A DNA stretch of 64,000 nt from Betaproteobacteria bacterium UKL13-2 (GTDB lineage Bacteria > Pseudomonadota > Gammaproteobacteria > Burkholderiales > Usitatibacteraceae). Made by a program: the position numbers and the translations under genes. Position 1 is the stretch's first letter. Each line of letters opens with the position of its first letter. The notes beneath the pieces are model-generated. The model saw only the letters and a program-made list of their open reading frames with translations, was not told the DNA's origin and made no database searches. Shown here piece by piece: positions 1 to 64,000 of the stretch. The DNA is taken from contig CP012157.1 of NCBI GenBank assembly GCA_001602455.1, forward strand, positions 2,289,733 through 2,353,732. The letters are read 5' to 3'.

Positions 1-1
1 G

Positions 2-2734
2 CGTGAGCCATTCAATGCCGCCGAGTTTCCGTTCCAGTTCCTAACGGCGTTTGGCAACAAAGAAACCACGGTCAACCGCCTGCGTAAAGGCGACTCGAAC
101 GCGTCTGACCTTCCTGGTGGGGTGCTCCAGCGCAACAACATTCATATCTCGGTTTGCGAGACCGGCCGAGTTAGCGCAACGCTGAAGTTGCTGCGGGAAA
201 GCCCGAGGACGGCGTCCGCCAAAGCGAAATTCATTCTCGCGACAGATGGCGTGACGCTCGAAGCTGAAGAAACTTCGACTGGCGATCCGATTGCATCGGA
301 ATTTCAGGAGTTCCCGAAACACTTTGGCTTTTTCCTGCCGCTGGCGGGTATCTCCACAGTCAAAGAAATCAAAAACAACCCGATCGATGTTCGGGCTACC
401 GGCCGCCTGAATAAGCTCTATGTCGAGCTGTTAAAGGGCGACCCGGAATGGGCAACCGCCGCGCGGCGGCACGACATGAACCACTTCATGGCGCGCCTAA
501 TCTTCTGTTTCTTTGCGGAGGACACCGGCATTTTTAATGGGGAAGGACTCTTCACAAAGACCATCGACCGGATGAGTGCGGCGGACTCCTCAAATACGCA
601 TGATGTATTGAGCACACTCTTTCGCGCGATGAATACCGAGCGCAGCAAGAGGGAATCGGAAAAGATTCCGACCTGGGCAGACGGCTTCCCGTACGTGAAC
701 GGCGGACTTTTCTCGGGCAGCACGGATGTGCCACATTTCACCAAGATGGCGCGGAATTACCTGCTCAACGCAGGCCGACTCAGTTGGCGCGAGATTAACC
801 CTGACATCTTCGGGTCGATGATTCAGGCGGTGGCAGACGACGAAGAGCGCGGCACCCTTGGGATGCACTACACCAGCGTGCCTAATATCTTGAAGGTGTT
901 GAATCCCCTATTCTTGGACGATCTACACAGCCAGTTAACCGCTGCCGGTGATAACGCACGCGCGCTTTTGAACCTCAGAAAGCGGATGTCGAAAATTCGA
1001 GTCTTCGATCCAGCATGCGGTTCAGGAAATTTTCTCGTCATTGCGTACAAGGAAATGCGAGCCATTGAGGCCGAGATCAATCAGCGACGCGGCGAACCGC
1101 ACGCTAGGACCGAAATAAAGCTGACGAATTTTCGGGGGATTGAATTGCGTGACTTCCCTGCCGAAATTGCGCGCCTCGCACTGATCATCGCCGAATATCA
1201 GTCTGACGTTAAGTACCGAGGGCAGAAGGAAGCTTTGGCGGAATTCCTTCCTCTTGATGCCATGAATTGGATCACCTGTGGGAATGCGCTTCAGCTCGAC
1301 TGGCTAAGCATTTGGCCATCTACGGGCACCACGGTAAAGATTGTCGCGGATGATTTTTTCACCGCGCCCATCGAGCAGGCAGAAATCGATTTTGAAAATG
1401 AAGGTGGTGAGACCTACATTTGCGGCAACCCGCCATATCTCGGATCGACATGGCAAACAGACGAACAAAAACAACACCTTCAAGCTGTTTTCGATGGCCG
1501 CACGAAAGGCTGGAAATCGCTGGACTACGTTGCAGGGTGGTTCATGAAAGCGGCGGATTACGGGACCAAAACGAATGCTGCGACGGCATTTGTTGCGACC
1601 AATTCGATTTGCCAGGGACAGCAAGTGCCAATCTTGTGGCCGCTAATTTTCGGCTCAGGACACGAAATCTTCTTCGCGCACACTTCTTTCAAATGGGCCA
1701 ATTTGGCTAGCCACAACGCTGGAGTAATCGTTGTAATCATTGGTATCTCAAATCATCCTTCCAAGGCGCGGTACCTTTACACACCCAACGATGAAGCAGA
1801 AATTGTTTCCAAAGAAGTCAACAATATCAACGCCTACCTGATTTCTGGGCCAAACATCGTCGTTGATAAGGGTAGGCTCCCTGACCTACAGTTAAGCCAG
1901 ATGATCTTTGGAAACAAGTCCGTCGATGGCGGGCACTTGCTTTTGTCTTCTGATGAAGCCGACGGCCTCCGGCTCAACCCCGATCAGCGGTCTCGAATGC
2001 TCCGACGAATCTACGGGTCCGCAGAGTTCATACGAGGTCTAGTCCGCTATTGTCTTTGGATCGAGGACAACGACCTTCCCGAAGCTATGTCGATCGAACC
2101 AATTCGTCAGCGCATTGCGAACGTTCGCTCAACGCGACTGGCCAGCCCTGATAGCGGCGCAAATGAAATGGCCAATCGACCGCACCAAATGCGGGAGATG
2201 AATATCGGCAACCGATGGACCATTACTGTTCCACGAACTTCGTCCGAAAACCGTCCGTACCTCCCAGTAGGACTAATTGATCAGCGATCTACGGTAACAA
2301 GCGAAGCGTTCGCTATGCTAGATGCGCCGATTTGGAACCTCGCTATCGTCGCATCCAGATTACACCTCTTATGGATAGCCACAGTTTGCGGAAAACTAAA
2401 GAATGACTTTCGCTATTCAAATACGATGGGATGGAATACGTTTCCCATGCCTCGGTTGACAGACCAGAATAAGAGCGATTTGACTGCACGCGCAGAAAAC
2501 ATACTTGTCACCCGAGAAGCTCATTTTCCCGCAACGATTGCCGAGCTTTACGAGCCCAACGCCATGCCAGATGATCTGCTGCACGCGCATGAGCAGAACG
2601 ATGAAGTCATCGAACGTATCTACATAGGACGACGGTTCCGCAATGACACCGAACGGCTGGAAAAATTGTTTGAGATGTACGCAAAGACGGCTGCGGCAAA
2701 GTCATCTGGCCCTAAAACAAGAAAGGCAGCATGA
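2..2734 (+). CDS. DNA methyltransferase (MmeI/COG1002-like), 5' end outside the window
   Basis: Predicted class I SAM-dependent DNA adenine methyltransferase, the modification subunit of the cassette formed with the next two genes. The frame is open from base 2 and the first codons (REPFNAAEFPFQFL...) look like true protein, so the gene begins upstream of the window; the first in-window GTG at 122 is not the start. SAM-binding motif I is FDPACGSGNF near base 1005-1035 and the catalytic motif is NPPY near base 1428. The C-terminal third, after the target-recognition region, resembles the end of MmeI-like enzymes (GWNTFPMPRL, later RIYIGRRF). No nuclease motif is seen in the visible part. The stop overlaps the helicase start as ATGA, implying translational coupling. 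Family-level call firm; specificity unknown. Confidence 0.87.
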   Translation, partial: REPFNAAEFPFQFLTAFGNKETTVNRLRKGDSNASDLPGGVLQRNNIHISVCETGRVSATLKLLRESPRTASAKAKFILATDGVTLEAEETSTGDPIASEFQEFPKHFGFFLPLAGISTVKEIKNNPIDVRATGRLNKLYVELLKGDPEWATAARRHDMNHFMARLIFCFFAEDTGIFNGEGLFTKTIDRMSAADSSNTHDVLSTLFRAMNTERSKRESEKIPTWADGFPYVNGGLFSGSTDVPHFTKMARNYLLNAGRLSWREINPDIFGSMIQAVADDEERGTLGMHYTSVPNILKVLNPLFLDDLHSQLTAAGDNARALLNLRKRMSKIRVFDPACGSGNFLVIAYKEMRAIEAEINQRRGEPHARTEIKLTNFRGIELRDFPAEIARLALIIAEYQSDVKYRGQKEALAEFLPLDAMNWITCGNALQLDWLSIWPSTGTTVKIVADDFFTAPIEQAEIDFENEGGETYICGNPPYLGSTWQTDEQKQHLQAVFDGRTKGWKSLDYVAGWFMKAADYGTKTNAATAFVATNSICQGQQVPILWPLIFGSGHEIFFAHTSFKWANLASHNAGVIVVIIGISNHPSKARYLYTPNDEAEIVSKEVNNINAYLISGPNIVVDKGRLPDLQLSQMIFGNKSVDGGHLLLSSDEADGLRLNPDQRSRMLRRIYGSAEFIRGLVRYCLWIEDNDLPEAMSIEPIRQRIANVRSTRLASPDSGANEMANRPHQMREMNIGNRWTITVPRTSSENRPYLPVGLIDQRSTVTSEAFAMLDAPIWNLAIVASRLHLLWIATVCGKLKNDFRYSNTMGWNTFPMPRLTDQNKSDLTARAENILVTREAHFPATIAELYEPNAMPDDLLHAHEQNDEVIERIYIGRRFRNDTERLEKLFEMYAKTAAAKSSGPKTRKAA

Positions 2735-4827
2735 CGATGGACAATCCCACGAACAAACGGACCGTTCCCTCAGTTTCAATCTCGACTGGCAGGACCGGCG
2801 CTTCGACCAAAATAAACGACATGGGGATGCGCCCAATGCAAGAGCGCGTTTATGCCCGGCGCGGCGAGCAATACTTGCTGATCAAGTCGCCGCCTGCGTC
2901 TGGGAAATCGCGCGCGCTCATGTTCATCGCGCTCGACAAGCTCAATAACCAAGGGCTGAAGCAGGCGATCATCGTTGTTCCTGAGCGCTCGATAGGTGGC
3001 AGTTTTGCGGATGAAAATTTGACGGCAAACGGCTTTTTCGCGGACTGGGTTGTAAAGCCGCAGTGGAATCTATGCAATGCACCGGGGATTGACGATGTAA
3101 AGGTCGCGCGGTCAAAGGTCAAAGCCTTAGGTGAGTTTCTGGCAAGCGACGACAAAGCGATGGTTTGTACACACGCGACGTTCCGCTTGGCGGTTGAGGA
3201 GCTTGGCATTGGGGCTTTCGATAACCGGCTTCTGGCGGTCGACGAGTTTCACCACGTCAGCAGCAATCCAGACAATCGACTAGGCAGCCAGCTTGGCCAA
3301 TTCATTGCGCGAGACAAAGTCCATCTTGTCGCGATGACGGGTTCCTACTTTCGAGGCGATGCAGAGGCGGTGCTCTCCCCAGCCGATGAGGCCAAGTTCG
3401 AGAGCGTGACCTACACCTACTACGAACAGTTGAACGGTTATGAGTATCTGAAGTCGCTGGACATAGGCTATTTCTTCTACACCGGACGGTACCTCGACGC
3501 CATTATGAAAGTGCTGAACCCCGCGCTCAAAACCATCGTCCACATCCCGAATGTGAACTCGCGGGAAAGCACAAAGGATAAGCACAAAGAAGTTGAAGAA
3601 ATTATGGATGCGCTTGGCACTTGGCGAGGCGATGATGAAGTTACCGGATTCCATTCGATCGAAGTGGCAACCGGAAAGACTATAAAGGTTGCCGACTTAG
3701 TCGACGACGGGGACGCTGCAAAACGATCAAAGGTTCTCAATGCCCTCAAGGACCCTGCGCAGCGTAACAATCGCGAACACGTCGATATCATCATCGCGCT
3801 TGGCATGGCAAAGGAAGGCTTCGACTGGATTTGGTGTGAGCACGCTTTGACCGTTGGCTATCGCAGCAGCCTCACTGAGATTATTCAGATCATTGGCCGC
3901 GCGACGAGAGATGCGCCGGGCAAGGAGAAGTCGCAGTTTACAAACCTAATTGCGGAACCAGACGCGACTGAAGCGGCAGTTGCCGACGCTATCAATGACA
4001 CGTTGAAAGCAATCGCGGCCAGCCTGTTGATGGAACAGGTTCTCGCGCCGCGCTTCGAATTTACGCCAAAGAATGCCGGTGCCAAAGCGGGTTTTGATTA
4101 TGGCGAAGGTGGTTACGTTGAAGGTTCCACCAACATCGGTGTAAACGAAAAGACTGGGCAATATCACGTTGAGATCAAGGGACTGGCTACGCCAATTAGC
4201 CCTGAAGCAAGTCGAATCTGCCGAGAGGACCTAAACGAAGTCATTACCGCATTCGTGCAGGACAAGTCCGCACTAGAGCGTGGATTATTTGATCGTGAGG
4301 ATGTTGTTCCGGAGGAGTTGACCCAGCTAAAAATGGGAAAGATTGTTCGTGATCGGTATCCGGACCTCGAACTTGCAGATCAGGAAGCAGTCCGCCAGCG
4401 CGCGATTGCTGCCCTCAATCTCACGCAGCAAGCAAAGCAGCAACTTGCCGCGCTGAGTGATCCGGAAGACGACCAACCTAAAGCAAACACGGCGCTCATT
4501 GACGGCGTGCGGCGCTTTGCGATGGATGTTCGCGACCTAGACATCGATTTGATTGACCGCATAAATCCATTCGACGCAGCCTATGCGGTGCTCTCCAAAG
4601 CGATGGACGAGAAAACCTTAAAGCAGGTGCAAGCTACGATTGCGGCGAAGCGCGTCAGCATCCCCTATGAGGAGGCACGCGAACTTGCCGAACGTGCAAA
4701 GAAATTCAAGCAGGAGCGCGGGCGACTACCTGAAATCACCTCGCAAGATGCATGGGAGCGACGACTGGCTGAAGGCATTGCCGCGTTCGCGCGATATGTC
4801 GCACAGAAGCAGGCTGGCAATGGCTGA
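2731..4827 (+). CDS. SF2 DEAD/DEAH-type helicase of the methyltransferase cassette
   Basis: A 698-residue superfamily 2 helicase/translocase, probably an ATP-driven DNA motor. Visible motifs in order are a Walker A (PPASGKS, about residues 53-59), a DEAD-box variant DEFHH (about 172), motif III as TGS, a second RecA-like domain with AKEGFDW, and motif VI QIIGRATR (about 388-395). The C-terminal 300 residues are helical and charged and I recognise nothing in them; no PD-(D/E)XK or HNH nuclease motif is visible. It starts on the ATGA overlap with the methyltransferase and its stop overlaps the nuclease start, so the three are one operon. By analogy with type I and III restriction systems it would translocate DNA, with cleavage delegated to the neighbouring GIY-YIG protein; that role is inference. 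Confidence 0.85.
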   Translation: MTMDNPTNKRTVPSVSISTGRTGASTKINDMGMRPMQERVYARRGEQYLLIKSPPASGKSRALMFIALDKLNNQGLKQAIIVVPERSIGGSFADENLTANGFFADWVVKPQWNLCNAPGIDDVKVARSKVKALGEFLASDDKAMVCTHATFRLAVEELGIGAFDNRLLAVDEFHHVSSNPDNRLGSQLGQFIARDKVHLVAMTGSYFRGDAEAVLSPADEAKFESVTYTYYEQLNGYEYLKSLDIGYFFYTGRYLDAIMKVLNPALKTIVHIPNVNSRESTKDKHKEVEEIMDALGTWRGDDEVTGFHSIEVATGKTIKVADLVDDGDAAKRSKVLNALKDPAQRNNREHVDIIIALGMAKEGFDWIWCEHALTVGYRSSLTEIIQIIGRATRDAPGKEKSQFTNLIAEPDATEAAVADAINDTLKAIAASLLMEQVLAPRFEFTPKNAGAKAGFDYGEGGYVEGSTNIGVNEKTGQYHVEIKGLATPISPEASRICREDLNEVITAFVQDKSALERGLFDREDVVPEELTQLKMGKIVRDRYPDLELADQEAVRQRAIAALNLTQQAKQQLAALSDPEDDQPKANTALIDGVRRFAMDVRDLDIDLIDRINPFDAAYAVLSKAMDEKTLKQVQATIAAKRVSIPYEEARELAERAKKFKQERGRLPEITSQDAWERRLAEGIAAFARYVAQKQAGNG

Positions 4828-6007
4828 TATCAGCGACGAAGAACTTCTCGCCGATCTCGGCATCAGCGTCGAGCCTAAAAAGCTTGGCAGGCACACCGCG
4901 CGCGAGGAAAGGCTAATTGCTGGCTTTGAAGAAATCCAGCGCTTCGTGACTGAAAAGGGGCACGCCCCCCGGCATGGCGAATCGTTGGATATATTCGAGC
5001 GGCTATACGCGGTTCGACTTGACCGGCTGCGGTCTCTTCCTGACGCACACCAACTACTGCTTGGGATCGACACACAGGGGCTTCTGGCGGGCGCTACAGA
5101 TCATCAGGTTGCAGATGTTCAGGAACTGGACGATGAAGCATTACTTAATGAACTCGGTGTCAGTAACGTCCCAGACGACGACATCACAAAGTTGCGACAT
5201 GTCACGTCACGCGAGGAGCGCCGCGCTGCCGAGGAAATTGCCAACCGGACGCGCTGCGAAGATTTCAATCAATTCAAATCTTTATTTGAAAAGGTCGATA
5301 AAGACCTCAAGGAAGGAATGCGCCAAACGCGGCCATACATCAAAGAAGCTTCCATCGAAACTGGAAATTTTTTTATTCTAGGCGGACAAATCGCATACGT
5401 TGCCGCGACCGGCGAGACAATCAAAGCTCCCAACGGGTCAAGCGACGCGCGTCTACGCGTCATTTTCTCAAATGGGACCGAAAGTAACCTTCTACGCCGA
5501 TCCCTCCAACGGGCACTCTACAAAGATGGCGCGGGCCGGCGCATTACTGAGCCCTCACCTGGCCCCCTCTTCAGCGAAAACTGGGAGGAAGGTGATGAAG
5601 CCAGCGGGACGATCTACGTGCTGCGCAGTAAATCGACGCACCCGTTTGTTTCCGAGCATCGAGAGTTGGTTCACAAAATCGGCGTGACGCGGGGAAAAGT
5701 CGAAACAAGAATTGCCAACGCGGCGCTTGAAGCGACTTATTTGCTCGCAGACGTTGAGATCGTCGCCACGTATAAATTGGCAGAGATAAACGGCACAAAG
5801 CTCGAAACACTATTTCATCGCATCTTTTCAGCCGCTCGCTTAGACCTAACGATTCACGACCGATTTGGCAATCCCGTCCGACCGCAAGAGTGGTTTCTGC
5901 TGCCACTGCAGGTCATCGATGAAGCGGTTCAAAGGGTAATCGACGGGACGATCGCCGACTTGGAATACGATCCCAAGTCGGCGAGACTGGCGAAGCGGAA
6001 AGTCTAA
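4820..6007 (+). CDS. GIY-YIG (T5orf172-like) nuclease of the methyltransferase cassette
   Basis: A 395-residue protein starting at the ATG at 4820, eight bases inside the helicase gene; a longer frame exists upstream but overlaps helicase coding. The C-terminal part (about residues 273-345) is a GIY-YIG domain of the T5orf172 type: TIYVLRS, then HKIGVTRGKVETRI, and a downstream Glu in LETLFHRIF. The N-terminal part holds a two-fold repeat: DEELLADLGIS with HTAREER (residues 6-31) recurs as DEALLNELGVS with HVTSREER (104-134). The middle (about 180-240) may be a DNA- or protein-binding domain, which I cannot name. It is most likely the cleavage subunit of the cassette. Confidence 0.82.
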   Translation: MADISDEELLADLGISVEPKKLGRHTAREERLIAGFEEIQRFVTEKGHAPRHGESLDIFERLYAVRLDRLRSLPDAHQLLLGIDTQGLLAGATDHQVADVQELDDEALLNELGVSNVPDDDITKLRHVTSREERRAAEEIANRTRCEDFNQFKSLFEKVDKDLKEGMRQTRPYIKEASIETGNFFILGGQIAYVAATGETIKAPNGSSDARLRVIFSNGTESNLLRRSLQRALYKDGAGRRITEPSPGPLFSENWEEGDEASGTIYVLRSKSTHPFVSEHRELVHKIGVTRGKVETRIANAALEATYLLADVEIVATYKLAEINGTKLETLFHRIFSAARLDLTIHDRFGNPVRPQEWFLLPLQVIDEAVQRVIDGTIADLEYDPKSARLAKRKV

Positions 6008-6039
6008 AGTCGCTCGCTCTGCAGTTTTTTAAATCTTTG

Positions 6040-6844
6040 CTACATGTTCCGCGGCCGCTTCAATTCTTCAAAAGTTAGACCATGCTTTGCAACGAGCGAA
6101 GCTGTATTCCACAAGCTATCCGCGAAGTAGATGTCTGTTAGATTAGGCTTCACCATGCGCACCCCGAGCTGGATAAGCAACTCAACCGTTTCATCGAACA
6201 CAACCGGAAAGCTAAACGGCCATCGGGACAATTCGCTCATGTTCGTGTTGTCACCCAGAAAGCTAATTGCGACATCTTCATCTGTACATTCCAAATAAAA
6301 CATTCCCGGCCGAATTTCAATTAGTCGCAGTTGTTCTGGCGACGGCCAGTAGATTTCTCGAATGGCAGCAATGGGAGCTGAGCGCGGCTGGGCACTAAAA
6401 ACTAAATCCTGGGTGGCAGAATTGCCAGGGATGTAAATGGGAAGTAAGCCCACCTGGAAAGCGCAAAGTTCGTTTGTGGGGGGGGAACTGTTGGAGCTCA
6501 TTGTCGCTCGCTCGCAAGCATGTTTCAGGGGACAACCTATGGGGTTTAGCAACATCGGTAATGCGCGACGGCAGGGAAAACGGGAAAGCAAATTGAAGGA
6601 AAGCTCTCGCGTCAATCGTTTGTTGCACTGGAAATCGTGGCATTTGCTTATCAATGGACAGCCTGCCAAGTTTCATAAGATAGTCAAATAGTTTAGTTTC
6701 CGCCGTGTTTAGTTCTACGCCGCAGTCGATGATTGCTTTGCGCCGAGCAATTTTTGGGGTGGCACTCTGGGACGCTTGGCGAATTTTCTGTTCAAGCCAC
6801 GAGCCATCGCGCTTCCAGCATCCTTTTAGGTCGTTGATTATCAT
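6040..6844 (-). pseudogene. Unknown gene split by a C8 homopolymer frameshift
   Basis: No family recognised. Reading leftward, a good start (ATG at 6844 with GAGGGAG just upstream, five bases from the TraD-like stop) opens a frame starting MIINDLKGCWKR. It stays protein-like until a run of eight C on this strand (6478-6485) and then becomes shadow-like and ends at 6395. The adjoining frame becomes protein-like exactly at the run (PTNELCAFQVGLLP...) and runs to a stop at 6040. Joining them needs a +1 shift or one C fewer and gives about 267 residues. This may be a sequencing error, a phase-variable tract or programmed frameshifting. Placement right after the TraD-like gene suggests it belongs to the integrated element. 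Confidence 0.55.
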
Positions 6845-6846
6845 TT

Positions 6847-8196
6847 TTACTCCCTCGTAATTTTGGTTTTGGAGACCGGATAGTCGCCGATAAATTTGAC
6901 GTAACACGTCAGGTCGGCGAGCGCGAGCAGTTCCTCGGGTGAAACCGCGAAGCGCTCTTCTCGTACTCTCGAAGTGGTTGTCGATACGCTACCTCTCGAA
7001 CCGCCGCCGCTGTGGGAGCGTGTATCCCGTTCGACTACCTGCTTGCCCAGTTCTATAGCCATCGAAGATGCAGTCTCCGCTTCGCCGGGATTGAAAACGA
7101 CCTTGGTTCTGAAGCAACTCATCAAGACAGCTGAGCCATTTGGGCCAAACTTTTGGTGGAGTTGAGCTATCGTTTGCATCCCGCAGATTGCGGTAAGGTT
7201 GTATTTCCGACCTTTTTCAAGAACACCCTGCAGGTCGCCAATCTGAAAGCTTGAAAGCTCGTCTACGATGAGAAACATCGGGGAATATCTGGCACCCGTG
7301 GCGGAGCTCATCGTCTCGGCGATCGCTAGATTGACTAGAGCATTTATCATTCCCGAGACTGCAGCGCGACTTTGATTTGTCGGGCACAGATAAAGGACGC
7401 CCTTACCGTTTCGAACAAACTCACGGATAGAAAAATTTGGCGCTTCAGATGAGAAGCGTAGTCCTTCGACTGCTGAAACCGCCATTTGGCGAATCGTCGA
7501 GTTCATCGAATTTGGCTCAAATCGAGATCCGTGTTCGACGAAGAATTTTTGCAGTTCTTTCTCTCCCATTTCAACAACGTGGCGACGAAGATTTGAGAGA
7601 GTAAGTTCGCCTTTTGCCAGCAGCGCGTATGTAATCACCTTTAGAAAATCGCGTGTCTTTCCAAGCCAGACTTCTTCTTCATCGGTGTTTCCGGTCGGAA
7701 CAATCGATTGAAGCACTAGTTCGACGTCGCTGTCCTTCTCGATCTCGTGGATTGGGTTCCAAAGCACGGAGCCCGTCTCACCGGGGTGAAAGAATCTGTC
7801 GCCGGCCCTAGCAAACTCGTCGCGGAATTCAGCGCCCAAGTCCGCAACGATTGCGCGGCTGCCACGAGCGCGGATAGTTTTCAGAAAATGCCGGATCAAC
7901 GTGGATTTGCCAACCCCGGTTGTGCCTACGACCAAGACATGGCGGTCCTCTAGAGCTTTTGGCACATAAATTTCGCCAATTTTTAACTGTAGGCGTGCGG
8001 TTTCTTTATCGCGCGAGATCGTTTGCCGATTCAGGCCCTTCACGTTTGACAAACTTACCCCGCGCACCACTGTTTCGCTTGGTCGCCCGTGGATTTGCGA
8101 GCGGAGAACGAAATAGAGCGCAAGCGAGATCAACGCGGCAATCATCGCCACGAAGAACTTGATGAAGAGCGGTAGCTTCAGAAAAAGTGCGATCAT
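6847..8196 (-). CDS. TraD/VirD4-like type IV secretion coupling ATPase
   Basis: A 449-residue DNA-transfer coupling-protein homologue (T4SS DNA-binding domain family). One membrane segment lies at about residues 10-30, a short N-terminal anchor. Walker A is VVGTTGVGKST (about 89-99), Walker B is LIVDELSSF (about 305), and a Ser/Gly-rich linker (SHSGGGSRG) sits near the C-terminus. In conjugative elements such proteins recruit the relaxase-DNA complex to the secretion channel; no relaxase or mating-pair genes are seen here. Its start overlaps the stop of the upstream HTH gene as ATGA, and the frameshifted gene follows closely, so the three form one operon. Confidence 0.83.
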   Translation of the reverse strand: MIALFLKLPLFIKFFVAMIAALISLALYFVLRSQIHGRPSETVVRGVSLSNVKGLNRQTISRDKETARLQLKIGEIYVPKALEDRHVLVVGTTGVGKSTLIRHFLKTIRARGSRAIVADLGAEFRDEFARAGDRFFHPGETGSVLWNPIHEIEKDSDVELVLQSIVPTGNTDEEEVWLGKTRDFLKVITYALLAKGELTLSNLRRHVVEMGEKELQKFFVEHGSRFEPNSMNSTIRQMAVSAVEGLRFSSEAPNFSIREFVRNGKGVLYLCPTNQSRAAVSGMINALVNLAIAETMSSATGARYSPMFLIVDELSSFQIGDLQGVLEKGRKYNLTAICGMQTIAQLHQKFGPNGSAVLMSCFRTKVVFNPGEAETASSMAIELGKQVVERDTRSHSGGGSRGSVSTTTSRVREERFAVSPEELLALADLTCYVKFIGDYPVSKTKITRE

Positions 8197-8465
8197 TTCC
8201 GCACCTCAGCCTCAGTCTTTTGCTGGTTTACCCACTCGAAAACATCGCCGGTTCTCCAGCGCAATTTGGTCCCTGCCTCGGCAAGGGGGGATGGGAAAAG
8301 CGACTTGCTCCGGTACCGCGAGTTGCAGATCGTGGTGACCGCAACGTCGAGGATCGTAGCCACTTCGTAGGGGCCGATCAACGTTTGACTTGGCATCTTG
8401 GCGAGGTACTCAAGGACTGCACTTCTCTCGCCGATTTGCTCCAAGGTTGGCTGCTTTAATCTCAT
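8193..8465 (-). CDS. Small helix-turn-helix DNA-binding protein, element regulator or excisionase-like
   Basis: A 90-residue protein starting at an ATG with AAGGAG six bases upstream. The centre reads IGPYEVATILDVAVTTICN, a plausible MerR/AlpA-like helix-turn-helix, followed by a basic wing (SRYRSKSLFP) and WRTGDVFEWVNQQ at the end, typical of excisionase-type proteins. It is the first gene of the operon with the TraD-like ATPase and sits on an element that also carries an integrase, so it could be the recombination directionality factor or a transfer-operon regulator. The sequence does not decide between these. Confidence 0.65.
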   Translation of the reverse strand: MRLKQPTLEQIGERSAVLEYLAKMPSQTLIGPYEVATILDVAVTTICNSRYRSKSLFPSPLAEAGTKLRWRTGDVFEWVNQQKTEAEVRK

Positions 8466-8658
8466 TTCATCTCCTTTAGTTCAACAACGAGATGCCATGA
8501 TCGGCCACCACTTCTACGCATCAGGGTAGTCAGTTGCGGTAACTTGAGGGGAAAATCCTACCCTGCCCCACTGCAAAACTGTGCCTTTGGAGATCGCGCT
8601 TTTCCGATCGGCAAGGGGGGCGAGTCGGCCGCGAAGCCCGAAGGGCGGAGCGGGATGG

Positions 8659-8716
8659 GGGGACGGCACGTCCCCGCCGACTATCCGGTCCGGCGCGCGC
8701 AGCGCATCCGCCGGAC
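8659..8716. repeat. Two inverted repeats in the gene-free stretch before the iterons
   Basis: The 459-base gap between the HTH gene and the rep gene (8466-8924) has no convincing gene. It holds two perfect inverted repeats: GGGGACG/CGTCCCC with a 3-base loop (8659-8675) and GTCCGGCG/CGCCGGAC with a 13-base loop (8688-8716). Together with the direct repeats that follow, this gap is the best candidate for the element's replication or transfer origin. Confidence 0.5.
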
Positions 8717-8859
8717 GATGCTTTTAATAAGGGCCAACGAGGATTGGCGTTGTACATTTGTCCACAGCGCTCCGCCGTAGATAGATATAGAACAGGTAGA
8801 GGCGGTTTGGAGACCGAAATTTCGAGACAATTCAACCCACTACCAAGAGCAGTTGCGAA

Positions 8860-8933
8860 GCTATCCCGACAAAGCGCGGGGCTATCCCGATTGAGCGCGA
8901 CGCTGTCCCGAATCAGCCGCGACGCTATCCCGA
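8860..8933. repeat. Four iteron-like direct repeats, GCTATCCCGA at 21-22 bp spacing
   Basis: GCTATCCCGA occurs at 8860, 8881 and 8924, with the variant GCTGTCCCGA at 8902. Spacings are 21, 21 and 22 bp, two helical turns, so all copies face the same side of the DNA. The last copy overlaps the 3' end of the TrfA-like replication gene. Spacing, number and neighbour fit iterons bound by a plasmid-type initiator. Function is inferred. Confidence 0.65.
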
Positions 8934-9806
8934 TGAGATATGGACCGTGAGTTGATCCTTCTGGCGCGTGCTTTTACCGATAAAGCCGTGTTTCAGCACC
9001 TCAACCCGTTCCAGCTCTTGTATAGATCGAAGTAAGGCTGCGCGAAAGTCGCGCATCTGCCCGGCATATTGCAGTTTCGCCTTTAACCATTCGAGCGAGA
9101 AGCGCTGCACGGGGTCGGATGAAGTTGCGAATAACCGCTGAAGTGCGCGAGCCATGTCCTGTCCCCGCTTAATCATCAAACGCTTTTCCCAACACAATCG
9201 AATAAATTCGCGATTGCCAAAGACTTCTGGCCAACGAGGGTCAAGGCGAAATGTAAATAGCGTCGCGGTTGGGTCCGTTTCGAGGCGCTGCAAAATGCTG
9301 AATGGGATAGTCGAACCAACGCTGAGTTTGACTTGGCCATTGGGGTTTTTCACGATAAGGCTAAGAGTGCCGGTGCACAAAGCCCGTAATCGGCGCTCTA
9401 GCCAAACGTAGTCTTTTTTTCCGCAGCAGCGCCCCATACCTCGCAGCAGGGAAGCACGATTCAGCTTCACGTAGTGCCCAACCGGAACCAAACTAGCCGC
9501 ATACAGTAGCTGCATACAAACATCGGCATCAGCCTCATCCAATTGCTCGCCGCTGTATCTTAAGACTGCATCTGCTCGTGTCACGAGTAGCGCGTTTTCG
9601 TGAATGCGGCGCGGCCCCCGGCGTATCGGCGAGAAAAGAGACGACCTCGCGAAGTGATTGGGCATCAATCGCTGGGATTGATGATGCGCTGGAATCCACG
9701 CCAGTCCGGAATTCGTGTCCGACTGGCTGAATGGTACATTCGACTTGTCGGCAGCTAATCGCTTACCGATTTCGAGGGCGTTTTCACGACGAAGCTTACG
9801 TTTCAT
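8925..9806 (-). CDS. TrfA-like plasmid replication initiator
   Basis: A 293-residue protein resembling the TrfA/RepA replication-initiator family. Recognisable parts are HFARSSLFSP near residue 55, the winged-helix-like segment around LLYAASLVPVGHYVKLNRAS, and a basic C-terminal half ending GFIGKSTRQKDQ. Such initiators bind iterons and open an origin, and four iteron-like repeats lie at the 3' end of this gene. The start ATG at 9806 directly abuts an 18-bp perfect palindrome and has no clear Shine-Dalgarno, which suggests autoregulation. A replication gene on an integrated island implies a plasmid-derived element or one that replicates after excision. Confidence 0.72.
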   Translation of the reverse strand: MKRKLRRENALEIGKRLAADKSNVPFSQSDTNSGLAWIPAHHQSQRLMPNHFARSSLFSPIRRGPRRIHENALLVTRADAVLRYSGEQLDEADADVCMQLLYAASLVPVGHYVKLNRASLLRGMGRCCGKKDYVWLERRLRALCTGTLSLIVKNPNGQVKLSVGSTIPFSILQRLETDPTATLFTFRLDPRWPEVFGNREFIRLCWEKRLMIKRGQDMARALQRLFATSSDPVQRFSLEWLKAKLQYAGQMRDFRAALLRSIQELERVEVLKHGFIGKSTRQKDQLTVHISSG

Positions 9807-9824
9807 GGCGGCAATATTGCCGCC
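9807..9824. promoter_or_regulatory. 18-bp perfect palindrome abutting the rep start codon
   Basis: GGCGGCAATATTGCCGCC is a perfect palindrome immediately upstream of the rep ATG, in the place of the ribosome binding site. It could be an operator for autorepression or an RNA hairpin that limits translation. Only position and symmetry support this. Confidence 0.5.
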
Positions 9825-9868
9825 GCCGATGAGCTGCTAAGGGTAGCGATTGGCGCTAAATTCCCGCC

Positions 9869-11005
9869 AAAATACTACCTAGGCTAGACCAGTTTGCGCG
9901 CTAACTCTTCAGCCTGAAAATGGGTATACCGCTTCAGCATTTGAAGGGTTTTGTGTCCCGTAATTGAGGCCACTTCCATGATGTTCAGATTCCGTTCGAA
10001 GAATCGACTTGTTGCCTCGTGTCGCAGATCGTGGAATCGTAGGTCAACAAGACCTGCTCTATGAGTCGCTCGACGAAATGCGCGCTTGACCGCTTCCGAA
10101 GTTACGCCGCCAAACACTAGGCTGCTTTCCGATTTTGGTAATTCGCTGAGAATCTCAACGGCGCGAGTCGACAGCGGGACGGCTCGCCGCTCTCCATTTT
10201 TCGTCATCGCCAGCACGGCCACTCGCCGGGTTAGGTCGACGTTGTCCCAGCGAAGCCCCGTCAGCTCGCTTTGCCGCATGGCTGTTTGCAAAGCCAGCTC
10301 GACGATCGGCTTAACCATTGGATTTCTAGCACCTTCGCCCGAGAAACAGCCAGTGGCGTCGCGGGGCTTTGTTACAGCAAGCGCTTCGAGCAACCTGCTT
10401 TCTTCGCCATCGCGGAGACGGCGGGCACGCGACGGGTTTGGCTTTGGTTTGCGGACAAATTTCAGGGGGTTTTCGCTGAGCATAATCCCCCACTCGCGAC
10501 GCGCCGTCTCGATTACGTGGCTGATTAAGCTCAAATCGCGGATGCAGGTATCGCCACTCACCGCCTTGAGGCGCTCATCTCGCCACGCAGCGACGTGCCC
10601 AGCCGACAGCACGGAGATCCGGTAGAGGACAATCGGCTCCCGCAGCAGATGATTTATTCGAAATTCCTCATTCCGTGCGCCGCGTTTGAGGTGCGTAACC
10701 TCGCGCTTGTATCGCTGCAGCAGGTCGGCGAGAGTATTCTTCTCGGCCTCTGTTCGGTCAATGAATGTTCCACGGTCCATCTCGCCTTCGAGCGTCCGCA
10801 CCCACACCTCAGCCGCATGTTTAGTGGGAAAGGTCTTGCAAACCGGGGGAAAACCAGTGCGGCGGATCCTGCATCGCCAGCCATCACCACGCTTTTGTAT
10901 CTGTGCCATCGCAAATTCCTCATAGAAGATGCGATGCAGATTAAGGTCACCGAAAAGTGACGCCGGGTAGCCATTGGCCCATTTTTGGCCCAAAAATACT
11001 ACCTA
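9869..11005. repeat. 13-bp direct repeats flanking the integrase gene
   Basis: AAAATACTACCTA occurs at 9869-9881 and again at 10993-11005, just outside the integrase on both sides. The second copy lies between the integrase and the tRNA. These may be arm-type binding sites for the integrase or its accessory protein; a chance repeat is not excluded. Confidence 0.4.
9884..10909 (-). CDS. int: Tyrosine recombinase (phage-type integrase)
   Basis: A 341-residue site-specific recombinase that catalyses integration and excision at the adjacent tRNA. The ATG at 10909 is chosen because GAGGAA lies seven bases upstream; a TTG 28 codons earlier lacks such support. The N-terminal AP2-like arm-binding part (KRGDGWRCRIRR) and SAM-like core-binding domain are followed by the catalytic domain with the first Arg in TAMRQSELTGLRW, HDLRHEATSR (HxxR), and TGHKTLQMLKRYTH with the nucleophilic Tyr. 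Full length for the family, with all catalytic residues present. The 3' end of tRNA-Val faces the gene 140 bases away, the usual layout for tRNA-targeted islands. Confidence 0.93.
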   Translation of the reverse strand: MAQIQKRGDGWRCRIRRTGFPPVCKTFPTKHAAEVWVRTLEGEMDRGTFIDRTEAEKNTLADLLQRYKREVTHLKRGARNEEFRINHLLREPIVLYRISVLSAGHVAAWRDERLKAVSGDTCIRDLSLISHVIETARREWGIMLSENPLKFVRKPKPNPSRARRLRDGEESRLLEALAVTKPRDATGCFSGEGARNPMVKPIVELALQTAMRQSELTGLRWDNVDLTRRVAVLAMTKNGERRAVPLSTRAVEILSELPKSESSLVFGGVTSEAVKRAFRRATHRAGLVDLRFHDLRHEATSRFFERNLNIMEVASITGHKTLQMLKRYTHFQAEELARKLV

Positions 11006-11010
11006 CCAAC

Positions 11011-11044
11011 AAAAAAGGGCTTGGGAACACTCCCAAGCCCTTGA
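11011..11044 (-). terminator. Rho-independent terminator of tRNA-Val
   Basis: On the minus strand a 10-bp perfect stem (GGGCTTGGGA paired with TCCCAAGCCC, 4-base loop) is followed by six T. It lies just downstream of the tRNA 3' end. A weaker T-rich tail on the other side may give some bidirectionality. Confidence 0.85.
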
Positions 11045-11050
11045 TTTTAT

Positions 11051-11127
11051 TGGTAGGCGCAATTGGACTCGAACCAACGACCCCCACCATGTCAAGGTGG
11101 TGCTCTAACCAGCTGAGCTATGCGCCT
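11051..11127 (-). tRNA. tRNA-Val (anticodon GAC), CCA encoded
   Basis: A 77-base cloverleaf: acceptor AGGCGCA pairs with TGCGCCT, D arm GCTC/GAGC, anticodon stem CCACC/GGTGG with loop TTGACAT (anticodon GAC), and T arm GTTGG-TTCGAGT-CCAAT. The discriminator A is followed by an encoded CCA. Its 3' half faces the integrase, so this is the probable attachment site of the island to the left, with the far end outside the window. Confidence 0.95.
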
Positions 11128-11295
11128 GAAGGTGCGTAGTTTAGCCGAAAAGGCATGGGCACAGCAATTTGCACGTAAGTCAGCGGCTTGCGAGTGACAC
11201 AAATTGTATGCGGTCGCGTCCCTCACATACAATTACCCTGGTGTGCAGACAACCGTCTGCACCCTCCCCCCAACATCTTCCAGAGACGCATGCAC

Positions 11296-12237
11296 ATGGC
11301 CGGTTCCAGCCTTCTTTTACTCATCGACGACATCGCCGCCATCCTCGATGACGTCGCCGTACTCACCAAAGTTGCCGCCAAGAAGACCGCTGGCGTACTC
11401 GGTGACGACCTCGCGCTTAACGCCCAACAGGTGGCTGGAGTCAGAACCGAACGAGAGTTGCCTGTGGTGTGGGCGGTAGCCAAAGGCTCGATAGTGAACA
11501 AGGCAATCTTAGTCCCCGCCGCACTTGCCATCAGTGTCATCGCACCTTGGGCGATTACACCGCTGCTCATGTTCGGTGGTGCGTTTCTTTGTTACGAGGG
11601 TGTTGAGAAACTCGCCCACAAATTTTTGCAGCCAGCCGAGGAAACAGCCACCCATCGGCAGGCGTTAACCGCGGCACTTGTGAATCCCGAGGTTGATTTG
11701 GTCGCGTTGGAAAAAGAAAAAATTAAGGGTGCCATTCGTACTGACTTCATTTTGTCGGCTGAGATCATCGTTATCACGCTAGGCACGGCCGCCAGCGCAC
11801 CTTTCCTGCAAAAGGTGACAGTGCTAATGGTCGTGGCCATCGCCATGACCATTGGCGTTTACGGACTGGTCGCGGGCATCGTCAAACTCGACGACGCGGG
11901 GCTGCACATGATGAAGCGTCAGGGTACCGGAAGTTTCGATGCATTTACTCGTTGGTTCGGCACGCGGATTCTGCAGGCGGCCCCTTGGCTGATGAAGCTC
12001 CTCTCCGTTGCTGGAACTGCCGCAATGTTTCTGGTCGGCGGCAGTATCTTGGTGCATGGTTGGCCGGCACTGCAACACCTATTTGGTACTGTGGGCTTGG
12101 TGTCTGGCGGTATTCCCTACATCGGACTGTTTCTCGACGCGGTAATTCCGACAATTCTGGATGGCGTGTTTGGCGTGATTGTGGGCGCGGTTTGTTTAGC
12201 GATCGTGTTTGCGATTCAAAAACTTCGTCGTCAGTGA
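11296..12237 (+). CDS. DUF808 family inner-membrane protein (YedI-like)
   Basis: A 313-residue polytopic membrane protein. The start at the ATG at 11296 gives MAGSSLLLLIDDIAAILDD, the standard opening of the DUF808 family; an in-frame ATG two codons earlier is equally possible. A conserved KTAGVLGDDLALNA segment follows, then several hydrophobic helices (around residues 75-110, 155-205 and 235-310). Function is unknown for the family. It is divergent from the tRNA and stands alone, probably the first gene of the host side of the island junction. Confidence 0.85.
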   Translation: MAGSSLLLLIDDIAAILDDVAVLTKVAAKKTAGVLGDDLALNAQQVAGVRTERELPVVWAVAKGSIVNKAILVPAALAISVIAPWAITPLLMFGGAFLCYEGVEKLAHKFLQPAEETATHRQALTAALVNPEVDLVALEKEKIKGAIRTDFILSAEIIVITLGTAASAPFLQKVTVLMVVAIAMTIGVYGLVAGIVKLDDAGLHMMKRQGTGSFDAFTRWFGTRILQAAPWLMKLLSVAGTAAMFLVGGSILVHGWPALQHLFGTVGLVSGGIPYIGLFLDAVIPTILDGVFGVIVGAVCLAIVFAIQKLRRQ

Positions 12238-12319
12238 CGCAGGCCAAACAAAATAAAGAATGAATTAAGCACGCCGTCATTTCAACCGTAATGCAGCACA
12301 GCGGAAGGCAGGCACAAAC

Positions 12320-13134
12320 GGATGATTCGGCCACTCAACACGAACAAGTCATCCCCCCGCTCCCGCGCACAACCACAAGGGTTGCGCCTCGCGGGAGCCC
12401 AATTTTGTTGGCAGAATTGTTGGCCGAATTGTTGGCAGAACCAATCCCTCAACTTACAAGCGGATGAGATTCCTCGTCGCCCGAAGGGCTTTCGTCGGAA
12501 TGACAAGCAGAGGCGGGGGTGCGAGGACACGCGGATGATTCAGCCACTCAACACGAACAAATCATCCCCCCGCTCCCGCGGCGGCGGGAGCCTAATTTGT
12601 TGGCAGAAGCAATCCCTCAAATTACAAGCGGATGAGATTCCTCCTCGCCCAATGGGCGTGCGTCGGAATGACAAACGGTGGCGGGGGTGCGAGGACACGC
12701 GGATGATTCGGCCACTCAACACGAACAAGTCATCCCCCCGCTCCCGCGGCGGCGGGAGCCCAATTTGTTGGCAGAATTGTTGGCCGAATTGTTGGCAGAA
12801 GCCACCCCTTAACTTACAAGCGGATGAGATTCCTCGTCGCCCGAAGGGCTCTGTCGGAATGACAAGCAGAGGCGAGGGCTGCGCCGGGCGGGAGCCTAAT
12901 TTTGTTGGCAGAAGCAATCCCTCAAATTACAAGCAGATGAGATTCCTCCTCGCCCGAAGGGCTCTGTCGGAATGACAAGCGGTGGCGGGGGTGCGAGGAC
13001 ACGCGGATGGTTCGGCCACTCAACACGAACAAATCATCCCCCCGCTCCCGCGGCGGCGGGAGCCTAATTTGTTGGCAGAATTGTTGGCAGAAGCAATCCC
13101 TTAACTTACAAGTGGATGAGATTCCTCGTTCGCA
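12320..13134. repeat. Intergenic repeat cluster, family A (direct orientation)
   Basis: The 897-base gap before the secreted-protein gene holds no gene. It carries four copies of a unit that begins GGATGATTCGGCCACTC (12320, 12533, 12701, 13005) and continues with CTCCCGCG...CGGGAGCC, short TTGTTGGCAGAA runs, GCGGATGAGATTCCTC and GTCGGAATGACAAGC. Spacings of 168-304 bp reflect variable internal repeats. The last copy ends a few bases from the stop of the next gene. The same family recurs inverted at 19.1-19.35 kb. Confidence 0.8.
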
Positions 13135-16100
13135 CTACGGCTCCACCGGCACCAAGCCATCAGGGGCGGCACCAGCGTCCCCATAAACAGATGGGAACGT
13201 GATGTTGGTCGGGTTGGTCAGCCATACCACCAACTTGCGATCCGGCTTCATCCACACAAAGTCCATCGCGCCGTTACCATCAAAATCACCTGCGGCATAG
13301 AGCTGCCAGGTCTTGTCGGTGGCAATCATGTCGTAGGTGGCTTTGATTTGGGTGCCGTTCATGAGCCACACCTTGATGTTGCCGTTGGTGTCGCGCATGA
13401 CGATGTCACCCTTGCCGTCGCCGTCCATGTCGCCGAGTTTCAAGATGGTGTAACCGGCTGGCATCTGTCCGACCAGGGTGTTGACCCACGTACGGCCAGC
13501 TTGCCCCATGAGTGCTCGGACTTGATTGGTGGGGCTAATCCATACGATATCGCCACGACTATCGGCATTGAGGTCGATGATGCCGGCTATGCTCCAATTC
13601 AAGGGCGCACCGCCGCGATGCTTGACTTCATTGACGTTCGGGTCGACCTTGGTCTGAACACCATCCACCATGCTCTCGCCGCCGCCCATGAACCATGCGA
13701 ATGTGACGCCGGAATCGTTGGTGCCCGGCTTCGTGTAGCGCCATAAAATATCGGCCTTGCCGTCACCATCAAGATCGCCCACCGCGTCGACGACCCAGTC
13801 GAGCTTGGCATTACGTACGATGGTGCCGCTGGTTGATGGAGGCGTTTGGTTCGGTGTTTGCGTCTTTGTCAGTATTTGATCGACACGGACTTTGGCCGCA
13901 AGGTTACGTGAGATGAGTGCCGAGCGGCCTGCACCAGACGTGTCCGCTGCGCCTAGTAGCGTCCAGTCGCGACCGATATCATCCACTTGGGAGAAAGCTA
14001 TCGTTTGCCCATCCCAACGGCCGATCTGTGTGGTTGGGATCGTCGCCATCGGCAAGGTGCCACGCAGCAATACACTGGCAAAGCCACGTCCATCGAAATC
14101 AAATTGTCCACTGACGGCCAGTGGCACAACATTCAGCGCAAAGCGAACTGTGGTGGGAACACTCGGCCCGACTGCGCTGTTGGCGAACAATTGGCAGGCG
14201 TAGATCTTCTTCAGTGGCAGTGGGGCGAGCTGTAGCACGTCACTGGTTGTTTCCTGCGTGGCGACAAATTTATCGTCGGAATCCCGACACATCATTTGGT
14301 AGCCCGTAATTGGGGCGGTGTTTGCCATACCGTCGCCAACACTGGCACGCTCGGCGGTGAAGTCACAGCTAATCGCGCCGCCTGGTTTCACCACACAGGC
14401 GTCAGCAGACGGGGCAGATGGTGGTTGTATCGGGTTCACAGGCGTGACACTGTTTGATGCTGCTGAGGCCGGCCCCGTTCCCACGCTGTTGGTCGCCCTG
14501 ACGGTGAAGGTGTAGGCCGTGCCGCTGGTCAAGCCGGTCACGGTGATGCTGGTGCATGGTGTGGGTGTATTCGAACATGTGCCAGTGATGTTGCCGGGGC
14601 TGGAGGTCACGGTGTAGCTGGTGATCGCCGCACCAACATTGCTGGCCGGTGCGGTGAAGGTCACGGTGGCTTGGGCGTTGCCTGTGGTGGCCGTGCCGAT
14701 GGTGGGTGCGCCGGGGACCGTGGCAATCGTCACCGTGATGCCCGCCGAGGTTGCCGCAGCGTAATTGGTGTCGGCGGCTTTAGTCGCCGTAACCGTACAA
14801 GTGCCCACGGCAGCCGCCGTCAGGGTGGTGCCGCTGATGGTGCAGTTGGCGTTGTTTGAGGCGTATGTCACCGCACCCGTGCCTGACCCACCCGTGGTGC
14901 TGAGTGTGGTGGTGCCACCAAAGGTAACCGTTGATGGTGTGCTAACCGCAACGAGTGTGGCTTGGGGGGCTTGGCTGACCGTCACCGTGATGCCCGCCGA
15001 GGTTGCGGCAGCGTAATTGGTGTCGGCAGCCTTGGTCGCCGTAACCGTACAAGTGCCCACGGCAGCCGCCGTCAGGGTGGTACCGCTAATGGTGCAGTTG
15101 GCGTTGTTTGAGGCGTATGTCACGGCCCCTGTGCCTGAGCCCCCTGTGGTGCTGAGTGTGGTGGTGCCACCAAAGGCAACCGTTGATGGTGTGCTAACCG
15201 CAACGAGTGTGGCTTGCGTCGCTTGGCTGACTGTCACCGTGATGCCCACCGAGGTTGCGGCAGCGTAATTGGTGTCGGCAGCCTTGGTCGCCGTAACCGT
15301 ACAAGTGCCCACGGCAGCCGCCGTCAGGGTGGTGCCGCTGATGGTGCAGTTGGCGTTGTTTGAGGCGTATGTCACCGCCCCTGTGCCTGACCCACCCGTG
15401 GTGCTGAGTGTGGTGGTGCCACCAAAGGTAACCGTTGATGGTGTGCTAACCGCAACGAGTGTGGCTTGCGTCGCTTGGTTCACTGTGACGGTGATGCCCG
15501 CCGAGGTTGCGGCAGCGTAATTGGTGTCGGCGGCTTTAGTCGCCGTGATGGTGCAAGTGCCCACGGCAGCCGCCGTCAGGGTGGTACCGCTGATGGTGCA
15601 GTTGGCGTTGTTTGATGCGTATGTCACGGCCCCTGTGCCTGAGCCCCCTGTGGTGCTGAGTGTGGTGGTGCCACCAAAGGTAACCGTTGATGGTGTGCTA
15701 ACCGCAACGAGTGTGGCTTGCGTCGCTTTCGGCGTCACACTATTCGATGCCACTGAGGCCGCACTCGTTCCCACACCGTTGGTTGCCGTGACGGTGAAGG
15801 TGTAGGCCGTGCTATTGGTCAATCCGCTCACGGTGATGCTGGTGCATGGTGCGGGTGTATTCAAACATGTACCAGTGATGTTGCCCGGACTGGATGTGGC
15901 GGTGTAGCTGGTGATCGCAGAACCGCCATCGCTGGCCGGTGCGGTGAAGGTCACTGTGGCTTGGGCGTTACCCGCCGTGGCCGTGACGGCGGTCGGTATG
16001 CTGGGGGCGATGCTCGCAGGTATCACGCCGAAGCCATAAAAATCACCTTGGTTACGTTCGAGGGTTTGGCGGTCCGCTGTGGAAACTGCTGAAGTAATCA

Positions 16101-18054
16101 CGATCAACTCTTGCATCGTGATGTTCGAACAAGCGAAATTAGACGCAAAACAGCCAATTCGTATGCCACTAAACCCGTTTGAACCTGGGTTGCCTGTGGT
16201 TAGGTCACCGTTTTTCGACAACAATGATGATGCGCCGTTGTATGCAGCCGAGAACACGGTTCGCTCATTGTTGTTCAGCGAAGCCGTTACTGCGCCACCA
16301 GCATACATATTGTGCAGAAATTCGCTATGGTCGTATTCACCGGTATTTGGCGCACCGTCAACGCTGTTGATCCAGTGAGAAATCCCTGCGAATGATTTCC
16401 GTACACCAACGTAATGGCGCGAAAACGGTTGCGCAATTGTTCCCCATGCGGCAACTGTAAGACTGTCATCTACGCCATCGAACAAGATGGCAGGCTTTCC
16501 GCCTTCCGTTTGCAAAACGCCATTAACGACGAGGCGCGGCTGGCTTGCTGCCGTCGTCTGAGTTGCATTGCGCCCATTGCCGGATTGGTCATACCACGTC
16601 GTGACAAAGCCGTTATCCGAAGCGCCTGAACCGACGTGATTCGTCAATGCAGTCGTATCAAGATCCCCGCTCGCCGTGAAGCCAATATCGGCTTCTTGAT
16701 TGTCCGTGCGGCGAACACGGATTGCGGCTCCGGTATAGCCAGCCCGAACCTTGCGTAGGCTGTACGCGGCTGCGGAGGAGGCGCTGACTTGGTCAAGAAC
16801 CGGGGTAGTCGGGGGATCGGGGACAGTCGGGTTGATCACCACCGTATAGCTGCCGCTACCGTTGAACAGATTAGCGTCGGTGACGGTGATGGTGAAGGTG
16901 TAAGTGACAGTGTCGGTCGCGGTTGGCGTGCCGGTCAGCGCACCGGTGGTGCTATTCAAACTCAAGCCTGTTGGTAGCGTACCCGAGGTGACCGCGAAGG
17001 TGTATGGCGCGTTGCCGCCGCTGGCATTGAAGGTGGTTGCGGGGTAGGGGCTGTTTGACATCACGTTGCGAAGCGATGCCGGATAGACACTCAAAATGCC
17101 ATAAAAAGCGCCTTGTTCACGTTCAAGTGTTTGTCGGTCGGTGGTGGAGATAACACTTCCCGACGCGACAACAATCAGCTCTTGCATCGTGATATTCGAA
17201 CAACCATCCCCAGGGGTGGAAGAACGACAGCCAATTCGTATGCCGTTAAAACCTTGATCGCCTGGGTGGCCTGTGGTTAGGACACCGGTTTTCGACAAAA
17301 ATGATGATGCGCCGTTGTATGCAGCTAAAAACACCGCCCGCTCATTGTTGCCCAGCGAAACCGTTAACGCACCCCAAAAGCCACCGGCATACAGAGCATG
17401 CTGACCAGCGGCTGGGTCGTAGTTGGCGGCGCTGGTCGCAGACCCTTCAACGCTGTTGATCCAGTGAGAAGCCCCTACGAATGATTTCCGTACACCAACG
17501 TAATGGCGCGAAAACGGTTGCGCCATTGTTCCCCATGCGGCAACTGTAAGACTGTCATCTACGCCATCGAACAAGATGGCAGGCTTTCCGCCTTCCGTTT
17601 GAAAAACGCCATTAACGACGAGGCGCGGCTGGCTTGCTGCCGTCGTCTGAGTTGCATTGCGCCCATTGCCGGATTGGTCATACCACGTCGTGACAAAGCC
17701 GTTATCCGAAGCGCCTGACCCGACGTGATTCGTCAATGCAGTCGTATCAAGATCCCCGCTCGCCGTGAAGCCAATATCGGCTTCTTGATTGTCCGTGCGG
17801 CGAACACGGATTGCGGCTCCGGTATAGCCAGCCCGAACTTTGCGTAGGCTGTACGCGGCCACAGCGGTGGTGCTGATTTGGTCAAGCACCGGCGTCTGCG
17901 CGTTTGCCAGCGGGGCGTCAAACCAGAGCAAGGCGAACAAGCTAATGAGAAGCGCGTAAGCCAGCGTTGTACGCAGCCCCTTCACGCCGCCCGTTGTCTC
18001 GATAGCGGTATGTGCGATCGGGCGCTGATCCGTTGCGATGCATTCATTGTTCAT
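13135..18054 (-). CDS. Giant secreted multidomain protein (ConA-like, FN3, Cys-containing repeats, FG-GAP)
   Basis: A 1639-residue exported protein, probably surface or extracellular. The start ATG has AGGA upstream. A long basic N-terminus precedes a hydrophobic signal at about residues 30-53 (cleavage near ANA-QT). Two near-identical lectin-like domains resembling the AbfB/ConA fold (AAYSLRKVRAGYTGAAIRV, FVTTWYDQSGNGRNATQ) lie at about 58-320 and 418-675, separated by a putative-Ig (He_PIG-like) domain. Then come an FN3 domain, four 84-residue repeats (about 775-1116) each with two Cys, further FN3-like domains, and a C-terminal FG-GAP/VCBS-like set (DLDGDGKADILW, DMDGDGKGDIV, DFDGNGAMDFVW). 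Likely carbohydrate binding or adhesion; no catalytic residues identified. Confidence 0.83.
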   Translation of the reverse strand: MNNECIATDQRPIAHTAIETTGGVKGLRTTLAYALLISLFALLWFDAPLANAQTPVLDQISTTAVAAYSLRKVRAGYTGAAIRVRRTDNQEADIGFTASGDLDTTALTNHVGSGASDNGFVTTWYDQSGNGRNATQTTAASQPRLVVNGVFQTEGGKPAILFDGVDDSLTVAAWGTMAQPFSRHYVGVRKSFVGASHWINSVEGSATSAANYDPAAGQHALYAGGFWGALTVSLGNNERAVFLAAYNGASSFLSKTGVLTTGHPGDQGFNGIRIGCRSSTPGDGCSNITMQELIVVASGSVISTTDRQTLEREQGAFYGILSVYPASLRNVMSNSPYPATTFNASGGNAPYTFAVTSGTLPTGLSLNSTTGALTGTPTATDTVTYTFTITVTDANLFNGSGSYTVVINPTVPDPPTTPVLDQVSASSAAAYSLRKVRAGYTGAAIRVRRTDNQEADIGFTASGDLDTTALTNHVGSGASDNGFVTTWYDQSGNGRNATQTTAASQPRLVVNGVLQTEGGKPAILFDGVDDSLTVAAWGTIAQPFSRHYVGVRKSFAGISHWINSVDGAPNTGEYDHSEFLHNMYAGGAVTASLNNNERTVFSAAYNGASSLLSKNGDLTTGNPGSNGFSGIRIGCFASNFACSNITMQELIVITSAVSTADRQTLERNQGDFYGFGVIPASIAPSIPTAVTATAGNAQATVTFTAPASDGGSAITSYTATSSPGNITGTCLNTPAPCTSITVSGLTNSTAYTFTVTATNGVGTSAASVASNSVTPKATQATLVAVSTPSTVTFGGTTTLSTTGGSGTGAVTYASNNANCTISGTTLTAAAVGTCTITATKAADTNYAAATSAGITVTVNQATQATLVAVSTPSTVTFGGTTTLSTTGGSGTGAVTYASNNANCTISGTTLTAAAVGTCTVTATKAADTNYAAATSVGITVTVSQATQATLVAVSTPSTVAFGGTTTLSTTGGSGTGAVTYASNNANCTISGTTLTAAAVGTCTVTATKAADTNYAAATSAGITVTVSQAPQATLVAVSTPSTVTFGGTTTLSTTGGSGTGAVTYASNNANCTISGTTLTAAAVGTCTVTATKAADTNYAAATSAGITVTIATVPGAPTIGTATTGNAQATVTFTAPASNVGAAITSYTVTSSPGNITGTCSNTPTPCTSITVTGLTSGTAYTFTVRATNSVGTGPASAASNSVTPVNPIQPPSAPSADACVVKPGGAISCDFTAERASVGDGMANTAPITGYQMMCRDSDDKFVATQETTSDVLQLAPLPLKKIYACQLFANSAVGPSVPTTVRFALNVVPLAVSGQFDFDGRGFASVLLRGTLPMATIPTTQIGRWDGQTIAFSQVDDIGRDWTLLGAADTSGAGRSALISRNLAAKVRVDQILTKTQTPNQTPPSTSGTIVRNAKLDWVVDAVGDLDGDGKADILWRYTKPGTNDSGVTFAWFMGGGESMVDGVQTKVDPNVNEVKHRGGAPLNWSIAGIIDLNADSRGDIVWISPTNQVRALMGQAGRTWVNTLVGQMPAGYTILKLGDMDGDGKGDIVMRDTNGNIKVWLMNGTQIKATYDMIATDKTWQLYAAGDFDGNGAMDFVWMKPDRKLVVWLTNPTNITFPSVYGDAGAAPDGLVPVEP
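14728..15730 (-). repeat. Four near-identical 252-bp in-frame repeats
   Basis: The four 84-codon units of the secreted protein are nearly identical in DNA (periodicity 252 bp). Each encodes VSTPSTV, GGTTTLSTTGGSGTG, NANCTISG, VGTCT and TKAADTNYAAATS. The two Cys per unit could form an intra-repeat disulfide. The near identity points to recent expansion or gene conversion and makes the region prone to copy-number change and misassembly. Confidence 0.9.
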
Positions 18055-18440
18055 GGATTAGGATTCCTAGATGGTGTGCGTCTTGATGCGCCAGCGACCG
18101 CTTTCAAGACGGACATCGCTGGCAAAAGGTGCGCCCATTGGGTTTCGACAGAAACGGCAATAAGTTAAGTCAATAGGTTCGACTTAACCTCGGCTCAAGT
18201 TGCTTAAAAAGTGAACGATAAGCTGGCTCAGACACTGGAAAATCCCCGCACAGAATTTATTACTGCGCTATTGGTACGCGAGGCGAATCATTGTGTGCTG
18301 ACAGCATGTTGAATAATAGGGGACAAACCACTATTCACTAATAGGGGACTTGCAACAGGATTTATTAAGCAAGGGGTAAATTTCATAGAGGAAAAGGAAA
18401 AGGGAAAAGGCACAGTAGCGGGATAATAAGGGACAGAACA
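18055..18440. other. Upstream region of the secreted-protein gene, no gene seen
   Basis: About 390 bases between the secreted-protein start and the next repeat block. No convincing reading frame, RNA or strong promoter was recognised. It contains a short repeated phrase AATAGGGGAC (about 18314 and 18341). Confidence 0.5.
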
Positions 18441-18489
18441 TTGTCAATTTTTGTTACCCCGCCAATAGGCCGCATCGATGAGCAGAACT

Positions 18490-19425
18490 CACTTTGCGCG
18501 AGGCTCCTCGCCCCCGCTTGTCATTCCGACGCAAGCCCATCGGGCGACGAGGAATCTCATCCGTTTGTGCCTGCGCCTTGCACGAGGGATTTTCTGTTGA
18601 GGATGGAAAAGCAGATTCCTTCGCTACGCTACGCTGCGGTTGGAATGACAGCGTGGGTGCATGGGTGCTCGGGTGGTTCGATGCGTGGGGGGTGGTTGCC
18701 TTTGCGCAGCGACGGATAATTGCGTTTCACCGCCCACTTTTACAAAGTGGTGAAGTAATGCCACATTCAGTTTCTGCCGCATGAGGCTCCTCGCCCCCGC
18801 TTGTCATTCCGACGCAAGCCCATCAGGCGAGGAGGAATCTCATCCGTTTGTGCCTGCGCCTTGCACGAGGGATTTTCCGTTGAGGATGGAAAAGCAGATT
18901 CCTCCGCTACGCTACGCTGCGGTTGGAATGACAGCGTGGGTGCATGGGTGCATGAGTGCTCGGGTGGTTCGATGCGTGGGGGGTGGTTGCCTTTGGGCAG
19001 CGACGGATAATTGCGTTTCACCGCCCACTTTTACAAAGTGGTGAAGTAATGCCACATTCAGTTTCTGCCGTATGAGGCTCCTCGCCCCCGCTTGTCATTC
19101 CGACAGAGCCCTTCGGGCGACGAGGAATCTCATCCGCTTGTAAGTTGAGGGGTGGCTTCTGCCAACAATTCTGCCAACAATTCTGCCAACAATTCTGCCA
19201 ACAATTCTGCCAACAAATTGGGCTCCCGCCGCCGCGGGAGCGGGGGGATGACTTGTTCGTGTTGAGTGGCCGAATCATCCGCGTGTCCTCGCACCCCCGC
19301 CACCCTTTGTCATTCCGACGCAAGCCCTTCGGGCGACGAGGAATCTCATCCGCTTGTGCCTGCGCCTTGCACGAGGGATTTTCTGTTGAGGATGGAAAAT
19401 CGCCTGAAAACGCCCGTCCCGCTTA
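18490..19425. repeat. Intergenic repeat cluster with ~290-bp tandem copies and an inverted family A copy
   Basis: Gene-free. Two tandem copies of a unit of about 290 bp (starting near 18499 and 18788) run from GAGGCTCCTCGCCCCCGC through GTCATTCCGACGCAAGCCC and TTGCACGAGGGATTTTC to CCACTTTTACAAAGTGG. A third, partial copy begins near 19075 and passes into an inverted copy of family A (GGGCTCCCGCCGCCGCGGG, CGTGTTGAGTGGCC, 19080-19330). The CCACTTT/AAAGTGG part is a small hairpin. Confidence 0.8.
19157..19216. repeat. 12-bp tandem repeat, five copies
   Basis: TTCTGCCAACAA is repeated five times exactly. The reverse complement occurs two or three times in each family A copy at 12.4-13.1 kb, so the copy number varies between repeats within this genome. 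Confidence 0.95.
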
Positions 19426-19429
19426 GACT

Positions 19430-22400
19430 TCAATGTACATGATTACACACGGCGTAATCATGCCCATACAACTCACCCATTGATGTGATCGACACAAATC
19501 CCTGTGCCACACCCGCAGCCGACTCAAAGAAAAACGGCTTGCGCGCTTTTGGTGTGGCACCCACTTCATTCATCGTCGCCACGTCAAACACACGACCGTT
19601 TTGCATCACATGGGTGATACGGTCCGTCTTGTAAACATCCGCCAGCACGTCGGCATCGATGATGATGAGGTCAGCCAGTTTGCCGACTTCGAGTGAGCCG
19701 ACATCTTTCTCCATCCCCAGATACTTGGCGCCGTTGATGGTGCCGGTGCGGATGGCTTCGAGCGCGGTCATGCCGCCCTTCGCCCCCATCCAGATATCCC
19801 AATGTGAACCAAGCCCTTCGCGCTGGCCGTGCGCACCGATATTGACGGCTACACCGGCACGTTGCAGTTCGGTCGCAGTCTTGGCGACGCTGAGAATGTT
19901 GTAGTCCTCGTCAGGTGCTATCGGCCGACGTACTGCGCGCGATTGCAGCAACGCACGCGGCACGTATTTGGTCAGCAATGGGTGCAACCAAACATCACTC
20001 TTGGCATACCAGTAGTGCTCACCATCGAGGCCGCCGTAACCGACGTTGAAGGTCGGCGTGTATCCGACCTGGGTCTGTGACCAGAGTTGTTTGACATCGT
20101 CGTAAGCATTCGCCACCGGAATGGCGTGCTCCACGCCAGTGTGGCCGTCGATGATCATGTTCATATTGTGTTGAAACAATGATCCGCCTTCCGGCACTAC
20201 CATCATGCCGGTCTGGCGGGCGGCTTCCAACACTTGCTGGCGTTGATCGCGCCGCGGCTGGTTATAACTCTTCACCGTATAGGCACCAGCGGCCTTCATA
20301 CGTTTTAGGTGTGTGAGCGCATCTTCGAGGCTGTTCACTTCTGCGGTGAAGGTGGATTTCGCGCCATACAGAATGGTGCCGGTGGAGAAAATGCGGGGAC
20401 CAACCACCTGCCCCGTGCGCTGCAATTCACTCACCGTAAAGATGGTGGCGGTATCGTTAGATGGATCGTGCAAGGTGGTAACACCAAAGGCCAGCGAACC
20501 GTAGCTCACCCAGCTTTGCTGCGGCACCACGCCTTGCGCACCCATACCACCGTGCCAGTGCACATCAACCAAGCCGGGGATGATGCTCTTACCGCGCACA
20601 TCAATTTGAATGGCACCTGCGGGAATCGCGACGTCCGCCGCTTTGCCAATGGCGACGATGCGATTTCCCTTCACCACGATACGGCCATCGTTGATGACTT
20701 CGTCGCCCTTCATCGTGATGATGCGGGCACCGGATATTACGGTGGTAGCGCTGGGTTTATCCGCCATCACACTCAAACCGATCTTTACGCCCTTCTCCGG
20801 GTTCGGCGGCAGCTTCTCCGATGCACCGTCGATAAAGGCGAAGGCGTCTTTCAGCGGTCGGCTAAATAACTCGTCGCCAAACGAAAAGTGTACCGTCTGG
20901 CTATCGCCGGACCAATGCAAGTAGTCACCCGAATTTACCGAGAGTTGTTTCATCGGCAAGGTCGTGGATTTTTTGCCGACCGTAACAGGCCGCCCCGCGA
21001 GTGGCATCGGCATCACAAAGGTTTGGAAACGTTCACGGAAAGCGAGCCACTTGCCATCGGGTGACAATGCAAAGTCATTGGCAAATTCACTCTTCGCAAC
21101 AATTTGCTCTTCTGATTTATCGCGTTTAACGCGCACCAGGTTGTTCACCCAATCAACTTCGCCGGTGAAAACGGTGCGCGTGACATAAACGTGGTCATTG
21201 TCCGCGCCGAATTGTGGGTTGCGCCCATCTTCACTGATGAGTTGAGATTTGCCGCTACCGTCGGCGGCCACAATATGTACACCCGTCTCAGCACCGTACA
21301 GCGGGGATGTCAAAAAGCCGCCGCGCGATTTCACATATGCCACCGTCTTGCCGTCTGGCGCGAACGACGGCTCAAGGTAGTGGCCGGGCTCATCGGTGAG
21401 CGTGGTTTCTTTGCCGGACTTCAAATCCAATACGCGAACCGAGCTTAGTTGCTGATCGTGCCAAGTGGTGAACACGACCTTGCTCCCATCGCGGGAGAAC
21501 TCAGGGAAGAACTCGAAGTGGGTCGTCTGTTTGGTGAGGCGCTGCGGTGGGCCTGCTGTTCCCACACCAGGCAACGCCTTCATATAGAGGTGCCCAAGCG
21601 CGGAATAAACCACACGGTCACCCGTCGGCGAAACATTCACCCAACGAAGCTGCTTAATGTCGAACTTATCCGGCGCAACGTCGATGGGGAAACGCACCGC
21701 TTTGCGAATCTCGCGGGTATGTTTGACGTGAAACGGAATTTCTTTAGCCGTGTTACCCAAACCCGTCTTGAACGGATCAACGCGCCAGATTTTGCCCTTG
21801 GCCCACACCACAATTTCTTTACTGTCCGGCATCCACGCAAAATTGGGATACACGCCGTGCATCGCCCAAGCCTCCTGCATGTCGCGTTCAAGCTTGCCCC
21901 ACACCGGCGTTTCCGCACCCGTCTTCAGGTCCTTTAGGAAGAGCGTGCTTTGTTCACGCACACGGCGCACAAACGCAAGCTGCTTACCGTCAGGCGATGG
22001 CACGGGCCGCACCGCCCCACCCGCGCCACTCACAAACGCGATGGTCTTACCGCGTTGCAAATCATGCCGAAAGATTTGGTAAATCTGCGTGTTGGAATCT
22101 TTGTTGTATTCAAACGTGGTACCCGGCGTGGTGTCTTGCGAGTAATACAAATAACGACCATCTGGTGAGAACGCTGGCTCGCCCAAATCTTTCTGCCAAT
22201 TCGGTTTTTCGTTTAGCTGTACACCGTCTTGTTTTTCTTTTTCAGTGCTGCCACTGGCATGAAACAACCAAATTTCACCCGAACCCGCCGAACGTGTGCC
22301 GGTGTAGTGTTTGCGCGCCGCGATGTATTGGCCGTTAGGGTGCCACACCGGGTTGTTCATCATGCGGTAAGTTTCTTTGCTGACTTCGTGCGCATTGCTG

Positions 22401-22819
22401 CCATCAACATTCATGACCCAAACATTGTCACCACCACCCGCATCCGACATATACGTGATGCGTTTGCCGTCCGGTGAAAACCGCGCCTGCATCTCCCACG
22501 CCATCGAGCTGGTGAGTGATTTGGCGTCACCCCCCGCAATCGGCATGATGTACAAATCACCCAGCAGATCAAACACGATTTGTTTGCCATCGGGGCTGAC
22601 ATCCACCGTCATCCACGTCCCGGTTTTGGTGTCGAGATTGACCGTTGCTTTCTCGCCCGGCGGGTTGTTTACGTCCCATTTTTTCTTCGGTGCTTCCTGC
22701 GTTGCGTCTTTCGCGGCGTCCGATGATTTGGGGGGCTCTTGCGCGGAGACGCCCATCAACACAGATATTGATAGGACAAAACTAAGCAGAGCGTGTCTGC
22801 GCAATGAGGACTTTGGCAT
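19430..22819 (-). CDS. Secreted TolB-like propeller / amidohydrolase fusion
   Basis: About 1129 residues, starting at ATG 22819, which puts a standard signal peptide first (RRHALLSFVLSISVLMGVSA-Q). The N-terminal 600 residues carry repeated SPDGKQIVF, SPDGKRITY, SPDGRYLYY motifs of a TolB/PD40 beta-propeller. The C-terminal 400 residues are an amidohydrolase: an entry segment (GKSIIPGLVDVHWHGG, with the metal HxH), a further His in HTGVEHAIP, and the closing GSLEVGKLADLIIID. Such fusions act on unknown periplasmic substrates, often supposed to be peptides or cyclic amides. It stands just downstream of vapBC on the same strand but is not obviously part of that operon. Confidence 0.88.
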   Translation of the reverse strand: MPKSSLRRHALLSFVLSISVLMGVSAQEPPKSSDAAKDATQEAPKKKWDVNNPPGEKATVNLDTKTGTWMTVDVSPDGKQIVFDLLGDLYIMPIAGGDAKSLTSSMAWEMQARFSPDGKRITYMSDAGGGDNVWVMNVDGSNAHEVSKETYRMMNNPVWHPNGQYIAARKHYTGTRSAGSGEIWLFHASGSTEKEKQDGVQLNEKPNWQKDLGEPAFSPDGRYLYYSQDTTPGTTFEYNKDSNTQIYQIFRHDLQRGKTIAFVSGAGGAVRPVPSPDGKQLAFVRRVREQSTLFLKDLKTGAETPVWGKLERDMQEAWAMHGVYPNFAWMPDSKEIVVWAKGKIWRVDPFKTGLGNTAKEIPFHVKHTREIRKAVRFPIDVAPDKFDIKQLRWVNVSPTGDRVVYSALGHLYMKALPGVGTAGPPQRLTKQTTHFEFFPEFSRDGSKVVFTTWHDQQLSSVRVLDLKSGKETTLTDEPGHYLEPSFAPDGKTVAYVKSRGGFLTSPLYGAETGVHIVAADGSGKSQLISEDGRNPQFGADNDHVYVTRTVFTGEVDWVNNLVRVKRDKSEEQIVAKSEFANDFALSPDGKWLAFRERFQTFVMPMPLAGRPVTVGKKSTTLPMKQLSVNSGDYLHWSGDSQTVHFSFGDELFSRPLKDAFAFIDGASEKLPPNPEKGVKIGLSVMADKPSATTVISGARIITMKGDEVINDGRIVVKGNRIVAIGKAADVAIPAGAIQIDVRGKSIIPGLVDVHWHGGMGAQGVVPQQSWVSYGSLAFGVTTLHDPSNDTATIFTVSELQRTGQVVGPRIFSTGTILYGAKSTFTAEVNSLEDALTHLKRMKAAGAYTVKSYNQPRRDQRQQVLEAARQTGMMVVPEGGSLFQHNMNMIIDGHTGVEHAIPVANAYDDVKQLWSQTQVGYTPTFNVGYGGLDGEHYWYAKSDVWLHPLLTKYVPRALLQSRAVRRPIAPDEDYNILSVAKTATELQRAGVAVNIGAHGQREGLGSHWDIWMGAKGGMTALEAIRTGTINGAKYLGMEKDVGSLEVGKLADLIIIDADVLADVYKTDRITHVMQNGRVFDVATMNEVGATPKARKPFFFESAAGVAQGFVSITSMGELYGHDYAVCNHVH

Positions 22820-22832
22820 TCTCAAGCAACCT

Positions 22833-23207
22833 TTACTTAAGGACATACGGGATACGAACGATAGGAAGTTTGGCATCAAAATCTTTGCTATTGCGCGTGA
22901 CAAGTATCAAACCCTTTGCCGCCGCAGTTGCAAGAATAATCGCGTCGGGCAGTCGAATCTTCTTAGCGTTCGATTCGCGACGCAGCCGCGCAGCGCGGTC
23001 TGCAATGGGGCCTTCTAGCGCGATAACCTCAAAGCTTGCCAGCCACGATCTCGTTGCGGCATCGGCTTCTGGTTCACAGCCCGCCATGATCTCGATCCAG
23101 CTCACCACACTGATGGCGCGGGACTCGTAGAGTGCAAGCTCTTTTTTTGCCTGCGGGATGCCGTTGAGATAGTCGATCAGGATATTGCTATCAAATAGTG
23201 CGCGCAC
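22833..23207 (-). CDS. vapC: VapC-type PIN-domain ribonuclease toxin
   Basis: A 124-residue PIN-domain protein. Acidic residues of the active site are visible in FDSNILIDYL (residues 5-14), the Glu of SWIEIMAG, and LPDAIILATA with DSKD-like NSKDFD near the end. The family cleaves tRNA or rRNA when freed from its antitoxin. The start is GTG, one codon after the vapB stop and in the same reading frame (TAG GGA GTG). Length is typical for VapC. Confidence 0.88.
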   Translation of the reverse strand: MRALFDSNILIDYLNGIPQAKKELALYESRAISVVSWIEIMAGCEPEADAATRSWLASFEVIALEGPIADRAARLRRESNAKKIRLPDAIILATAAAKGLILVTRNSKDFDAKLPIVRIPYVLK

Positions 23208-23210
23208 TCC

Positions 23211-23432
23211 CTAGCGCTCCCATTCGTCGCGCAGCTTCTGTTGATACGTCACGCCATCAACTTTCGGTTTTCGCCCTTTCCAAGCGCCAAAGGCGTCTAT
23301 GTGTTCGACGTGTTTAACCACGTACTCCGCCACGGCTTGACGGATCAATTCGGCGCGTGAAACGCTGTCACGTTCTTCGAGGCGACGCAGTGCCTCAATT
23401 TGTGCGGCAGGCAGGTCTATGATGGTTCGCAT
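23211..23432 (-). CDS. vapB: VapB-type ribbon-helix-helix antitoxin
   Basis: A 73-residue antitoxin. The ATG at 23432 gives MRTIIDLPAAQIEALRRLEE, the ordinary beta strand and first helix of a CopG/RHH domain, then SRAELIRQAVAEYV. The C-terminal part (about 45-73) would wrap the toxin. An in-frame ATG 19 codons earlier exists, but that extension overlaps the operator and does not look like protein. It is followed at once by vapC. Confidence 0.85.
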   Translation of the reverse strand: MRTIIDLPAAQIEALRRLEERDSVSRAELIRQAVAEYVVKHVEHIDAFGAWKGRKPKVDGVTYQQKLRDEWER

Positions 23433-23456
23433 GGCGCTCTCCTGTACAGTACTTGA

Positions 23457-23579
<123 letters not shown>

Positions 23580-23584
23580 TAAGC

Positions 23585-23622
23585 CTGTCATCCCGGCTTA
23601 GTTACGTAAATGCGCCGGGGTC
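23585..23622. repeat. GC-rich palindromic intergenic repeat, family C, copy 1
   Basis: CCCGGCTTAGTTACGTAA then CGCCGGGG. A closely related sequence in the opposite sense is at 25468-25505, on the other side of the IS1380 element, and a third is at 51849-51885. Each can fold into a hairpin with CCCCGGC/GCCGGGG arms. Confidence 0.7.
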
Positions 23623-23718
23623 TCTTTCATGACGCCTCCTTCTGCTTTTGGTGGTTGATGACACTTCCACTTTGGCACTTCGATGCCGTTGCAGGTAGGG
23701 TGCGTCCATTTCATTAAT

Positions 23719-25357
23719 CCTAAATCCGGCAGTTACCCTGCCGCTGTAAGTTGGGCTGACGGTAGCCAAGGTGGCAGTGGGCGCGTGATTTTGGCCACCA
23801 CGTAGTCCAGAAATGTCTTCCATCGATCCGTAAAAGGCAACTGCTCCGCAACATCCCTGACATGACCTAAAGCCGCACGAATGTTGGCAATGAGCGCGAG
23901 CAACTTGTCCTTGGCAGCATGCATCGGTGTCAGATACAGCGTTGTCTGTCCCGCATGTTTGACAGCGCGCCCCACACTGGCAAGCAATAACGCTCGGCTG
24001 GTTATGGCTTCCATGCGTGCACCCGGCTTGGCCGCCCGGCAATACCAGGACCACCAGTTGTACACCAGCGCTACAGCGCGAGCACTGGTCTGGCAGCGCT
24101 CAATGTCCTGGGTCGTGAAGCCACCCCATCCCCACTGATTTTTGAGCTCGTCAAATCCGTTCTCGCAGTCAGCCCGGTCCCGATAGAGTTGACCGAACGC
24201 GTCCAGTGCGTAGGCGCTGTTTGTCACCAGCACCGCGTATTCCCAAACCTGAACATCCTTGTCCGGCATCAGCAACTCAATCTGCTCGCCCGGCTCGTTC
24301 TTGGTCTTTCGACTCAGCGCCAAATCGGCTTTGACGGCACGCCGCAAGATCACTACCCGACGTGATTTGTCCCAGCCCGAGAGTTTGAGGGTATCTTCGA
24401 CTGCGCTCCAGCCTTGCTCGCTGGGGCCGGGTGTACTCCAGTCATCACGCGCGAATTGGCGTGCCAATAATTTCTTGACACCCACAGTTTGACGCAGCTT
24501 GAACAGGTAGGGCTGGTCTCGCTCCTCCAGCTCGGCGATAAAGGGTTCGTTGCCAAAGCCGCAGTCGCCTCGGACCAAGGCCGGACGCTGCTGGGGCGTG
24601 AGCTTTTCCAGTACGCTGATCAGACCAGGCCGCGCTTTGGCTGCGCTGTGCTCTTTGCCGGGGCAGACGACAACATCCAGCACCAGGCGCAGGTTGCCAA
24701 CCCAGTATGTGTGCAGTGCGTGGCTCGGGCGACCGGGTTTGTGTGGGTTGTAGCTGACCTCAGCTCCGCTTTGTTTTCCGAACATCGGCTTGATGGTGGT
24801 GTCGATATCCAGGATCCAAGGGGTGCTCAGTGCCGCTTGCACACTACCCATGAGCTGGGGGGCAAGCCAGGCCTGGCTTTGCTCGGCGCTCATACGCGAC
24901 AGTGCGCGTCGCAGCGCGTCTTCGCTGATGATTTTCTTCATCCCCAGAATCTGCGGGCTCACCGCGTCGCCGCGCAGCCCGGTGATGTGGGCGTAGCGGT
25001 TGTGCCCTGCCAGTATCGCCAGCAGCCATGTGCCCAAGATATCCTGTTTGCTGGGTGCATTGGGGCTTGTGTAGCTCAATGGGCAGCTATCGACCCAGGA
25101 GCTGTACACACCCGTGGTGGCCAAGAACTCGGAGAAGAAGGTCAACTGTGCATTCGGTGTGGCGCTGGCACCATGGTCCCACTTCACATGAATTCGCCCG
25201 CCCGGCGTATCCACCACCATGGCCTCCAGTGCCTGCGTTTGGACAGCAAGTTGACGCCTTTTTGCTTCACCCATTTGGTGACTCCAATAAATCCATTGAA
25301 ACTGGCGTACAGTCTAGCTTGCAGCCGGTTTACGCAATGTCAACTGCCGGAAATAGG
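23719..25357 (-). mobile_element. Complete IS1380-family-like insertion sequence
   Basis: Terminal inverted repeats CCTAAATCCGGCAGTT (23719-23734) and CCTATTTCCGGCAGTT (reverse complement of 25342-25357) match at 14 of 16 bases. Both ends are flanked by TTAAT (23714-23718 and 25358-25362), a 5-bp target duplication. Total length 1639 bp, one transposase gene filling it. Size, ends and transposase fit IS1380. Confidence 0.88.
23733..25274 (-). CDS. IS1380-like DDE transposase
   Basis: A 513-residue transposase filling the element; its stop codon overlaps the left terminal repeat. Features include ILDIDTTIKPMFG (first catalytic Asp region, about residue 150), VRGDCGFGNEPF (second Asp) and YRDRADCENGFDELKNQWG (the Glu region with the YREK-like signature), in the order expected of IS4-superfamily DDE transposases. 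It looks intact and, with the clean target duplication, possibly active. Confidence 0.87.
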   Translation of the reverse strand: MGEAKRRQLAVQTQALEAMVVDTPGGRIHVKWDHGASATPNAQLTFFSEFLATTGVYSSWVDSCPLSYTSPNAPSKQDILGTWLLAILAGHNRYAHITGLRGDAVSPQILGMKKIISEDALRRALSRMSAEQSQAWLAPQLMGSVQAALSTPWILDIDTTIKPMFGKQSGAEVSYNPHKPGRPSHALHTYWVGNLRLVLDVVVCPGKEHSAAKARPGLISVLEKLTPQQRPALVRGDCGFGNEPFIAELEERDQPYLFKLRQTVGVKKLLARQFARDDWSTPGPSEQGWSAVEDTLKLSGWDKSRRVVILRRAVKADLALSRKTKNEPGEQIELLMPDKDVQVWEYAVLVTNSAYALDAFGQLYRDRADCENGFDELKNQWGWGGFTTQDIERCQTSARAVALVYNWWSWYCRAAKPGARMEAITSRALLLASVGRAVKHAGQTTLYLTPMHAAKDKLLALIANIRAALGHVRDVAEQLPFTDRWKTFLDYVVAKITRPLPPWLPSAQLTAAG

Positions 25358-25386
25358 TTAATTTCGCTGTTGTTTGGGATGCAGGG

Positions 25387-25422
25387 AAAATTGGGCCCCG
25401 TTCTTCAACGGGGCGACAGTTT
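25387..25422. repeat. Palindromic intergenic repeat, family D, copy 1
   Basis: AAAATTGGGCCCCGTTCTTC, then the complementary arm AACGGGGC and GACAGTTTT. An inverted copy differing at one base is at 28397-28432. The GCCCCGTT/AACGGGGC hairpin is preserved in both. Confidence 0.75.
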
Positions 25423-25467
25423 TAAGGTTGGGGGCTGAACCTTCGCCAACCGAGCTAGCAAACTCAG

Positions 25468-25505
25468 GGCCCCGGCGGGGTTACGTCACTAAGCCGGGGC
25501 GACAG
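25468..25505. repeat. GC-rich palindromic intergenic repeat, family C, copy 2
   Basis: Reverse complement of the copy at 23585-23622 with a few substitutions. The stretch 25358-25580 otherwise holds no gene. Confidence 0.7.
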
Positions 25506-25580
25506 TTTTCGAATAGTCTCTCGAATCGTCGCTTCGCAAGCGCACAAGAGGAGTTTTTTCTAAATCTACAGTCTCGACGC

Positions 25581-26795
25581 TCAGGTTTTCTTAGGCTCCG
25601 CGGTAACACGCGCAGCCATCATGGCCTCAATCTCCGTTTCGCTATACCCCACCTCGCGAAGCACCTCGCGGCTGTGTTCACCCAGCCTGCCGGGCAGCGA
25701 ACGGATTGAAGTTGGTGTTTCACTCCACTCCCCCACTGGCGCGGTAGCGCGTATGCGGCCTTCCGTCGGGTGGTCAAACTCGGGGAAGAAACCAATCGCT
25801 TGCATATGTGGGTCTTCCAACAGCGAATCGATGGTGTGCATGGTGGCGAACGGGATATCCGCTTTTTCGAGCAGTGTGCGCCAATAGGCAGTCGATTGCG
25901 CTTCAATCGTTTCGGCGACAAACGCATACACCTCTGCAATATTGGCTGCGCGCTGCGTGTGTTCGGAAAACTTTGGGTTCGACTTCAAATCGGGCCGACC
26001 GATGGCATCAAAAAACGCCGCCCAATGTTTGTCGTTATAGATCAGCACACAGAGGTAGCCGTCGGCGGTGGCGTACGGGCGACGATGCGGCGCAATGAGA
26101 CGGGCATAGGCGGTATCACCCAATGGTGGATCGAAGGTCTTGCCCGCCATATGTTCGCCCAGCACAAATTGCGACATCGCCTCAAACATGGTGATTTCGA
26201 TCGCCTGCCCCTCCGCGTTCGGCCCGCCGCGTTCACGATGAAACAACGCCGCCAACACCGCATTGGCCGTATGCAAGCCAACGCTGCGGTCGCCAAGCGT
26301 TACCGGCGAATAACGCGGCAAGCCGCCCGTTTGGCGCTGGCTGAGTGATGGGATACCCGCAATGCCTTGGATCAGATCGTCATAGGCCGGCCGTCCTGCA
26401 TACGGCCCCTTCTCCGAGTAACCAAACGCCCCGACGTAAATGATGCGCGGGTTGACCTTCTTCACGGCCTCGTAGCCGAGCCCTAGACGTGCCATTGATT
26501 GTGGCCGCACGTTGTACACCAGCACGTCGGCCTCAGCGACGAGCCGCAGGCAGGCCGCCAGCCCTTGCGGCTTTTTGAGGTCGAGCACGATGAAGCGTTT
26601 GTTGCGATTCAAGTGCAGATGAATGTGACCCATGCCGGGGTTCTTCATCGGCCCGACCCAACGCATATTGTCGCCCGCGTGGGTTTCGACCTTGATGACC
26701 TCCGCCCCCATATCGCCGAGGATTTGGGTGCAGTACGGCCCCATGATCACGCTAGTGAGGTCGAGTACCTTGATTCCATCAAGTGCGCCGGGCAT
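25581..26795 (-). CDS. CaiB/BaiF family (class III) CoA-transferase
   Basis: A 404-residue CoA-transferase of the formyl-CoA transferase type. The N-terminus MPGALDGIKVLDLTSVIMGP, the segment AEVIKVETHAGD, and the catalytic Asp in PAYDDLIQG (residues 139-140) are all present. Such enzymes move CoA between carboxylic acids through an aspartyl-CoA thioester. The acyl substrate cannot be read from sequence. The gene stands alone between the IS element and the RES toxin locus. Confidence 0.92.
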   Translation of the reverse strand: MPGALDGIKVLDLTSVIMGPYCTQILGDMGAEVIKVETHAGDNMRWVGPMKNPGMGHIHLHLNRNKRFIVLDLKKPQGLAACLRLVAEADVLVYNVRPQSMARLGLGYEAVKKVNPRIIYVGAFGYSEKGPYAGRPAYDDLIQGIAGIPSLSQRQTGGLPRYSPVTLGDRSVGLHTANAVLAALFHRERGGPNAEGQAIEITMFEAMSQFVLGEHMAGKTFDPPLGDTAYARLIAPHRRPYATADGYLCVLIYNDKHWAAFFDAIGRPDLKSNPKFSEHTQRAANIAEVYAFVAETIEAQSTAYWRTLLEKADIPFATMHTIDSLLEDPHMQAIGFFPEFDHPTEGRIRATAPVGEWSETPTSIRSLPGRLGEHSREVLREVGYSETEIEAMMAARVTAEPKKT

Positions 26796-26936
26796 GTATC
26801 AGTTTCCTAAAGTCGTTTATTGACGGGACTCTTCAAGCATTTTTGCTCGGAACGGCAAGCTGGAAGAGGATTTTTGAAAAATGCGAACCGTTTTATGTTT
26901 CATTGTTTTTCGATGAGTGCAGCGTTCGCCTGCTCA

Positions 26937-27668
26937 CTATCGCTTTTTAGGTAATTTGCCGGCTTTAGGCTTCAACGCCTGCACAGCAGACATTTCGTAC
27001 ACTTGTGTAATCGCCGTTCCATCCCACACATAAGCCAAGTAGCGCGTCCGACGACAGTCCGTCACGAGACGAGGCAAAAACACGGCAACGCATTCGCCGC
27101 CAGCCGATCGCACGCTCGGGTACACAATGCCGTTGGAATGCCCGCGCTCCCGCAACTTGCGTGCGAATGGCTGCGACACAGCGTAGGAATCTTTGGAGAG
27201 AATTTTCTTGTCTGGCAGCGATTTGCGCAAATCGTGAAACGCCCCCGCGATACGCGCTTCGAGCACCTGCTTCTCAAAGGTAATCGGCGGCAGCCGGCTG
27301 TCGCGGGCAAATTTTTCGGCGTGATACACCGTTTCGTCTATCGCCGTTTTTAGATCGCGACCGGCGTAGTACGCACCATACGTACCATCTGTAAACCGGC
27401 TGCCATCGGCGTGCCGATATGCGAATGGGGCCATGATGAGGCTGGCCCCCTCACCCGTAGCGCAGTCCGTCGCCTTAAACATGCCCCAGCCAGATTCAGA
27501 TTGCTGGACACGGGGGCTGGTGAGATTCGCCAATCGTTCCAGATTGTCCCAGTCATCCTGCGCTGCCACACCTTCGAAAAGATGTTTACTCGGAAAGCGC
27601 GTCGCGATCACGCGCTGGCTTTGCGACCAGGTGATGCGACTCGCCTGAACGGCAGCGGCTGCGGCCAA
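26937..27668 (-). CDS. RES-domain toxin (NAD+-degrading type)
   Basis: A 243-residue RES-family protein. The ATRFP (Arg near residue 24), GTYGAYYAGRDLKTAIDETVYH (conserved Tyr, Arg and Glu, written here with its invariant Glu near residue 110) and SNGIVYPSVRSAGGEC segments are the expected active-site blocks. Known RES toxins (ParT, MbcT) attack NAD+ or ADP-ribosylate targets. The only plausible start is TTG at 27668, one codon after the antitoxin TAG and in the same frame; no internal ATG is early enough. The usual order, antitoxin then toxin, is kept. Confidence 0.85.
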   Translation of the reverse strand: MAAAAAVQASRITWSQSQRVIATRFPSKHLFEGVAAQDDWDNLERLANLTSPRVQQSESGWGMFKATDCATGEGASLIMAPFAYRHADGSRFTDGTYGAYYAGRDLKTAIDETVYHAEKFARDSRLPPITFEKQVLEARIAGAFHDLRKSLPDKKILSKDSYAVSQPFARKLRERGHSNGIVYPSVRSAGGECVAVFLPRLVTDCRRTRYLAYVWDGTAITQVYEMSAVQALKPKAGKLPKKR

Positions 27669-27671
27669 CGA

Positions 27672-28100
27672 CTAGCCCCAGCCGCCGCGCTGCGTATCGA
27701 GATAAACACGAACGCGATAAAGATCGACAAGTTGTCCTGTCAACATCAGCGCGAGTGGCGGTTGGCCTGCAAATAGCGGCGCATCGTTAGGGCTGCGAAT
27801 CCACGAATGGGCAACCCCATCATCAGGAAGCAGAATTTGCAACGCCTTGTAGATACCAACGATGTAGGAAAGACGATCAAGCGTATCGCGCCCGATCTTG
27901 CCGATGTCGCCCTTCTTCCAGTTGTAATACGTCGCGCGGGAGGGATCGCCCAACAACACGAGGCATTCCTTCTCAGCGAGCCCCCAGTTCTGGGCAATGC
28001 CGAAAAAGCCGCGCAGGCCCGCACTTGCCAACGCGCCAACGTCGAGGGGTGGCGGGCGCTTTGCCTTGGACTTGTCTTGTAAAGCTGCCGCTGTTTGCAT
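27672..28100 (-). CDS. Xre/MbcA/ParS-like antitoxin
   Basis: A 142-residue antitoxin for the RES toxin. The C-terminal DUF2384-type toxin-binding domain is clear: WIRSPNDAPLFAGQPPLAL and VDLYRVRVYLDTQRGG. The middle holds a helix-turn-helix (LVLLGDPSRATYYNWKKGD). It ends in TAG, followed by TCG and the toxin's TTG in the same frame. Confidence 0.87.
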   Translation of the reverse strand: MQTAAALQDKSKAKRPPPLDVGALASAGLRGFFGIAQNWGLAEKECLVLLGDPSRATYYNWKKGDIGKIGRDTLDRLSYIVGIYKALQILLPDDGVAHSWIRSPNDAPLFAGQPPLALMLTGQLVDLYRVRVYLDTQRGGWG

Positions 28101-28129
28101 GACATTTACCTCTTCAGAGGTTAGATTAA

Positions 28130-28166
28130 TAGTCTACTTTTGGTAGTGTAGACTAATTTTAGTCTA
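28130..28166. promoter_or_regulatory. Operator repeats upstream of the Xre/RES locus
   Basis: TAGTCTAC (28130-28137) and GTAGACTA (28148-28155) form an 8-bp inverted repeat, with a further half-site TAGTCTA at 28160-28166. They lie 30-66 bases upstream of the antitoxin start in an AT-rich promoter region, as expected for autorepression. Confidence 0.65.
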
Positions 28167-28562
28167 TTTATGGACTTTTTGCAAAACGGCGCTTAACCTG
28201 CAGGATAAGCACTAACGGCATTGGGGATACGATGTCCGGGGTGGTACGGGGAAAACAAAGTCGAGCCTGGAACCTTTAACGGAACCTTTAACGCTTGGAA
28301 CCTTTAACGCTTACGGCGCACAACCACACGGGTTGCGCCGGGCCGTGGCCCAATTTTCCCGCATCCCACACACCGCCCGCATCAGCCGCACCCTTAAAAC
28401 TATCGCCCCGTTGAAGAACGGGGCCCAATTTTGGCTGCAAGCCACGACTGACCATTCGGCTTTAGCCGCTGCGGGTTTCTTATCTACCAAACCCTAATAT
28501 TGGCCGGCGTTTTCAGACAGAAACCGCCGAAAGTGCCCGCCAATTCTAGTGTTTGTTGCATA
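28167..28562. repeat. Gene-free stretch with short repeats and a family D palindrome
   Basis: No gene seen. GGAACCTTTAACG occurs three times around 28269-28312. The family D palindrome is at 28397-28432, inverted relative to the copy at 25387. A ...ACCACACGGGTTGCGCC... phrase at 28322 is shared with the repeat blocks at 12.4, 36.7 and 55.9 kb. Confidence 0.6.
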
Positions 28563-28708
28563 GGGAACTTCTAAAAACCGTCACGAGCGGGTGAAGTTGG
28601 CAGTGACGGGTTTGGCAAACACGGGACACGTACCCAGTGTACGGCGACGAATTTGACACACGCGGGAGCTGACAGATTCGCCCGCGCAGTAGGTTTTTAG
28701 AAGTTCCC
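28563..28708. mobile_element. MITE-like element, copy 1 (146 bp, TSD CATA)
   Basis: Ends GGGAACTTCTAAAAAC and GTTTTTAGAAGTTCCC are perfect 16-bp inverted repeats. CATA flanks both sides (28559-28562 and 28709-28712). The interior is non-coding. Related copies are at 52328, 52553 and 55207; this copy is in the opposite orientation to the first of those. Confidence 0.82.
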
Positions 28709-28833
28709 CATAATGCAACGCGTAGGAATGGAGTTGTCAAACAGTCAAACAGTCAAACAGGCTTAACGCCAAGCGCGCAGAATTTCTTCTGCGGTAGACA
28801 AAATTCGGCTTCATGCCGTGAGGTGAACCCAGT

Positions 28834-29215
28834 TCATCCTATATCTGCCGCACCTACATTCCCAATGCCCGCTCGTGTCGCAAGACTCAGCGGGTATTTT
28901 TCATTGTAGGTAACGCCCGTCTTCGGCTCTGCGCGTTTGGGCGGGTCGATTGGCTCGGCGTCCAGATCTTCCACCATCACGGTTTGCGGCCAGATCAGTT
29001 GCACGTAACGCTCTTCTCCGCGTTCGTAGAAACGTTGTAGCGCCCAAAGGAAGTAGTCGACAGCTTGTAAACCTGCGTAATTCTTCGGTTCAGACGCCGT
29101 AATGCTTGCGACTTTGCCGCGAGGTAAATCAAAGTCGCTCGCAAACGCCTTCTCTGCGTCTGCTACCGCATCGCTAAACGCCTGCAAGCGCGGCTTGCTC
29201 CCACGCTTGGCAAAG
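28834..29215 (-). pseudogene. DUF3800-like protein, C-terminal remnant cut by IS3
   Basis: The reading frame enters directly from the IS3 left end (FAKRGSKPRLQAFSDAV) and runs to a stop at 28834. The segment GLQAVDYFLWALQRFYERGE resembles the conserved C-terminal block of DUF3800 proteins, with an acidic QLIWPQTVMVEDLD after it. About the last 127 residues remain. The missing N-terminus is not clearly found on the far side of the IS, so sequence was probably lost. Confidence 0.62.
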
Positions 29216-29280
29216 TGAACGGGGCCCGTTTTTCTGGACGGACAAGTTGATGTTACTTTATCAACTTATCAGGAGTCCTC

Positions 29281-29580
29281 ATGAAACGTATCCCCCGTCG
29301 CACATTCACGGCTGAATTCAAAGCTGAAGCCATCAAACTTGTAACTGAACAAAAGCTTACCCATGCCGAGGTCAGCAAAAAGCTCGACATCGGCACGAAA
29401 TCAATACGCACATGGATCGAGCAACAGTCGCGCGGTGAGCTTAAAGCTAGTTTAGGCGCTGATAAACTCACCGCCGACCAACTGCGTATCCGCGAGCTTG
29501 AACGCGAACTCGCTATTGCCAAGATGGAGCGAGACATATTAAAAAAAGCGACGGCATACTTCGCGAAAGAGTCGAAGTGA
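29281..29580 (+). CDS. IS3 OrfA, outer (split) copy
   Basis: A 99-residue OrfA identical to the one in the inner copy: helix-turn-helix RRTFTAEFKAEAIKLV followed by a leucine-zipper-like helix (IRELERELAIAKMERDILKK). Here the downstream OrfB frame is cut by the inserted copy after its first codons, so no transposase fusion can be made from this end. Confidence 0.85.
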   Translation: MKRIPRRTFTAEFKAEAIKLVTEQKLTHAEVSKKLDIGTKSIRTWIEQQSRGELKASLGADKLTADQLRIRELERELAIAKMERDILKKATAYFAKESK

Positions 29581-29667
29581 GGTATGCCATGATCGATAAA
29601 CTTGAACGGGGCCCGTTTTTCTGGACGGACAAGTTGATGTTACTTTATCAACTTATCAGGAGTCCTC

Positions 29668-29967
29668 ATGAAACGTATCCCCCGTCGCACATTCACGGCT
29701 GAATTCAAAGCTGAAGCCATCAAACTTGTAACTGAACAAAAGCTTACCCATGCCGAGGTCAGCAAAAAGCTCGACATCGGCACGAAATCAATACGCACAT
29801 GGATCGAGCAACAGTCGCGCGGTGAGCTTAAAGCTAGTTTAGGCGCTGATAAACTCACCGCCGACCAACTGCGTATCCGCGAGCTTGAACGCGAACTCGC
29901 TATTGCCAAGATGGAGCGAGACATATTAAAAAAAGCGACGGCATACTTCGCGAAAGAGTCGAAGTGA
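29668..29967 (+). CDS. IS3 OrfA, inner complete copy
   Basis: DNA-binding subunit of the element, 99 residues. Near its end lies an A7G run (about 29928-29935) within TTAAAAAAAGCG. A -1 slip there enters the OrfB frame, which is open from that point, so the usual OrfAB transposase can be made by programmed frameshifting. OrfA ends four bases into OrfB. Confidence 0.9.
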   Translation: MKRIPRRTFTAEFKAEAIKLVTEQKLTHAEVSKKLDIGTKSIRTWIEQQSRGELKASLGADKLTADQLRIRELERELAIAKMERDILKKATAYFAKESK

Positions 29968-30848
29968 GGTATGCCATGATCGATAAACTCCGTCACACAC
30001 ACCCTGTGGACAAGCTATGTCAGTTAGTGGATGTCGCCAAAAGCGGCTATCAAGCGTGGCGTCGGGGCAACGTCATTCCTGCCAAGAGGCTTGAAGATAA
30101 AAGGCTACTAGCGGCCATCAAAGCCGCACACGAACGTAGTCGCGGCACTTATGGGCCAGCGAAGATTCGAACTGAATTGGCAAGCCAAGGCATCAGTGCT
30201 GGACTCAACCGAATCAAACGGTTACGCAAACTCAACGGCATCCGCTGCACGCATAAAAAGAAATTCCGTGTCACGACGGATTCAAAGCATCAACTTCCGG
30301 TCGCTGAGAATTTGCTTAATCGTCAATTTAGGCCAACTGCACCGAATCGAGTGTGGGTGGCTGACATCACCTACATTCCGACCGATGAGGGTTGGCTATT
30401 TCTGGCCGCGATCAAGGATTTATATACCTGTGAGATCGTTGGTTGGGCGATGGATAAGCAAATGACCAAGCAGTTAGTCATTGATGCGTTACGCGCGGCG
30501 TATTGGCGCAAGAAGCCAAAAGCAGGTTTGATGCACCATTCAGATCGCGGTAGCCAGTATTGCAGCGCCGCTTACCGCGCCTTACAGGTTAGCTACGGGA
30601 TGACAACGTCAATGAGTCGCCGAGGTAATTGCTGGGATAACGCGCCAATGGAAAGTTTCTTTGGCACACTCAAGACAGAGAGTCTGCATCATTACCGGTT
30701 TGCCACGCGTGAAGAGGCCAGACGGGTTGTGTTTGAATATATTGAGGTCTTCTACAATCAAATCAGACGTCATGCAAAAATCAACAATCAGTCACCAGCT
30801 GATTGTGCAAAGCAATTCAACGAAGCACAAATGCAATTGGCCGCATAA
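29964..30848 (+). CDS. IS3 OrfB transposase, inner complete copy
   Basis: A 294-residue rve-type integrase domain protein. The catalytic triad is in WVADITYIPT, HHSDRGSQY and PMESFFGTLK, correctly spaced (D-D-35-E type). The N-terminal HTH_21-like region (SRGTYGPAKIRTEL) is present. The nominal start is GTG at 29964, but production as an OrfAB fusion is likelier. Confidence 0.92.
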   Translation: MRYAMIDKLRHTHPVDKLCQLVDVAKSGYQAWRRGNVIPAKRLEDKRLLAAIKAAHERSRGTYGPAKIRTELASQGISAGLNRIKRLRKLNGIRCTHKKKFRVTTDSKHQLPVAENLLNRQFRPTAPNRVWVADITYIPTDEGWLFLAAIKDLYTCEIVGWAMDKQMTKQLVIDALRAAYWRKKPKAGLMHHSDRGSQYCSAAYRALQVSYGMTTSMSRRGNCWDNAPMESFFGTLKTESLHHYRFATREEARRVVFEYIEVFYNQIRRHAKINNQSPADCAKQFNEAQMQLAA

Positions 30849-30887
30849 TCTATCAACTTATCCGTCCACTAAATCGGATCCCGCTCA

Positions 30888-31749
30888 ACTCCGTCACACA
30901 CACCCTGTGGACAAGCTATGTCAGTTAGTGGATGTCGCCAAAAGCGGCTATCAAGCGTGGCGTCGGGGCAACGTCATTCCTGCCAAGAGGCTTGAAGATA
31001 AAAGGCTACTAGCGGCCATCAAAGCCGCACACGAACGTAGTCGCGGCACTTATGGGCCAGCGAAGATTCGAACTGAATTGGCAAGCCAAGGCATCAGTGC
31101 TGGACTCAACCGAATCAAACGGTTACGCAAACTCAACGGCATCCGCTGCACGCATAAAAAGAAATTCCGTGTCACGACGGATTCAAAGCATCAACTTCCG
31201 GTCGCTGAGAATTTGCTTAATCGTCAATTTAGGCCAACTGCACCGAATCGAGTGTGGGTGGCTGACATCACCTACATTCCGACCGATGAGGGTTGGCTAT
31301 TTCTGGCCGCGATCAAGGATTTATATACCTGTGAGATCGTTGGTTGGGCGATGGATAAGCAAATGACCAAGCAGTTAGTCATTGATGCGTTACGCGCGGC
31401 GTATTGGCGCAAGAAGCCAAAAGCAGGTTTGATGCACCATTCAGATCGCGGTAGCCAGTATTGCAGCGCCGCTTACCGCGCCTTACAGGTTAGCTACGGG
31501 ATGACAACGTCAATGAGTCGCCGAGGTAATTGCTGGGATAACGCGCCAATGGAAAGTTTCTTTGGCACACTCAAGACAGAGAGTCTGCATCATTACCGGT
31601 TTGCCACGCGTGAAGAGGCCAGACGGGTTGTGTTTGAATATATTGAGGTCTTCTACAATCAAATCAGACGTCATGCAAAAATCAACAATCAGTCACCAGC
31701 TGATTGTGCAAAGCAATTCAACGAAGCACAAATGCAATTGGCCGCATAA
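30888..31749 (+). pseudogene. IS3 OrfB, outer copy, lacking its first codons
   Basis: Same sequence as the inner OrfB from LRHTHPVDKL onward, complete to the stop and with DDE residues, but separated from its OrfA and start by the inserted copy. An open frame continues upstream into the inner copy in the wrong phase of OrfB, which would give a spurious 362-residue product; that is not a real gene. Confidence 0.85.
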
Positions 31750-31788
31750 TCTATCAACTTATCCGTCCACTAAATCGGATCCCGCTCA

Positions 31789-32237
31789 GTTGGGGGGAAG
31801 CCTACTTTGAGGACGGCTCGGAAAAGGTCGGCGGCGTAAATCAAACGCACCAGCGATGATTTCTTCCGATCTTCACCGAGTTTAATAGGGTTGTCGCTGC
31901 CAAACCAATTCTGTCCACCAGATGTGCCATCAGGAGGGGAAAGGCTTACCTAGTAAAAAATCGCAATCCACCCATTTAATCTCCTCACCTTTAGCGCTTG
32001 TTCACAAAAGTGACTAAAAAATGAACGGGCCGCTAGCAGAAGCAACGCAGAATTTTGCTGGCAGTGGCCGAGGATAGCTATTTCAAAGTGCTTATGCCCC
32101 GAATGGAAAGTCGGACGAGAACACTTGCCGCAGACCAAAAATTGCCCCACTGATAGAGGTTGTGTCGTTTCAAAAAATTCAACCAGCTCCGAGGCCAGCT
32201 CGTAAGTACCCGTAAATACGCTTGAAGCAATGGCTTC
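31789..32237 (-). pseudogene. Possible decayed gene with an in-frame TAG
   Basis: A 507-base gap between the IS and the next gene. On the minus strand one frame looks protein-like over about 95 codons (TYELASELVEFFETTQPLSV, then LVCGKCSRPTFHSGHK). It meets a TAG near 31950 and continues in the same frame as SPPDGTSGGQNWFGSDNP up to the IS boundary. No family recognised. It could be the start of the gene whose end is the DUF3800 remnant, but I see no proof. Confidence 0.3.
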
Positions 32238-32295
32238 TCAACTAACAGCCTAGTATGCGAAAGAGTAGTTCCACTAACCACAAGGACCTCACACC

Positions 32296-32838
32296 ATGGT
32301 CACCACTAAAAATCCAACCGTCAAAAACTACCAGCTAACATCGACTGATCGCGCCAGCATTCGAACTGAGCTATTCACGCTGTGGACAAAAGAACTTCCC
32401 GGCACGTCATCAACCACAAATACATACCGATACAACGTGGAAATTTTGGCCGATGGTTCGGCAATCTACCTGTCACGACCAACGCGGCTAAACAAAGGCG
32501 CAGATTTCGTCATCTGCTGCGAAGGGTTCTTGAAATTCAAGAACGGGAATGACAAACCACCAAGGCATGAAGACCTAATCAGTGAAGCGATCTCGCTCAC
32601 GCCTGGTTCCGAGAGCCGCGCTGAACTACTCCATGCCTTAGCATGTATATATCGCTGCGAAGATAGCGCTGTTGTAGTGAGAAGCCTTCAAGCGCTTCAG
32701 AACAATTCTCGGGCTGAGCGGGTACTTTTCATCGCAAAATGGTTTTTTATCGAGCAGGACCTTACATATTGGACACAAAGTGGAAGGCAGATGCTACGTG
32801 ACGAGCTCGAAGCGCGCCTGGGCACTTTCCCGGCGTAG
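32296..32838 (+). CDS. Hypothetical protein beside the restriction-modification operon
   Basis: A 180-residue protein with an ATG preceded by AAGGA at a suitable distance. No family recognised. It begins MVTTKNPTVKNYQLTSTD, has two Cys (CCEGFLKF) near residue 75 and a helical C-terminal half. No signal peptide or membrane segment. It converges with the restriction operon, 129 bases from the endonuclease gene, so it may be part of the same island, but a functional link is not shown. Confidence 0.55.
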   Translation: MVTTKNPTVKNYQLTSTDRASIRTELFTLWTKELPGTSSTTNTYRYNVEILADGSAIYLSRPTRLNKGADFVICCEGFLKFKNGNDKPPRHEDLISEAISLTPGSESRAELLHALACIYRCEDSAVVVRSLQALQNNSRAERVLFIAKWFFIEQDLTYWTQSGRQMLRDELEARLGTFPA

Positions 32839-32967
32839 TGCGGCAGCAGCGCGTAATTTGTGGATGCCTCGTTACCGACCAACTTGTCGGTTCAGCTTCG
32901 AACACAAATGACTAACCCTGGTTACCTCTTGTAGTGTGTAGCGGAACTATGGCGTTAACCAAAAGTA

Positions 32968-33504
32968 CTACGCGGTTGGAAGTCCAAGCCAAGGCAGCGG
33001 TAGCTTGTTGAACACGTAGTGGCAGTTCACGCTATGTATGTACCCCAACACATCGTGGTATTCCTTTGCTTTGAACCAATCATTGAGGACGTAGACGTAC
33101 TCAACCTTTAAGCCGATGTTTGCAACCAGTTTTAGGTATTGCTTCCGCTTGAAGTCGCAAGTTTGCAATTTTTCATCGACCGAGCCCGCTACTTGTTGGT
33201 ATTTGACTTCGATGATAAACAAAGTCTCCCTAACAATCACTAAGAGTGCGTCGTCAGGGAGCAACTTCTTAGAGATCAGCTTTGTCCAATCGATTCCATG
33301 CTCAGCAAGGTACTTGTAGAACGAGTGCTTCTTGAAGCACCTTGCAACGAGTGCGCCCTTGAAATAAACACCATCTCCGGTTTTTCCTAGAATCGGCTTG
33401 ATTTCGTAGCCCGGAACATTACGCAGCAGGGATTGAAAATCAACATCTCGCTCAAACGTTAAGCCAGTAGCAGTGCTTCCTCCGCCCACGCCTCCAAGTC
33501 TCAT
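32968..33504 (-). CDS. Predicted type II restriction endonuclease (PD-(D/E)XK)
   Basis: A 178-residue protein, last gene of the three-gene operon. It opens MRLGGVGGGSTATGLTFERD, a Gly-rich N-terminus with a conserved FE, and carries an Asp in LPDDALLVIV followed by LFIIEVKYQQ, the D...ExK catalytic core of the PD-(D/E)XK fold. It is shorter than DpnII or MboI (about 280 residues), so it may be a different GATC-type nuclease or another specificity. Its start overlaps the second methylase stop as ATGA, giving translational coupling so the nuclease is made last. Confidence 0.75.
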   Translation of the reverse strand: MRLGGVGGGSTATGLTFERDVDFQSLLRNVPGYEIKPILGKTGDGVYFKGALVARCFKKHSFYKYLAEHGIDWTKLISKKLLPDDALLVIVRETLFIIEVKYQQVAGSVDEKLQTCDFKRKQYLKLVANIGLKVEYVYVLNDWFKAKEYHDVLGYIHSVNCHYVFNKLPLPWLGLPTA

Positions 33505-34403
33505 GCTTCCTCCGCTGACAGCGCACGCTTCAATCTTGATACGGAAAGTTCGATGAACTGAGTCTCTGCTTCTACCCCGCAGAACCTGCGCCCCTGTCGA
33601 ATGGCAGCAACACCAGTGGTGCTACTACCCGAAAATGGATCGAAAACAAATGCTCCGGGTAGAGTCGCAGCGCGGATACACCGCTCAACCAAAGCCACCG
33701 GTTTCTGAGTCGGGTGCTTCCCGAACGTTTTTTCATCTCGGCCGGGCGGAAGAAATTTCCAGACCGACTTCATCTGCTTGCCTTCGTTCTCCAACTTCAT
33801 CTCTGCGTAATTAAAGTGGTGCCTGGATTTGGCATTCTTCGCAGCCCACAGAATCGTCTCGGTAGCGTGGGTAAAGTACCGGCATGCGAGGTTAGGTGGA
33901 GGATTTGGTTTCTCCCAAGCGATGTCGTTCAGCAATTTAAGTCCAAGCTGTTGCATCGCAAAGCCCACGGAGTAAATCGCGTGCATTGTTCCCGAAACCC
34001 AAATGGTTCCGTTTGGCTTCAGCAACTTTTGACACCTACCGAGCCATTGGCGGTTGAATTCATGATTAACCTCCGGTCCTTGCGATTTGTCCCAGGCTCC
34101 CTTGTCGACGGCCACCATTCGACCATTTTGGCAAGTAACGCCCCCGTTAGATAGAAAGTACGGAGGGTCGGCGAATATCGTGTCAAAGATGCCCGCCGGA
34201 TGTCTAGCCAGAATCGCGTCCATCACCTCTAAGCAGTTACCTTTGTAAAGGTATACCCCGCGGCTTCTGTCGCAAAAGACTCGCTCATTGGCAGAGGTGA
34301 CAGTTGGCTCTGAAACAAACTCCGCAGCACCGAATTCGAAGCGCTCTGAGTAGTCGTTGGTCGGTAGGTCGCTCGCCACCGGTTTCCTAGCGCGCAGGGT
34401 CAC
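33501..34403 (-). CDS. Beta-class DNA adenine/cytosine-N4 methyltransferase (DpnA-like)
   Basis: A 300-residue methyltransferase in the beta-class order: catalytic motif IV first (FADPPYFLSNGG, about residue 80), SAM-binding motif I last (FDPFSGSSTTGVAA, about residue 262). GKHPTQKPVAL before motif I is the usual lead-in. The start is GTG, overlapping the Dam-like gene's stop. In DpnII/MboI systems a second, beta-class methylase protects single-stranded or hemimethylated GATC; that role is inferred from the pairing. Confidence 0.87.
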   Translation of the reverse strand: MTLRARKPVASDLPTNDYSERFEFGAAEFVSEPTVTSANERVFCDRSRGVYLYKGNCLEVMDAILARHPAGIFDTIFADPPYFLSNGGVTCQNGRMVAVDKGAWDKSQGPEVNHEFNRQWLGRCQKLLKPNGTIWVSGTMHAIYSVGFAMQQLGLKLLNDIAWEKPNPPPNLACRYFTHATETILWAAKNAKSRHHFNYAEMKLENEGKQMKSVWKFLPPGRDEKTFGKHPTQKPVALVERCIRAATLPGAFVFDPFSGSSTTGVAAIRQGRRFCGVEAETQFIELSVSRLKRALSAEEA

Positions 34404-35200
34404 GAGAACACCGCAATCAGCTCCGCCGCTTTGCCACGATTTGCGGCACTGCTTGAGATAAATCTCTGAACACCGAATGCCTCGATGACAGCTCGTGCGT
34501 AGGCGGCCCTCGTGAACTCAGTATCGTGGTTGGAAATTACAACAGGAACACCCCGCTCACTTAGTTCAGCGGCTAGCGTTGCGAGTTCTCTCTGTTCTGA
34601 GACGCCGAAACCTTCAGCCGTGTAGTCTGAAAAGTTGGAGGTTGCAGACAACGGGACGTATGGCGGGTCGCAATAGACCACATCTCCTAGCGTCGCACTG
34701 CGCATGGTGCTGCGAAAATCTGCGTGCACGAAATCCGCACGCTGGCTCTTCGAGTTAAATGCGATTAACTCTGCCTCCGGAAATCCCGGCGAGTCGTACC
34801 TTCCGAAGGGCACATTGAATTTACCTTTTGAGTTGTACCGACACAGGCCATTGAAACAATGCCGATTGAGATAGACAAAAAGTGCCGATCTGCGCGAGCC
34901 AGGCGGGCAGTCGTTGAACTCTTGTCGCAACTCGTAAAAGGCGCCCGCTTCATTGTTCTGCGCCGAAAACAGTTGCTTTGCATACTCAATAAATTCGTTT
35001 CCGTCCCGTTTGACCGCGCTGAACAAATCAATAACATCTCTATTCGAGTCTCCCAACAAGTACGAATCAAACTCCGTATTCATGAAGACTGCGCCGGAGC
35101 CTACGAAAGGTTCCACAAGTCGCGAACCTGATGGGAGCGCCGTCCGCACCCTCTCAATGATTTTGAACTTGCTTCCAGCCCACTTTAGAAATGGCTTCAT
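34400..35200 (-). CDS. Dam/DpnM-like DNA adenine methyltransferase
   Basis: A 266-residue alpha-class N6-adenine methylase. It starts at ATG 35200, with AAGGA eight bases upstream, giving MKPFLKWAGSKFKII as in Dam and DpnM; an upstream in-frame start is less likely. Motif I region VEPFVGSGAVF (about residue 35), NRHCFNGLCRYN, and motif IV VYCDPPYVPL (about residue 170). Dam-family members of this type methylate GATC; the target here is inferred. First gene of the restriction operon. Confidence 0.9.
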   Translation of the reverse strand: MKPFLKWAGSKFKIIERVRTALPSGSRLVEPFVGSGAVFMNTEFDSYLLGDSNRDVIDLFSAVKRDGNEFIEYAKQLFSAQNNEAGAFYELRQEFNDCPPGSRRSALFVYLNRHCFNGLCRYNSKGKFNVPFGRYDSPGFPEAELIAFNSKSQRADFVHADFRSTMRSATLGDVVYCDPPYVPLSATSNFSDYTAEGFGVSEQRELATLAAELSERGVPVVISNHDTEFTRAAYARAVIEAFGVQRFISSSAANRGKAAELIAVFS

Positions 35201-35241
35201 CAGATTCCTTGCCGAAAATCGATTTGGTAATTTAGCGATAA

Positions 35242-35261
35242 TACTGTATATAAATACATAA
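35242..35261. promoter_or_regulatory. LexA-box-like sequence upstream of the restriction-modification operon
   Basis: TACTGTATATAAATACATAA lies 42-61 bases upstream of the Dam-like start and matches the enterobacterial LexA consensus at 17 of 20 positions; the CTG half is perfect and the CAG half is CAT. It could also be an AT-rich promoter with chance symmetry. Confidence 0.35.
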
Positions 35262-35519
35262 TCCAAGCGTGTCGCTGAGTTTGCATTTCATCTAGGGAAT
35301 TGGGTGAACTGAATATCGGAAGCGTTCCAAACTTCTCGCGTGCAACCAGTGGCTTGCGTTGGGGGCTGGCTGTAGGGAGTATCTGACGGGGTCATGGCTA
35401 ACGGATGGAGGCGTTACGGCGTTTGTTCTACAGCTGGTTTACTCGCTCGGTGCACTTTACAGAAGTTAGCTAATCCAGCAACCATCCTAAAGAGCAGGAT
35501 ATAAGGACGGTTTCAAATA
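35262..35519. other. Gene-free stretch, nothing recognised
   Basis: Between the restriction operon and the IS30 remnant. No convincing reading frame, hairpin or repeat was seen. Confidence 0.4.
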
Positions 35520-35563
35520 AATAGTGCAACACAATCTTGTGAAGTCTACAAAGGAGTGTTGAG

Positions 35564-35744
35564 ATGGAAAGCAAGTCGGGTTGTTACAAGACGATGGATC
35601 TGGCGGTTCGGGAGGAGATCAGCCTAGGGCTGGCCAAGGGTTTGGATCAGGCGCAGATTGCGCGTTTGGTCGGTTTTGCACCCTGCTCGATCAGCCGTGA
35701 GATTCGGCGACATCATGTGGCCGACGTGGGCTACCGCGCATATT
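35564..35744 (+). pseudogene. IS30-family transposase, N-terminal remnant
   Basis: About 60 codons with AAAGGAG upstream: YKTMDLAVREEISLGLAKG followed by the helix-turn-helix AQIARLVGFAPCSISREI and the GYRAYW motif typical of IS30 N-termini. The frame then passes into the antisense strand of a nucleotidyltransferase gene, so the element was truncated at about 35744. No catalytic domain remains. Confidence 0.8.
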
Positions 35745-35867
35745 GGTTACCAGCAAGCCAGTAGCACAGCCGCCAACAAACACCAATGATTCACGTAGCG
35801 GGCCGAGTGCGGTAGCAACCGTCGTGAGGATGGCGAGATTCTTTTGGTCTGCGCTGATGGGTGTCAT
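35745..35867 (-). pseudogene. Nucleotidyltransferase (AbiEii-like) N-terminal remnant
   Basis: An ATG at 35867 opens MTPISADQKNLAILTTVATA and reaches FVGGCATGLLVT, the GG-containing first strand of a Pol-beta-type nucleotidyltransferase. After 41 codons the IS30 remnant begins and homology stops. It lies 27 bases downstream of the HTH gene on the same strand. Such HTH and nucleotidyltransferase pairs occur together in other genomes from memory; the toxin-antitoxin reading is inference. Confidence 0.55.
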
Positions 35868-35894
35868 GATGGTGGTGATCGTGGTCTTGCTTAG

Positions 35895-36497
35895 TTAGCG
35901 AAACCGTTCTTCGAGGAACGCTATCGCCATCTCGCGCTCACGCGCCGCGCCAATGCGCAAGGCATCAAATAGCGCCAACATTTCGTATAGCGCCCGATCC
36001 TCTAGCGCAGCCAAAGGCACCTTTTCGTAGAGCGGCAGTAGCGTCATGCCGCGTGTTGTGCCTTCTGGGCTCGGCCAGACGGGCGGGTTTTCATCGGCGA
36101 ACAGCACCTTCTCTTTTAGCGGACTCATGCCATACGCCGTCGGGAAGCCTATCGTCATTTCTCCGCGTACAGGTGGGAACGCATAGGGCGCGCCGTAATA
36201 GATGAAAAGCTTGAGCGTCGCGTTAATCGGGCGGATTTCGCCTTCGATATCCGTGATCAACTTTGCAGCCAATAGCCGTCGGACGGCCGCATGGGCTTCA
36301 AACTGAGATAGCTTCAGTTGCTTGCCAAGCTCCGCATATGGCAGCCATTGACCCCGCAGCACGACGAGCTTCAGCGCGACGACGACATCCTGCGGCCTGA
36401 GCGCCCACTGCCCAGTACTGGCTCGCTTTGATGTTCCAGAAGCATCTGATTTTAATGAAGATTTCATTTCGCTAAGCCATTTATATGCAATATGCAT
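35895..36497 (-). CDS. Winged-HTH regulator of a disrupted nucleotidyltransferase locus
   Basis: Up to 200 residues. The N-terminal half holds a winged helix-turn-helix (LGKQLKLSQFEAHAAVRRLL); the rest includes YYGAPYAFPPVRGEM and WPSPEGTTRGMTLLPLY, which I remember from proteins encoded next to nucleotidyltransferases. Two starts are possible: ATG 36497, which lies inside a 24-bp inverted-repeat arm, or ATG 36467, which leaves the arm in the leader. No clear Shine-Dalgarno supports either. Its partner gene is now only a fragment. Confidence 0.65.
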   Translation of the reverse strand: MHIAYKWLSEMKSSLKSDASGTSKRASTGQWALRPQDVVVALKLVVLRGQWLPYAELGKQLKLSQFEAHAAVRRLLAAKLITDIEGEIRPINATLKLFIYYGAPYAFPPVRGEMTIGFPTAYGMSPLKEKVLFADENPPVWPSPEGTTRGMTLLPLYEKVPLAALEDRALYEMLALFDALRIGAAREREMAIAFLEERFR

Positions 36498-36562
36498 ACA
36501 GCATATATCTGGTAGCGGCCGCCTGTCAATATGATTTCATATGCTGTATGCATATTGCATAT
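36483..36562. promoter_or_regulatory. Perfect 24-bp inverted repeat at the HTH gene start
   Basis: Arms 36483-36506 and 36539-36562 are exact reverse complements (outer part ATATGCAATATGCAT, inner ACAGCATAT), separated by 32 bp. Position over the promoter and start codon fits a two-site operator for the adjacent HTH protein. Confidence 0.7.
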
Positions 36563-36597
36563 GAGAGGAAGACAATCAAGATAATTTTCTGGAAAAC

Positions 36598-37066
36598 TCC
36601 TTTATTGGCGGGCATTTTCAAGCATTTTTGCTCGGAACGGCAAGCTGGAGGCGGACTTCTGAAAAAAGCACAATGCTATTGGTCTGGCAACTAAATATGG
36701 AAAACCATTTCAGCCACCCCCGTTCCCGCCAACAACCACAAGGGTTGCGCCGGCCGGGAACCCAATTTTATTTAACGCGGTAGATTCCGATCTTAGGCTC
36801 CCGCCTTCGCGGGAGCGGGGTCTTCTTAATTATTCATATTTTATTGCCGGATCAATAAAAACCCCGAGAGTTTCTGCCCCGCCAACAACCACAAGGGTTG
36901 CGCCGGGCGGGGACCTAAGTTCAGTGCGCGCATGCCACGCAAAATTGGGCTTCCGCCCGGCGCAACCCTTGTGGTTGTACGCGGGAGCGGGGGTATTTTT
37001 ATTGGGGGTACTTTTATCGAGGGATTTTTCTCATTCATATTTAGTTGCCGAATCAATAAATACTCA
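36598..37066. repeat. Gene-free stretch with intergenic repeats
   Basis: Contains CAAGCATTTTTGCTCGGAAC (36621), shared with 26837, then several ACAACCACAAGGGTTGCGCC blocks (36733, 36887 and inverted near 36957) and a CTCCCGCCTTCGCGGGAG hairpin (36799). These are the same modules seen at 12.4, 43.1-43.6 and 55.4-55.9 kb. No gene. Confidence 0.65.
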
Positions 37067-37069
37067 GTC

Positions 37070-39304
37070 TTAGCGCCGTGTCACGCTTTCAACTCCCGCG
37101 ACCTCACCCACCGCGCGCATCACCCTTGCCAAATCCTCTCCCCGCCGCAACTCAACCGTGAAGCGCATCGAAGCCAGGTTGCCACGCGAGAGTGTATTCA
37201 CCCCCACCACGTTGATGCGCTCTTTGGTGAGTGCGTCCGAGATGTCGCGCAGCAGTCCTTGCCTGTCTGTCGCAGCCACTTCGATATCCGCCGCAAACGG
37301 CTGGTCACCCGTGTTGCCCCATTCTGCCGGCATCAATCGCTCGCGCTGGTCGGGCGTCAGGCTGGTGATATTGATGCAGTCGATACGATGCACCATCACC
37401 CCGCGGTTTTTTGTCACGAACCCAACGATCGGGTCCGAGGGCAGCGGCTTGCAGCACTTGGCGACTAGCGTCTGAATGTTGTTGACCCCCAATACCAACA
37501 CGCCGCCGGAGGTTTTGCTTGCGAGCGGAGCAGTCTGTGACGTGAACACGGGCGCAAACAATGGCGTCGCCTCAACTAACGAGGCAGGCGAAACCGGCGC
37601 CTGCAGGCCGCGCAGCACCACTTCAATTTGGTGCGGCGTGATTTCGTTGCGGCCAATGGCCGCACAGCACTCGTCCAAATCTTTGTGGCCGAGTGCCACG
37701 CTGACTTTCTCCAATGCCATCGCGGTTGCGCCAGCGCGGGCGAGCTCTTTTTCCAGCGCCTGCCGGCCATGCGCCTTATCCACTTCGAAGTACTCTTGCC
37801 GGAACCAGGCGCGCACTTTTGATTGGGCACGATGGCTCAACAAAAATCCGAGCTGCGGATTCAACCAATCACGCGATGGCCCACCAACTTTGGCCGCGAG
37901 GATATCGACCATCTGCGCGTTTTGCAGCTTGGTCGATAGCGGCACGATGTGGCCGTCTATCTTGGCGCCTCGGCAGCGGTGGCCAAGATCGGTATGTACA
38001 TGATAGGCAAAATCCACCGGGGTGGAGCCAGCAGGCAAGTCAATCACCCTGCCCTGCGGCGTAAAGACATAGACGGTGTCGTTGAATAGGCCTTCTTTGA
38101 CCGCATCCGAAAAGCCGGAGTCACTGACCAGTTCGCGGTTCCATTCCAATACTTGGCGCAGCCACGCGATTTTGGATTCGAACTTCTTATCCGCGCTAGA
38201 TTTGTTTCTGCCGCCCTCCTTCGTGTTTTCCTTCGTGTTTTCCTTATACCGCCAGTGTGCCGCCACGCCGTGCTCAGATGCCAAGTGCATCGCATGGGTG
38301 CGGATTTGCACTTCCAGCGTCTTGCCCTCGGGGCCGATTACCGCCGTGTGGAGTGATTGATAGTTGTTGGCTTTAGGCTGGGCGATGTAGTCGTCGAATT
38401 CGCCGGCAATCGGCTGCCAACGGTCGTGGATGTAGCCCAACACGGCGTAACAATCCGGTACGCTGTCGACCAACACGCGCACGGCGCGAACGTCATAGAG
38501 CTTCTCAAAGGGGATGTTTTTCGTCTGCATCTTGCGGTGAATCGACCAGATATGTTTGGGTCGCCCCGCCACCTGCCCATTGATACCGAGCTTGGCCATA
38601 TCGGCCTTGAGTTCTGCTAATACGCTGGCAATGTAGGCCTCTCGTTCGCCGCGTTTTCCATCCAAGTAACCGGCGATTTGTTTGTACAGCGTCGGCTCCA
38701 GAAAGCGAAAACTCAAGTCTTCGAGTTCCCATTTAATTTGGAACACGCCCAGCCGGTTGGCCAGCGGCGCGAATAGATCGCGGGTGGTAATGGCAGCGGC
38801 ACGACGAACGGCTTCATCGGCTTTGGTGATCGAGCGCAAGTAGATGGCACGCTCTGCGAGCTTGATCAAAATGACGCGAACATCATCAGCCATCGCCAGC
38901 AACATTTTGCGCAGTGATTCCGTCGCGGCTACGTCGTTGGATCGCCCGGACAGCGTCTCAATCTTGCCTGCGCGTGCCAGTCCACGCACCAGCCCGATGA
39001 CCTCATCGCCAAATGCGCCGGTCCAAAGCTCATCGTCGCGATCTTTTTCTGGGATTGAAAGCGCCAGCACGGCGGCGACGACGGTCGCCTCATCGACTTC
39101 AATATCGAGCAGTAACAGGGCAACATCGAGGGCACGCTGCACCATTTTAAGGCGCTCACCAATCTTGGCTGAGGCGTTGACAAACGTCACCGCCCTTGCG
39201 ACGCGCTCGGCGTGTTCAGCCGAATACGCCACTCGTGCGCGTGCCAACACCGCATCAATTGCGGAATCGACCGTCGCGGACGGGTTGACCAGGGTTTCAG
39301 ACAT
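37070..39304 (-). CDS. relA: RelA, (p)ppGpp synthetase
   Basis: A 744-residue stringent-response synthetase that transfers pyrophosphate from ATP to GTP/GDP on stalled ribosomes. The N-terminal hydrolase-like domain lacks the HD metal motif (LSIPEKDRDDE at its place), so it should not hydrolyse ppGpp. The synthetase domain has RPKHIWSIHRKM, YDVRAVRV and EFDDYIAQPKANNYQSLHT, including the ExDD motif typical of monofunctional RelA. TGS (FTPQGRVIDLPAGSTPVDFA) and a C-terminal ACT domain follow. Oddity: a duplicated ENTKE-ENTKE-like linker (12-bp repeat) after the synthetase domain. A SpoT should exist elsewhere. Confidence 0.96.
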   Translation of the reverse strand: MSETLVNPSATVDSAIDAVLARARVAYSAEHAERVARAVTFVNASAKIGERLKMVQRALDVALLLLDIEVDEATVVAAVLALSIPEKDRDDELWTGAFGDEVIGLVRGLARAGKIETLSGRSNDVAATESLRKMLLAMADDVRVILIKLAERAIYLRSITKADEAVRRAAAITTRDLFAPLANRLGVFQIKWELEDLSFRFLEPTLYKQIAGYLDGKRGEREAYIASVLAELKADMAKLGINGQVAGRPKHIWSIHRKMQTKNIPFEKLYDVRAVRVLVDSVPDCYAVLGYIHDRWQPIAGEFDDYIAQPKANNYQSLHTAVIGPEGKTLEVQIRTHAMHLASEHGVAAHWRYKENTKENTKEGGRNKSSADKKFESKIAWLRQVLEWNRELVSDSGFSDAVKEGLFNDTVYVFTPQGRVIDLPAGSTPVDFAYHVHTDLGHRCRGAKIDGHIVPLSTKLQNAQMVDILAAKVGGPSRDWLNPQLGFLLSHRAQSKVRAWFRQEYFEVDKAHGRQALEKELARAGATAMALEKVSVALGHKDLDECCAAIGRNEITPHQIEVVLRGLQAPVSPASLVEATPLFAPVFTSQTAPLASKTSGGVLVLGVNNIQTLVAKCCKPLPSDPIVGFVTKNRGVMVHRIDCINITSLTPDQRERLMPAEWGNTGDQPFAADIEVAATDRQGLLRDISDALTKERINVVGVNTLSRGNLASMRFTVELRRGEDLARVMRAVGEVAGVESVTRR

Positions 39305-39325
39305 GAATCGGCATTCCGGTTACGT

Positions 39326-39388
39326 CTCGCCTGAAAATTTCATGGGTCACTCGCTTTCGAGCGCGCCCCGATGAAGTGCTCAGGCGAG
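39326..39388. promoter_or_regulatory. Inverted repeat in the relA leader
   Basis: CTCGCCTGA and TCAGGCGAG are exact 9-bp arms 45 bp apart, ending 22 bases upstream of the relA start. With TCGC/GCGA pairs inside, the transcript could form a leader hairpin. The gap to the ATP-grasp gene (39305-39592) is the shared divergent promoter region. Confidence 0.35.
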
Positions 39389-39592
39389 GATAAGTAAAAC
39401 CATTATCTTGGGGCCGGTGTGCGGTGTGAGACGCACGCGGCTGATTGCCAAGTTGAAGACTGGCTATTTTACGGTAGCATGGCGTAGCACTCTTGAATTG
39501 TCCGCCCCAAGACGACCCCGTTTGGCAAGTTAGGCACGCCAGTTGCTTCAGGCAATTGACCCGCGCCCGCTTATCGCAACAGAACCTTATCT

Positions 39593-41008
39593 ATGGCACT
39601 CAGACCGTTTTTCAATGAAATGTACGAAACAGGCGGTGCCGTCCGACCGCACTATGCGGCCTTTGCTGATTGGCTGAAGAACACCCCGCCGGAAAAAATT
39701 GCACAAAATCGACAGGCGGCCGATCTCATGTTTCACCGCGTCGGCATCACCTTTGCGGTTTACGGCGAGACCACGGGTGCCGAGCGACTCATTCCGTTTG
39801 ACTTGGTGCCCCACATTATTCCGGGTGAGACTTGGGAGAGTGTTTCGCGTGGGCTCAAGCAGCGGGTCGCGGCGTTAAATGCGTTTTTGTACGATGTCTA
39901 TCACGACATGGAAATCTTGAAAGCCGGGAAAATCCCCGCTGATAAGGTTCTTGAAAACTCTCAATTCCGCAAAGAGATGGTCGGCATAGATGTCCCCGGC
40001 GGTATCTACGCACACGTCGCCGGTATCGATTTGGTCAAGGATGCTGACGGCGAGTATTACGTCCTCGAAGACAATTTACGCACGCCGTCGGGGGTGTCGT
40101 ATCTGTTGGAAAACCGCAAGATGATGATGCGGCTGTTTCCCGAGCTTTTTTCGCATCAACGTGTACGTCCCGTTGACCACTACCCCGATCTATTGCTTGA
40201 GACATTGCGTAACGCCGCCCCACCCGGCGTCGATAATCCGACGATTGTGTTGATGACACCAGGGCATTTCAATTCAGCCTACTTTGAACACGCCTTCTTG
40301 GCGCAACAAATGGGTATCGAACTCGTTGAAGGCGTTGACCTGTTCGTGCAGGAAAACACCGTCTTCATGAAGACCACACAAGGCCCGCAAAAAGTCGATG
40401 TGATTTACCGCCGAATTGACGATGACTTTATTGACCCGCTGTCATTCCGCTCAGACTCGATGTTAGGTGTGCCGGGGCTGATGAAGGCCTATCGTGCTGG
40501 GCGCGTTGCGCTGGCCAATGCGGTGGGTACCGGCATCGCCGATGACAAATCAATTTATCCGTATGTGCCAGAGATGATTCGCTTTTATCTTGGCGAAGAA
40601 CCGATTTTGAAAAACGTGCACACCTATATGTTGGGCAACAAGACGGACCTCGATTACGTCATCGCCAACATGAAAGACCTTGTCATCAAAGAGGCACAGG
40701 GTTCGGGTGGCTACGGTATGTTGGTCGGGCCAACATCGACCAAAGAAGAACGCGAAAAATACAAGCAGCGTGTGCTCGATCAACCCGAGCGATTTATCGC
40801 GCAACCCACGTTATCTCTGTCAGCCGTGCCGACATTTGTCGATAGTGGCTTGGCACCTCGCCATATTGATTTACGCCCCTATGTGCTGTCGGGCAAGACG
40901 GTGAATTTTGTGCCGGGCGGTTTGACTAGGGTGGCGTTGCGCGAAGGATCGTTGGTCGTGAACTCGTCCCAAGGTGGGGGAGTTAAAGATACCTGGGTGG
41001 TGGATTGA
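39593..41008 (+). CDS. Circularly permuted ATP-grasp protein (Anbu locus)
   Basis: A 471-residue CP_ATP-grasp protein (DUF404/DUF407 type). Recognisable segments are GGIYAHVAGIDLVKDADGEYY, here with the conserved VLEDNLRTPSGVSYLLENR after it, and IKEAQGSGGYGMLVGP. ATP-grasp enzymes ligate a carboxylate to an amine or thiol; the substrate of this group is unknown, though peptide-like ligation is assumed. One base separates its stop from the alpha-E gene. With alpha-E, Anbu peptidase and transglutaminase it forms the conserved Anbu gene set. Confidence 0.9.
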   Translation: MALRPFFNEMYETGGAVRPHYAAFADWLKNTPPEKIAQNRQAADLMFHRVGITFAVYGETTGAERLIPFDLVPHIIPGETWESVSRGLKQRVAALNAFLYDVYHDMEILKAGKIPADKVLENSQFRKEMVGIDVPGGIYAHVAGIDLVKDADGEYYVLEDNLRTPSGVSYLLENRKMMMRLFPELFSHQRVRPVDHYPDLLLETLRNAAPPGVDNPTIVLMTPGHFNSAYFEHAFLAQQMGIELVEGVDLFVQENTVFMKTTQGPQKVDVIYRRIDDDFIDPLSFRSDSMLGVPGLMKAYRAGRVALANAVGTGIADDKSIYPYVPEMIRFYLGEEPILKNVHTYMLGNKTDLDYVIANMKDLVIKEAQGSGGYGMLVGPTSTKEEREKYKQRVLDQPERFIAQPTLSLSAVPTFVDSGLAPRHIDLRPYVLSGKTVNFVPGGLTRVALREGSLVVNSSQGGGVKDTWVVD

Positions 41009-41009
41009 T

Positions 41010-41996
41010 ATGCTGAGTCGAACCGCTGCAATGCTCTACTGGATGGCGCGCTACGTCGAGCGTGCCGAAAATCACGCGCGCATTTTAGATGTGGCATACC
41101 GGATGTCGTTGCTGACGAAAGACCCGAATTTGCAAGATCAAGAATGGTTCGCGCCGTTGAATATCACCGGCACCCTATTCCCGTTCAGTGGCCGCCATAG
41201 CCTTGTCTGCGCCAAAGAAGTGCTGCACTTTATGGCGCTTGACCCGGAAAACCCCACCTCGATTTACAACTGTGCCAAACAAGCGCGTGAAAATGCGCGC
41301 GCCGTGCGCGGCACGATTACGTCCGAGATGTGGGAAGTGCTCAATAGCACTTGGATAGAGATGCAAAACATGGATGAAGATCGTCTGTATGCAAGGGGTG
41401 TTTCCGCGTTTTTTGAATGGGTGAAGGAGCGTTCTCATTTGTTCCGCGGCGTGACCTTCGGCACGATTCGCCGTGATGATGCCTTCCAGTTCCACCGCCT
41501 CGGTACCTATGTGGAAAGGGCCGACAACACCGCGCGCATTATTGACGCGAAATACCATATTTTGCTGCCCTCGGTAGATGACGTGGGCGGTGCGGTGGAT
41601 TACTATCAGTGGTCGGCCGTGCTGCGCTCGGTATCCGCGTTTGAGTCGTACCGCAAAGTGTATCGGGATGTCATCACGCCCTTGCGTATTGCCGAATTAC
41701 TGATTCTGCGAGTCGATATTCCGCGCTCGCTGCACTTTTGTCTGCATGACGTTTACGAAATTCTGTGCGCGGTGCAAAACAGCTCTTCGCAAGAGGCAAC
41801 CCGCCTCGCGGGCGAGATTTATGCCGCACTCCAATTTGGGCGCGTGCAAGATATCTTTGGTCAGGGCTTGCACGAGTACCTCACCGAATTTTTGTCTGAT
41901 ATGAGCCGTCTCGGCGCCGAGATCAACACCGCATTTTTCGCGCCCACACTGCCGCCCAATTCTGTTCAATATGCCGGTCCACCCGTAGCAGCATAG
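41010..41996 (+). CDS. Alpha-E domain protein (DUF403, Anbu locus)
   Basis: A 328-residue all-helical protein. The ATG at 41010, just after the ATP-grasp stop, gives MLSRTAAMLYWMARYVERAE, the standard DUF403 start; a longer upstream frame lies inside the previous gene. Conserved blocks: YVERADNTARIIDAKYH and IPRSLHFCLHDV. Function is unknown but it is nearly always encoded with the ATP-grasp protein, often as one fused chain, so the two probably work together. Confidence 0.9.
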   Translation: MLSRTAAMLYWMARYVERAENHARILDVAYRMSLLTKDPNLQDQEWFAPLNITGTLFPFSGRHSLVCAKEVLHFMALDPENPTSIYNCAKQARENARAVRGTITSEMWEVLNSTWIEMQNMDEDRLYARGVSAFFEWVKERSHLFRGVTFGTIRRDDAFQFHRLGTYVERADNTARIIDAKYHILLPSVDDVGGAVDYYQWSAVLRSVSAFESYRKVYRDVITPLRIAELLILRVDIPRSLHFCLHDVYEILCAVQNSSSQEATRLAGEIYAALQFGRVQDIFGQGLHEYLTEFLSDMSRLGAEINTAFFAPTLPPNSVQYAGPPVAA

Positions 41997-42029
41997 CGTC
42001 GGTTTGACCGAAAAACTCACGAGGAGCAC

Positions 42030-42770
42030 ATGACTTACTGCGTCGCCCTACGTCTCGATTCAGGGATGATCTTCGCATCCGACTCACGCACCAACGCGGG
42101 CGTGGATCAGATCGCCACCTTCTGTAAAACGCGTGTTTACGAGCGGCCAGATGACCGCGTCATCGTCGTACTGTCAGCAGGCAATCTTGGCATGACACAG
42201 GGCGTCACCAACATTCTGGATCGGCACATTCACGCCGCGCCGCGCGATGAAAAAGCCACTATCTGGAATGTGCCTTCGATGTTCGATGTCGCGACATTGG
42301 TCGGCGAAGCGCTGCGCGAAATGATGCGCCGGGATGGGCCATCGCTTAATGCCAGCGGCATTGATGCATCCGCTAACCTCATCGTCGGCGGGCAGATTCG
42401 CGGCGAGGGTCAGCGCCTATTCCACGTCTATCCGCAGGGTAATTTCATCGAAGCCTCCGATGAAACGCCCTACTTCCAGTTGGGCGAAGCCAAGTACGGC
42501 AAGCCAATTCTTGATCGGGTGCTGACAACATCAACCCCGCAAAAAGAAGCGGCAAAGTGTGTGTTGATCTCGTTTGACTCAACTATCAAGTCAAACATTT
42601 CAGTTGGGTTGCCAATCGACATGTTGTGGTATCCGCGGGATTTGTTGCGCGTGGGTGTGCAGCAGCGCATTCGCGAAGGTGACCCTTATTTTTCAATGGT
42701 CAGACAACGATGGGGCGGCGGATTACGCAGGGTGTTTGGCGAATTGCCCGATCCTGATTGGATGGAATGA
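42030..42770 (+). CDS. Anbu-type proteasome-related peptidase
   Basis: A 246-residue Ntn hydrolase of the proteasome/HslV superfamily. GAGGAG lies just upstream of the ATG. After loss of Met the protein begins TYCVALRLDSG, giving Thr1 as nucleophile, with Asp17 (ASDSRTN) and Lys32 (FCKTRVY) in the canonical catalytic positions. SAGNLGMTQ follows. The combination with ATP-grasp, alpha-E and transglutaminase genes identifies it as Anbu (ancestral beta subunit) rather than HslV. The family assembles into open rings; physiological substrates are unsettled. Confidence 0.9.
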   Translation: MTYCVALRLDSGMIFASDSRTNAGVDQIATFCKTRVYERPDDRVIVVLSAGNLGMTQGVTNILDRHIHAAPRDEKATIWNVPSMFDVATLVGEALREMMRRDGPSLNASGIDASANLIVGGQIRGEGQRLFHVYPQGNFIEASDETPYFQLGEAKYGKPILDRVLTTSTPQKEAAKCVLISFDSTIKSNISVGLPIDMLWYPRDLLRVGVQQRIREGDPYFSMVRQRWGGGLRRVFGELPDPDWME

Positions 42771-42824
42771 TGCTGATTGGCCATCTACGCGATTGCTAAG
42801 CTGCGCGTGAGTCGCGAAGAAAAC

Positions 42825-43112
42825 ATGCCACGCGCGGTTTACATCATGGCAAGTGATCGGTACGGAACGCTGTATGTGGGTTACGCAAATGATTTGCTTA
42901 AACGGGTCTGGGAACACAAAACGAAAGTCGTTGCCGGATTTACCCGAAAGCACCAGGTCGATAAGTTGGTTTGGTTTGAAGTACACGAAAGTGTCATTGC
43001 GGAAAGAACCCGCGAACGACAGATCAAGAAGTGGAATCGCGATTGGAAGGTGAATTTGATTCAATCTACCAACCCAGAATGGAAGGATTTGTATTTGGAT
43101 TTCACGGCATAG
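42825..43112 (+). CDS. Small GIY-YIG domain protein (UPF0213/YhbQ-like)
   Basis: A 95-residue single-domain GIY-YIG protein: AVYIMASDRYGTLYVGYAND at the start, then RVWEHK and the Glu of IAERTRERQIKKWNR. Start at ATG 42825. These are stand-alone putative nucleases of unknown role, often amid repeats. It sits between the Anbu peptidase and transglutaminase genes, which are usually adjacent, so it and the repeat block after it appear inserted in the locus. Confidence 0.85.
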   Translation: MPRAVYIMASDRYGTLYVGYANDLLKRVWEHKTKVVAGFTRKHQVDKLVWFEVHESVIAERTRERQIKKWNRDWKVNLIQSTNPEWKDLYLDFTA

Positions 43113-43134
43113 CTTGGGGTAACGACCACTAAAC

Positions 43135-43592
43135 CAATACTCCCCTGCTCCCGCGCAGGCGGGAGCCTAATTTTCTAAAGGGTCCCCGCCGTCGCGGGCA
43201 GGTCAACTTGGGTCCCCGCCGACGCGGGAACAGGGGTGTGGGAAATGAGGTTGTGGTGATTGATTTTGTATCGTACTTCGAGCGAGAGAACTTGGGTCCC
43301 CGCCGTCGCGGGCCCGTCAACTTGGGTCCCCGCCTGCGCGGGGACAGGGTTAGATTAACGACCACTAACCCAATACTCCCCCGCTCCCGCGTAGGCGGGA
43401 GCCTAATTTTCTAAAGGTCCCCGCCTGCGCGGGCCCGTCAACTTGGGTCCCGCCTGCGCGGGCCCGTCAACTTGGGTCCCCGCCGACGCGAGCCCGTCAA
43501 CTTGGGTCCCCGCAGACGCGGGGACAGGGTTAGACTAACGACCACTAAACCAATACTCCCCCGCTCCCGCGCAGGCGGGAGCCTAATTCCGT
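43135..43592. repeat. Intergenic repeat cluster, family B
   Basis: Gene-free. Repeats of GGTCAACTTGGGTCCCCGCC with hairpins such as CTCCCGCGCAGGCGGGAGCC and CCCCGCCTGCGCGGGG, plus GACCACTAAACCAATACTCC phrases. Three larger blocks are seen, starting near 43127, 43360 and 43540. The same family forms a regular tandem at 55.4-55.9 kb. It separates the GIY-YIG gene from the transglutaminase gene. Confidence 0.8.
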
Positions 43593-43630
43593 CAAGTCAG
43601 CACGTCACCAACACTGCTACACCCAAAAAA

Positions 43631-46600
43631 ATGACCATCCGCGTCGCCCTCCACCACAAAACGCACTACATCTTCAACCGTCCGGTATCGCTTTCGCCGC
43701 ACGAAGTTCGTCTGCGACCCGCCGCACACGCACGCACGCCTATCGAGAGCTACTCGCTGAAGGTTCGGCCTGAGAAGCATTTCATGAACTGGCAGCAAGA
43801 CCCTTACGGTAACTGGCTCGCCCGCGTGGTGTTCCCTGAAAAAACAACCGAGCTTTGTATCGAAGTTGATCTTGTGGCCGACATGACGGTCATCAACCCG
43901 TTTGATTTCTTTATGGAGTCTTACGCAGAACAATATCCGTTTGCGTACACCGACGATAACAAGCGGGAACTCGCCGCCTATCTTGAGGTTGATCCTGCGG
44001 GACCGCGTTTGCAAAAGTGGCTCGCGGATGCGCGTGCCAAACTCTTGTCCGCGCCGATCAACACGATTGATTTATTGGTTGCGCTGAACGCCAGGCTGCA
44101 GCACGATATTTCGTATTTGATTCGCATGGAGCCAGGCGTACAGACACCGGAGGTGACGCTCGAACGGGCGCAAGGCTCGTGTCGTGACAGCGGATGGTTG
44201 TTGGTGCAAATCCTGCGCCATTTCGGCATTGCCGCACGTTTCGCCTCGGGCTATTTGATCCAATTAACCGCCGACCTAAAAGCACTCGATGGCCCTTCCG
44301 GTGCCGAGCGGGATTTCACCGATTTGCACGCTTGGTGCGAAGCCTATCTGCCGGGTGCTGGCTGGATTGGCTTAGATCCAACCTCAGGACTCCTTGCGGG
44401 TGAAGGTCATATTCCGCTTGCCTGTACCGCTATCCCGTCCTCGGCAGCACCCGTGTCAGGCTTTACGGATGTCTGCGAATCGAAACTTGATTTTGCGATG
44501 ACCGTCACGCGTATCCATGAGGACCCGCGAGTCACTAAACCTTTCAATTCCGATCATTGGCAACAGGTGCTCGCCTTAGGCGACCAAGTTGACGCCGAAC
44601 TGGTCGCACATGATGTTCGGCTTACCATGGGCGGCGAACCGACTTTTGTATCGGTTGACGACATGGAAGGTCCGGAATGGAACTACACCGCGCACTCGCC
44701 CAAGAAGCTAGAACTGGCCACAACATTGTTTCAGCGGATGCAAGCGAAATTTGCGCCGGGCGGCTTACTACACTTTGGCCAAGGCAAGTGGTATCCCGGT
44801 GAGCCGCTCCCGCGCTGGGCACTGTCGTGTTACTGGCGGCCCGATGCGGTGCCGCTCTGGCGCGATCAAGCGTTGGTCGCAACGAGCGCAAGCAAGTATC
44901 CAGAAGACATTTGCAAAACCTTTTCCCGTGCGCTCGCGGAGGCGCTGAGCCTGCATCCCGACTACGCGATGCCGGCCTATGAAAGCATTTGGCGCACCAT
45001 CCGTGATGAGTCTCAGCTTCCGGTCAATATTGATCCGACATCGGCAGAATTGAAGGACCCAAGCGCAAGGGCGTTGATCACCGAGGGGTTGCTCAAACAA
45101 TTGCAAGGAAAAATTGGCGAGCCGACCGGTTATGTGCTGCCGATGAAGCCGTGTGCACGAAAGAAACCTGCGGAAGCAACCGAATGGGCATCTTCGCTTT
45201 GGCCACTGGCAACCAACCACCTCTACCTTGTCGAAGGTGATTCACCAGTCGGCTTCCGGCTGCCGCTGAATAGTTTGCCGTGGGTCGCGCCTGCGGACAT
45301 GGAAATCATTCTCGCGGGTGATCCGTTTGGTGAACGCGAGGCGCTGTCAACGCAGATGAAGCGTGCGACTAAGAAAAGTCTTGAGAAGCCTGCCAAGCAA
45401 ACGCTTAAAAAAGGCGAATCGGCGAGAGATGTTGTACGCACCGCGTTGTGTGTGGAAGTCCGCAACGACATCTTGCATGTTTTCTTTCCGCCACTTGAAT
45501 TGCTCGAGGACTACTTGGCACTCATCGCCGCCGTTGAAGCGACCGCCAAGCAGCTCGCCACCCCTGTTCGCGTCGAAGGCTACGCCCCGCCTTCGGACAT
45601 TCGCCTCAAGAAATTTGCGGTGACCCCCGATCCGGGCGTCATCGAATTCAATATCCAGCCTTCCGCCACTTGGCGCGAGCTCGTCGCCAATACCAAGACG
45701 TTGTATGAAGAGGCGCGGCTGGCGCGGCTGGGTACTGAAAAATTCATGCTTGACGGCAAGCATACTGGAACAGGTGGCGGCAACCATGTCACGGTCGGTG
45801 GCGATACGCCGAGAGATTCGCCGATGCTGCGGCGGCCTGACCTGCTGCGTTCACTCATCACCTATTGGCAGAATCACCCTGCCCTGTCGTATTTGTTTTC
45901 CGGGACATTTATCGGCCCGACGTCGCAGAGCCCGCGTGTCGATGAAGCGCGCTCTGATACCTTATACGAGCTGGAGATTGCCTTCGAGCAAATGGAAGAA
46001 ACATTGGTGCCGGGAAAAGAAAGTGAATTCCCCTGGCTCGCCGACCGCATTCTTCGAAATTTTCTGGTTGACTTAACCGGCAACACCCATCGTGCTGAAT
46101 TTTCCATCGACAAACTTTATTCACCCGACGGCCCGACCGGCCGACTGGGCTTGCTCGAATTTCGTGCGTTTGAAATGCCACCACACGCAGAGATGAGTCT
46201 GACGCAAACCTTGCTATTGCGTGCGCTCATTTCGCGTTTCTGGAAAACACCTTACAAAGCGAAGTTGATTCGTTGGGGCACCGAGTTGCATGACCGATTC
46301 ATGCTCCCCTACTTCGTGGCGCAGGACATGAAAGCCGTGGTCGATGACCTCAACGCGGCGGGTTATGCCTTCAAGATGGAATGGTTCGCACCATTCATTG
46401 AGTTTCGTTTTCCGCGCTTTGGCACAGTGGCCTACCAAGGGGTCGAAATGGAATTGCGCCAAGCCATTGAACCGTGGCACGTACTCGGCGAAGAAATGGC
46501 GGGTTCGGGCACATCACGTTATGTGGATTCAAGCGTGGAACGCATGCAGGTCAAGGTATCGGGCATGGTGCAACAACGCCATGTCGTGGCCTGTAACGGG

Positions 46601-47002
46601 CGCGTGGTACCACTCACACCCACCGGAACACCGGGCGAATTTGTTGCCGGTGTCCGCTACCGTGCGTGGGCACCGCCATCGGCATTGCACCCGACCATTG
46701 CTGTCCACGCGCCGCTGGTGTTTGATATCGTTGATACATGGTCTGGACGGTCTGTTGGTGGCTGTACTTATCATGTCAGCCACCCCGGTGGACGCAACTA
46801 CTCGACCTTCCCGGTAAATGCGAATGAAGCCGAGGCAAGACGTGTGGCGCGGTTCCAAAAAATCGGCCACACGCCCGGCCCACTTACGCTAAAACAAGAA
46901 GGCCGCAACCCCGCGTTTCCGTTCACGCTTGACCTGCGCCGGGCGCCCGATTTCGACAGCGCACAGTTGATGCCAAAGCGTCTCCATGAGGGTCAGCAGT
47001 AG
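43631..47002 (+). CDS. Large transglutaminase-like protein with DUF2126 (Anbu locus)
   Basis: A 1123-residue cytoplasmic protein starting at ATG 43631 (MTIRVALHHKTHYIF); the open frame upstream is only repeat DNA. An N-terminal bacterial transglutaminase-like region is followed by the papain-like core with Cys184 (QGSCRDSGWL), His233 (DLHAWCEAY) and Asp249 (GLDPTSG). The remaining 850 residues match the DUF2126 type (MGGEPTFVSVDDMEG, and TGTGGGNHVTVGG). This long fusion is the form found in Anbu loci. The enzyme may hydrolyse or ligate peptides with the ATP-grasp partner; the reaction is unproved. Confidence 0.92.
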   Translation: MTIRVALHHKTHYIFNRPVSLSPHEVRLRPAAHARTPIESYSLKVRPEKHFMNWQQDPYGNWLARVVFPEKTTELCIEVDLVADMTVINPFDFFMESYAEQYPFAYTDDNKRELAAYLEVDPAGPRLQKWLADARAKLLSAPINTIDLLVALNARLQHDISYLIRMEPGVQTPEVTLERAQGSCRDSGWLLVQILRHFGIAARFASGYLIQLTADLKALDGPSGAERDFTDLHAWCEAYLPGAGWIGLDPTSGLLAGEGHIPLACTAIPSSAAPVSGFTDVCESKLDFAMTVTRIHEDPRVTKPFNSDHWQQVLALGDQVDAELVAHDVRLTMGGEPTFVSVDDMEGPEWNYTAHSPKKLELATTLFQRMQAKFAPGGLLHFGQGKWYPGEPLPRWALSCYWRPDAVPLWRDQALVATSASKYPEDICKTFSRALAEALSLHPDYAMPAYESIWRTIRDESQLPVNIDPTSAELKDPSARALITEGLLKQLQGKIGEPTGYVLPMKPCARKKPAEATEWASSLWPLATNHLYLVEGDSPVGFRLPLNSLPWVAPADMEIILAGDPFGEREALSTQMKRATKKSLEKPAKQTLKKGESARDVVRTALCVEVRNDILHVFFPPLELLEDYLALIAAVEATAKQLATPVRVEGYAPPSDIRLKKFAVTPDPGVIEFNIQPSATWRELVANTKTLYEEARLARLGTEKFMLDGKHTGTGGGNHVTVGGDTPRDSPMLRRPDLLRSLITYWQNHPALSYLFSGTFIGPTSQSPRVDEARSDTLYELEIAFEQMEETLVPGKESEFPWLADRILRNFLVDLTGNTHRAEFSIDKLYSPDGPTGRLGLLEFRAFEMPPHAEMSLTQTLLLRALISRFWKTPYKAKLIRWGTELHDRFMLPYFVAQDMKAVVDDLNAAGYAFKMEWFAPFIEFRFPRFGTVAYQGVEMELRQAIEPWHVLGEEMAGSGTSRYVDSSVERMQVKVSGMVQQRHVVACNGRVVPLTPTGTPGEFVAGVRYRAWAPPSALHPTIAVHAPLVFDIVDTWSGRSVGGCTYHVSHPGGRNYSTFPVNANEAEARRVARFQKIGHTPGPLTLKQEGRNPAFPFTLDLRRAPDFDSAQLMPKRLHEGQQ

Positions 47003-47058
47003 CGCCAAATTTTGTGGTCGCCTGATACTTGCTGATCTTGCCCTCTTAATCTTGCCAC

Positions 47059-49533
47059 CTACTGCGTACGCTGGCTCTCGTCTTCCGTCGCCGGAGGCTC
47101 CGGCATATCGGTCCAGTAGCGTTGACTTCGCGCACGGAACGATTCCACCGACGGCTTACCCTTCGCATCGACGGCGAATTTCAAGGTGAGCGCACCTTCC
47201 CAGTCAGTGCGACGGATCGGAATGCCTCGCGCCACATAGCGCGCCGCCACGTCGGGATGCGGATGACGGAAACGATTACGGTAGCCCACCGGCAACACCG
47301 CAAACGTCGGCTTAACCGCATCCAGAAGCGCCTCGGTTGAAGATGTTTTGCTGCCGTGGTGCGGTACGACCAGGACATCCGATTTCAACTCATCCCCTGC
47401 ACGCGCCACCAATTCCGCCTCGACCATCTTTTCGATATCCGCGGTCATCAGCACGGTGCCACCCGGCGCGGTAATTTTGATCACGCAACCCATATTGTTT
47501 GTTTTGCGCGTTTCCTCATACGCATTCGATGTTGGGTGCAGCACGTCGAACTCCACGCCATCCCAGCGCCAGCCGTCACCGACCTCGCAACGCATCACTT
47601 CGCGCGCATTTGCCAGATAGTCGCGATCTTTGGGTACCGACGTCAGCACCCAACCGGGGCTACGCGCATCGATCACCGAGCGCGCCCCGCCAGCGTGATC
47701 TTCGTCGTCGTGCGTGATGACAAGCGCATCGAGTTTGCGAACCCCCTCGCCGCGCAGGTATGGAACAACGATGCGATTACCAGAATCGGCATCGGGATTC
47801 CATTTTGGCCCAGTGTCATAGACCAGCGTATGCGTTGCGGTACGAACCACCGTCGCGAGCCCCTGCCCCACATCCAGCACCGTCAACCACAACTCGCCCG
47901 GCTTCGGCGCGGGTGGCAGCACAAAAAACATGGGCAGCATCGCCACCAGACCAGCCGAGCGCAACGGCAAGCCACGCGGCATGAGCAAAATCACCACCCC
48001 CAGCATGGCCATTGCCACCGCCCATGCGGGCGGCGTATGTGACTGCCAGACCGCATCGGGTAAGGCGGCCATCCACCCCAATACGTCATAACACCCGCTC
48101 ATCACCATATGCGATAACTGAAGCGGATAACTCACCAACTCTAACGGCAGAGCCGCACCGAAAAGCGTGAGCGGCACAACGACCCAACTCACAATCGGAA
48201 TCGCAAATGCGTTCGCGAGTGGCGAGACGATGGAGACCTCTTGGAATAACAGCAAGGTCAACGGAAGCAGCCCAAGCGTCACGGCCACCTGCGTCATGAT
48301 GGCGGCGCGAATAACCCCCATCTGACCGGTTCGATTTGCGGTGACATAGAAAATCATCGCAACCGCACCGAACGATAACCAGAAGCCTGGTGCCAGCACG
48401 CACCACGGGTCGAGCATCACCACTGCTAATAAAGCGGCCGCGAGAATACGCGAACCCGATATGCCACGGCCAATGAGCAAGCCCACTGCAATCACCAAGA
48501 GCATAAAAAAGGTACGCTGCGTGGGCACGGAGAACCCGGCAATGAGCGAATACGCGAGTGCGGTTGCCGCCCCCACCAGTGCGGCGAATCGCTGTGCCGG
48601 AAAGCGCGAGACCAGTGGTGGCAGACGCCCCCAAATACGGAATGCCAGCCAATACATCAATGCCGCCACCATCGTGATATGGAGCCCCGAGATCGACATC
48701 AAGTGCCCAGTACCGGTGCGCCAAAAAGTCTTCCACTGCGCCGCCGGGATGGCGTTTTGCTCACCGATGGCGAGTGCGACCAACACACCAACGTAAGGCT
48801 GACTGCCTAATGCCGCCAACATGCGCTCTCGAATCGCCATGCGTGCCTGATCGATCTTGGCCATCATGCCGCCGCCGATGCCAGTGTGTTTTGTGTTTTC
48901 ACCTTTTGGACGAACGTAACCGGTCGCACGGATATTACGTTCGAGCGCCCAGGCTTCAAAATCGAAACCATGTGGATTCGCGCTCCCATGTGGTCGACGC
49001 AGCCGAACCGTGAGCGTCCACCGCTCGCCCGGTGCCAAGACTGGCGGCGGCGTGGCCTCTTCTGCCTTGCGTCCCGGCTCGGCATACCAAGTCAGGCTGA
49101 TGTTGGGCGGAATCCGCGCATCGGTCGTGGCAACACGCTCAACGTCGAACTGAAAGCGCGTACCACGCTCGGTCACGGTAGGAAGCGATGCGATGGTGCC
49201 GACCAAACTGACGTCACGCCCTTCCCACTCACGCGGAAGCTCGTCGGCCATGCGGATGTCGGCACGATGCAAGGCGTATCCCGTTCCCAGCGCAGCCCCC
49301 GCCACAAACCATGCCGAACCGATTGCCAGCCGCACGGTCAATGAAGGGTAGGTGCCGGTCCGACCGGGTGCAGGGGATCGCGTTGCATACTGAGCAAGCA
49401 TCAGGGCAATGGCGGCAAATATCAGTGCAGTCAGCACCAGCAGCAGCGCCCAGAGCGCAGACGCCGAGGCAATTTGGCTGCGAGACTGTAAATAGAGCGT
49501 ACCGACAACCAGCCCGAGGACGAATAGGCGCAC
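47059..49533 (-). CDS. comEC: ComEC/Rec2 DNA-uptake channel
   Basis: An 824-residue inner-membrane protein for passage of single-stranded DNA in natural transformation. Order: N-terminal membrane helices, a DUF4131 OB-like domain (residues about 40-200), the Competence membrane domain with RTGTGHLMSISGLHI (about 270-285) and about ten helices, then a metallo-beta-lactamase domain with LDVGQGLATVV and THDDEDHAGG. Full length, so competence is at least possible; other com genes are not in view. The stop lies 57 bases from the transglutaminase gene, which converges on it. Confidence 0.95.
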   Translation of the reverse strand: MRLFVLGLVVGTLYLQSRSQIASASALWALLLVLTALIFAAIALMLAQYATRSPAPGRTGTYPSLTVRLAIGSAWFVAGAALGTGYALHRADIRMADELPREWEGRDVSLVGTIASLPTVTERGTRFQFDVERVATTDARIPPNISLTWYAEPGRKAEEATPPPVLAPGERWTLTVRLRRPHGSANPHGFDFEAWALERNIRATGYVRPKGENTKHTGIGGGMMAKIDQARMAIRERMLAALGSQPYVGVLVALAIGEQNAIPAAQWKTFWRTGTGHLMSISGLHITMVAALMYWLAFRIWGRLPPLVSRFPAQRFAALVGAATALAYSLIAGFSVPTQRTFFMLLVIAVGLLIGRGISGSRILAAALLAVVMLDPWCVLAPGFWLSFGAVAMIFYVTANRTGQMGVIRAAIMTQVAVTLGLLPLTLLLFQEVSIVSPLANAFAIPIVSWVVVPLTLFGAALPLELVSYPLQLSHMVMSGCYDVLGWMAALPDAVWQSHTPPAWAVAMAMLGVVILLMPRGLPLRSAGLVAMLPMFFVLPPAPKPGELWLTVLDVGQGLATVVRTATHTLVYDTGPKWNPDADSGNRIVVPYLRGEGVRKLDALVITHDDEDHAGGARSVIDARSPGWVLTSVPKDRDYLANAREVMRCEVGDGWRWDGVEFDVLHPTSNAYEETRKTNNMGCVIKITAPGGTVLMTADIEKMVEAELVARAGDELKSDVLVVPHHGSKTSSTEALLDAVKPTFAVLPVGYRNRFRHPHPDVAARYVARGIPIRRTDWEGALTLKFAVDAKGKPSVESFRARSQRYWTDMPEPPATEDESQRTQ

Positions 49534-49644
49534 AGTGATAGCAGGAATATTAGTGTTATTGTCTCAATGCGCCGTGGCACTGCGACCCCGGCTCTGCTAA
49601 CGCGCTTGATCGCGGATTTGAATACAACAACACAATAATCCTGA

Positions 49645-50190
49645 ATGAAACAACTACTTCGAGACCGGCTACCGAAGCCGGCGGTGATTCTTGAAAATCG
49701 CTACCTCACCTGGCTCAAGCCTTGGCTGGGGCACCCACGCCTTTGGCATATGCATCGTGGCAGCGTTTCCCTCGGGATCGCGATTGGCGCGGTCACAGGG
49801 CTAATTCCCGGCCCGATCCAAATACTGATGGCAATTCTGATTGCGATCCCGCTGCGCGCCAATGTACTCGCTGCGGTTGCAGGCACCTTTGTCACCAACC
49901 CGCTGACCTTTATCCCGTTGTATATGCTGGCGTTCTCAATGGGAACGCTGGTCACCGGTGAAAGCATATCGGCGTTAGCCCCACCCAATTTGTCCGTGCC
50001 TTGGTCGGCACCGTGGGAAATAATACCGATCATGTGGGACTGGCTGGTCTCACTTGGCCCCTCGCTCGTCGTTGGTCTCGGCATTCTGGCCGCCCTACTC
50101 GCGAGTATTGGATATTTCGGTACCATGGCGGTCTGGCGCCTGATCGTCACGCGCGCTTGGCGCACACGTCACACGCGCAAGCGCTGGTAA
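49645..50190 (+). CDS. DUF2062 membrane protein
   Basis: A 181-residue protein with two or three hydrophobic segments (about residues 40-75, 80-105 and 130-155). HRGSVSLGIAIGAVTGLIPG and TFVTNPLTFIPLYMLA are the conserved DUF2062 blocks. Function unknown. It is divergent from comEC and 18 bases upstream of the glycosylase gene; a comEC-DUF2062 neighbourhood is common in betaproteobacteria. Confidence 0.9.
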   Translation: MKQLLRDRLPKPAVILENRYLTWLKPWLGHPRLWHMHRGSVSLGIAIGAVTGLIPGPIQILMAILIAIPLRANVLAAVAGTFVTNPLTFIPLYMLAFSMGTLVTGESISALAPPNLSVPWSAPWEIIPIMWDWLVSLGPSLVVGLGILAALLASIGYFGTMAVWRLIVTRAWRTRHTRKRW

Positions 50191-50208
50191 ACCGTTGAGA
50201 GCAAACCG

Positions 50209-50826
50209 ATGACACCCGAATACTGGGGCGAAGCCACCACGCATTTGTCCAAACGCTGCAAGGTCATGCGCGGACTGATCAAATCCTATCCCGAAGCGAA
50301 ATTGCGCACCAGAGGCAAGGCCTTCGCAACACTTGCCCGCGCCATTGTGGGGCAACAGATTTCGGTGAAGGCCGCACAGTCGGTATGGGATCGCGTCGTC
50401 GCGGCGGCAGGTGACACCACCCCTGTGCGCTTGCTTGCAATGTCGGTTGATGAAATGCGGGCGTGCGGATTGTCGGGCAGCAAGGTCATCTACTTAAAAG
50501 ACCTAGCGCGGCACTTTGACGAAAAACTGGTGAATCCGCGCCGCTGGCCGCGCATGACCGATGACCAAATCATCGAAGACTTGGTGCGCGTCAAAGGCAT
50601 CGGTCGCTGGAGTGCCGAGATGTTCCTGATCTTTTACCTGATGCGCCCGAACGTATTTCCGGTAGATGACATCGGACTCATCCGTGCCATTGAACGGCAT
50701 TTCCATGACGGTGACCGTCTGACCAAAACTGAGGTCGTGGCGTATGCCGAACGATGGGCGCCGTGGAATACCGTGGCGACGTGGTACCTGTGGCGGTCGT
50801 TGGATCCGATCCCGGTCGAGTACTAG
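50209..50826 (+). CDS. alkA: DNA-3-methyladenine glycosylase, AlkA-type HhH-GPD
   Basis: A 205-residue base-excision repair glycosylase. The helix-hairpin-helix is VRVKGIGRWSAEMF and the catalytic Asp lies in PVDDIGLIRA. GQQISVKAAQSVW is typical of the family. It removes alkylated bases such as 3-methyladenine. The ATL-like gene for O6-alkylguanine recognition follows 20 bases after the stop, so the two form an alkylation-repair pair. Confidence 0.92.
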   Translation: MTPEYWGEATTHLSKRCKVMRGLIKSYPEAKLRTRGKAFATLARAIVGQQISVKAAQSVWDRVVAAAGDTTPVRLLAMSVDEMRACGLSGSKVIYLKDLARHFDEKLVNPRRWPRMTDDQIIEDLVRVKGIGRWSAEMFLIFYLMRPNVFPVDDIGLIRAIERHFHDGDRLTKTEVVAYAERWAPWNTVATWYLWRSLDPIPVEY

Positions 50827-50846
50827 GCTTCGGCACCACGCGAGCG

Positions 50847-51178
50847 ATGTTGGACACGCCGACCCTCTACCAACTGGTGCGTCGGATACCAAAAGGCGAG
50901 GTCGCCACTTACGGGCAACTGGCAAAACTTATCGGCAAACCGCGCCACGCACGCCACGTCGGCAACGCGTTGGCGAATACCCCGGCGAGCGTAAAGATTC
51001 CGTGGCACCGCGTTGTGAATGCACAGGGGCGTATCAGCTTGCGGCGTACCAACTGGCAAAACGGCTCGGTTATTTGCAGCGGATTCTGCTTGAGGCTGAG
51101 GGGGTGGTGTTTGATGAAAGCGGAAAAATTCGGCTGCGTGACTATCAGTGGAAGCCGAAAACCTCAGGCGAGAAATAG
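50847..51178 (+). pseudogene. Alkyltransferase-like (ATL) protein with a frameshift
   Basis: A small MGMT-family protein: MLDTPTLYQLVRRIPKGEVATYG, written here in part, then GKPRHARHVGNAL and the active-site block IPWHRVVNAQGRIS. Trp replaces the alkyl-acceptor Cys of the usual PCHR motif, so it is an ATL protein that marks O6-alkylguanine for other repair. Just after GRIS the frame breaks at about 51040: the expected continuation YLQRILLEAEGVVFDESGK is in the -1 frame and runs to 51178. One missing base would explain it, either a true mutation or a sequencing error. Confidence 0.75.
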
Positions 51179-51511
51179 GGTCTTCATCGCTGCGGTCACG
51201 CGCTTCTGATCATTGGTCCCAAGCACGCCCACTGTTCGCAGTACCAAACGCTGGTCTAGCGTGAATAGCTTGAAGCGGACTGCACACTCGACATTCAGCC
51301 CAGCGCTCTTCAGGTCTTTGATTGACACATCAAGTGGCCAAGTCGCATCCGTGGCACTCGTAACCATCGACAGGACAAGATGCTCCGCACTTCGATGGAA
51401 GCCTTCCGCGCTACTCAGCACGACAGCGGGGCGACGCTTGGTGGCCGCCCGATCGGTAAACGGGAACGGCACAACGAGAACATCGAAACGATTAAAGATC
51501 GCGGAAGGCAT
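51164..51511 (-). CDS. mazF: MazF/PemK-type endoribonuclease toxin
   Basis: A 115-residue toxin: FDVLVVPFPFTDRAATKRRP and AVVLSS form the first strands, with the conserved Arg in TKRRPAVVLS, and later SAGLNVECAVRFKLFTLDQ. Members cut mRNA at short motifs. The start overlaps the 3' end of mazE by 20 bases, giving the normal antitoxin-first order. Its 3' end overlaps the ATL-like frame by 15 bases on the opposite strand. Confidence 0.88.
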   Translation of the reverse strand: MPSAIFNRFDVLVVPFPFTDRAATKRRPAVVLSSAEGFHRSAEHLVLSMVTSATDATWPLDVSIKDLKSAGLNVECAVRFKLFTLDQRLVLRTVGVLGTNDQKRVTAAMKTLFLA

Positions 51512-51719
51512 CGTTATCTGCCGCGCTATCCCACTCGGTCAGCGTTTTCTCGACAGCAGCGAGGTATGCCAAATCCGGGGTGGTAACTCGCTTCAGTTTC
51601 ACCTCGCCGCGCTCAATGAGGTATTGCACCGCGTCGCCTTGGCGTACGCCCAAGAACTCCCGCACTTCCTGTGGAATCGTGGCTTGATACTTGGTAGTCA
51701 CTTTTGAGATTGCAGACAC
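51492..51719 (-). CDS. mazE: AbrB/MazE-type antitoxin
   Basis: A 75-residue swapped-hairpin antitoxin: VSAISKVTTKYQATIPQEVR, then FLGVRQGDAVQYLIE. I choose GTG at 51719 because GGAG lies seven bases upstream; a TTG at 51764 in the same frame overlaps the operator. The acidic C-terminal tail (LTEWDSAADNDAFRDL) would bind MazF. Confidence 0.85.
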   Translation of the reverse strand: MSAISKVTTKYQATIPQEVREFLGVRQGDAVQYLIERGEVKLKRVTTPDLAYLAAVEKTLTEWDSAADNDAFRDL

Positions 51720-51763
51720 GATGGGCTCCACAGCAGAATCGTTTTGGTCGATAGGATGGTACA

Positions 51764-51776
51764 ACCGTAATACGGT
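51764..51776. promoter_or_regulatory. Palindromic operator upstream of mazEF
   Basis: ACCGTA-A-TACGGT is a perfect inverted repeat with a 1-base centre, 45 bases upstream of the mazE start. Position fits autorepression by MazE/MazEF. Confidence 0.6.
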
Positions 51777-52327
51777 ATGTCGATACTACGCACCGCTTAG
51801 GGTTGTGTCAAGCTGATCTTGGCGCAACTTGTGCTGACGCCAAAAGACTCTCGCCCCGGCTCAGTTACCCAACTGCGCCGGGGCCAAGTTAATTACGCCG
51901 ATGTGAAAATGCACCTCGGGTTCCGGCCTGCGCACTCAACTGTCCGGAACGTTTGAAGCATTGGTATTTAGTGGTCTTCGGTGCGGTTTACAGCGATGAT
52001 CCGTTAATGCGCAACCGACCGCAACCACCCACTGTGTCATTCCGACCGGACCCCGGACTTAATCCGCAGGTAGCGGAGGAATCTGCTTTTACGGTTTTAA
52101 CAGCAGATCCCTCGACTTCGCTCGGGATATCAGGGCTCTTTTAAGCGACGTGCAAGGTTTGAGTGTCAACCTCTCCAACTTGACTTAAAAAACAAAAAAC
52201 AACGGTGATTTATGATCAATCCGCATAAAAGTTCCCGACAGTAGTGTGCTTGTGCCGGGAAGACGTCCTTAACCTTGTCCCATGAGGGGCGGGTCTTTTC
52301 TATTGTCGAAAGCGCATTGAGTAAACA
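51777..52327. repeat. Gene-free stretch with a family C palindrome
   Basis: No gene. The family C palindrome is at 51849-51885 (TCGCCCCGGCTCAGTTACCC, then GCGCCGGGGCC). GTCATTCCGACCGGACCCCG and GAGGAATCTGC at about 52028-52086 belong to the repeat phrases seen at 18.5-19.4 kb. Confidence 0.6.
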
Positions 52328-52472
52328 GGGAACTTCTAAAAATCTACTGCGCGGGCGAATCTGTCAGTTCCCGAGTTGGTCAAATTCGTCGCCGTACACT
52401 GGGTACGTGTCCCGCGTTTGCCAACCCGTCACTGCCAACTTCACCCGCTCGTGACGGTTTTTAGAAGTTCCC
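52328..52472. mobile_element. MITE-like element, copy 2 (145 bp, TSD AACA)
   Basis: Ends GGGAACTTCTAAAAA and TTTTTAGAAGTTCCC are perfect 15-bp inverted repeats, flanked by AACA at 52324-52327 and 52473-52476. The interior closely matches the reverse complement of the copy at 28563. Confidence 0.85.
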
Positions 52473-52552
52473 AACAGCAAAACTCTCGAACCGGCGGGCG
52501 TTTCCAAGCATAAATGCTTGTAGCTGCCCGTGGTTGCTGGGGTTTTGCAATT

Positions 52553-52692
52553 GGGACGGGCTACTTCTATAAACCTGCTACGTGGGCGAATTTCGCGCCT
52601 GCGGTGCTCGCCGTACACTGGGTACGTGTCCCGTGTTTGCCAAACCCGTCGGCACGAACTTCACCCGCTCGCGACGGTTTCGAGAAGTTCCC
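52553..52692. mobile_element. MITE-like element, copy 3 (140 bp, TSD AATT)
   Basis: A more diverged copy with degenerate ends (GGGACGGGCTACTTCT and CGAGAAGTTCCC) and the same core (CGCCGTACACTGGGTACGTG). AATT flanks both sides (52549-52552 and 52693-52696). Same orientation as copy 2. Confidence 0.72.
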
Positions 52693-52778
52693 AATTCTGC
52701 GGTCGACAACGCTCACTTCTGGGCTGGTCAGCTAAATGGTGTCTGACCCCCATGGCACTATTTTTTGTTATCGTGGCA

Positions 52779-53435
52779 CTATTTTTTTTTATCGTAAAAT
52801 CTTTGGATATTATAACCAAGACGACTGGACATTTCAAAGTATGATTGATTTTCCTTCTCACCTAAAAGACGGTATATTTCACTTCTATGTTGACTAAATC
52901 GCAAATCAGAGCTGTTCAAGTTGAATACTTCGATACTATGTACCCAGGAATTGGTAATTTCATCTGCTCTTCCCAATTGATAAAGGCATATTTCGCCTAA
53001 AATACCAGATGGTTTTTTAGTTTTATAAACATTGATTTTCTTTAGTTCTTCCTCTTTTAAATCAATATTTAAGGCTAGTTCACCTCTCAAAAACTGAGCG
53101 CGTAATCCATGACCAATCAAAGCTTCTGGAAACTCTACTTCTTGAGGATTAACATCTTGATGACCAATAATACTCCAGGTACCAGATTCTAGACAATCTG
53201 AACCTAGAAAAATACCTGGAATTAAAATTTCTGAACGATTTATGACTGGTTTCAGGGCAGTAGATTTATAAATTTCTACTAGAAGAGAACCATTAAAAAA
53301 ATATAATGGAGAATCAGGTGGTAGCAACTTAGGACGTACACACTGCTTTTTTATATCAAGCATTATACGCCCACACATATACTCATCAGTGCTGAGTTTA
53401 AAAGTAAAAATGTCGCCAGTTTGAAATTTAACCAT
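52779..53435 (-). CDS. Immunity-protein-like gene (possibly Imm26)
   Basis: A 218-residue protein that is much more AT-rich than the core genes around it. The start MVKFQTGDIFTFKLSTDEYM resembles the beginning of Imm26-type immunity proteins; the rest is unremarkable, with no signal or membrane segment. Two copies of TGGCACTATTTTTT lie beside its stop. With the next three AT-rich frames it forms a short foreign segment, as left by polymorphic-toxin loci. No toxin gene is present. Family assignment is tentative. Confidence 0.6.
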   Translation of the reverse strand: MVKFQTGDIFTFKLSTDEYMCGRIMLDIKKQCVRPKLLPPDSPLYFFNGSLLVEIYKSTALKPVINRSEILIPGIFLGSDCLESGTWSIIGHQDVNPQEVEFPEALIGHGLRAQFLRGELALNIDLKEEELKKINVYKTKKPSGILGEICLYQLGRADEITNSWVHSIEVFNLNSSDLRFSQHRSEIYRLLGEKENQSYFEMSSRLGYNIQRFYDKKK

Positions 53436-53659
53436 TGGGAATTTTAGATAAAGGGGTTATGACATTTACTAGATCATGGATCACCTGCAACACAAGGCGC
53501 TGGGCCAAACCCTGCAAGGTCGGGTGTTCCAGAGCGTGCACGCCGCTTTTGGCCGGGTTTTAGGGAGCCACTTAAGGGCATATCCGGTCGCACAGACGTC
53601 TGCGCGAATATAACATATGCCGCTAGCCCCCGTGCAATATGCGCTAAGCATTGGTGTAC

Positions 53660-53766
53660 TCAACACCGAGATCGAAACGGCAAGAAGAAAGGCGAAGGCA
53701 ATCGCAAGAATGGTAATAAGTATTTAAGTTGGGCGTTTGTCGAAGCCGTGCACTTTGCGGTATGGC
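53660..53766 (+). pseudogene. IS110-family transposase, C-terminal remnant
   Basis: The 436-base gap 53436-53871 has no intact gene. One plus-strand frame reads NGKKKGEGNRKNGNKYLSWA followed by FVEAVHFAV, the conserved C-terminal block of IS110/IS1111 transposases. It lacks a start and the catalytic domain and decays at its end. The part from 53460 to 53600 may be further debris; nothing else recognised. Confidence 0.68.
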
Positions 53767-53871
53767 ACCAAAGGGGAGCTGCACAAAATGACACGAAGTG
53801 TCGCGAGGGAAATAAATACGGAGATCACCGTACATGCCAATCATCCGGGAAGCGACACCTAGTGAATTGAA

Positions 53872-54171
53872 CTAATATTCATCAACTTTAACATCTTGCA
53901 TTTCAAGATTATAAACCAGCTTATCAAGCCAAACATATGCCTCATTATCTGAATTTTCATCTAACACTTGATTGGCCGCGTGATTTACCAAACTCAATGG
54001 CTCACGGGGTTGAAAATTCCGCTCTTTGATAGCGATAGATATTTTTTGCCATTTTTCTTGATATTCATTTTTGCTTAATATGGCAGCTCTTGCTTTTTGA
54101 ATAGCATTACTATAATGTTCATAATTAAAAAACTCCCTCAGAAAACTCTCAGCCAACTGAAATTCTTTCAT
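53872..54171 (-). CDS. Small hypothetical protein, AT-rich island
   Basis: A 99-residue acidic, helical protein with GGAGG upstream of the ATG. No family recognised by name; size, AT-rich composition and the sequence start MKEFQLAESFLREFFNYE resemble small contact-dependent-inhibition immunity proteins. Same strand as its AT-rich neighbours, 105 bases from the next one. Confidence 0.55.
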   Translation of the reverse strand: MKEFQLAESFLREFFNYEHYSNAIQKARAAILSKNEYQEKWQKISIAIKERNFQPREPLSLVNHAANQVLDENSDNEAYVWLDKLVYNLEMQDVKVDEY

Positions 54172-54276
54172 TTTATTTTTTCCTCCGTTTTACCAATGCA
54201 TTACAAGCTAAAAAACGCTTATTAGCCAGAATTAAACTATTAAACGAGTGTCAAACTCAAACTAATTGCGACCTCA

Positions 54277-54753
54277 TTAGCCGATACAACTTGAATAGGG
54301 TATCCAAACATAACCAGGTTTAAAAATTTGAAAACCTGCTGGACGATTTATCATCTCCCAAATTGACTCCGCCAACACCAGTCCTTCAAAGCTGGAAGGT
54401 TGATCAGTAATTATTGTATCCTCCAACAATTCGCTAAATGTTCTAAATACATCCACTTCCACACCTAACAAAGCATAGCGAAAATCCGGCGCATTCTGTA
54501 AACTTCCATAAATTAACTTGCCTATTTCCCTTATTTGTCTTGTATTCTCGTCACCTTTAACTAAATTTTCATCCATCCCTACAGGAACAACCATACACCA
54601 CCAATTGCCATCACAATCTTCCATCAGTTCCGGTACAGTCGTGATTTTTTTGCCATCTCCAAGCGTCCAAGATAGCTTTTGAAAATATGCTAAAAAAAGC
54701 TCGGACTGAGTTTGAGTTCCACATTCAGCCGATAAACTAAAAAGCCATGCCAT
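54277..54753 (-). CDS. Hypothetical protein, AT-rich island
   Basis: A 158-residue soluble protein rich in aromatic and acidic residues (DCDGNWWCMVVPVGMDENL, PGYVWIPYSS). No family recognised. Cytosolic, no signal peptide. Its composition, size and place between immunity-like genes suggest an orphan immunity gene; this is a guess from context. Confidence 0.55.
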   Translation of the reverse strand: MAWLFSLSAECGTQTQSELFLAYFQKLSWTLGDGKKITTVPELMEDCDGNWWCMVVPVGMDENLVKGDENTRQIREIGKLIYGSLQNAPDFRYALLGVEVDVFRTFSELLEDTIITDQPSSFEGLVLAESIWEMINRPAGFQIFKPGYVWIPYSSCIG

Positions 54754-54792
54754 TATTCACCCCTGTTTTATTTGTCAACCTATTTTTTATGC

Positions 54793-54984
54793 TCACTCTT
54801 TCTTCTCTTCTTGTTTCTGTGGTTCTTGAGCTTTTGTCCAGTTTGGTTGTGTCGCAGCTAGTTCTGTTTGAAATACTTCCAGTGACATATTTTGTTCGGC
54901 TACCGTAATGCTTACATGATTTCCTCCATCATAATTTGCTGCCAGCTTACCATTGATATTATTTTCATCAATCTCCCAAACCAA
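54793..54984 (-). pseudogene. C-terminal fragment of an unknown gene, AT-rich island
   Basis: A short frame of 63 residues (MVWEIDENNINGKLAANYDG ... PQKQEEKKE) that opens without a clear start; codons just upstream (SSSWPHLL) also look like protein until a TGA at about 55011. It may be the tail of a larger effector or toxin gene whose front was lost. Too short to assign. Confidence 0.4.
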
Positions 54985-55060
54985 TAAATGGGGCCAGCTA
55001 GATGATTTTCAGACACCATTTAAAAGGTAGAGCAGTGATCTCCAACTCGTCAAAATCCTC

Positions 55061-55132
55061 ATGGCCCGCCTTCCCCGCTACGTGATCCCCGGCCAGCCGC
55101 AGTACATCATCGAGCGCGGCAACAATCGTCAG
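55061..55132 (+). pseudogene. RAYT (REP-associated tyrosine transposase) N-terminal remnant
   Basis: ATG at 55061 opens MARLPRYVIPGQPQYIIERG then NNRQ, the hallmark N-terminus of Y1_Tnp REP-associated transposases. Homology stops after about 24 codons. The remnant lies 75 bases from MITE copy 4 and before a hairpin-rich tandem repeat. Confidence 0.75.
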
Positions 55133-55206
55133 TTTTTTATTAGCATGGGATTGGTTTGTCACCATTCTTCTTCCTTCAGGTTAACCATCACACCGTCGAA
55201 CGCAAG

Positions 55207-55269
55207 GGGAACTTCTATAAACCTGCCGCGTGGGCGAATTTCGCGCCTGCGGTGCTTTCGACAAGTCCC
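55207..55269. mobile_element. MITE-like element, copy 4 (63-bp internal-deletion form, TSD CAAG)
   Basis: GGGAACTTCTATAAACCTGC at the left and GACAAGTCCC at the right, with the core deleted. CAAG flanks both sides (55203-55206 and 55270-55273). It sits in the gap after the RAYT remnant. Confidence 0.7.
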
Positions 55270-55392
55270 CAAGAGTACACTCCTCTATTGGCGGACATCT
55301 TCAGCCATAAATGCTTGAAGAGTGCCGTCAATAAAGGACTTTTTTAACTTGAAAATTCTATTGATCCGGCAACTAAATATGGTGAATTTCGC

Positions 55393-55912
55393 CCGCTCCC
55401 GCGAACAACCCCTGTGGTTGTGCTCGAGCAGGTCAACTTGGGTCCCCGCCTTCGCGGGGACGGGGATAGATCAACAGCCACTAAACCAATACTCCCCCGC
55501 TCCCGCGAACAACCCCTGTGGTTGTGCTCGGGCAGGTCAACTTGGGTCCCCGCCTTCGCGGGGACAGGGATAGATTAACAGCCACTAAACCAATACTCCC
55601 CCGCTCCCGCGAACAACCCCTGTGGTTGTGCTCGAGCAGGTCAACTTGGGTCCCCGCCTTCGCGGGGACGGGGATAGATTAACAGCCACTAAACCAATAC
55701 TCCCCCGCTCCCGCGAACAACCCCTGTAGTTGTGCTCGGGCAGGTCAACTTGGGTCCCCGCCTTCGCGGGGACGGGGATAGATTAACAGCCACTAAACCA
55801 ATACGCCCCCGCTCCCGCGAACAACCCCTGTGGTTGTGCTCGGGCAGGTCAACTTGGGTCCCCGCCTTCGCGGGGACGGGGATAGATTAACGACCACTAA
55901 ACCAATGCTCCC
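55393..55912. repeat. 104-bp tandem repeat, five copies (family B)
   Basis: TCCCGCGAACAACCCCTGTG (or a one-base variant) recurs at 55397, 55501, 55605, 55709 and 55813, exactly 104 bp apart. Each unit also holds GGTCAACTTGGGTCCCCGCC, the hairpin CCCCGCCTTCGCGGGG and CCACTAAACCAATACTCC. Substitutions between units are very few. Non-coding. Confidence 0.93.
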
Positions 55913-56051
55913 GCGCCCCCGCGAACAACCACAAGGGTTACGCCGGGACGACAGGCTAAGGCTAGCGCATTCACAGACACCTCAAAGGATTGAATCGCCC
56001 ATGCGAGCGCTGTGCAGTCGACCGGCGGCACGAGCTTAACCCGTCCCGCCC

Positions 56052-56741
56052 TTATTGAATCAGACCGTCAGAAATGGTCAGCGTGCGCTGCATCTTTGCA
56101 GCGAGAGTCGGATCGTGGGTGACCATCACCAATGCGGTGCCGATTTTGGCGTTGAGGCGCAAGATGAGATCAAACACGCCATCGGCTGTTGCCCGATCGA
56201 GGTTGCCCGTTGGCTCGTCGGCCAACACACAAGTCGGTCGGGTCACCAGCGCGCGCGCCACCGCCACCCGCTGACGCTCCCCGCCGGATAGCTCCCCGGG
56301 TTTATGCGTGAGTCGGTGCGACAGCCCCACTTCACCGAGCATGTCGGCGGCTTCACGATGTATTTGCTGCTCGCTTAATGATCGTTTGCCGAGTTGCACA
56401 CCGATCCACAGCGGCATGGCGACGTTCTCCAGCGCGGTAAATTCGCCGAGCAGATGATGAAACTGATACACAAACCCGAGCGCCTCGTTCCGTCGTGCGC
56501 CCTGTGCCACCGCCGATTGTTGGTCCATGCGTTCGCCGAGTAGCGAAACCTCGCCCGACGTCGGCGCATCGAGCCCGCCCAAGATATGCAACAAGGTCGA
56601 TTTGCCGGAACCGGAGGCACCAACAATGGCGAGGGTCTCCCCCTTGTGAATATCGAGCGAAATGCCCCGCAGCACCTCTACCCGTTGTTCACCTTGTTCG
56701 AAGGATTTGGTCAAATCGCGACATTGCAAAACGGCGGACAT
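56052..56741 (-). CDS. lolD: LolD, lipoprotein-release ABC ATPase (intact copy)
   Basis: A 229-residue ATPase that powers extraction of outer-membrane lipoproteins from the inner membrane. Start ATG 56741 gives [17 protein letters not shown]. Walker [10 protein letters not shown], signature [15 protein letters not shown], Walker [13 protein letters not shown] and the switch His in MVTHDP are all present. It is 13 bases downstream of the lolC stop. Upstream of it here, only a truncated lolC remains (see duplication). Confidence 0.93.
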
Positions 56742-56754
56742 CAGTCGTACCCCA

Positions 56755-57473
56755 TTAGTCGTACCTGAGTGCATCAACCGGGTTGACCTTCGATGCGCTC
56801 CAGCTCGGATAGAGTGTGGCCACCAATGCGAGCGCCAATGCAATCACGGCAGTGACCCACACGTCCGCCCAGCGCAAATCACTTGGCAGTGAACTCAAAA
56901 AGTAAATCTCCGGCGACAACACGCGGAAGCCGAATGCGGATTCGACTGCGGAAACGACGGCACCGACATTGAGGGCCAACAGCACCCCACCCACCACGCC
57001 CAACACCGTACCAATCGCGCCGACTAACGCGCCTTGCACCAAGAATACCTGCATGATTATTCCCGGGGACGCACCGAGCGTGCGCAAGATGGCGATGTCT
57101 GGATGTTTATCGCGCACCACCATCACCAAGGTCGAGACCAAGTTAAAAGCTGCCACGGCAATGATGAGCGTGAGGATGATAAACATCATACGTTTTTCGA
57201 TTTCCACTGCGCGGAAGTAAGTCGCGTTTTCCACCGTCCAATCCTGCACCACGCCATCGAACTTGAGATTGTCTTGCAGACGACGCGCAATCGACCTTGC
57301 CTCGTTTACATCTGCCACTTTTACCCGCAAGCCGGTGACGTTGTCCCCCAGACGAAACAGCACCTGTGCATCGCGTAAGTGAATCAATGCGAGATTCAGA
57401 TCGTATTCGTGGTGACCTGACGAAAACACGCCAACCACGGTAAAGCTGCGTAGCCGTGGCTGCATGCCGACGG
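56755..57473 (-). pseudogene. lolC: LolC/E permease, 3' part in duplication copy 1
   Basis: The C-terminal 235 or so residues of the permease (from MQPRLRSFTVVGVF through FtsX-type helices to NPVDALRYD), intact to the stop but cut at its upstream end by the duplication junction. It supplies the undamaged sequence of the part that is frameshifted in copy 2. Confidence 0.85.
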
Positions 57474-57595
57474 CACAAGGGTTACGCCGGGACGACAGGC
57501 TAAGGCTAGCGCATTCACAGACACCTCAAAGGATTGAATCGCCCATGCGAGCGCTGTGCAGTCGACCGGCGGCACGAGCTTAACCCGTCCCGCCC

Positions 57596-58283
57596 TTATT
57601 GAATCAGACCGTCAGAAATGGTCAGCGTGCGCTGCATCTTTGCAGCGAGAGTCGGATCGTGGGTGACCATCACCAATGCGGTGCCGATTTGGCGTTGAGG
57701 CGCAAGATGAGATCAAACACGCCATCGGCTGTTGCCCGATCGAGGTTGCCCGTTGGCTCGTCGGCCAACACACAAGTCGGTCGGGTCACCAGCGCGCGCG
57801 CCACCGCCACCCGCTGACGCTCCCCGCCGGATAGCTCCCCGGGTTTATGCGTGAGTCGGTGCGACAGCCCCACTTCACCGAGCATGTCGGCGGCTTCACG
57901 ATGTATTTGCTGCTCGCTTAATGATCGTTTGCCGAGTTGCACACCGATCCACAGCGGCATGGCGACGTTCTCCAGCGCGGTAAATTCGCCGAGCAGATGA
58001 TGAAACTGATACACAAACCCGAGCGCCTCGTTCCGTCGTGCGCCCTGTGCCACCGCCGATTGTTGGTCCATGCGTTCGCCGAGTAGCGAAACCTCGCCCG
58101 ACGTCGGCGCATCGAGCCCGCCCAAGATATGCAACAAGGTCGATTTGCCGGAACCGGAGGCACCAACAATGGCGAGGGTCTCCCCCTTGTGAATATCGAG
58201 CGAAATGCCCGCAGCACCTCTACCCGTTGTTCACCTTGTTCGAAGGATTTGGTCAAATCGCGACATTGCAAAACGGCGGACAT
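57596..58283 (-). pseudogene. LolD, copy 2, two single-base deletions
   Basis: Same sequence as the intact lolD apart from a missing C near 58206 (in the RGISLDI region) and a missing T near 57686 (close to the end). The first shift breaks the protein before Walker A. Confidence 0.85.
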
Positions 58284-58296
58284 CAGTCGTACCCCA

Positions 58297-59579
58297 TTAG
58301 TCGTACCTGAGTGCATCAACCGGGTTGACCTTCGATGCGCTCCAGCTCGGATAGAGTGTGGCCACCAATGCGAGCGCCAATGCAATCACGCAGTGACCCA
58401 CACGTCCGCCCAGCGCAAATCACTTGGCAGTGAACTCAAAAAGTAAATCTCCGGCGACAACACGCGGAAGCCGAATGCGGATTCGACTGCGGAAACGACG
58501 GCACCGACATTGAGGGCCAACAGCACCCCCCACCACGCCCAACACCGTACCAATCGCGCCGACTAACGCGCCTTGCACCAAGAATACCTGCATGATTATT
58601 CCCGGGGACGCACCGAGCGTGCGCAAGATGGCGATGTCTTATCGCGCACCACCATCACCAAGGTCGAGACCAAGTTAAAAGCTGCCACGGCAATGATGAG
58701 CGTGAGGATGATAAACATCATACGTTTTTCGATTTCCACTGCGCGGAAGTAAGTCGCGTTTTCCACCGTCCAATCCTGCACCACGCCATCGAACTTGAGA
58801 TTGTCTTGCAGACGACGCGCAATCGACCTTGCCTCGTTTACATCTGCCACTTTTACCCGCAAGCCGGTGACGTTGTCCCCCAGACGAAACAGCACCTGTG
58901 CATCGCGTAAGTGAATCAATGCGAGATTCAGATCGTATTCGTGGTGACCTGACGAAAACACGCCAACCACGGTAAAGCTGCGTAGCCGTGGCTGCATGCC
59001 GACGGGGGTCATCGAGCCTTGCGGCGTCATGAGTTGGATACGATCCCCAACATTGACCATTAGCGCCCGAGCGAGGTAAGAACCCAACACGATGCCGTAC
59101 TCTCCGGGTCGCAGATCGGTGGTCTTTCCGATCCGCATTTTGATACCGATATCAGATACCGACGCCTCAAGCGCCGGGTCAATGCCGCGAATACCGACCC
59201 CGCGCACACTCTGCCCGATTGACAGTAGCCCCTGACCGTTCACAAACGGCGCAACACCGATCACGTCTTTTTGCGCCTGGGTTTCGGCGAGGAGCTTCGG
59301 CCAGTCCGCCAACCCCTTCTCGAAATTCAAGATCTGGATGTGGGAGGCGACGCTGATCATGCTGGCGCGAACTTCCTTCTGAAATCCATTCATCACTGAC
59401 ATGACCGTGATAAGCGCGGTGATACCCAATGCGATCCCGAGCATGGAGGCCAAGGAAATGAACGAGACAAACCCGCTACGTCGTTTGGCGCGGGTGTAAC
59501 GCAGGCCGATAAAGAAGGGAAGTGAACGCAAGATGTCGATTTGTGCAGGGTGAAATGATGCCGCGTCGAAGTCTGCCAC
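58297..59579 (-). pseudogene. lolC: LolC/E permease with intact N-terminus but frameshifted 3' part
   Basis: The N-terminal 320 residues are good: LRYTRAKRRSGFVSFISLAS, first membrane helix, the periplasmic domain and the second helix (FIILTLIIAVAAFNLVST). A seven-base deletion near 58637 then shifts the frame, followed by two more deletions before the stop position. Joined with the copy 1 sequence, it would be about 430 residues, normal for LolC/E. LolCDE is essential in related bacteria, so a whole gene is expected; this suggests that the lesions are artefacts. Confidence 0.85.
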
Positions 59580-59599
59580 AAATGTGCGGATAATTCGGC

Positions 59600-60669
59600 A
59601 TGGCGCACATCAAATCATCCGAACCACCCAAAAATCTAACGCTGCTGCTATCGGACATACTGCCGCCTGCAGGGTTCACCCACCCGCGCCCACCCCGGTC
59701 ATCGATGCCCTGCTCCACCGCAGCCGTGTGCTGGTCGCCCAGCCCGCCGCGCTCGAAGCCGCCCTGCTCCGCGCCTTTGGCCTGCCACCAACCACCGGTG
59801 TGGCACCCCTCACCCGCTTGGCGGACGCAGGCTGCCCGCTCGATCAAGCGTGGTTGCGTGCCGACCCGGTTCACCTCGCCATTAGCCGCGATAACGCCCA
59901 GCTTTTTGATAGCCATGTCATCGACCCAACTGCCGAGGAAATGGCGGCAATCGCGGCCACCGTAAATGCCCATTTTGCAAGTCAAGGCATTAAGGTCGAG
60001 TTTCCCGATCCGGCGCGTGGTTATATCGCCACTGAAACGAACAACTTGCCGAATTCGACGCCACTTTGGCAAATGGCGGGGGCGAACGTCTTTGATCACC
60101 TGCCGCTCAGTAAGACCCGCACCAACTGGCGCGCGATCAGCAACGAAATGCAGATGTTGCTGCATGAACACCCGATCAACCAGACACGCGCCGCCAATGG
60201 GAGTCCGGTGATCAACGGCTTGTGGATTTGGGGTGGCGGCACGGTCGAGACGGTGCTCTCGGCATCCGATCCTGCTACCGAGTCGCCGACGTTCACCCAT
60301 GTCTTTGCGAGGCTGGCGTTGGCACGCGGGTTAGCAATGGCAAAAGGACTCGCGTTAGCGACACTTCCGCCGCGCTTTGATGCTGGTCTGATCCAGCAAG
60401 ACTCGCTGGTGGTTCTACATACTGCCACCCGCGAAATTCGTGGGCAATCACGCGAAACCTGGCCCGCAGAAGTCGCCGCGATCGAACGCGATTGGGTGAC
60501 ACCGGCCGTTGCCGCCCTAAACGTCGGCGAGCTTCACGCGCTGACACTCCTGATACCGTGTGAGTCGGTGACGCTCACCATCAAAGTAGCGCCCAACGGC
60601 ATCAAAGCCAAAGTGTTGAGTTTGGCGGGGCTGTTGACGGGCAAGAAATCGTTGGGCGGTTTTGCCTAA
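59600..60669 (+). CDS. Phosphoglycerate-mutase-like protein, probable early frameshift
   Basis: A protein of the type found before recJ in betaproteobacteria, often annotated as a cofactor-independent phosphoglycerate mutase or regulatory protein. The ATG at 59600 gives MAHIKSSEPPKNLTLLLSDI then LPPAG, a fitting N-terminus. From about 59680 the coding frame is the -1 frame (TPVIDALLHRSRVLVAQPA) and continues to the stop at 60669, with GLWIWGGGT near residue 220. An uninterrupted frame from 59584 exists, but its first 35 codons look like noise. One missing base near 59665-59690 would restore a single gene. Enzymatic role doubtful. Confidence 0.7.
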
Positions 60670-60738
60670 TCGCCTAACCACATAAGCGCCTAACCACCTA
60701 ACCGCCTAACCACCTAACCACCTAACCGACCGATCACC
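60670..60738. repeat. Short CCTAACC tandem between the mutase-like gene and recJ
   Basis: GCCTAACCACCTAACC-type units repeat about seven times at 8-9 bp period directly upstream of the recJ start. It leaves no clear Shine-Dalgarno for recJ. Confidence 0.8.
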
Positions 60739-62448
60739 ATGCGAGAAATCTTCACCCGCAGTTTTGATCCCGCGGCCTACGCATCGTTGGTGGCGCAAAA
60801 CATCGATCCGCGAATGGCAAAACTCTATGCAGGACGGGGAGTTTCAGACACTTTTGCCTTGAACACCAAGCTGGATGCGCTCCTTGCGCCAGCGCTTTTA
60901 AGCCATATCGACACTGCCGCGACCTTTCTGGCCGACGCCATCTCCGCCAAAAAACGACTGCTGATTGTTGCCGATTACGACGCGGATGGTGCCACCGCGT
61001 GCGCCGTCGGCATTCGCGCACTGCGACAAATGGGTGCCATCGTCGATTTTCTGGTGCCAAACCGGTTCACGCTCGGTTACGGCCTGACGCCCGAAGTGGT
61101 TGATCTCGCGCTCACCCACCAAACGGGCAAACCGGACATCATCATCACGGTGGACAACGGGATTGCCAGTGTTGAAGGCGTGGCACGCGCCAACCAGCAC
61201 GGCATCGATGTGGTGGTGACCGATCACCACTTACCGGGCGCCTCGCTACCGGACGCGGCGGTGATTGTGAACCCCAATCAGCCCGGCGACACCTTTCCAT
61301 CAAAAGGCTTGGCCGGTGTCGGCGTGATGTTTTATACGATGCTGGCACTGCGGGCAGAATTGCGGCGGCGCGGTACTTTTACGGGCATGGGCACGGCGGC
61401 AGGGGGCGAGCCCAACCTCGCCGACCTGCTCGACTTGGTTGCACTTGGTACGGTCGCTGACGTGGTCAAGCTCGAACACAACAACCGTATCTTGGTCGAG
61501 CAAGGCTTGCAGCGTATCCGTGCTGGGCGGGCTTGCAAAGGCATCGCTGCGCTGCTGGCAGTCGGTGGACGTGACGCCAGCCGTGCATCGACCTACGACC
61601 TCGGCTTTGTATTGGGCCCGCGCGTCAACGCCGCTGGCAGGCTGGAAGACATGTCTGTCGGTATCGCGTGTCTGCTGACCGATGACACCGCAACCGCCAC
61701 GCGCCTAGCCGCGGAACTAGACCACCTCAATCGTACCCGGCGTGTGATCGAAGCCGATATGAAAGAAGATGCGACGGCCTCAATTGATGCAATGGATGTT
61801 CACAACCGTTATGCGCTGTCGCTGTTCGAGCCCGGCTGGCATCAGGGGGTCGTGGGCATATTGGCGGGACGGATTCGCGAGCAGACTCATCGGCCAGTGA
61901 TTGCATTCGCGCAGGACGGAATGGGTAACTTGAAAGGTTCAGGGCGCTCAATTCCGGCACTGCATATGCGCGACGCGCTCGACCTCATCACCAAACGGCA
62001 CCCTACCCTCATCGAAAAATTCGGTGGTCACGCCATGGCGGCGGGGCTGACAATTCGCGAATCCAACTTGGCAGCGTTTGCGCTGGCCTTTGAGCAGGTC
62101 ACGCGCGAGCTCTTGACGCCAACGGACTTGCAAGAACGTATCGAGACCGACGGTAGCCTCGCGGCGGGTGAGCTCGATTTCGATTTTGTACAAGCGCTCG
62201 AAGCCCAAGTGTGGGGACAAGGTTTTGTGACGCCGAGTTATGTAGGTCGTTTCAAACTCCTGGAACAACGGGTGGTCGGCGAAAAACACCTAAAGCTCAA
62301 ACTCAGTCTGGGCGGCGAAACATTCGACGCGATGCGTTTTGGTTCGCCCGATGCGCTGCCCGCTTCGTTCGACGCGGTTTACAAGCCTTCGATCAATACC
62401 TTTCGCGGCAATTCGGTGGTGCAACTGATGCTCGAACACGTCACTTGA
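60739..62448 (+). CDS. recJ: RecJ single-strand-specific 5'-3' exonuclease
   Basis: A 569-residue DHH-family nuclease for recombination and mismatch repair. Motifs: VADYDADGATACAVG (about residue 77), VTVDNGIAS with DNG, VVTDHHLPG (the DHH motif), and GPRVNAAGRLEDM. The DHHA1 domain has GGHAMAAGL (about residue 430), then an OB-like end. Normal length, all metal ligands visible. It follows the mutase-like gene on the same strand, the standard betaproteobacterial order. Confidence 0.96.
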   Translation: MREIFTRSFDPAAYASLVAQNIDPRMAKLYAGRGVSDTFALNTKLDALLAPALLSHIDTAATFLADAISAKKRLLIVADYDADGATACAVGIRALRQMGAIVDFLVPNRFTLGYGLTPEVVDLALTHQTGKPDIIITVDNGIASVEGVARANQHGIDVVVTDHHLPGASLPDAAVIVNPNQPGDTFPSKGLAGVGVMFYTMLALRAELRRRGTFTGMGTAAGGEPNLADLLDLVALGTVADVVKLEHNNRILVEQGLQRIRAGRACKGIAALLAVGGRDASRASTYDLGFVLGPRVNAAGRLEDMSVGIACLLTDDTATATRLAAELDHLNRTRRVIEADMKEDATASIDAMDVHNRYALSLFEPGWHQGVVGILAGRIREQTHRPVIAFAQDGMGNLKGSGRSIPALHMRDALDLITKRHPTLIEKFGGHAMAAGLTIRESNLAAFALAFEQVTRELLTPTDLQERIETDGSLAAGELDFDFVQALEAQVWGQGFVTPSYVGRFKLLEQRVVGEKHLKLKLSLGGETFDAMRFGSPDALPASFDAVYKPSINTFRGNSVVQLMLEHVT

Positions 62449-62635
62449 TTGCTCGATCGATGCACTGCAAGCTTTTGGGCAGCACTACGTTGCTGGTTTT
62501 TCGACCAGCCACTAGCTGCAATATTTCCCACGACCGAATCTGATAACTTCTGTGAAAAGCATCCCATCCTTGAAGGGATGCGAGAACAGCTCGGCTTACT
62601 AATCAAGCAGCCGCACTTATTCGGCGCCTAGAATT

Positions 62636-64000
62636 TCAGTTTGGTGCGCTGCGCACTATCCTGACGCACTCGATGCCCCCCCTCGCCGCTAGGGACATTT
62701 CAAAGGCCTTACCGTCACGAATATCGTAAATTCGATCTGCAAATTTCCATACCTCTGGCCGGTGCGAGCAAAGTATTAGCGTAATGCCCAATGTTCTGAG
62801 GTTCGCCAATATTTGTGACTCACCTTCCACATCTAAACTCGATGTCGCTTCATCAAACACCAGCATTTTTGGGCGGCCGATCAACGCCCTTGCTAGCAAA
62901 ATGCGCTGCCGTTGACCGCCAGATAAGCCAGTCATACCTTCGCCAACGCCGGTATTGAGCTGCATTGGCAACCCCTTTACAAAGCGGTCCAATCCAACAA
63001 TTTGCAGCGCTGTGTAAATTTCGTCATCACTGATGCCGTTAATACTGCCGCCACGAAACAGTAGAATATTTTCTCGAATCGAATCAGTAATGAGCCGATC
63101 CGTTTGCAGTACTGCGCCCAATTTTTTTATGCCAGGTACGACCGGCAAACCATCAATGAGCACTTGCCCATCGCATGGCATGGCGGCGCCACAAATCAAT
63201 TTAATGAGTGTCGTTTTGCCCGCACCAGATGGCCCTTTTACCACCACGCATTCGCCCGCCTTCGCTTGTAGTGACACATCACTAAGCACCCAAGTATCAA
63301 GCGTGCCATAGCGAAAGCTCACATTGTTCAGCCTCAAATCACCCCCAACAATTTCGCGTGTCGCTGTCTTTTTGCGCGGTGTTTCGGCCATCAATTCGGC
63401 GAGTTGCTCGCGCTGCGGTAGTAGCAACGCATGTTGTTGCCATAACTGAAATAGGCTACTCAGTGCGTTAGCAAACTGATCTTTGTATAAACCTGCGGCA
63501 ACAAAAACGCCAAGCGAGTAATTTTCTGTTTTCACAAAATAGCCTGCAAGGCAAACAAAAACCAATTGCTCAAATGTGGAAAGTAAGCTGCCCAGCGATG
63601 ATTGGGTTGCATTCAATTTCGCCCCTGCCAGTTGTACGTCTGCATAGGTGCGTACGCGCCTGCGTAGCGCAGCGCGGCCACGCCACAGGCCGCCGAAGCG
63701 CAGTAGCATCGGCAACTGGCTAATCACATCATAAAAAAAAGCACGCTGTTGCGTTTGCACCTGAATCGTTTTCGCGCTTTGCGACTGCATTGGCGCACGA
63801 AATGCCCAATCCAACCCGCTTGAAAGCAACATCCCGACCAAGCCCGGCACAATCAACCACGGCGAAATGTAAAACATCGCCGCAATGCCCACCAATCCCA
63901 TCAGCAGCGTTGAAAGAAGGCGGTGCATTATTTCGCTATAAAACTGCTGCAACGACAGGAGTGCTTGGTACTGCGTGAAGGCGTAGCCCTGTGCACGCGC
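62636..64000 (-). CDS. ABC exporter with fused permease and ATPase, 5' end outside the window
   Basis: The frame is open to the right edge (ARAQGYAFTQYQALLSLQQF), so the gene starts beyond 64000; the TTG at 63952 is only an internal codon. About 455 residues are seen: transmembrane helices (LLMGLVGIAAMFYISPWLIV), then the ATPase with Walker A GPSGAGKTT, signature LSGGQRQRILLARAL, Walker B MLVFDEATSSLD and SHRPE. It resembles type 1 secretion or bacteriocin-exporter ABC proteins (LapB/CvaB type), which often have an N-terminal peptidase domain; whether it has one is not visible. Cargo unknown. Confidence 0.88.
   Translation of the reverse strand, partial: ARAQGYAFTQYQALLSLQQFYSEIMHRLLSTLLMGLVGIAAMFYISPWLIVPGLVGMLLSSGLDWAFRAPMQSQSAKTIQVQTQQRAFFYDVISQLPMLLRFGGLWRGRAALRRRVRTYADVQLAGAKLNATQSSLGSLLSTFEQLVFVCLAGYFVKTENYSLGVFVAAGLYKDQFANALSSLFQLWQQHALLLPQREQLAELMAETPRKKTATREIVGGDLRLNNVSFRYGTLDTWVLSDVSLQAKAGECVVVKGPSGAGKTTLIKLICGAAMPCDGQVLIDGLPVVPGIKKLGAVLQTDRLITDSIRENILLFRGGSINGISDDEIYTALQIVGLDRFVKGLPMQLNTGVGEGMTGLSGGQRQRILLARALIGRPKMLVFDEATSSLDVEGESQILANLRTLGITLILCSHRPEVWKFADRIYDIRDGKAFEMSLAARGGIECVRIVRSAPN

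Follow-up and report, generated by a model that had tools for sequence, protein, structure and literature searches.

MITEs of Betaproteobacteria bacterium UKL13-2 that appear to be targeted at a nearly fixed distance from a palindromic repeat

What moved the four short, related elements that lie in one stretch of the genome of Betaproteobacteria bacterium UKL13-2, and what determined the places where they landed? The window, by which we mean the whole stretch of 64,000 nucleotides that was analyzed, holds four MITE-like copies, and the coordinates and perfect 4-bp duplications (CATA, AACA, AATT, and CAAG) that a preliminary description had assigned to them were borne out for all four. That description had missed the target: the insertion sites are not arbitrary but are set by a palindromic repeat whose center lies 40–41 bp away. 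We consider the four copies to be MITEs mobilized in trans by the transposase of an IS5-family insertion sequence that shares their ends, with insertion targeted at a fixed offset from this palindrome, a reading to which we give a probability of about 0.8. The features concerned are as follows.

26806..26878, no strand: palindrome without an adjoining MITE-1 copy, covariance model score 34.2 bits
28485..28557, no strand: palindrome beside copy 1, 67.4 bits
28559..28562, no strand: left target duplication of copy 1, CATA
28563..28708, plus strand: MITE copy 1, 146 bp, perfect ends, target duplication CATA
28709..28712, no strand: right target duplication of copy 1, CATA
36591..36663, no strand: palindrome without an adjoining MITE-1 copy, 30.0 bits
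52328..52472, minus strand: MITE copy 2, 145 bp, target duplication AACA/AACA, left of the palindrome 52477..52549
52477..52549, no strand: palindrome between copies 2 and 3, 70.3 bits, with an empty paralogue (L160)
52553..52692, minus strand: MITE copy 3, 140 bp, target duplication AATT/AATT, left end with a 6-bp insertion
55207..55269, minus strand: MITE copy 4, 63 bp, internal deletion, target duplication CAAG/CAAG
55274..55346, no strand: palindrome beside copy 4, 47.7 bits

The ends that the copies had been said to share were recovered as exact 10-mers, GGGAACTTCT and AGAAGTTCCC, which occur six times in the window and every time at a copy end. Variant ends are found at the start of copy 3, GGGACGGGCTACTTCT, six bases of which are absent from its paralogue L004, and at the terminus of copy 4, GACAAGTCCC. 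By eye, the first ~50 bp of copy 4 match copy 3 and are followed by the other end, in agreement with the internal deletion proposed for this smallest copy. End scans placed the ends only at the MITE copies, and by these scans no transposase with such ends lies in the window; the sole PF01609 match listed there, at about 24054-24824, is of a 526-residue type, two fetched copies of which showed no MITE-like end within 1.5 kb. The segment holding copies 2 and 3 is also present near 3372 kb, and the paralogues there are therefore not further independent insertions.

The genome is a single contig of 3,387,087 bases, and the elements are spread widely in it. A search for the 15-bp end, which had been suggested as a check, gave 128 forward and 131 reverse occurrences with up to two mismatches (259 together), compared with 8 and 3 (11) in a reversed control. 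BLAST with copy 1 yielded 79 matches, from which at least 51 separate element places were counted on the matching strand, a lower bound since 40 of the 159 candidate stretches were scored. A sample of 20 evenly spaced 20-kb stretches contained 18 element regions per 400 kb. We estimate the copy number at roughly 130–150, the end counts giving ~130 and the evenly spaced sample ~152. The 65 elements that we examined (64 from fetched stretches of the genome and copy 4 of the window) are 63–146 bp long and have no gene inside, with main sizes of 122 bp (14/65), 134 bp (30/65), and 146 bp (15/65). Their alignment revealed two separate 12-bp blocks, one per arm, each of which is either present or absent; the types of the two arms usually go together but also occur in mixed combinations, 25 and 14 of 64 elements showing the two commonest full combinations and the remainder being mixed or unclassified. 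Copy 1 folds end to end into one long hairpin at −40.7 kcal/mol, compared with −20.0 kcal/mol for shuffles.

An exact 4-bp repeat flanks 37 of the 65 elements, where shuffled pairing expects 2.0. As results that would refute it, the preliminary description had named copies elsewhere without duplications and empty sites without a single tetranucleotide. Neither arose decisively: an exact duplication is missing at 28 of the 65 elements, some of which show visibly rearranged or decayed flanks, and the single tetranucleotide was found at an empty site. Near 1323.6 kb, locus L160 has the left flank and palindrome of window copies 2 and 3, no element, and one AACA. Beyond its palindrome come AATT and then a different sequence, so that the right-hand empty-site test ends there. 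A second case was provided by L122 in the sister genome G007, in which an element lies 40 bp from the palindrome center, while the corresponding sites in the source genome (L163) and in the sister genome G009 (L198) are empty. The occupied site has GTTA on the left and ATTA on the right, a match at three of four positions, and the empty counterparts have one GTTA in L163 and GATA in G009. In the L122 element, part of the head is present a second time. At one gene end, the same place is taken by a MITE beside the palindrome in the source genome (L016) and by the insertion sequence in G007 (L098). Comparison of L172 (5.7 kb) with L133 showed a sister without the element, its flank being too diverged for the tetranucleotide to be counted, and the comparisons L160/L120, L029/L118, and L018/L124 gave nothing clear. 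For copy 1, a flank conserved across the insertion was not found in the sister genomes.

Inverted-repeat ends, small gene-less size, duplications, empty sites, and shared ends together place the family in the MITE class. The reading of the four copies as MITE-like, non-autonomous elements inserted by 4-bp-staggered cuts is supported by the same features and by an IS5-family relative with the same ends. This relative came to light among the 51 PF01609 matches in the genome, 30 loci of which were fetched. A MITE-like end lies directly beside the transposase gene in 5 of the 30 (L047-L051), and in L068 a whole MITE lies some 700 bp from the transposase gene. The five loci encode an identical IS5-family protein of 291 residues, which aligns with the family model from position 38 onward; in the source genome, the insertion sequence survives as these five decayed copies, each with a shortened transposase and one recognized end. 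The transposase scores 203.6 bits against NF033581 (IS5 family; cut-off, 140) and also matches PF01609 and PF05598.

The search for a full-length element with a transposase between these ends succeeded in part, in that copies with both ends were found in three sister genomes, while none of the 13 genus genomes searched was shown to have an intact transposase gene between two such ends. The copy L098 in G007 is 1307 bp long, has both ends, and encodes a protein 94% identical to that of the source genome, on a contig that begins 3 bp before the element. L100 is 1238 bp long, with the ends GGGAACTTCTCGAAA and GGGAACTTCTAATAA, TTTT on either side, and a 61% identical protein that matches in two pieces. 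In L099, the two ends are altered and the match covers residues 57-291 only. The MITE and the insertion sequence of L098 and L100 have by eye ~17 bp per end in common; beyond the ends, no likeness was noticed by eye, and descent by internal deletion is not required of all MITEs. When 399 genomes of the order were sampled, close relatives of the transposase (E up to 1e-110) turned up in 3, each of them a member of this genus and one of them the source genome. The IS5 subgroup of the family has YTAR as its 4-bp target motif. This consensus was not seen in the duplications, which are T-rich when read outward (TTTT in 7/34); other IS5 subgroups differ in target, so the missing YTAR does not exclude membership in the IS5 family.

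The target emerged from the flanks of 30 copies, in which a diverged inverted repeat was first seen at a fixed distance. We aligned 28 flanks, dropped 5 that were clearly non-palindromic, and modeled the remaining 23. In the consensus, AAACTCnCCnATnGGCGGGCGTTTTCAGGCATTT is separated by a short loop from the arm complementary to it; the whole is ~66 bp long, symmetric, and ends in AAAC/GTTT. With a weight matrix, 19 to 20 sites were located in 400 kb, compared with 1 in the reversed sequence. In the window, the palindrome center lies 41, 40, 40, and 40 bp from the facing edge of copies 1–4, this edge being the left one in copies 1 and 3 and the right one in copies 2 and 4. In the evenly spaced 400-kb sample, a palindrome center lies within 60 bp of the edge in 14 of the 18 element regions, where 0.108 is expected by chance. 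Twelve of the 20 palindromes in this sample are occupied, 2 of them on both sides, and 8 have no MITE.

The same offset recurs throughout the family. A palindrome stands beside 57 of the 65 elements and is lacking at 8, and it is present at 35 of the 37 elements with an exact duplication and lacking at two; among these 35, the offset is 40 bp in 19, 41 bp in 15, and 39 bp in 1. When the 34 elements with palindromes in or near the model seeds were left aside, 22 of the 30 held-out elements had a palindrome, at 38–41 bp, compared with a background of 45 of 5000 random points with a palindrome within 140 bp. In a wider and biased set of 73 full-length elements, 62 are accompanied by a palindrome and 11 are not, some of the latter having lost or rearranged flanks; of the occupied palindromes, 39 have an element on one side and 12 on both. 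Elements may face the palindrome with either end (32 vs 26). The transposase-bearing copies L047-L051 and L099 also lie at 40 or 41 bp, all six scored in the offset analysis, five of them being copies within the source genome on two kinds of palindrome; the palindrome is below threshold at L098, L100, L101, and L104, four of the nine transposase-match loci scored. Flank folding energy alone was rejected as the target signal (at or below −25 kcal/mol in 36 of 65 rows and in 18% of random 76-mers).

As far as sequence comparison can establish them, the matching ends, the 4-bp duplications, the empty sites, and the 40- or 41-bp offset of MITEs and transposase-bearing copies alike are facts of this family. 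Most of the copies examined lie ~40 letters from the middle of the palindrome, an arrangement suggesting that the enzyme uses the palindrome as the point from which the distance to its insertion site is measured. In the mechanism that we propose, an IS5-family transposase whose own insertion sequence has the same ends would mobilize the MITEs in trans; the transposition complex would not choose its target freely but would cut T-rich DNA with a 4-bp stagger, some 37–41 bp from the palindrome center and on either side. The palindrome would be left intact, and, since it is kept whole, its other side would remain usable for a second element landing opposite. The transposase acting on the MITEs is probably the IS5-family enzyme described above or an ancestor of it, and the transposase or a partner protein may recognize the palindrome, in the form either of a binding site or of an extruded hairpin, and measure from it. 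More tentatively, a minimal IS5-type system may be at work, one in which a distance of about four helical turns is measured from the center of a genus-specific palindrome and insertion takes place there, on both sides and without damage, in the manner of Tn7; it would be among the smallest types of transposon and would be exploited by gene-less passengers. The offset is most economically explained if the transposition machinery chooses its target with reference to the palindrome, and chance, survival bias, and joint copying are disfavored.

The nature of the palindrome bears on what is being recognized. It was found in all 13 genus genomes, with 67 to at least 150 matches each when the best 150 candidates per genome were scored, and was absent at E 1e-5 from 15 other genomes of the family, so that by these homology searches the palindrome family is genus-specific. 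Copy 1 matches 6 of the 12 other genomes of the genus, while G001-G005 and G010 have no MITE match and yet hold 67–128 palindrome matches. The palindrome at 52477..52549 folds as DNA at −18.4 kcal/mol, compared with −10.3 kcal/mol for shuffles. Compensatory base changes were sought and were not above shuffles (covariation of 0.175 vs 0.184), and a conserved RNA structure is therefore unsupported by the 23-sequence alignment. A host protein, nucleoid or regulatory, that sits on the palindrome could itself be the target signal, with the transposase merely drawn there. This alternative is possible but rather unlikely: a symmetric consensus without compensating changes is what is expected of a protein site, and the repeat is confined to the genus and occurs in genomes without MITE matches, but 73% of cells in the alignment pair, leaving room for a hairpin or cruciform. 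Still less likely, in our judgment, the palindrome is a putative terminator of transcription that attracts the element through its T tract or through transcriptional pausing. AAA before the stem and TTT after it, the outward T-richness of the targets, and the palindrome of L163, which by eye closely follows an apparent gene end, are in line with a terminator; however, 5 palindromes are convergent, 13 tandem, and 2 divergent, compared with 41, 125, and 43 intergenic regions generally, with no clear enrichment between convergent genes.

Two further identities for the palindrome itself were tried and rejected. As a mobile element with a duplication of its own, it should be bordered by direct repeats, and no direct-repeat peak was seen around 58 unoccupied palindromes. 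As a RAYT-linked REP, it would be expected near Y1 transposases, and only one of the six Y1 matches in the genome has the palindrome in the fetched stretch. REPs with RAYTs are described as palindromes of 20–40 bp with a GTAG or CGTC tag at one end (PMC3733652), and our consensus has neither tag. A second kind of small repeat was noticed at 36677, after the palindrome at 36591..36663.

Targeting by the transposition machinery also has to be weighed against joint movement. The near-constant spacing of the pairs would be explained if MITE and palindrome formed one composite unit that is moved or copied jointly, and some places are indeed segment copies (52.3 kb of the window and L004; L018 and L023). 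We regard this as very improbable, because the palindromes have diverged (mean column identity of 68% among the 23 aligned) whereas the MITEs are far more alike, because every MITE of the window has its own duplication, and because palindromes occur alone, both in the 400-kb sample and in the six genomes without MITE matches. Random insertion with survival only in harmless intergenic places, where palindromes happen to be, agrees with 22 of 26 palindromes lying outside ORFs (home-made caller) and with the usually intergenic position of MITEs reported in PMC10969869, but is scarcely credible given that survival cannot set a distance with a precision of one or two bases (40–41 bp for 34 of 35 offsets), and given that 14 neighbors were observed where 0.108 is expected.

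Tn7, through TnsD at attTn7, recognizes one sequence and inserts at a fixed distance from it, leaving the target unharmed. Our system resembles Tn7 in this outline only, and no homology is claimed; it differs in having many degenerate sites, two-sided insertion, and one small transposase. Mention of attTn7 targeting is also made in PMC10969869. Insertion sequences that repeatedly target short palindromic repeats include ISPsy8, ISPa11, ISPpu9/10, ISRm22, ISRm19, IS1397, ISKpn1, and IS621 (PMC1525189). Repeated insertion at a palindromic repeat family is what they share with the present elements; as that survey presents them, however, the type 1 cases insert into the REP and break it, whereas here the palindrome stays whole, with insertion 40–41 bp from its center on one or both sides. 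ISNm1106 of Neisseria meningitidis is similar in belonging to the IS5 family and lying close to or next to REPs (type 2 association; 4/7 and 7/14 copies); for it, the passages concerned in PMC1525189 give no fixed offset and no MITE, and the palindrome family here is another, genus-specific one. Correia elements, Chunjie, and MITEAba12 are likewise short, gene-less, and mostly intergenic, with inverted-repeat ends and duplications (PMC10969869; MITEAba12 is the subject of PMC6382973), while targeting at an offset from a palindrome is absent from the account of insertion sites in PMC10969869. Searches of the open-licence literature returned no account of either the MITE or the palindrome, nor was fixed-offset, two-sided MITE insertion encountered in them. 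Palindrome-targeting insertion sequences are thus known, an IS5-family case included, and the fixed-offset, two-sided form looks new. If our reading is right, it offers a natural, many-site case of a small DDE transposase acting at a nearly fixed offset from a recognized sequence, useful for learning how target sites are read by simple transposases and how more than 100 places can be reached by a gene-less element without breaking genes. The palindromic repeat family would then be a safe harbor that is usable after insertion, in contrast to those REPs that insertion sequences break.

Copy 1 as a query matched 8 of 100 genomes, the source genome included, and outside the genus the only match was a single weak one of 27 bp in one genome of another family; plasmid and phage collections gave no match. 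Hits of the MITE core in contigs of Aminicenantes and Verrucomicrobia, as well as in four viral ones, were set aside, as they hold the core motif only and no paired ends. A scan of the collection with the core motif returned 27 stretches, of which two hold the core motif only, 2 lie in one Betaproteobacteria assembly, and 23 lie in two Rhodocyclaceae assemblies.

Alignment of MITE-1, the gene-less element family of the four window copies, showed that its copies vary in two 12-bp blocks and carry mixed arm types, a pattern that looks as if arms had been swapped between copies.

A second small repeat family is recognized by its ends, TATTGRTCYGGCAAYTAAATATGG, which match the window four times where no match is expected. 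The family is represented at these places:

window 36677-36857, second small repeat family
window 37035-37058, second small repeat family
window 55359-55382, second small repeat family
fetched loci L120, L133 and L078, further loci of the second small repeat family

At loci from sister genomes of the genus, the second-family repeat occupies a TA within a MITE-1 terminus, giving the appearance of one MITE, with TA as its target, nested inside another. Immediately after a second-family end in the window, a 104-bp unit is repeated in tandem (55392-55930; 5.2 copies, 96% matches). A reading-frame start, MARLPRYVIPGQPQYIIERGNNRQ..., is found at 55061-55150, where it is broken off; it appears to resemble the N-terminus of a Y1 (RAYT-like) transposase. 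The first MITE-1 copy of the window adjoins a gene pair encoding a RES-domain protein and an Xre/MbcA/ParS-type antitoxin (26937-28100).

The shortened IS5-family gene is present in five copies in the UKL13-2 genome (L047-L051, at 134-152 kb and 2507 kb), four of which are spaced 5-6.5 kb apart, while the fifth lies elsewhere in the genome. Among the copies compared, the sequence beside the gene is likewise repeated, and at L048 it contains a 331-aa repeat-rich ORF. Two or three consecutive copies of the diverged ~66-bp palindrome, approximately 84-92 bp apart and with no intervening MITE, were observed at L048 and L051.
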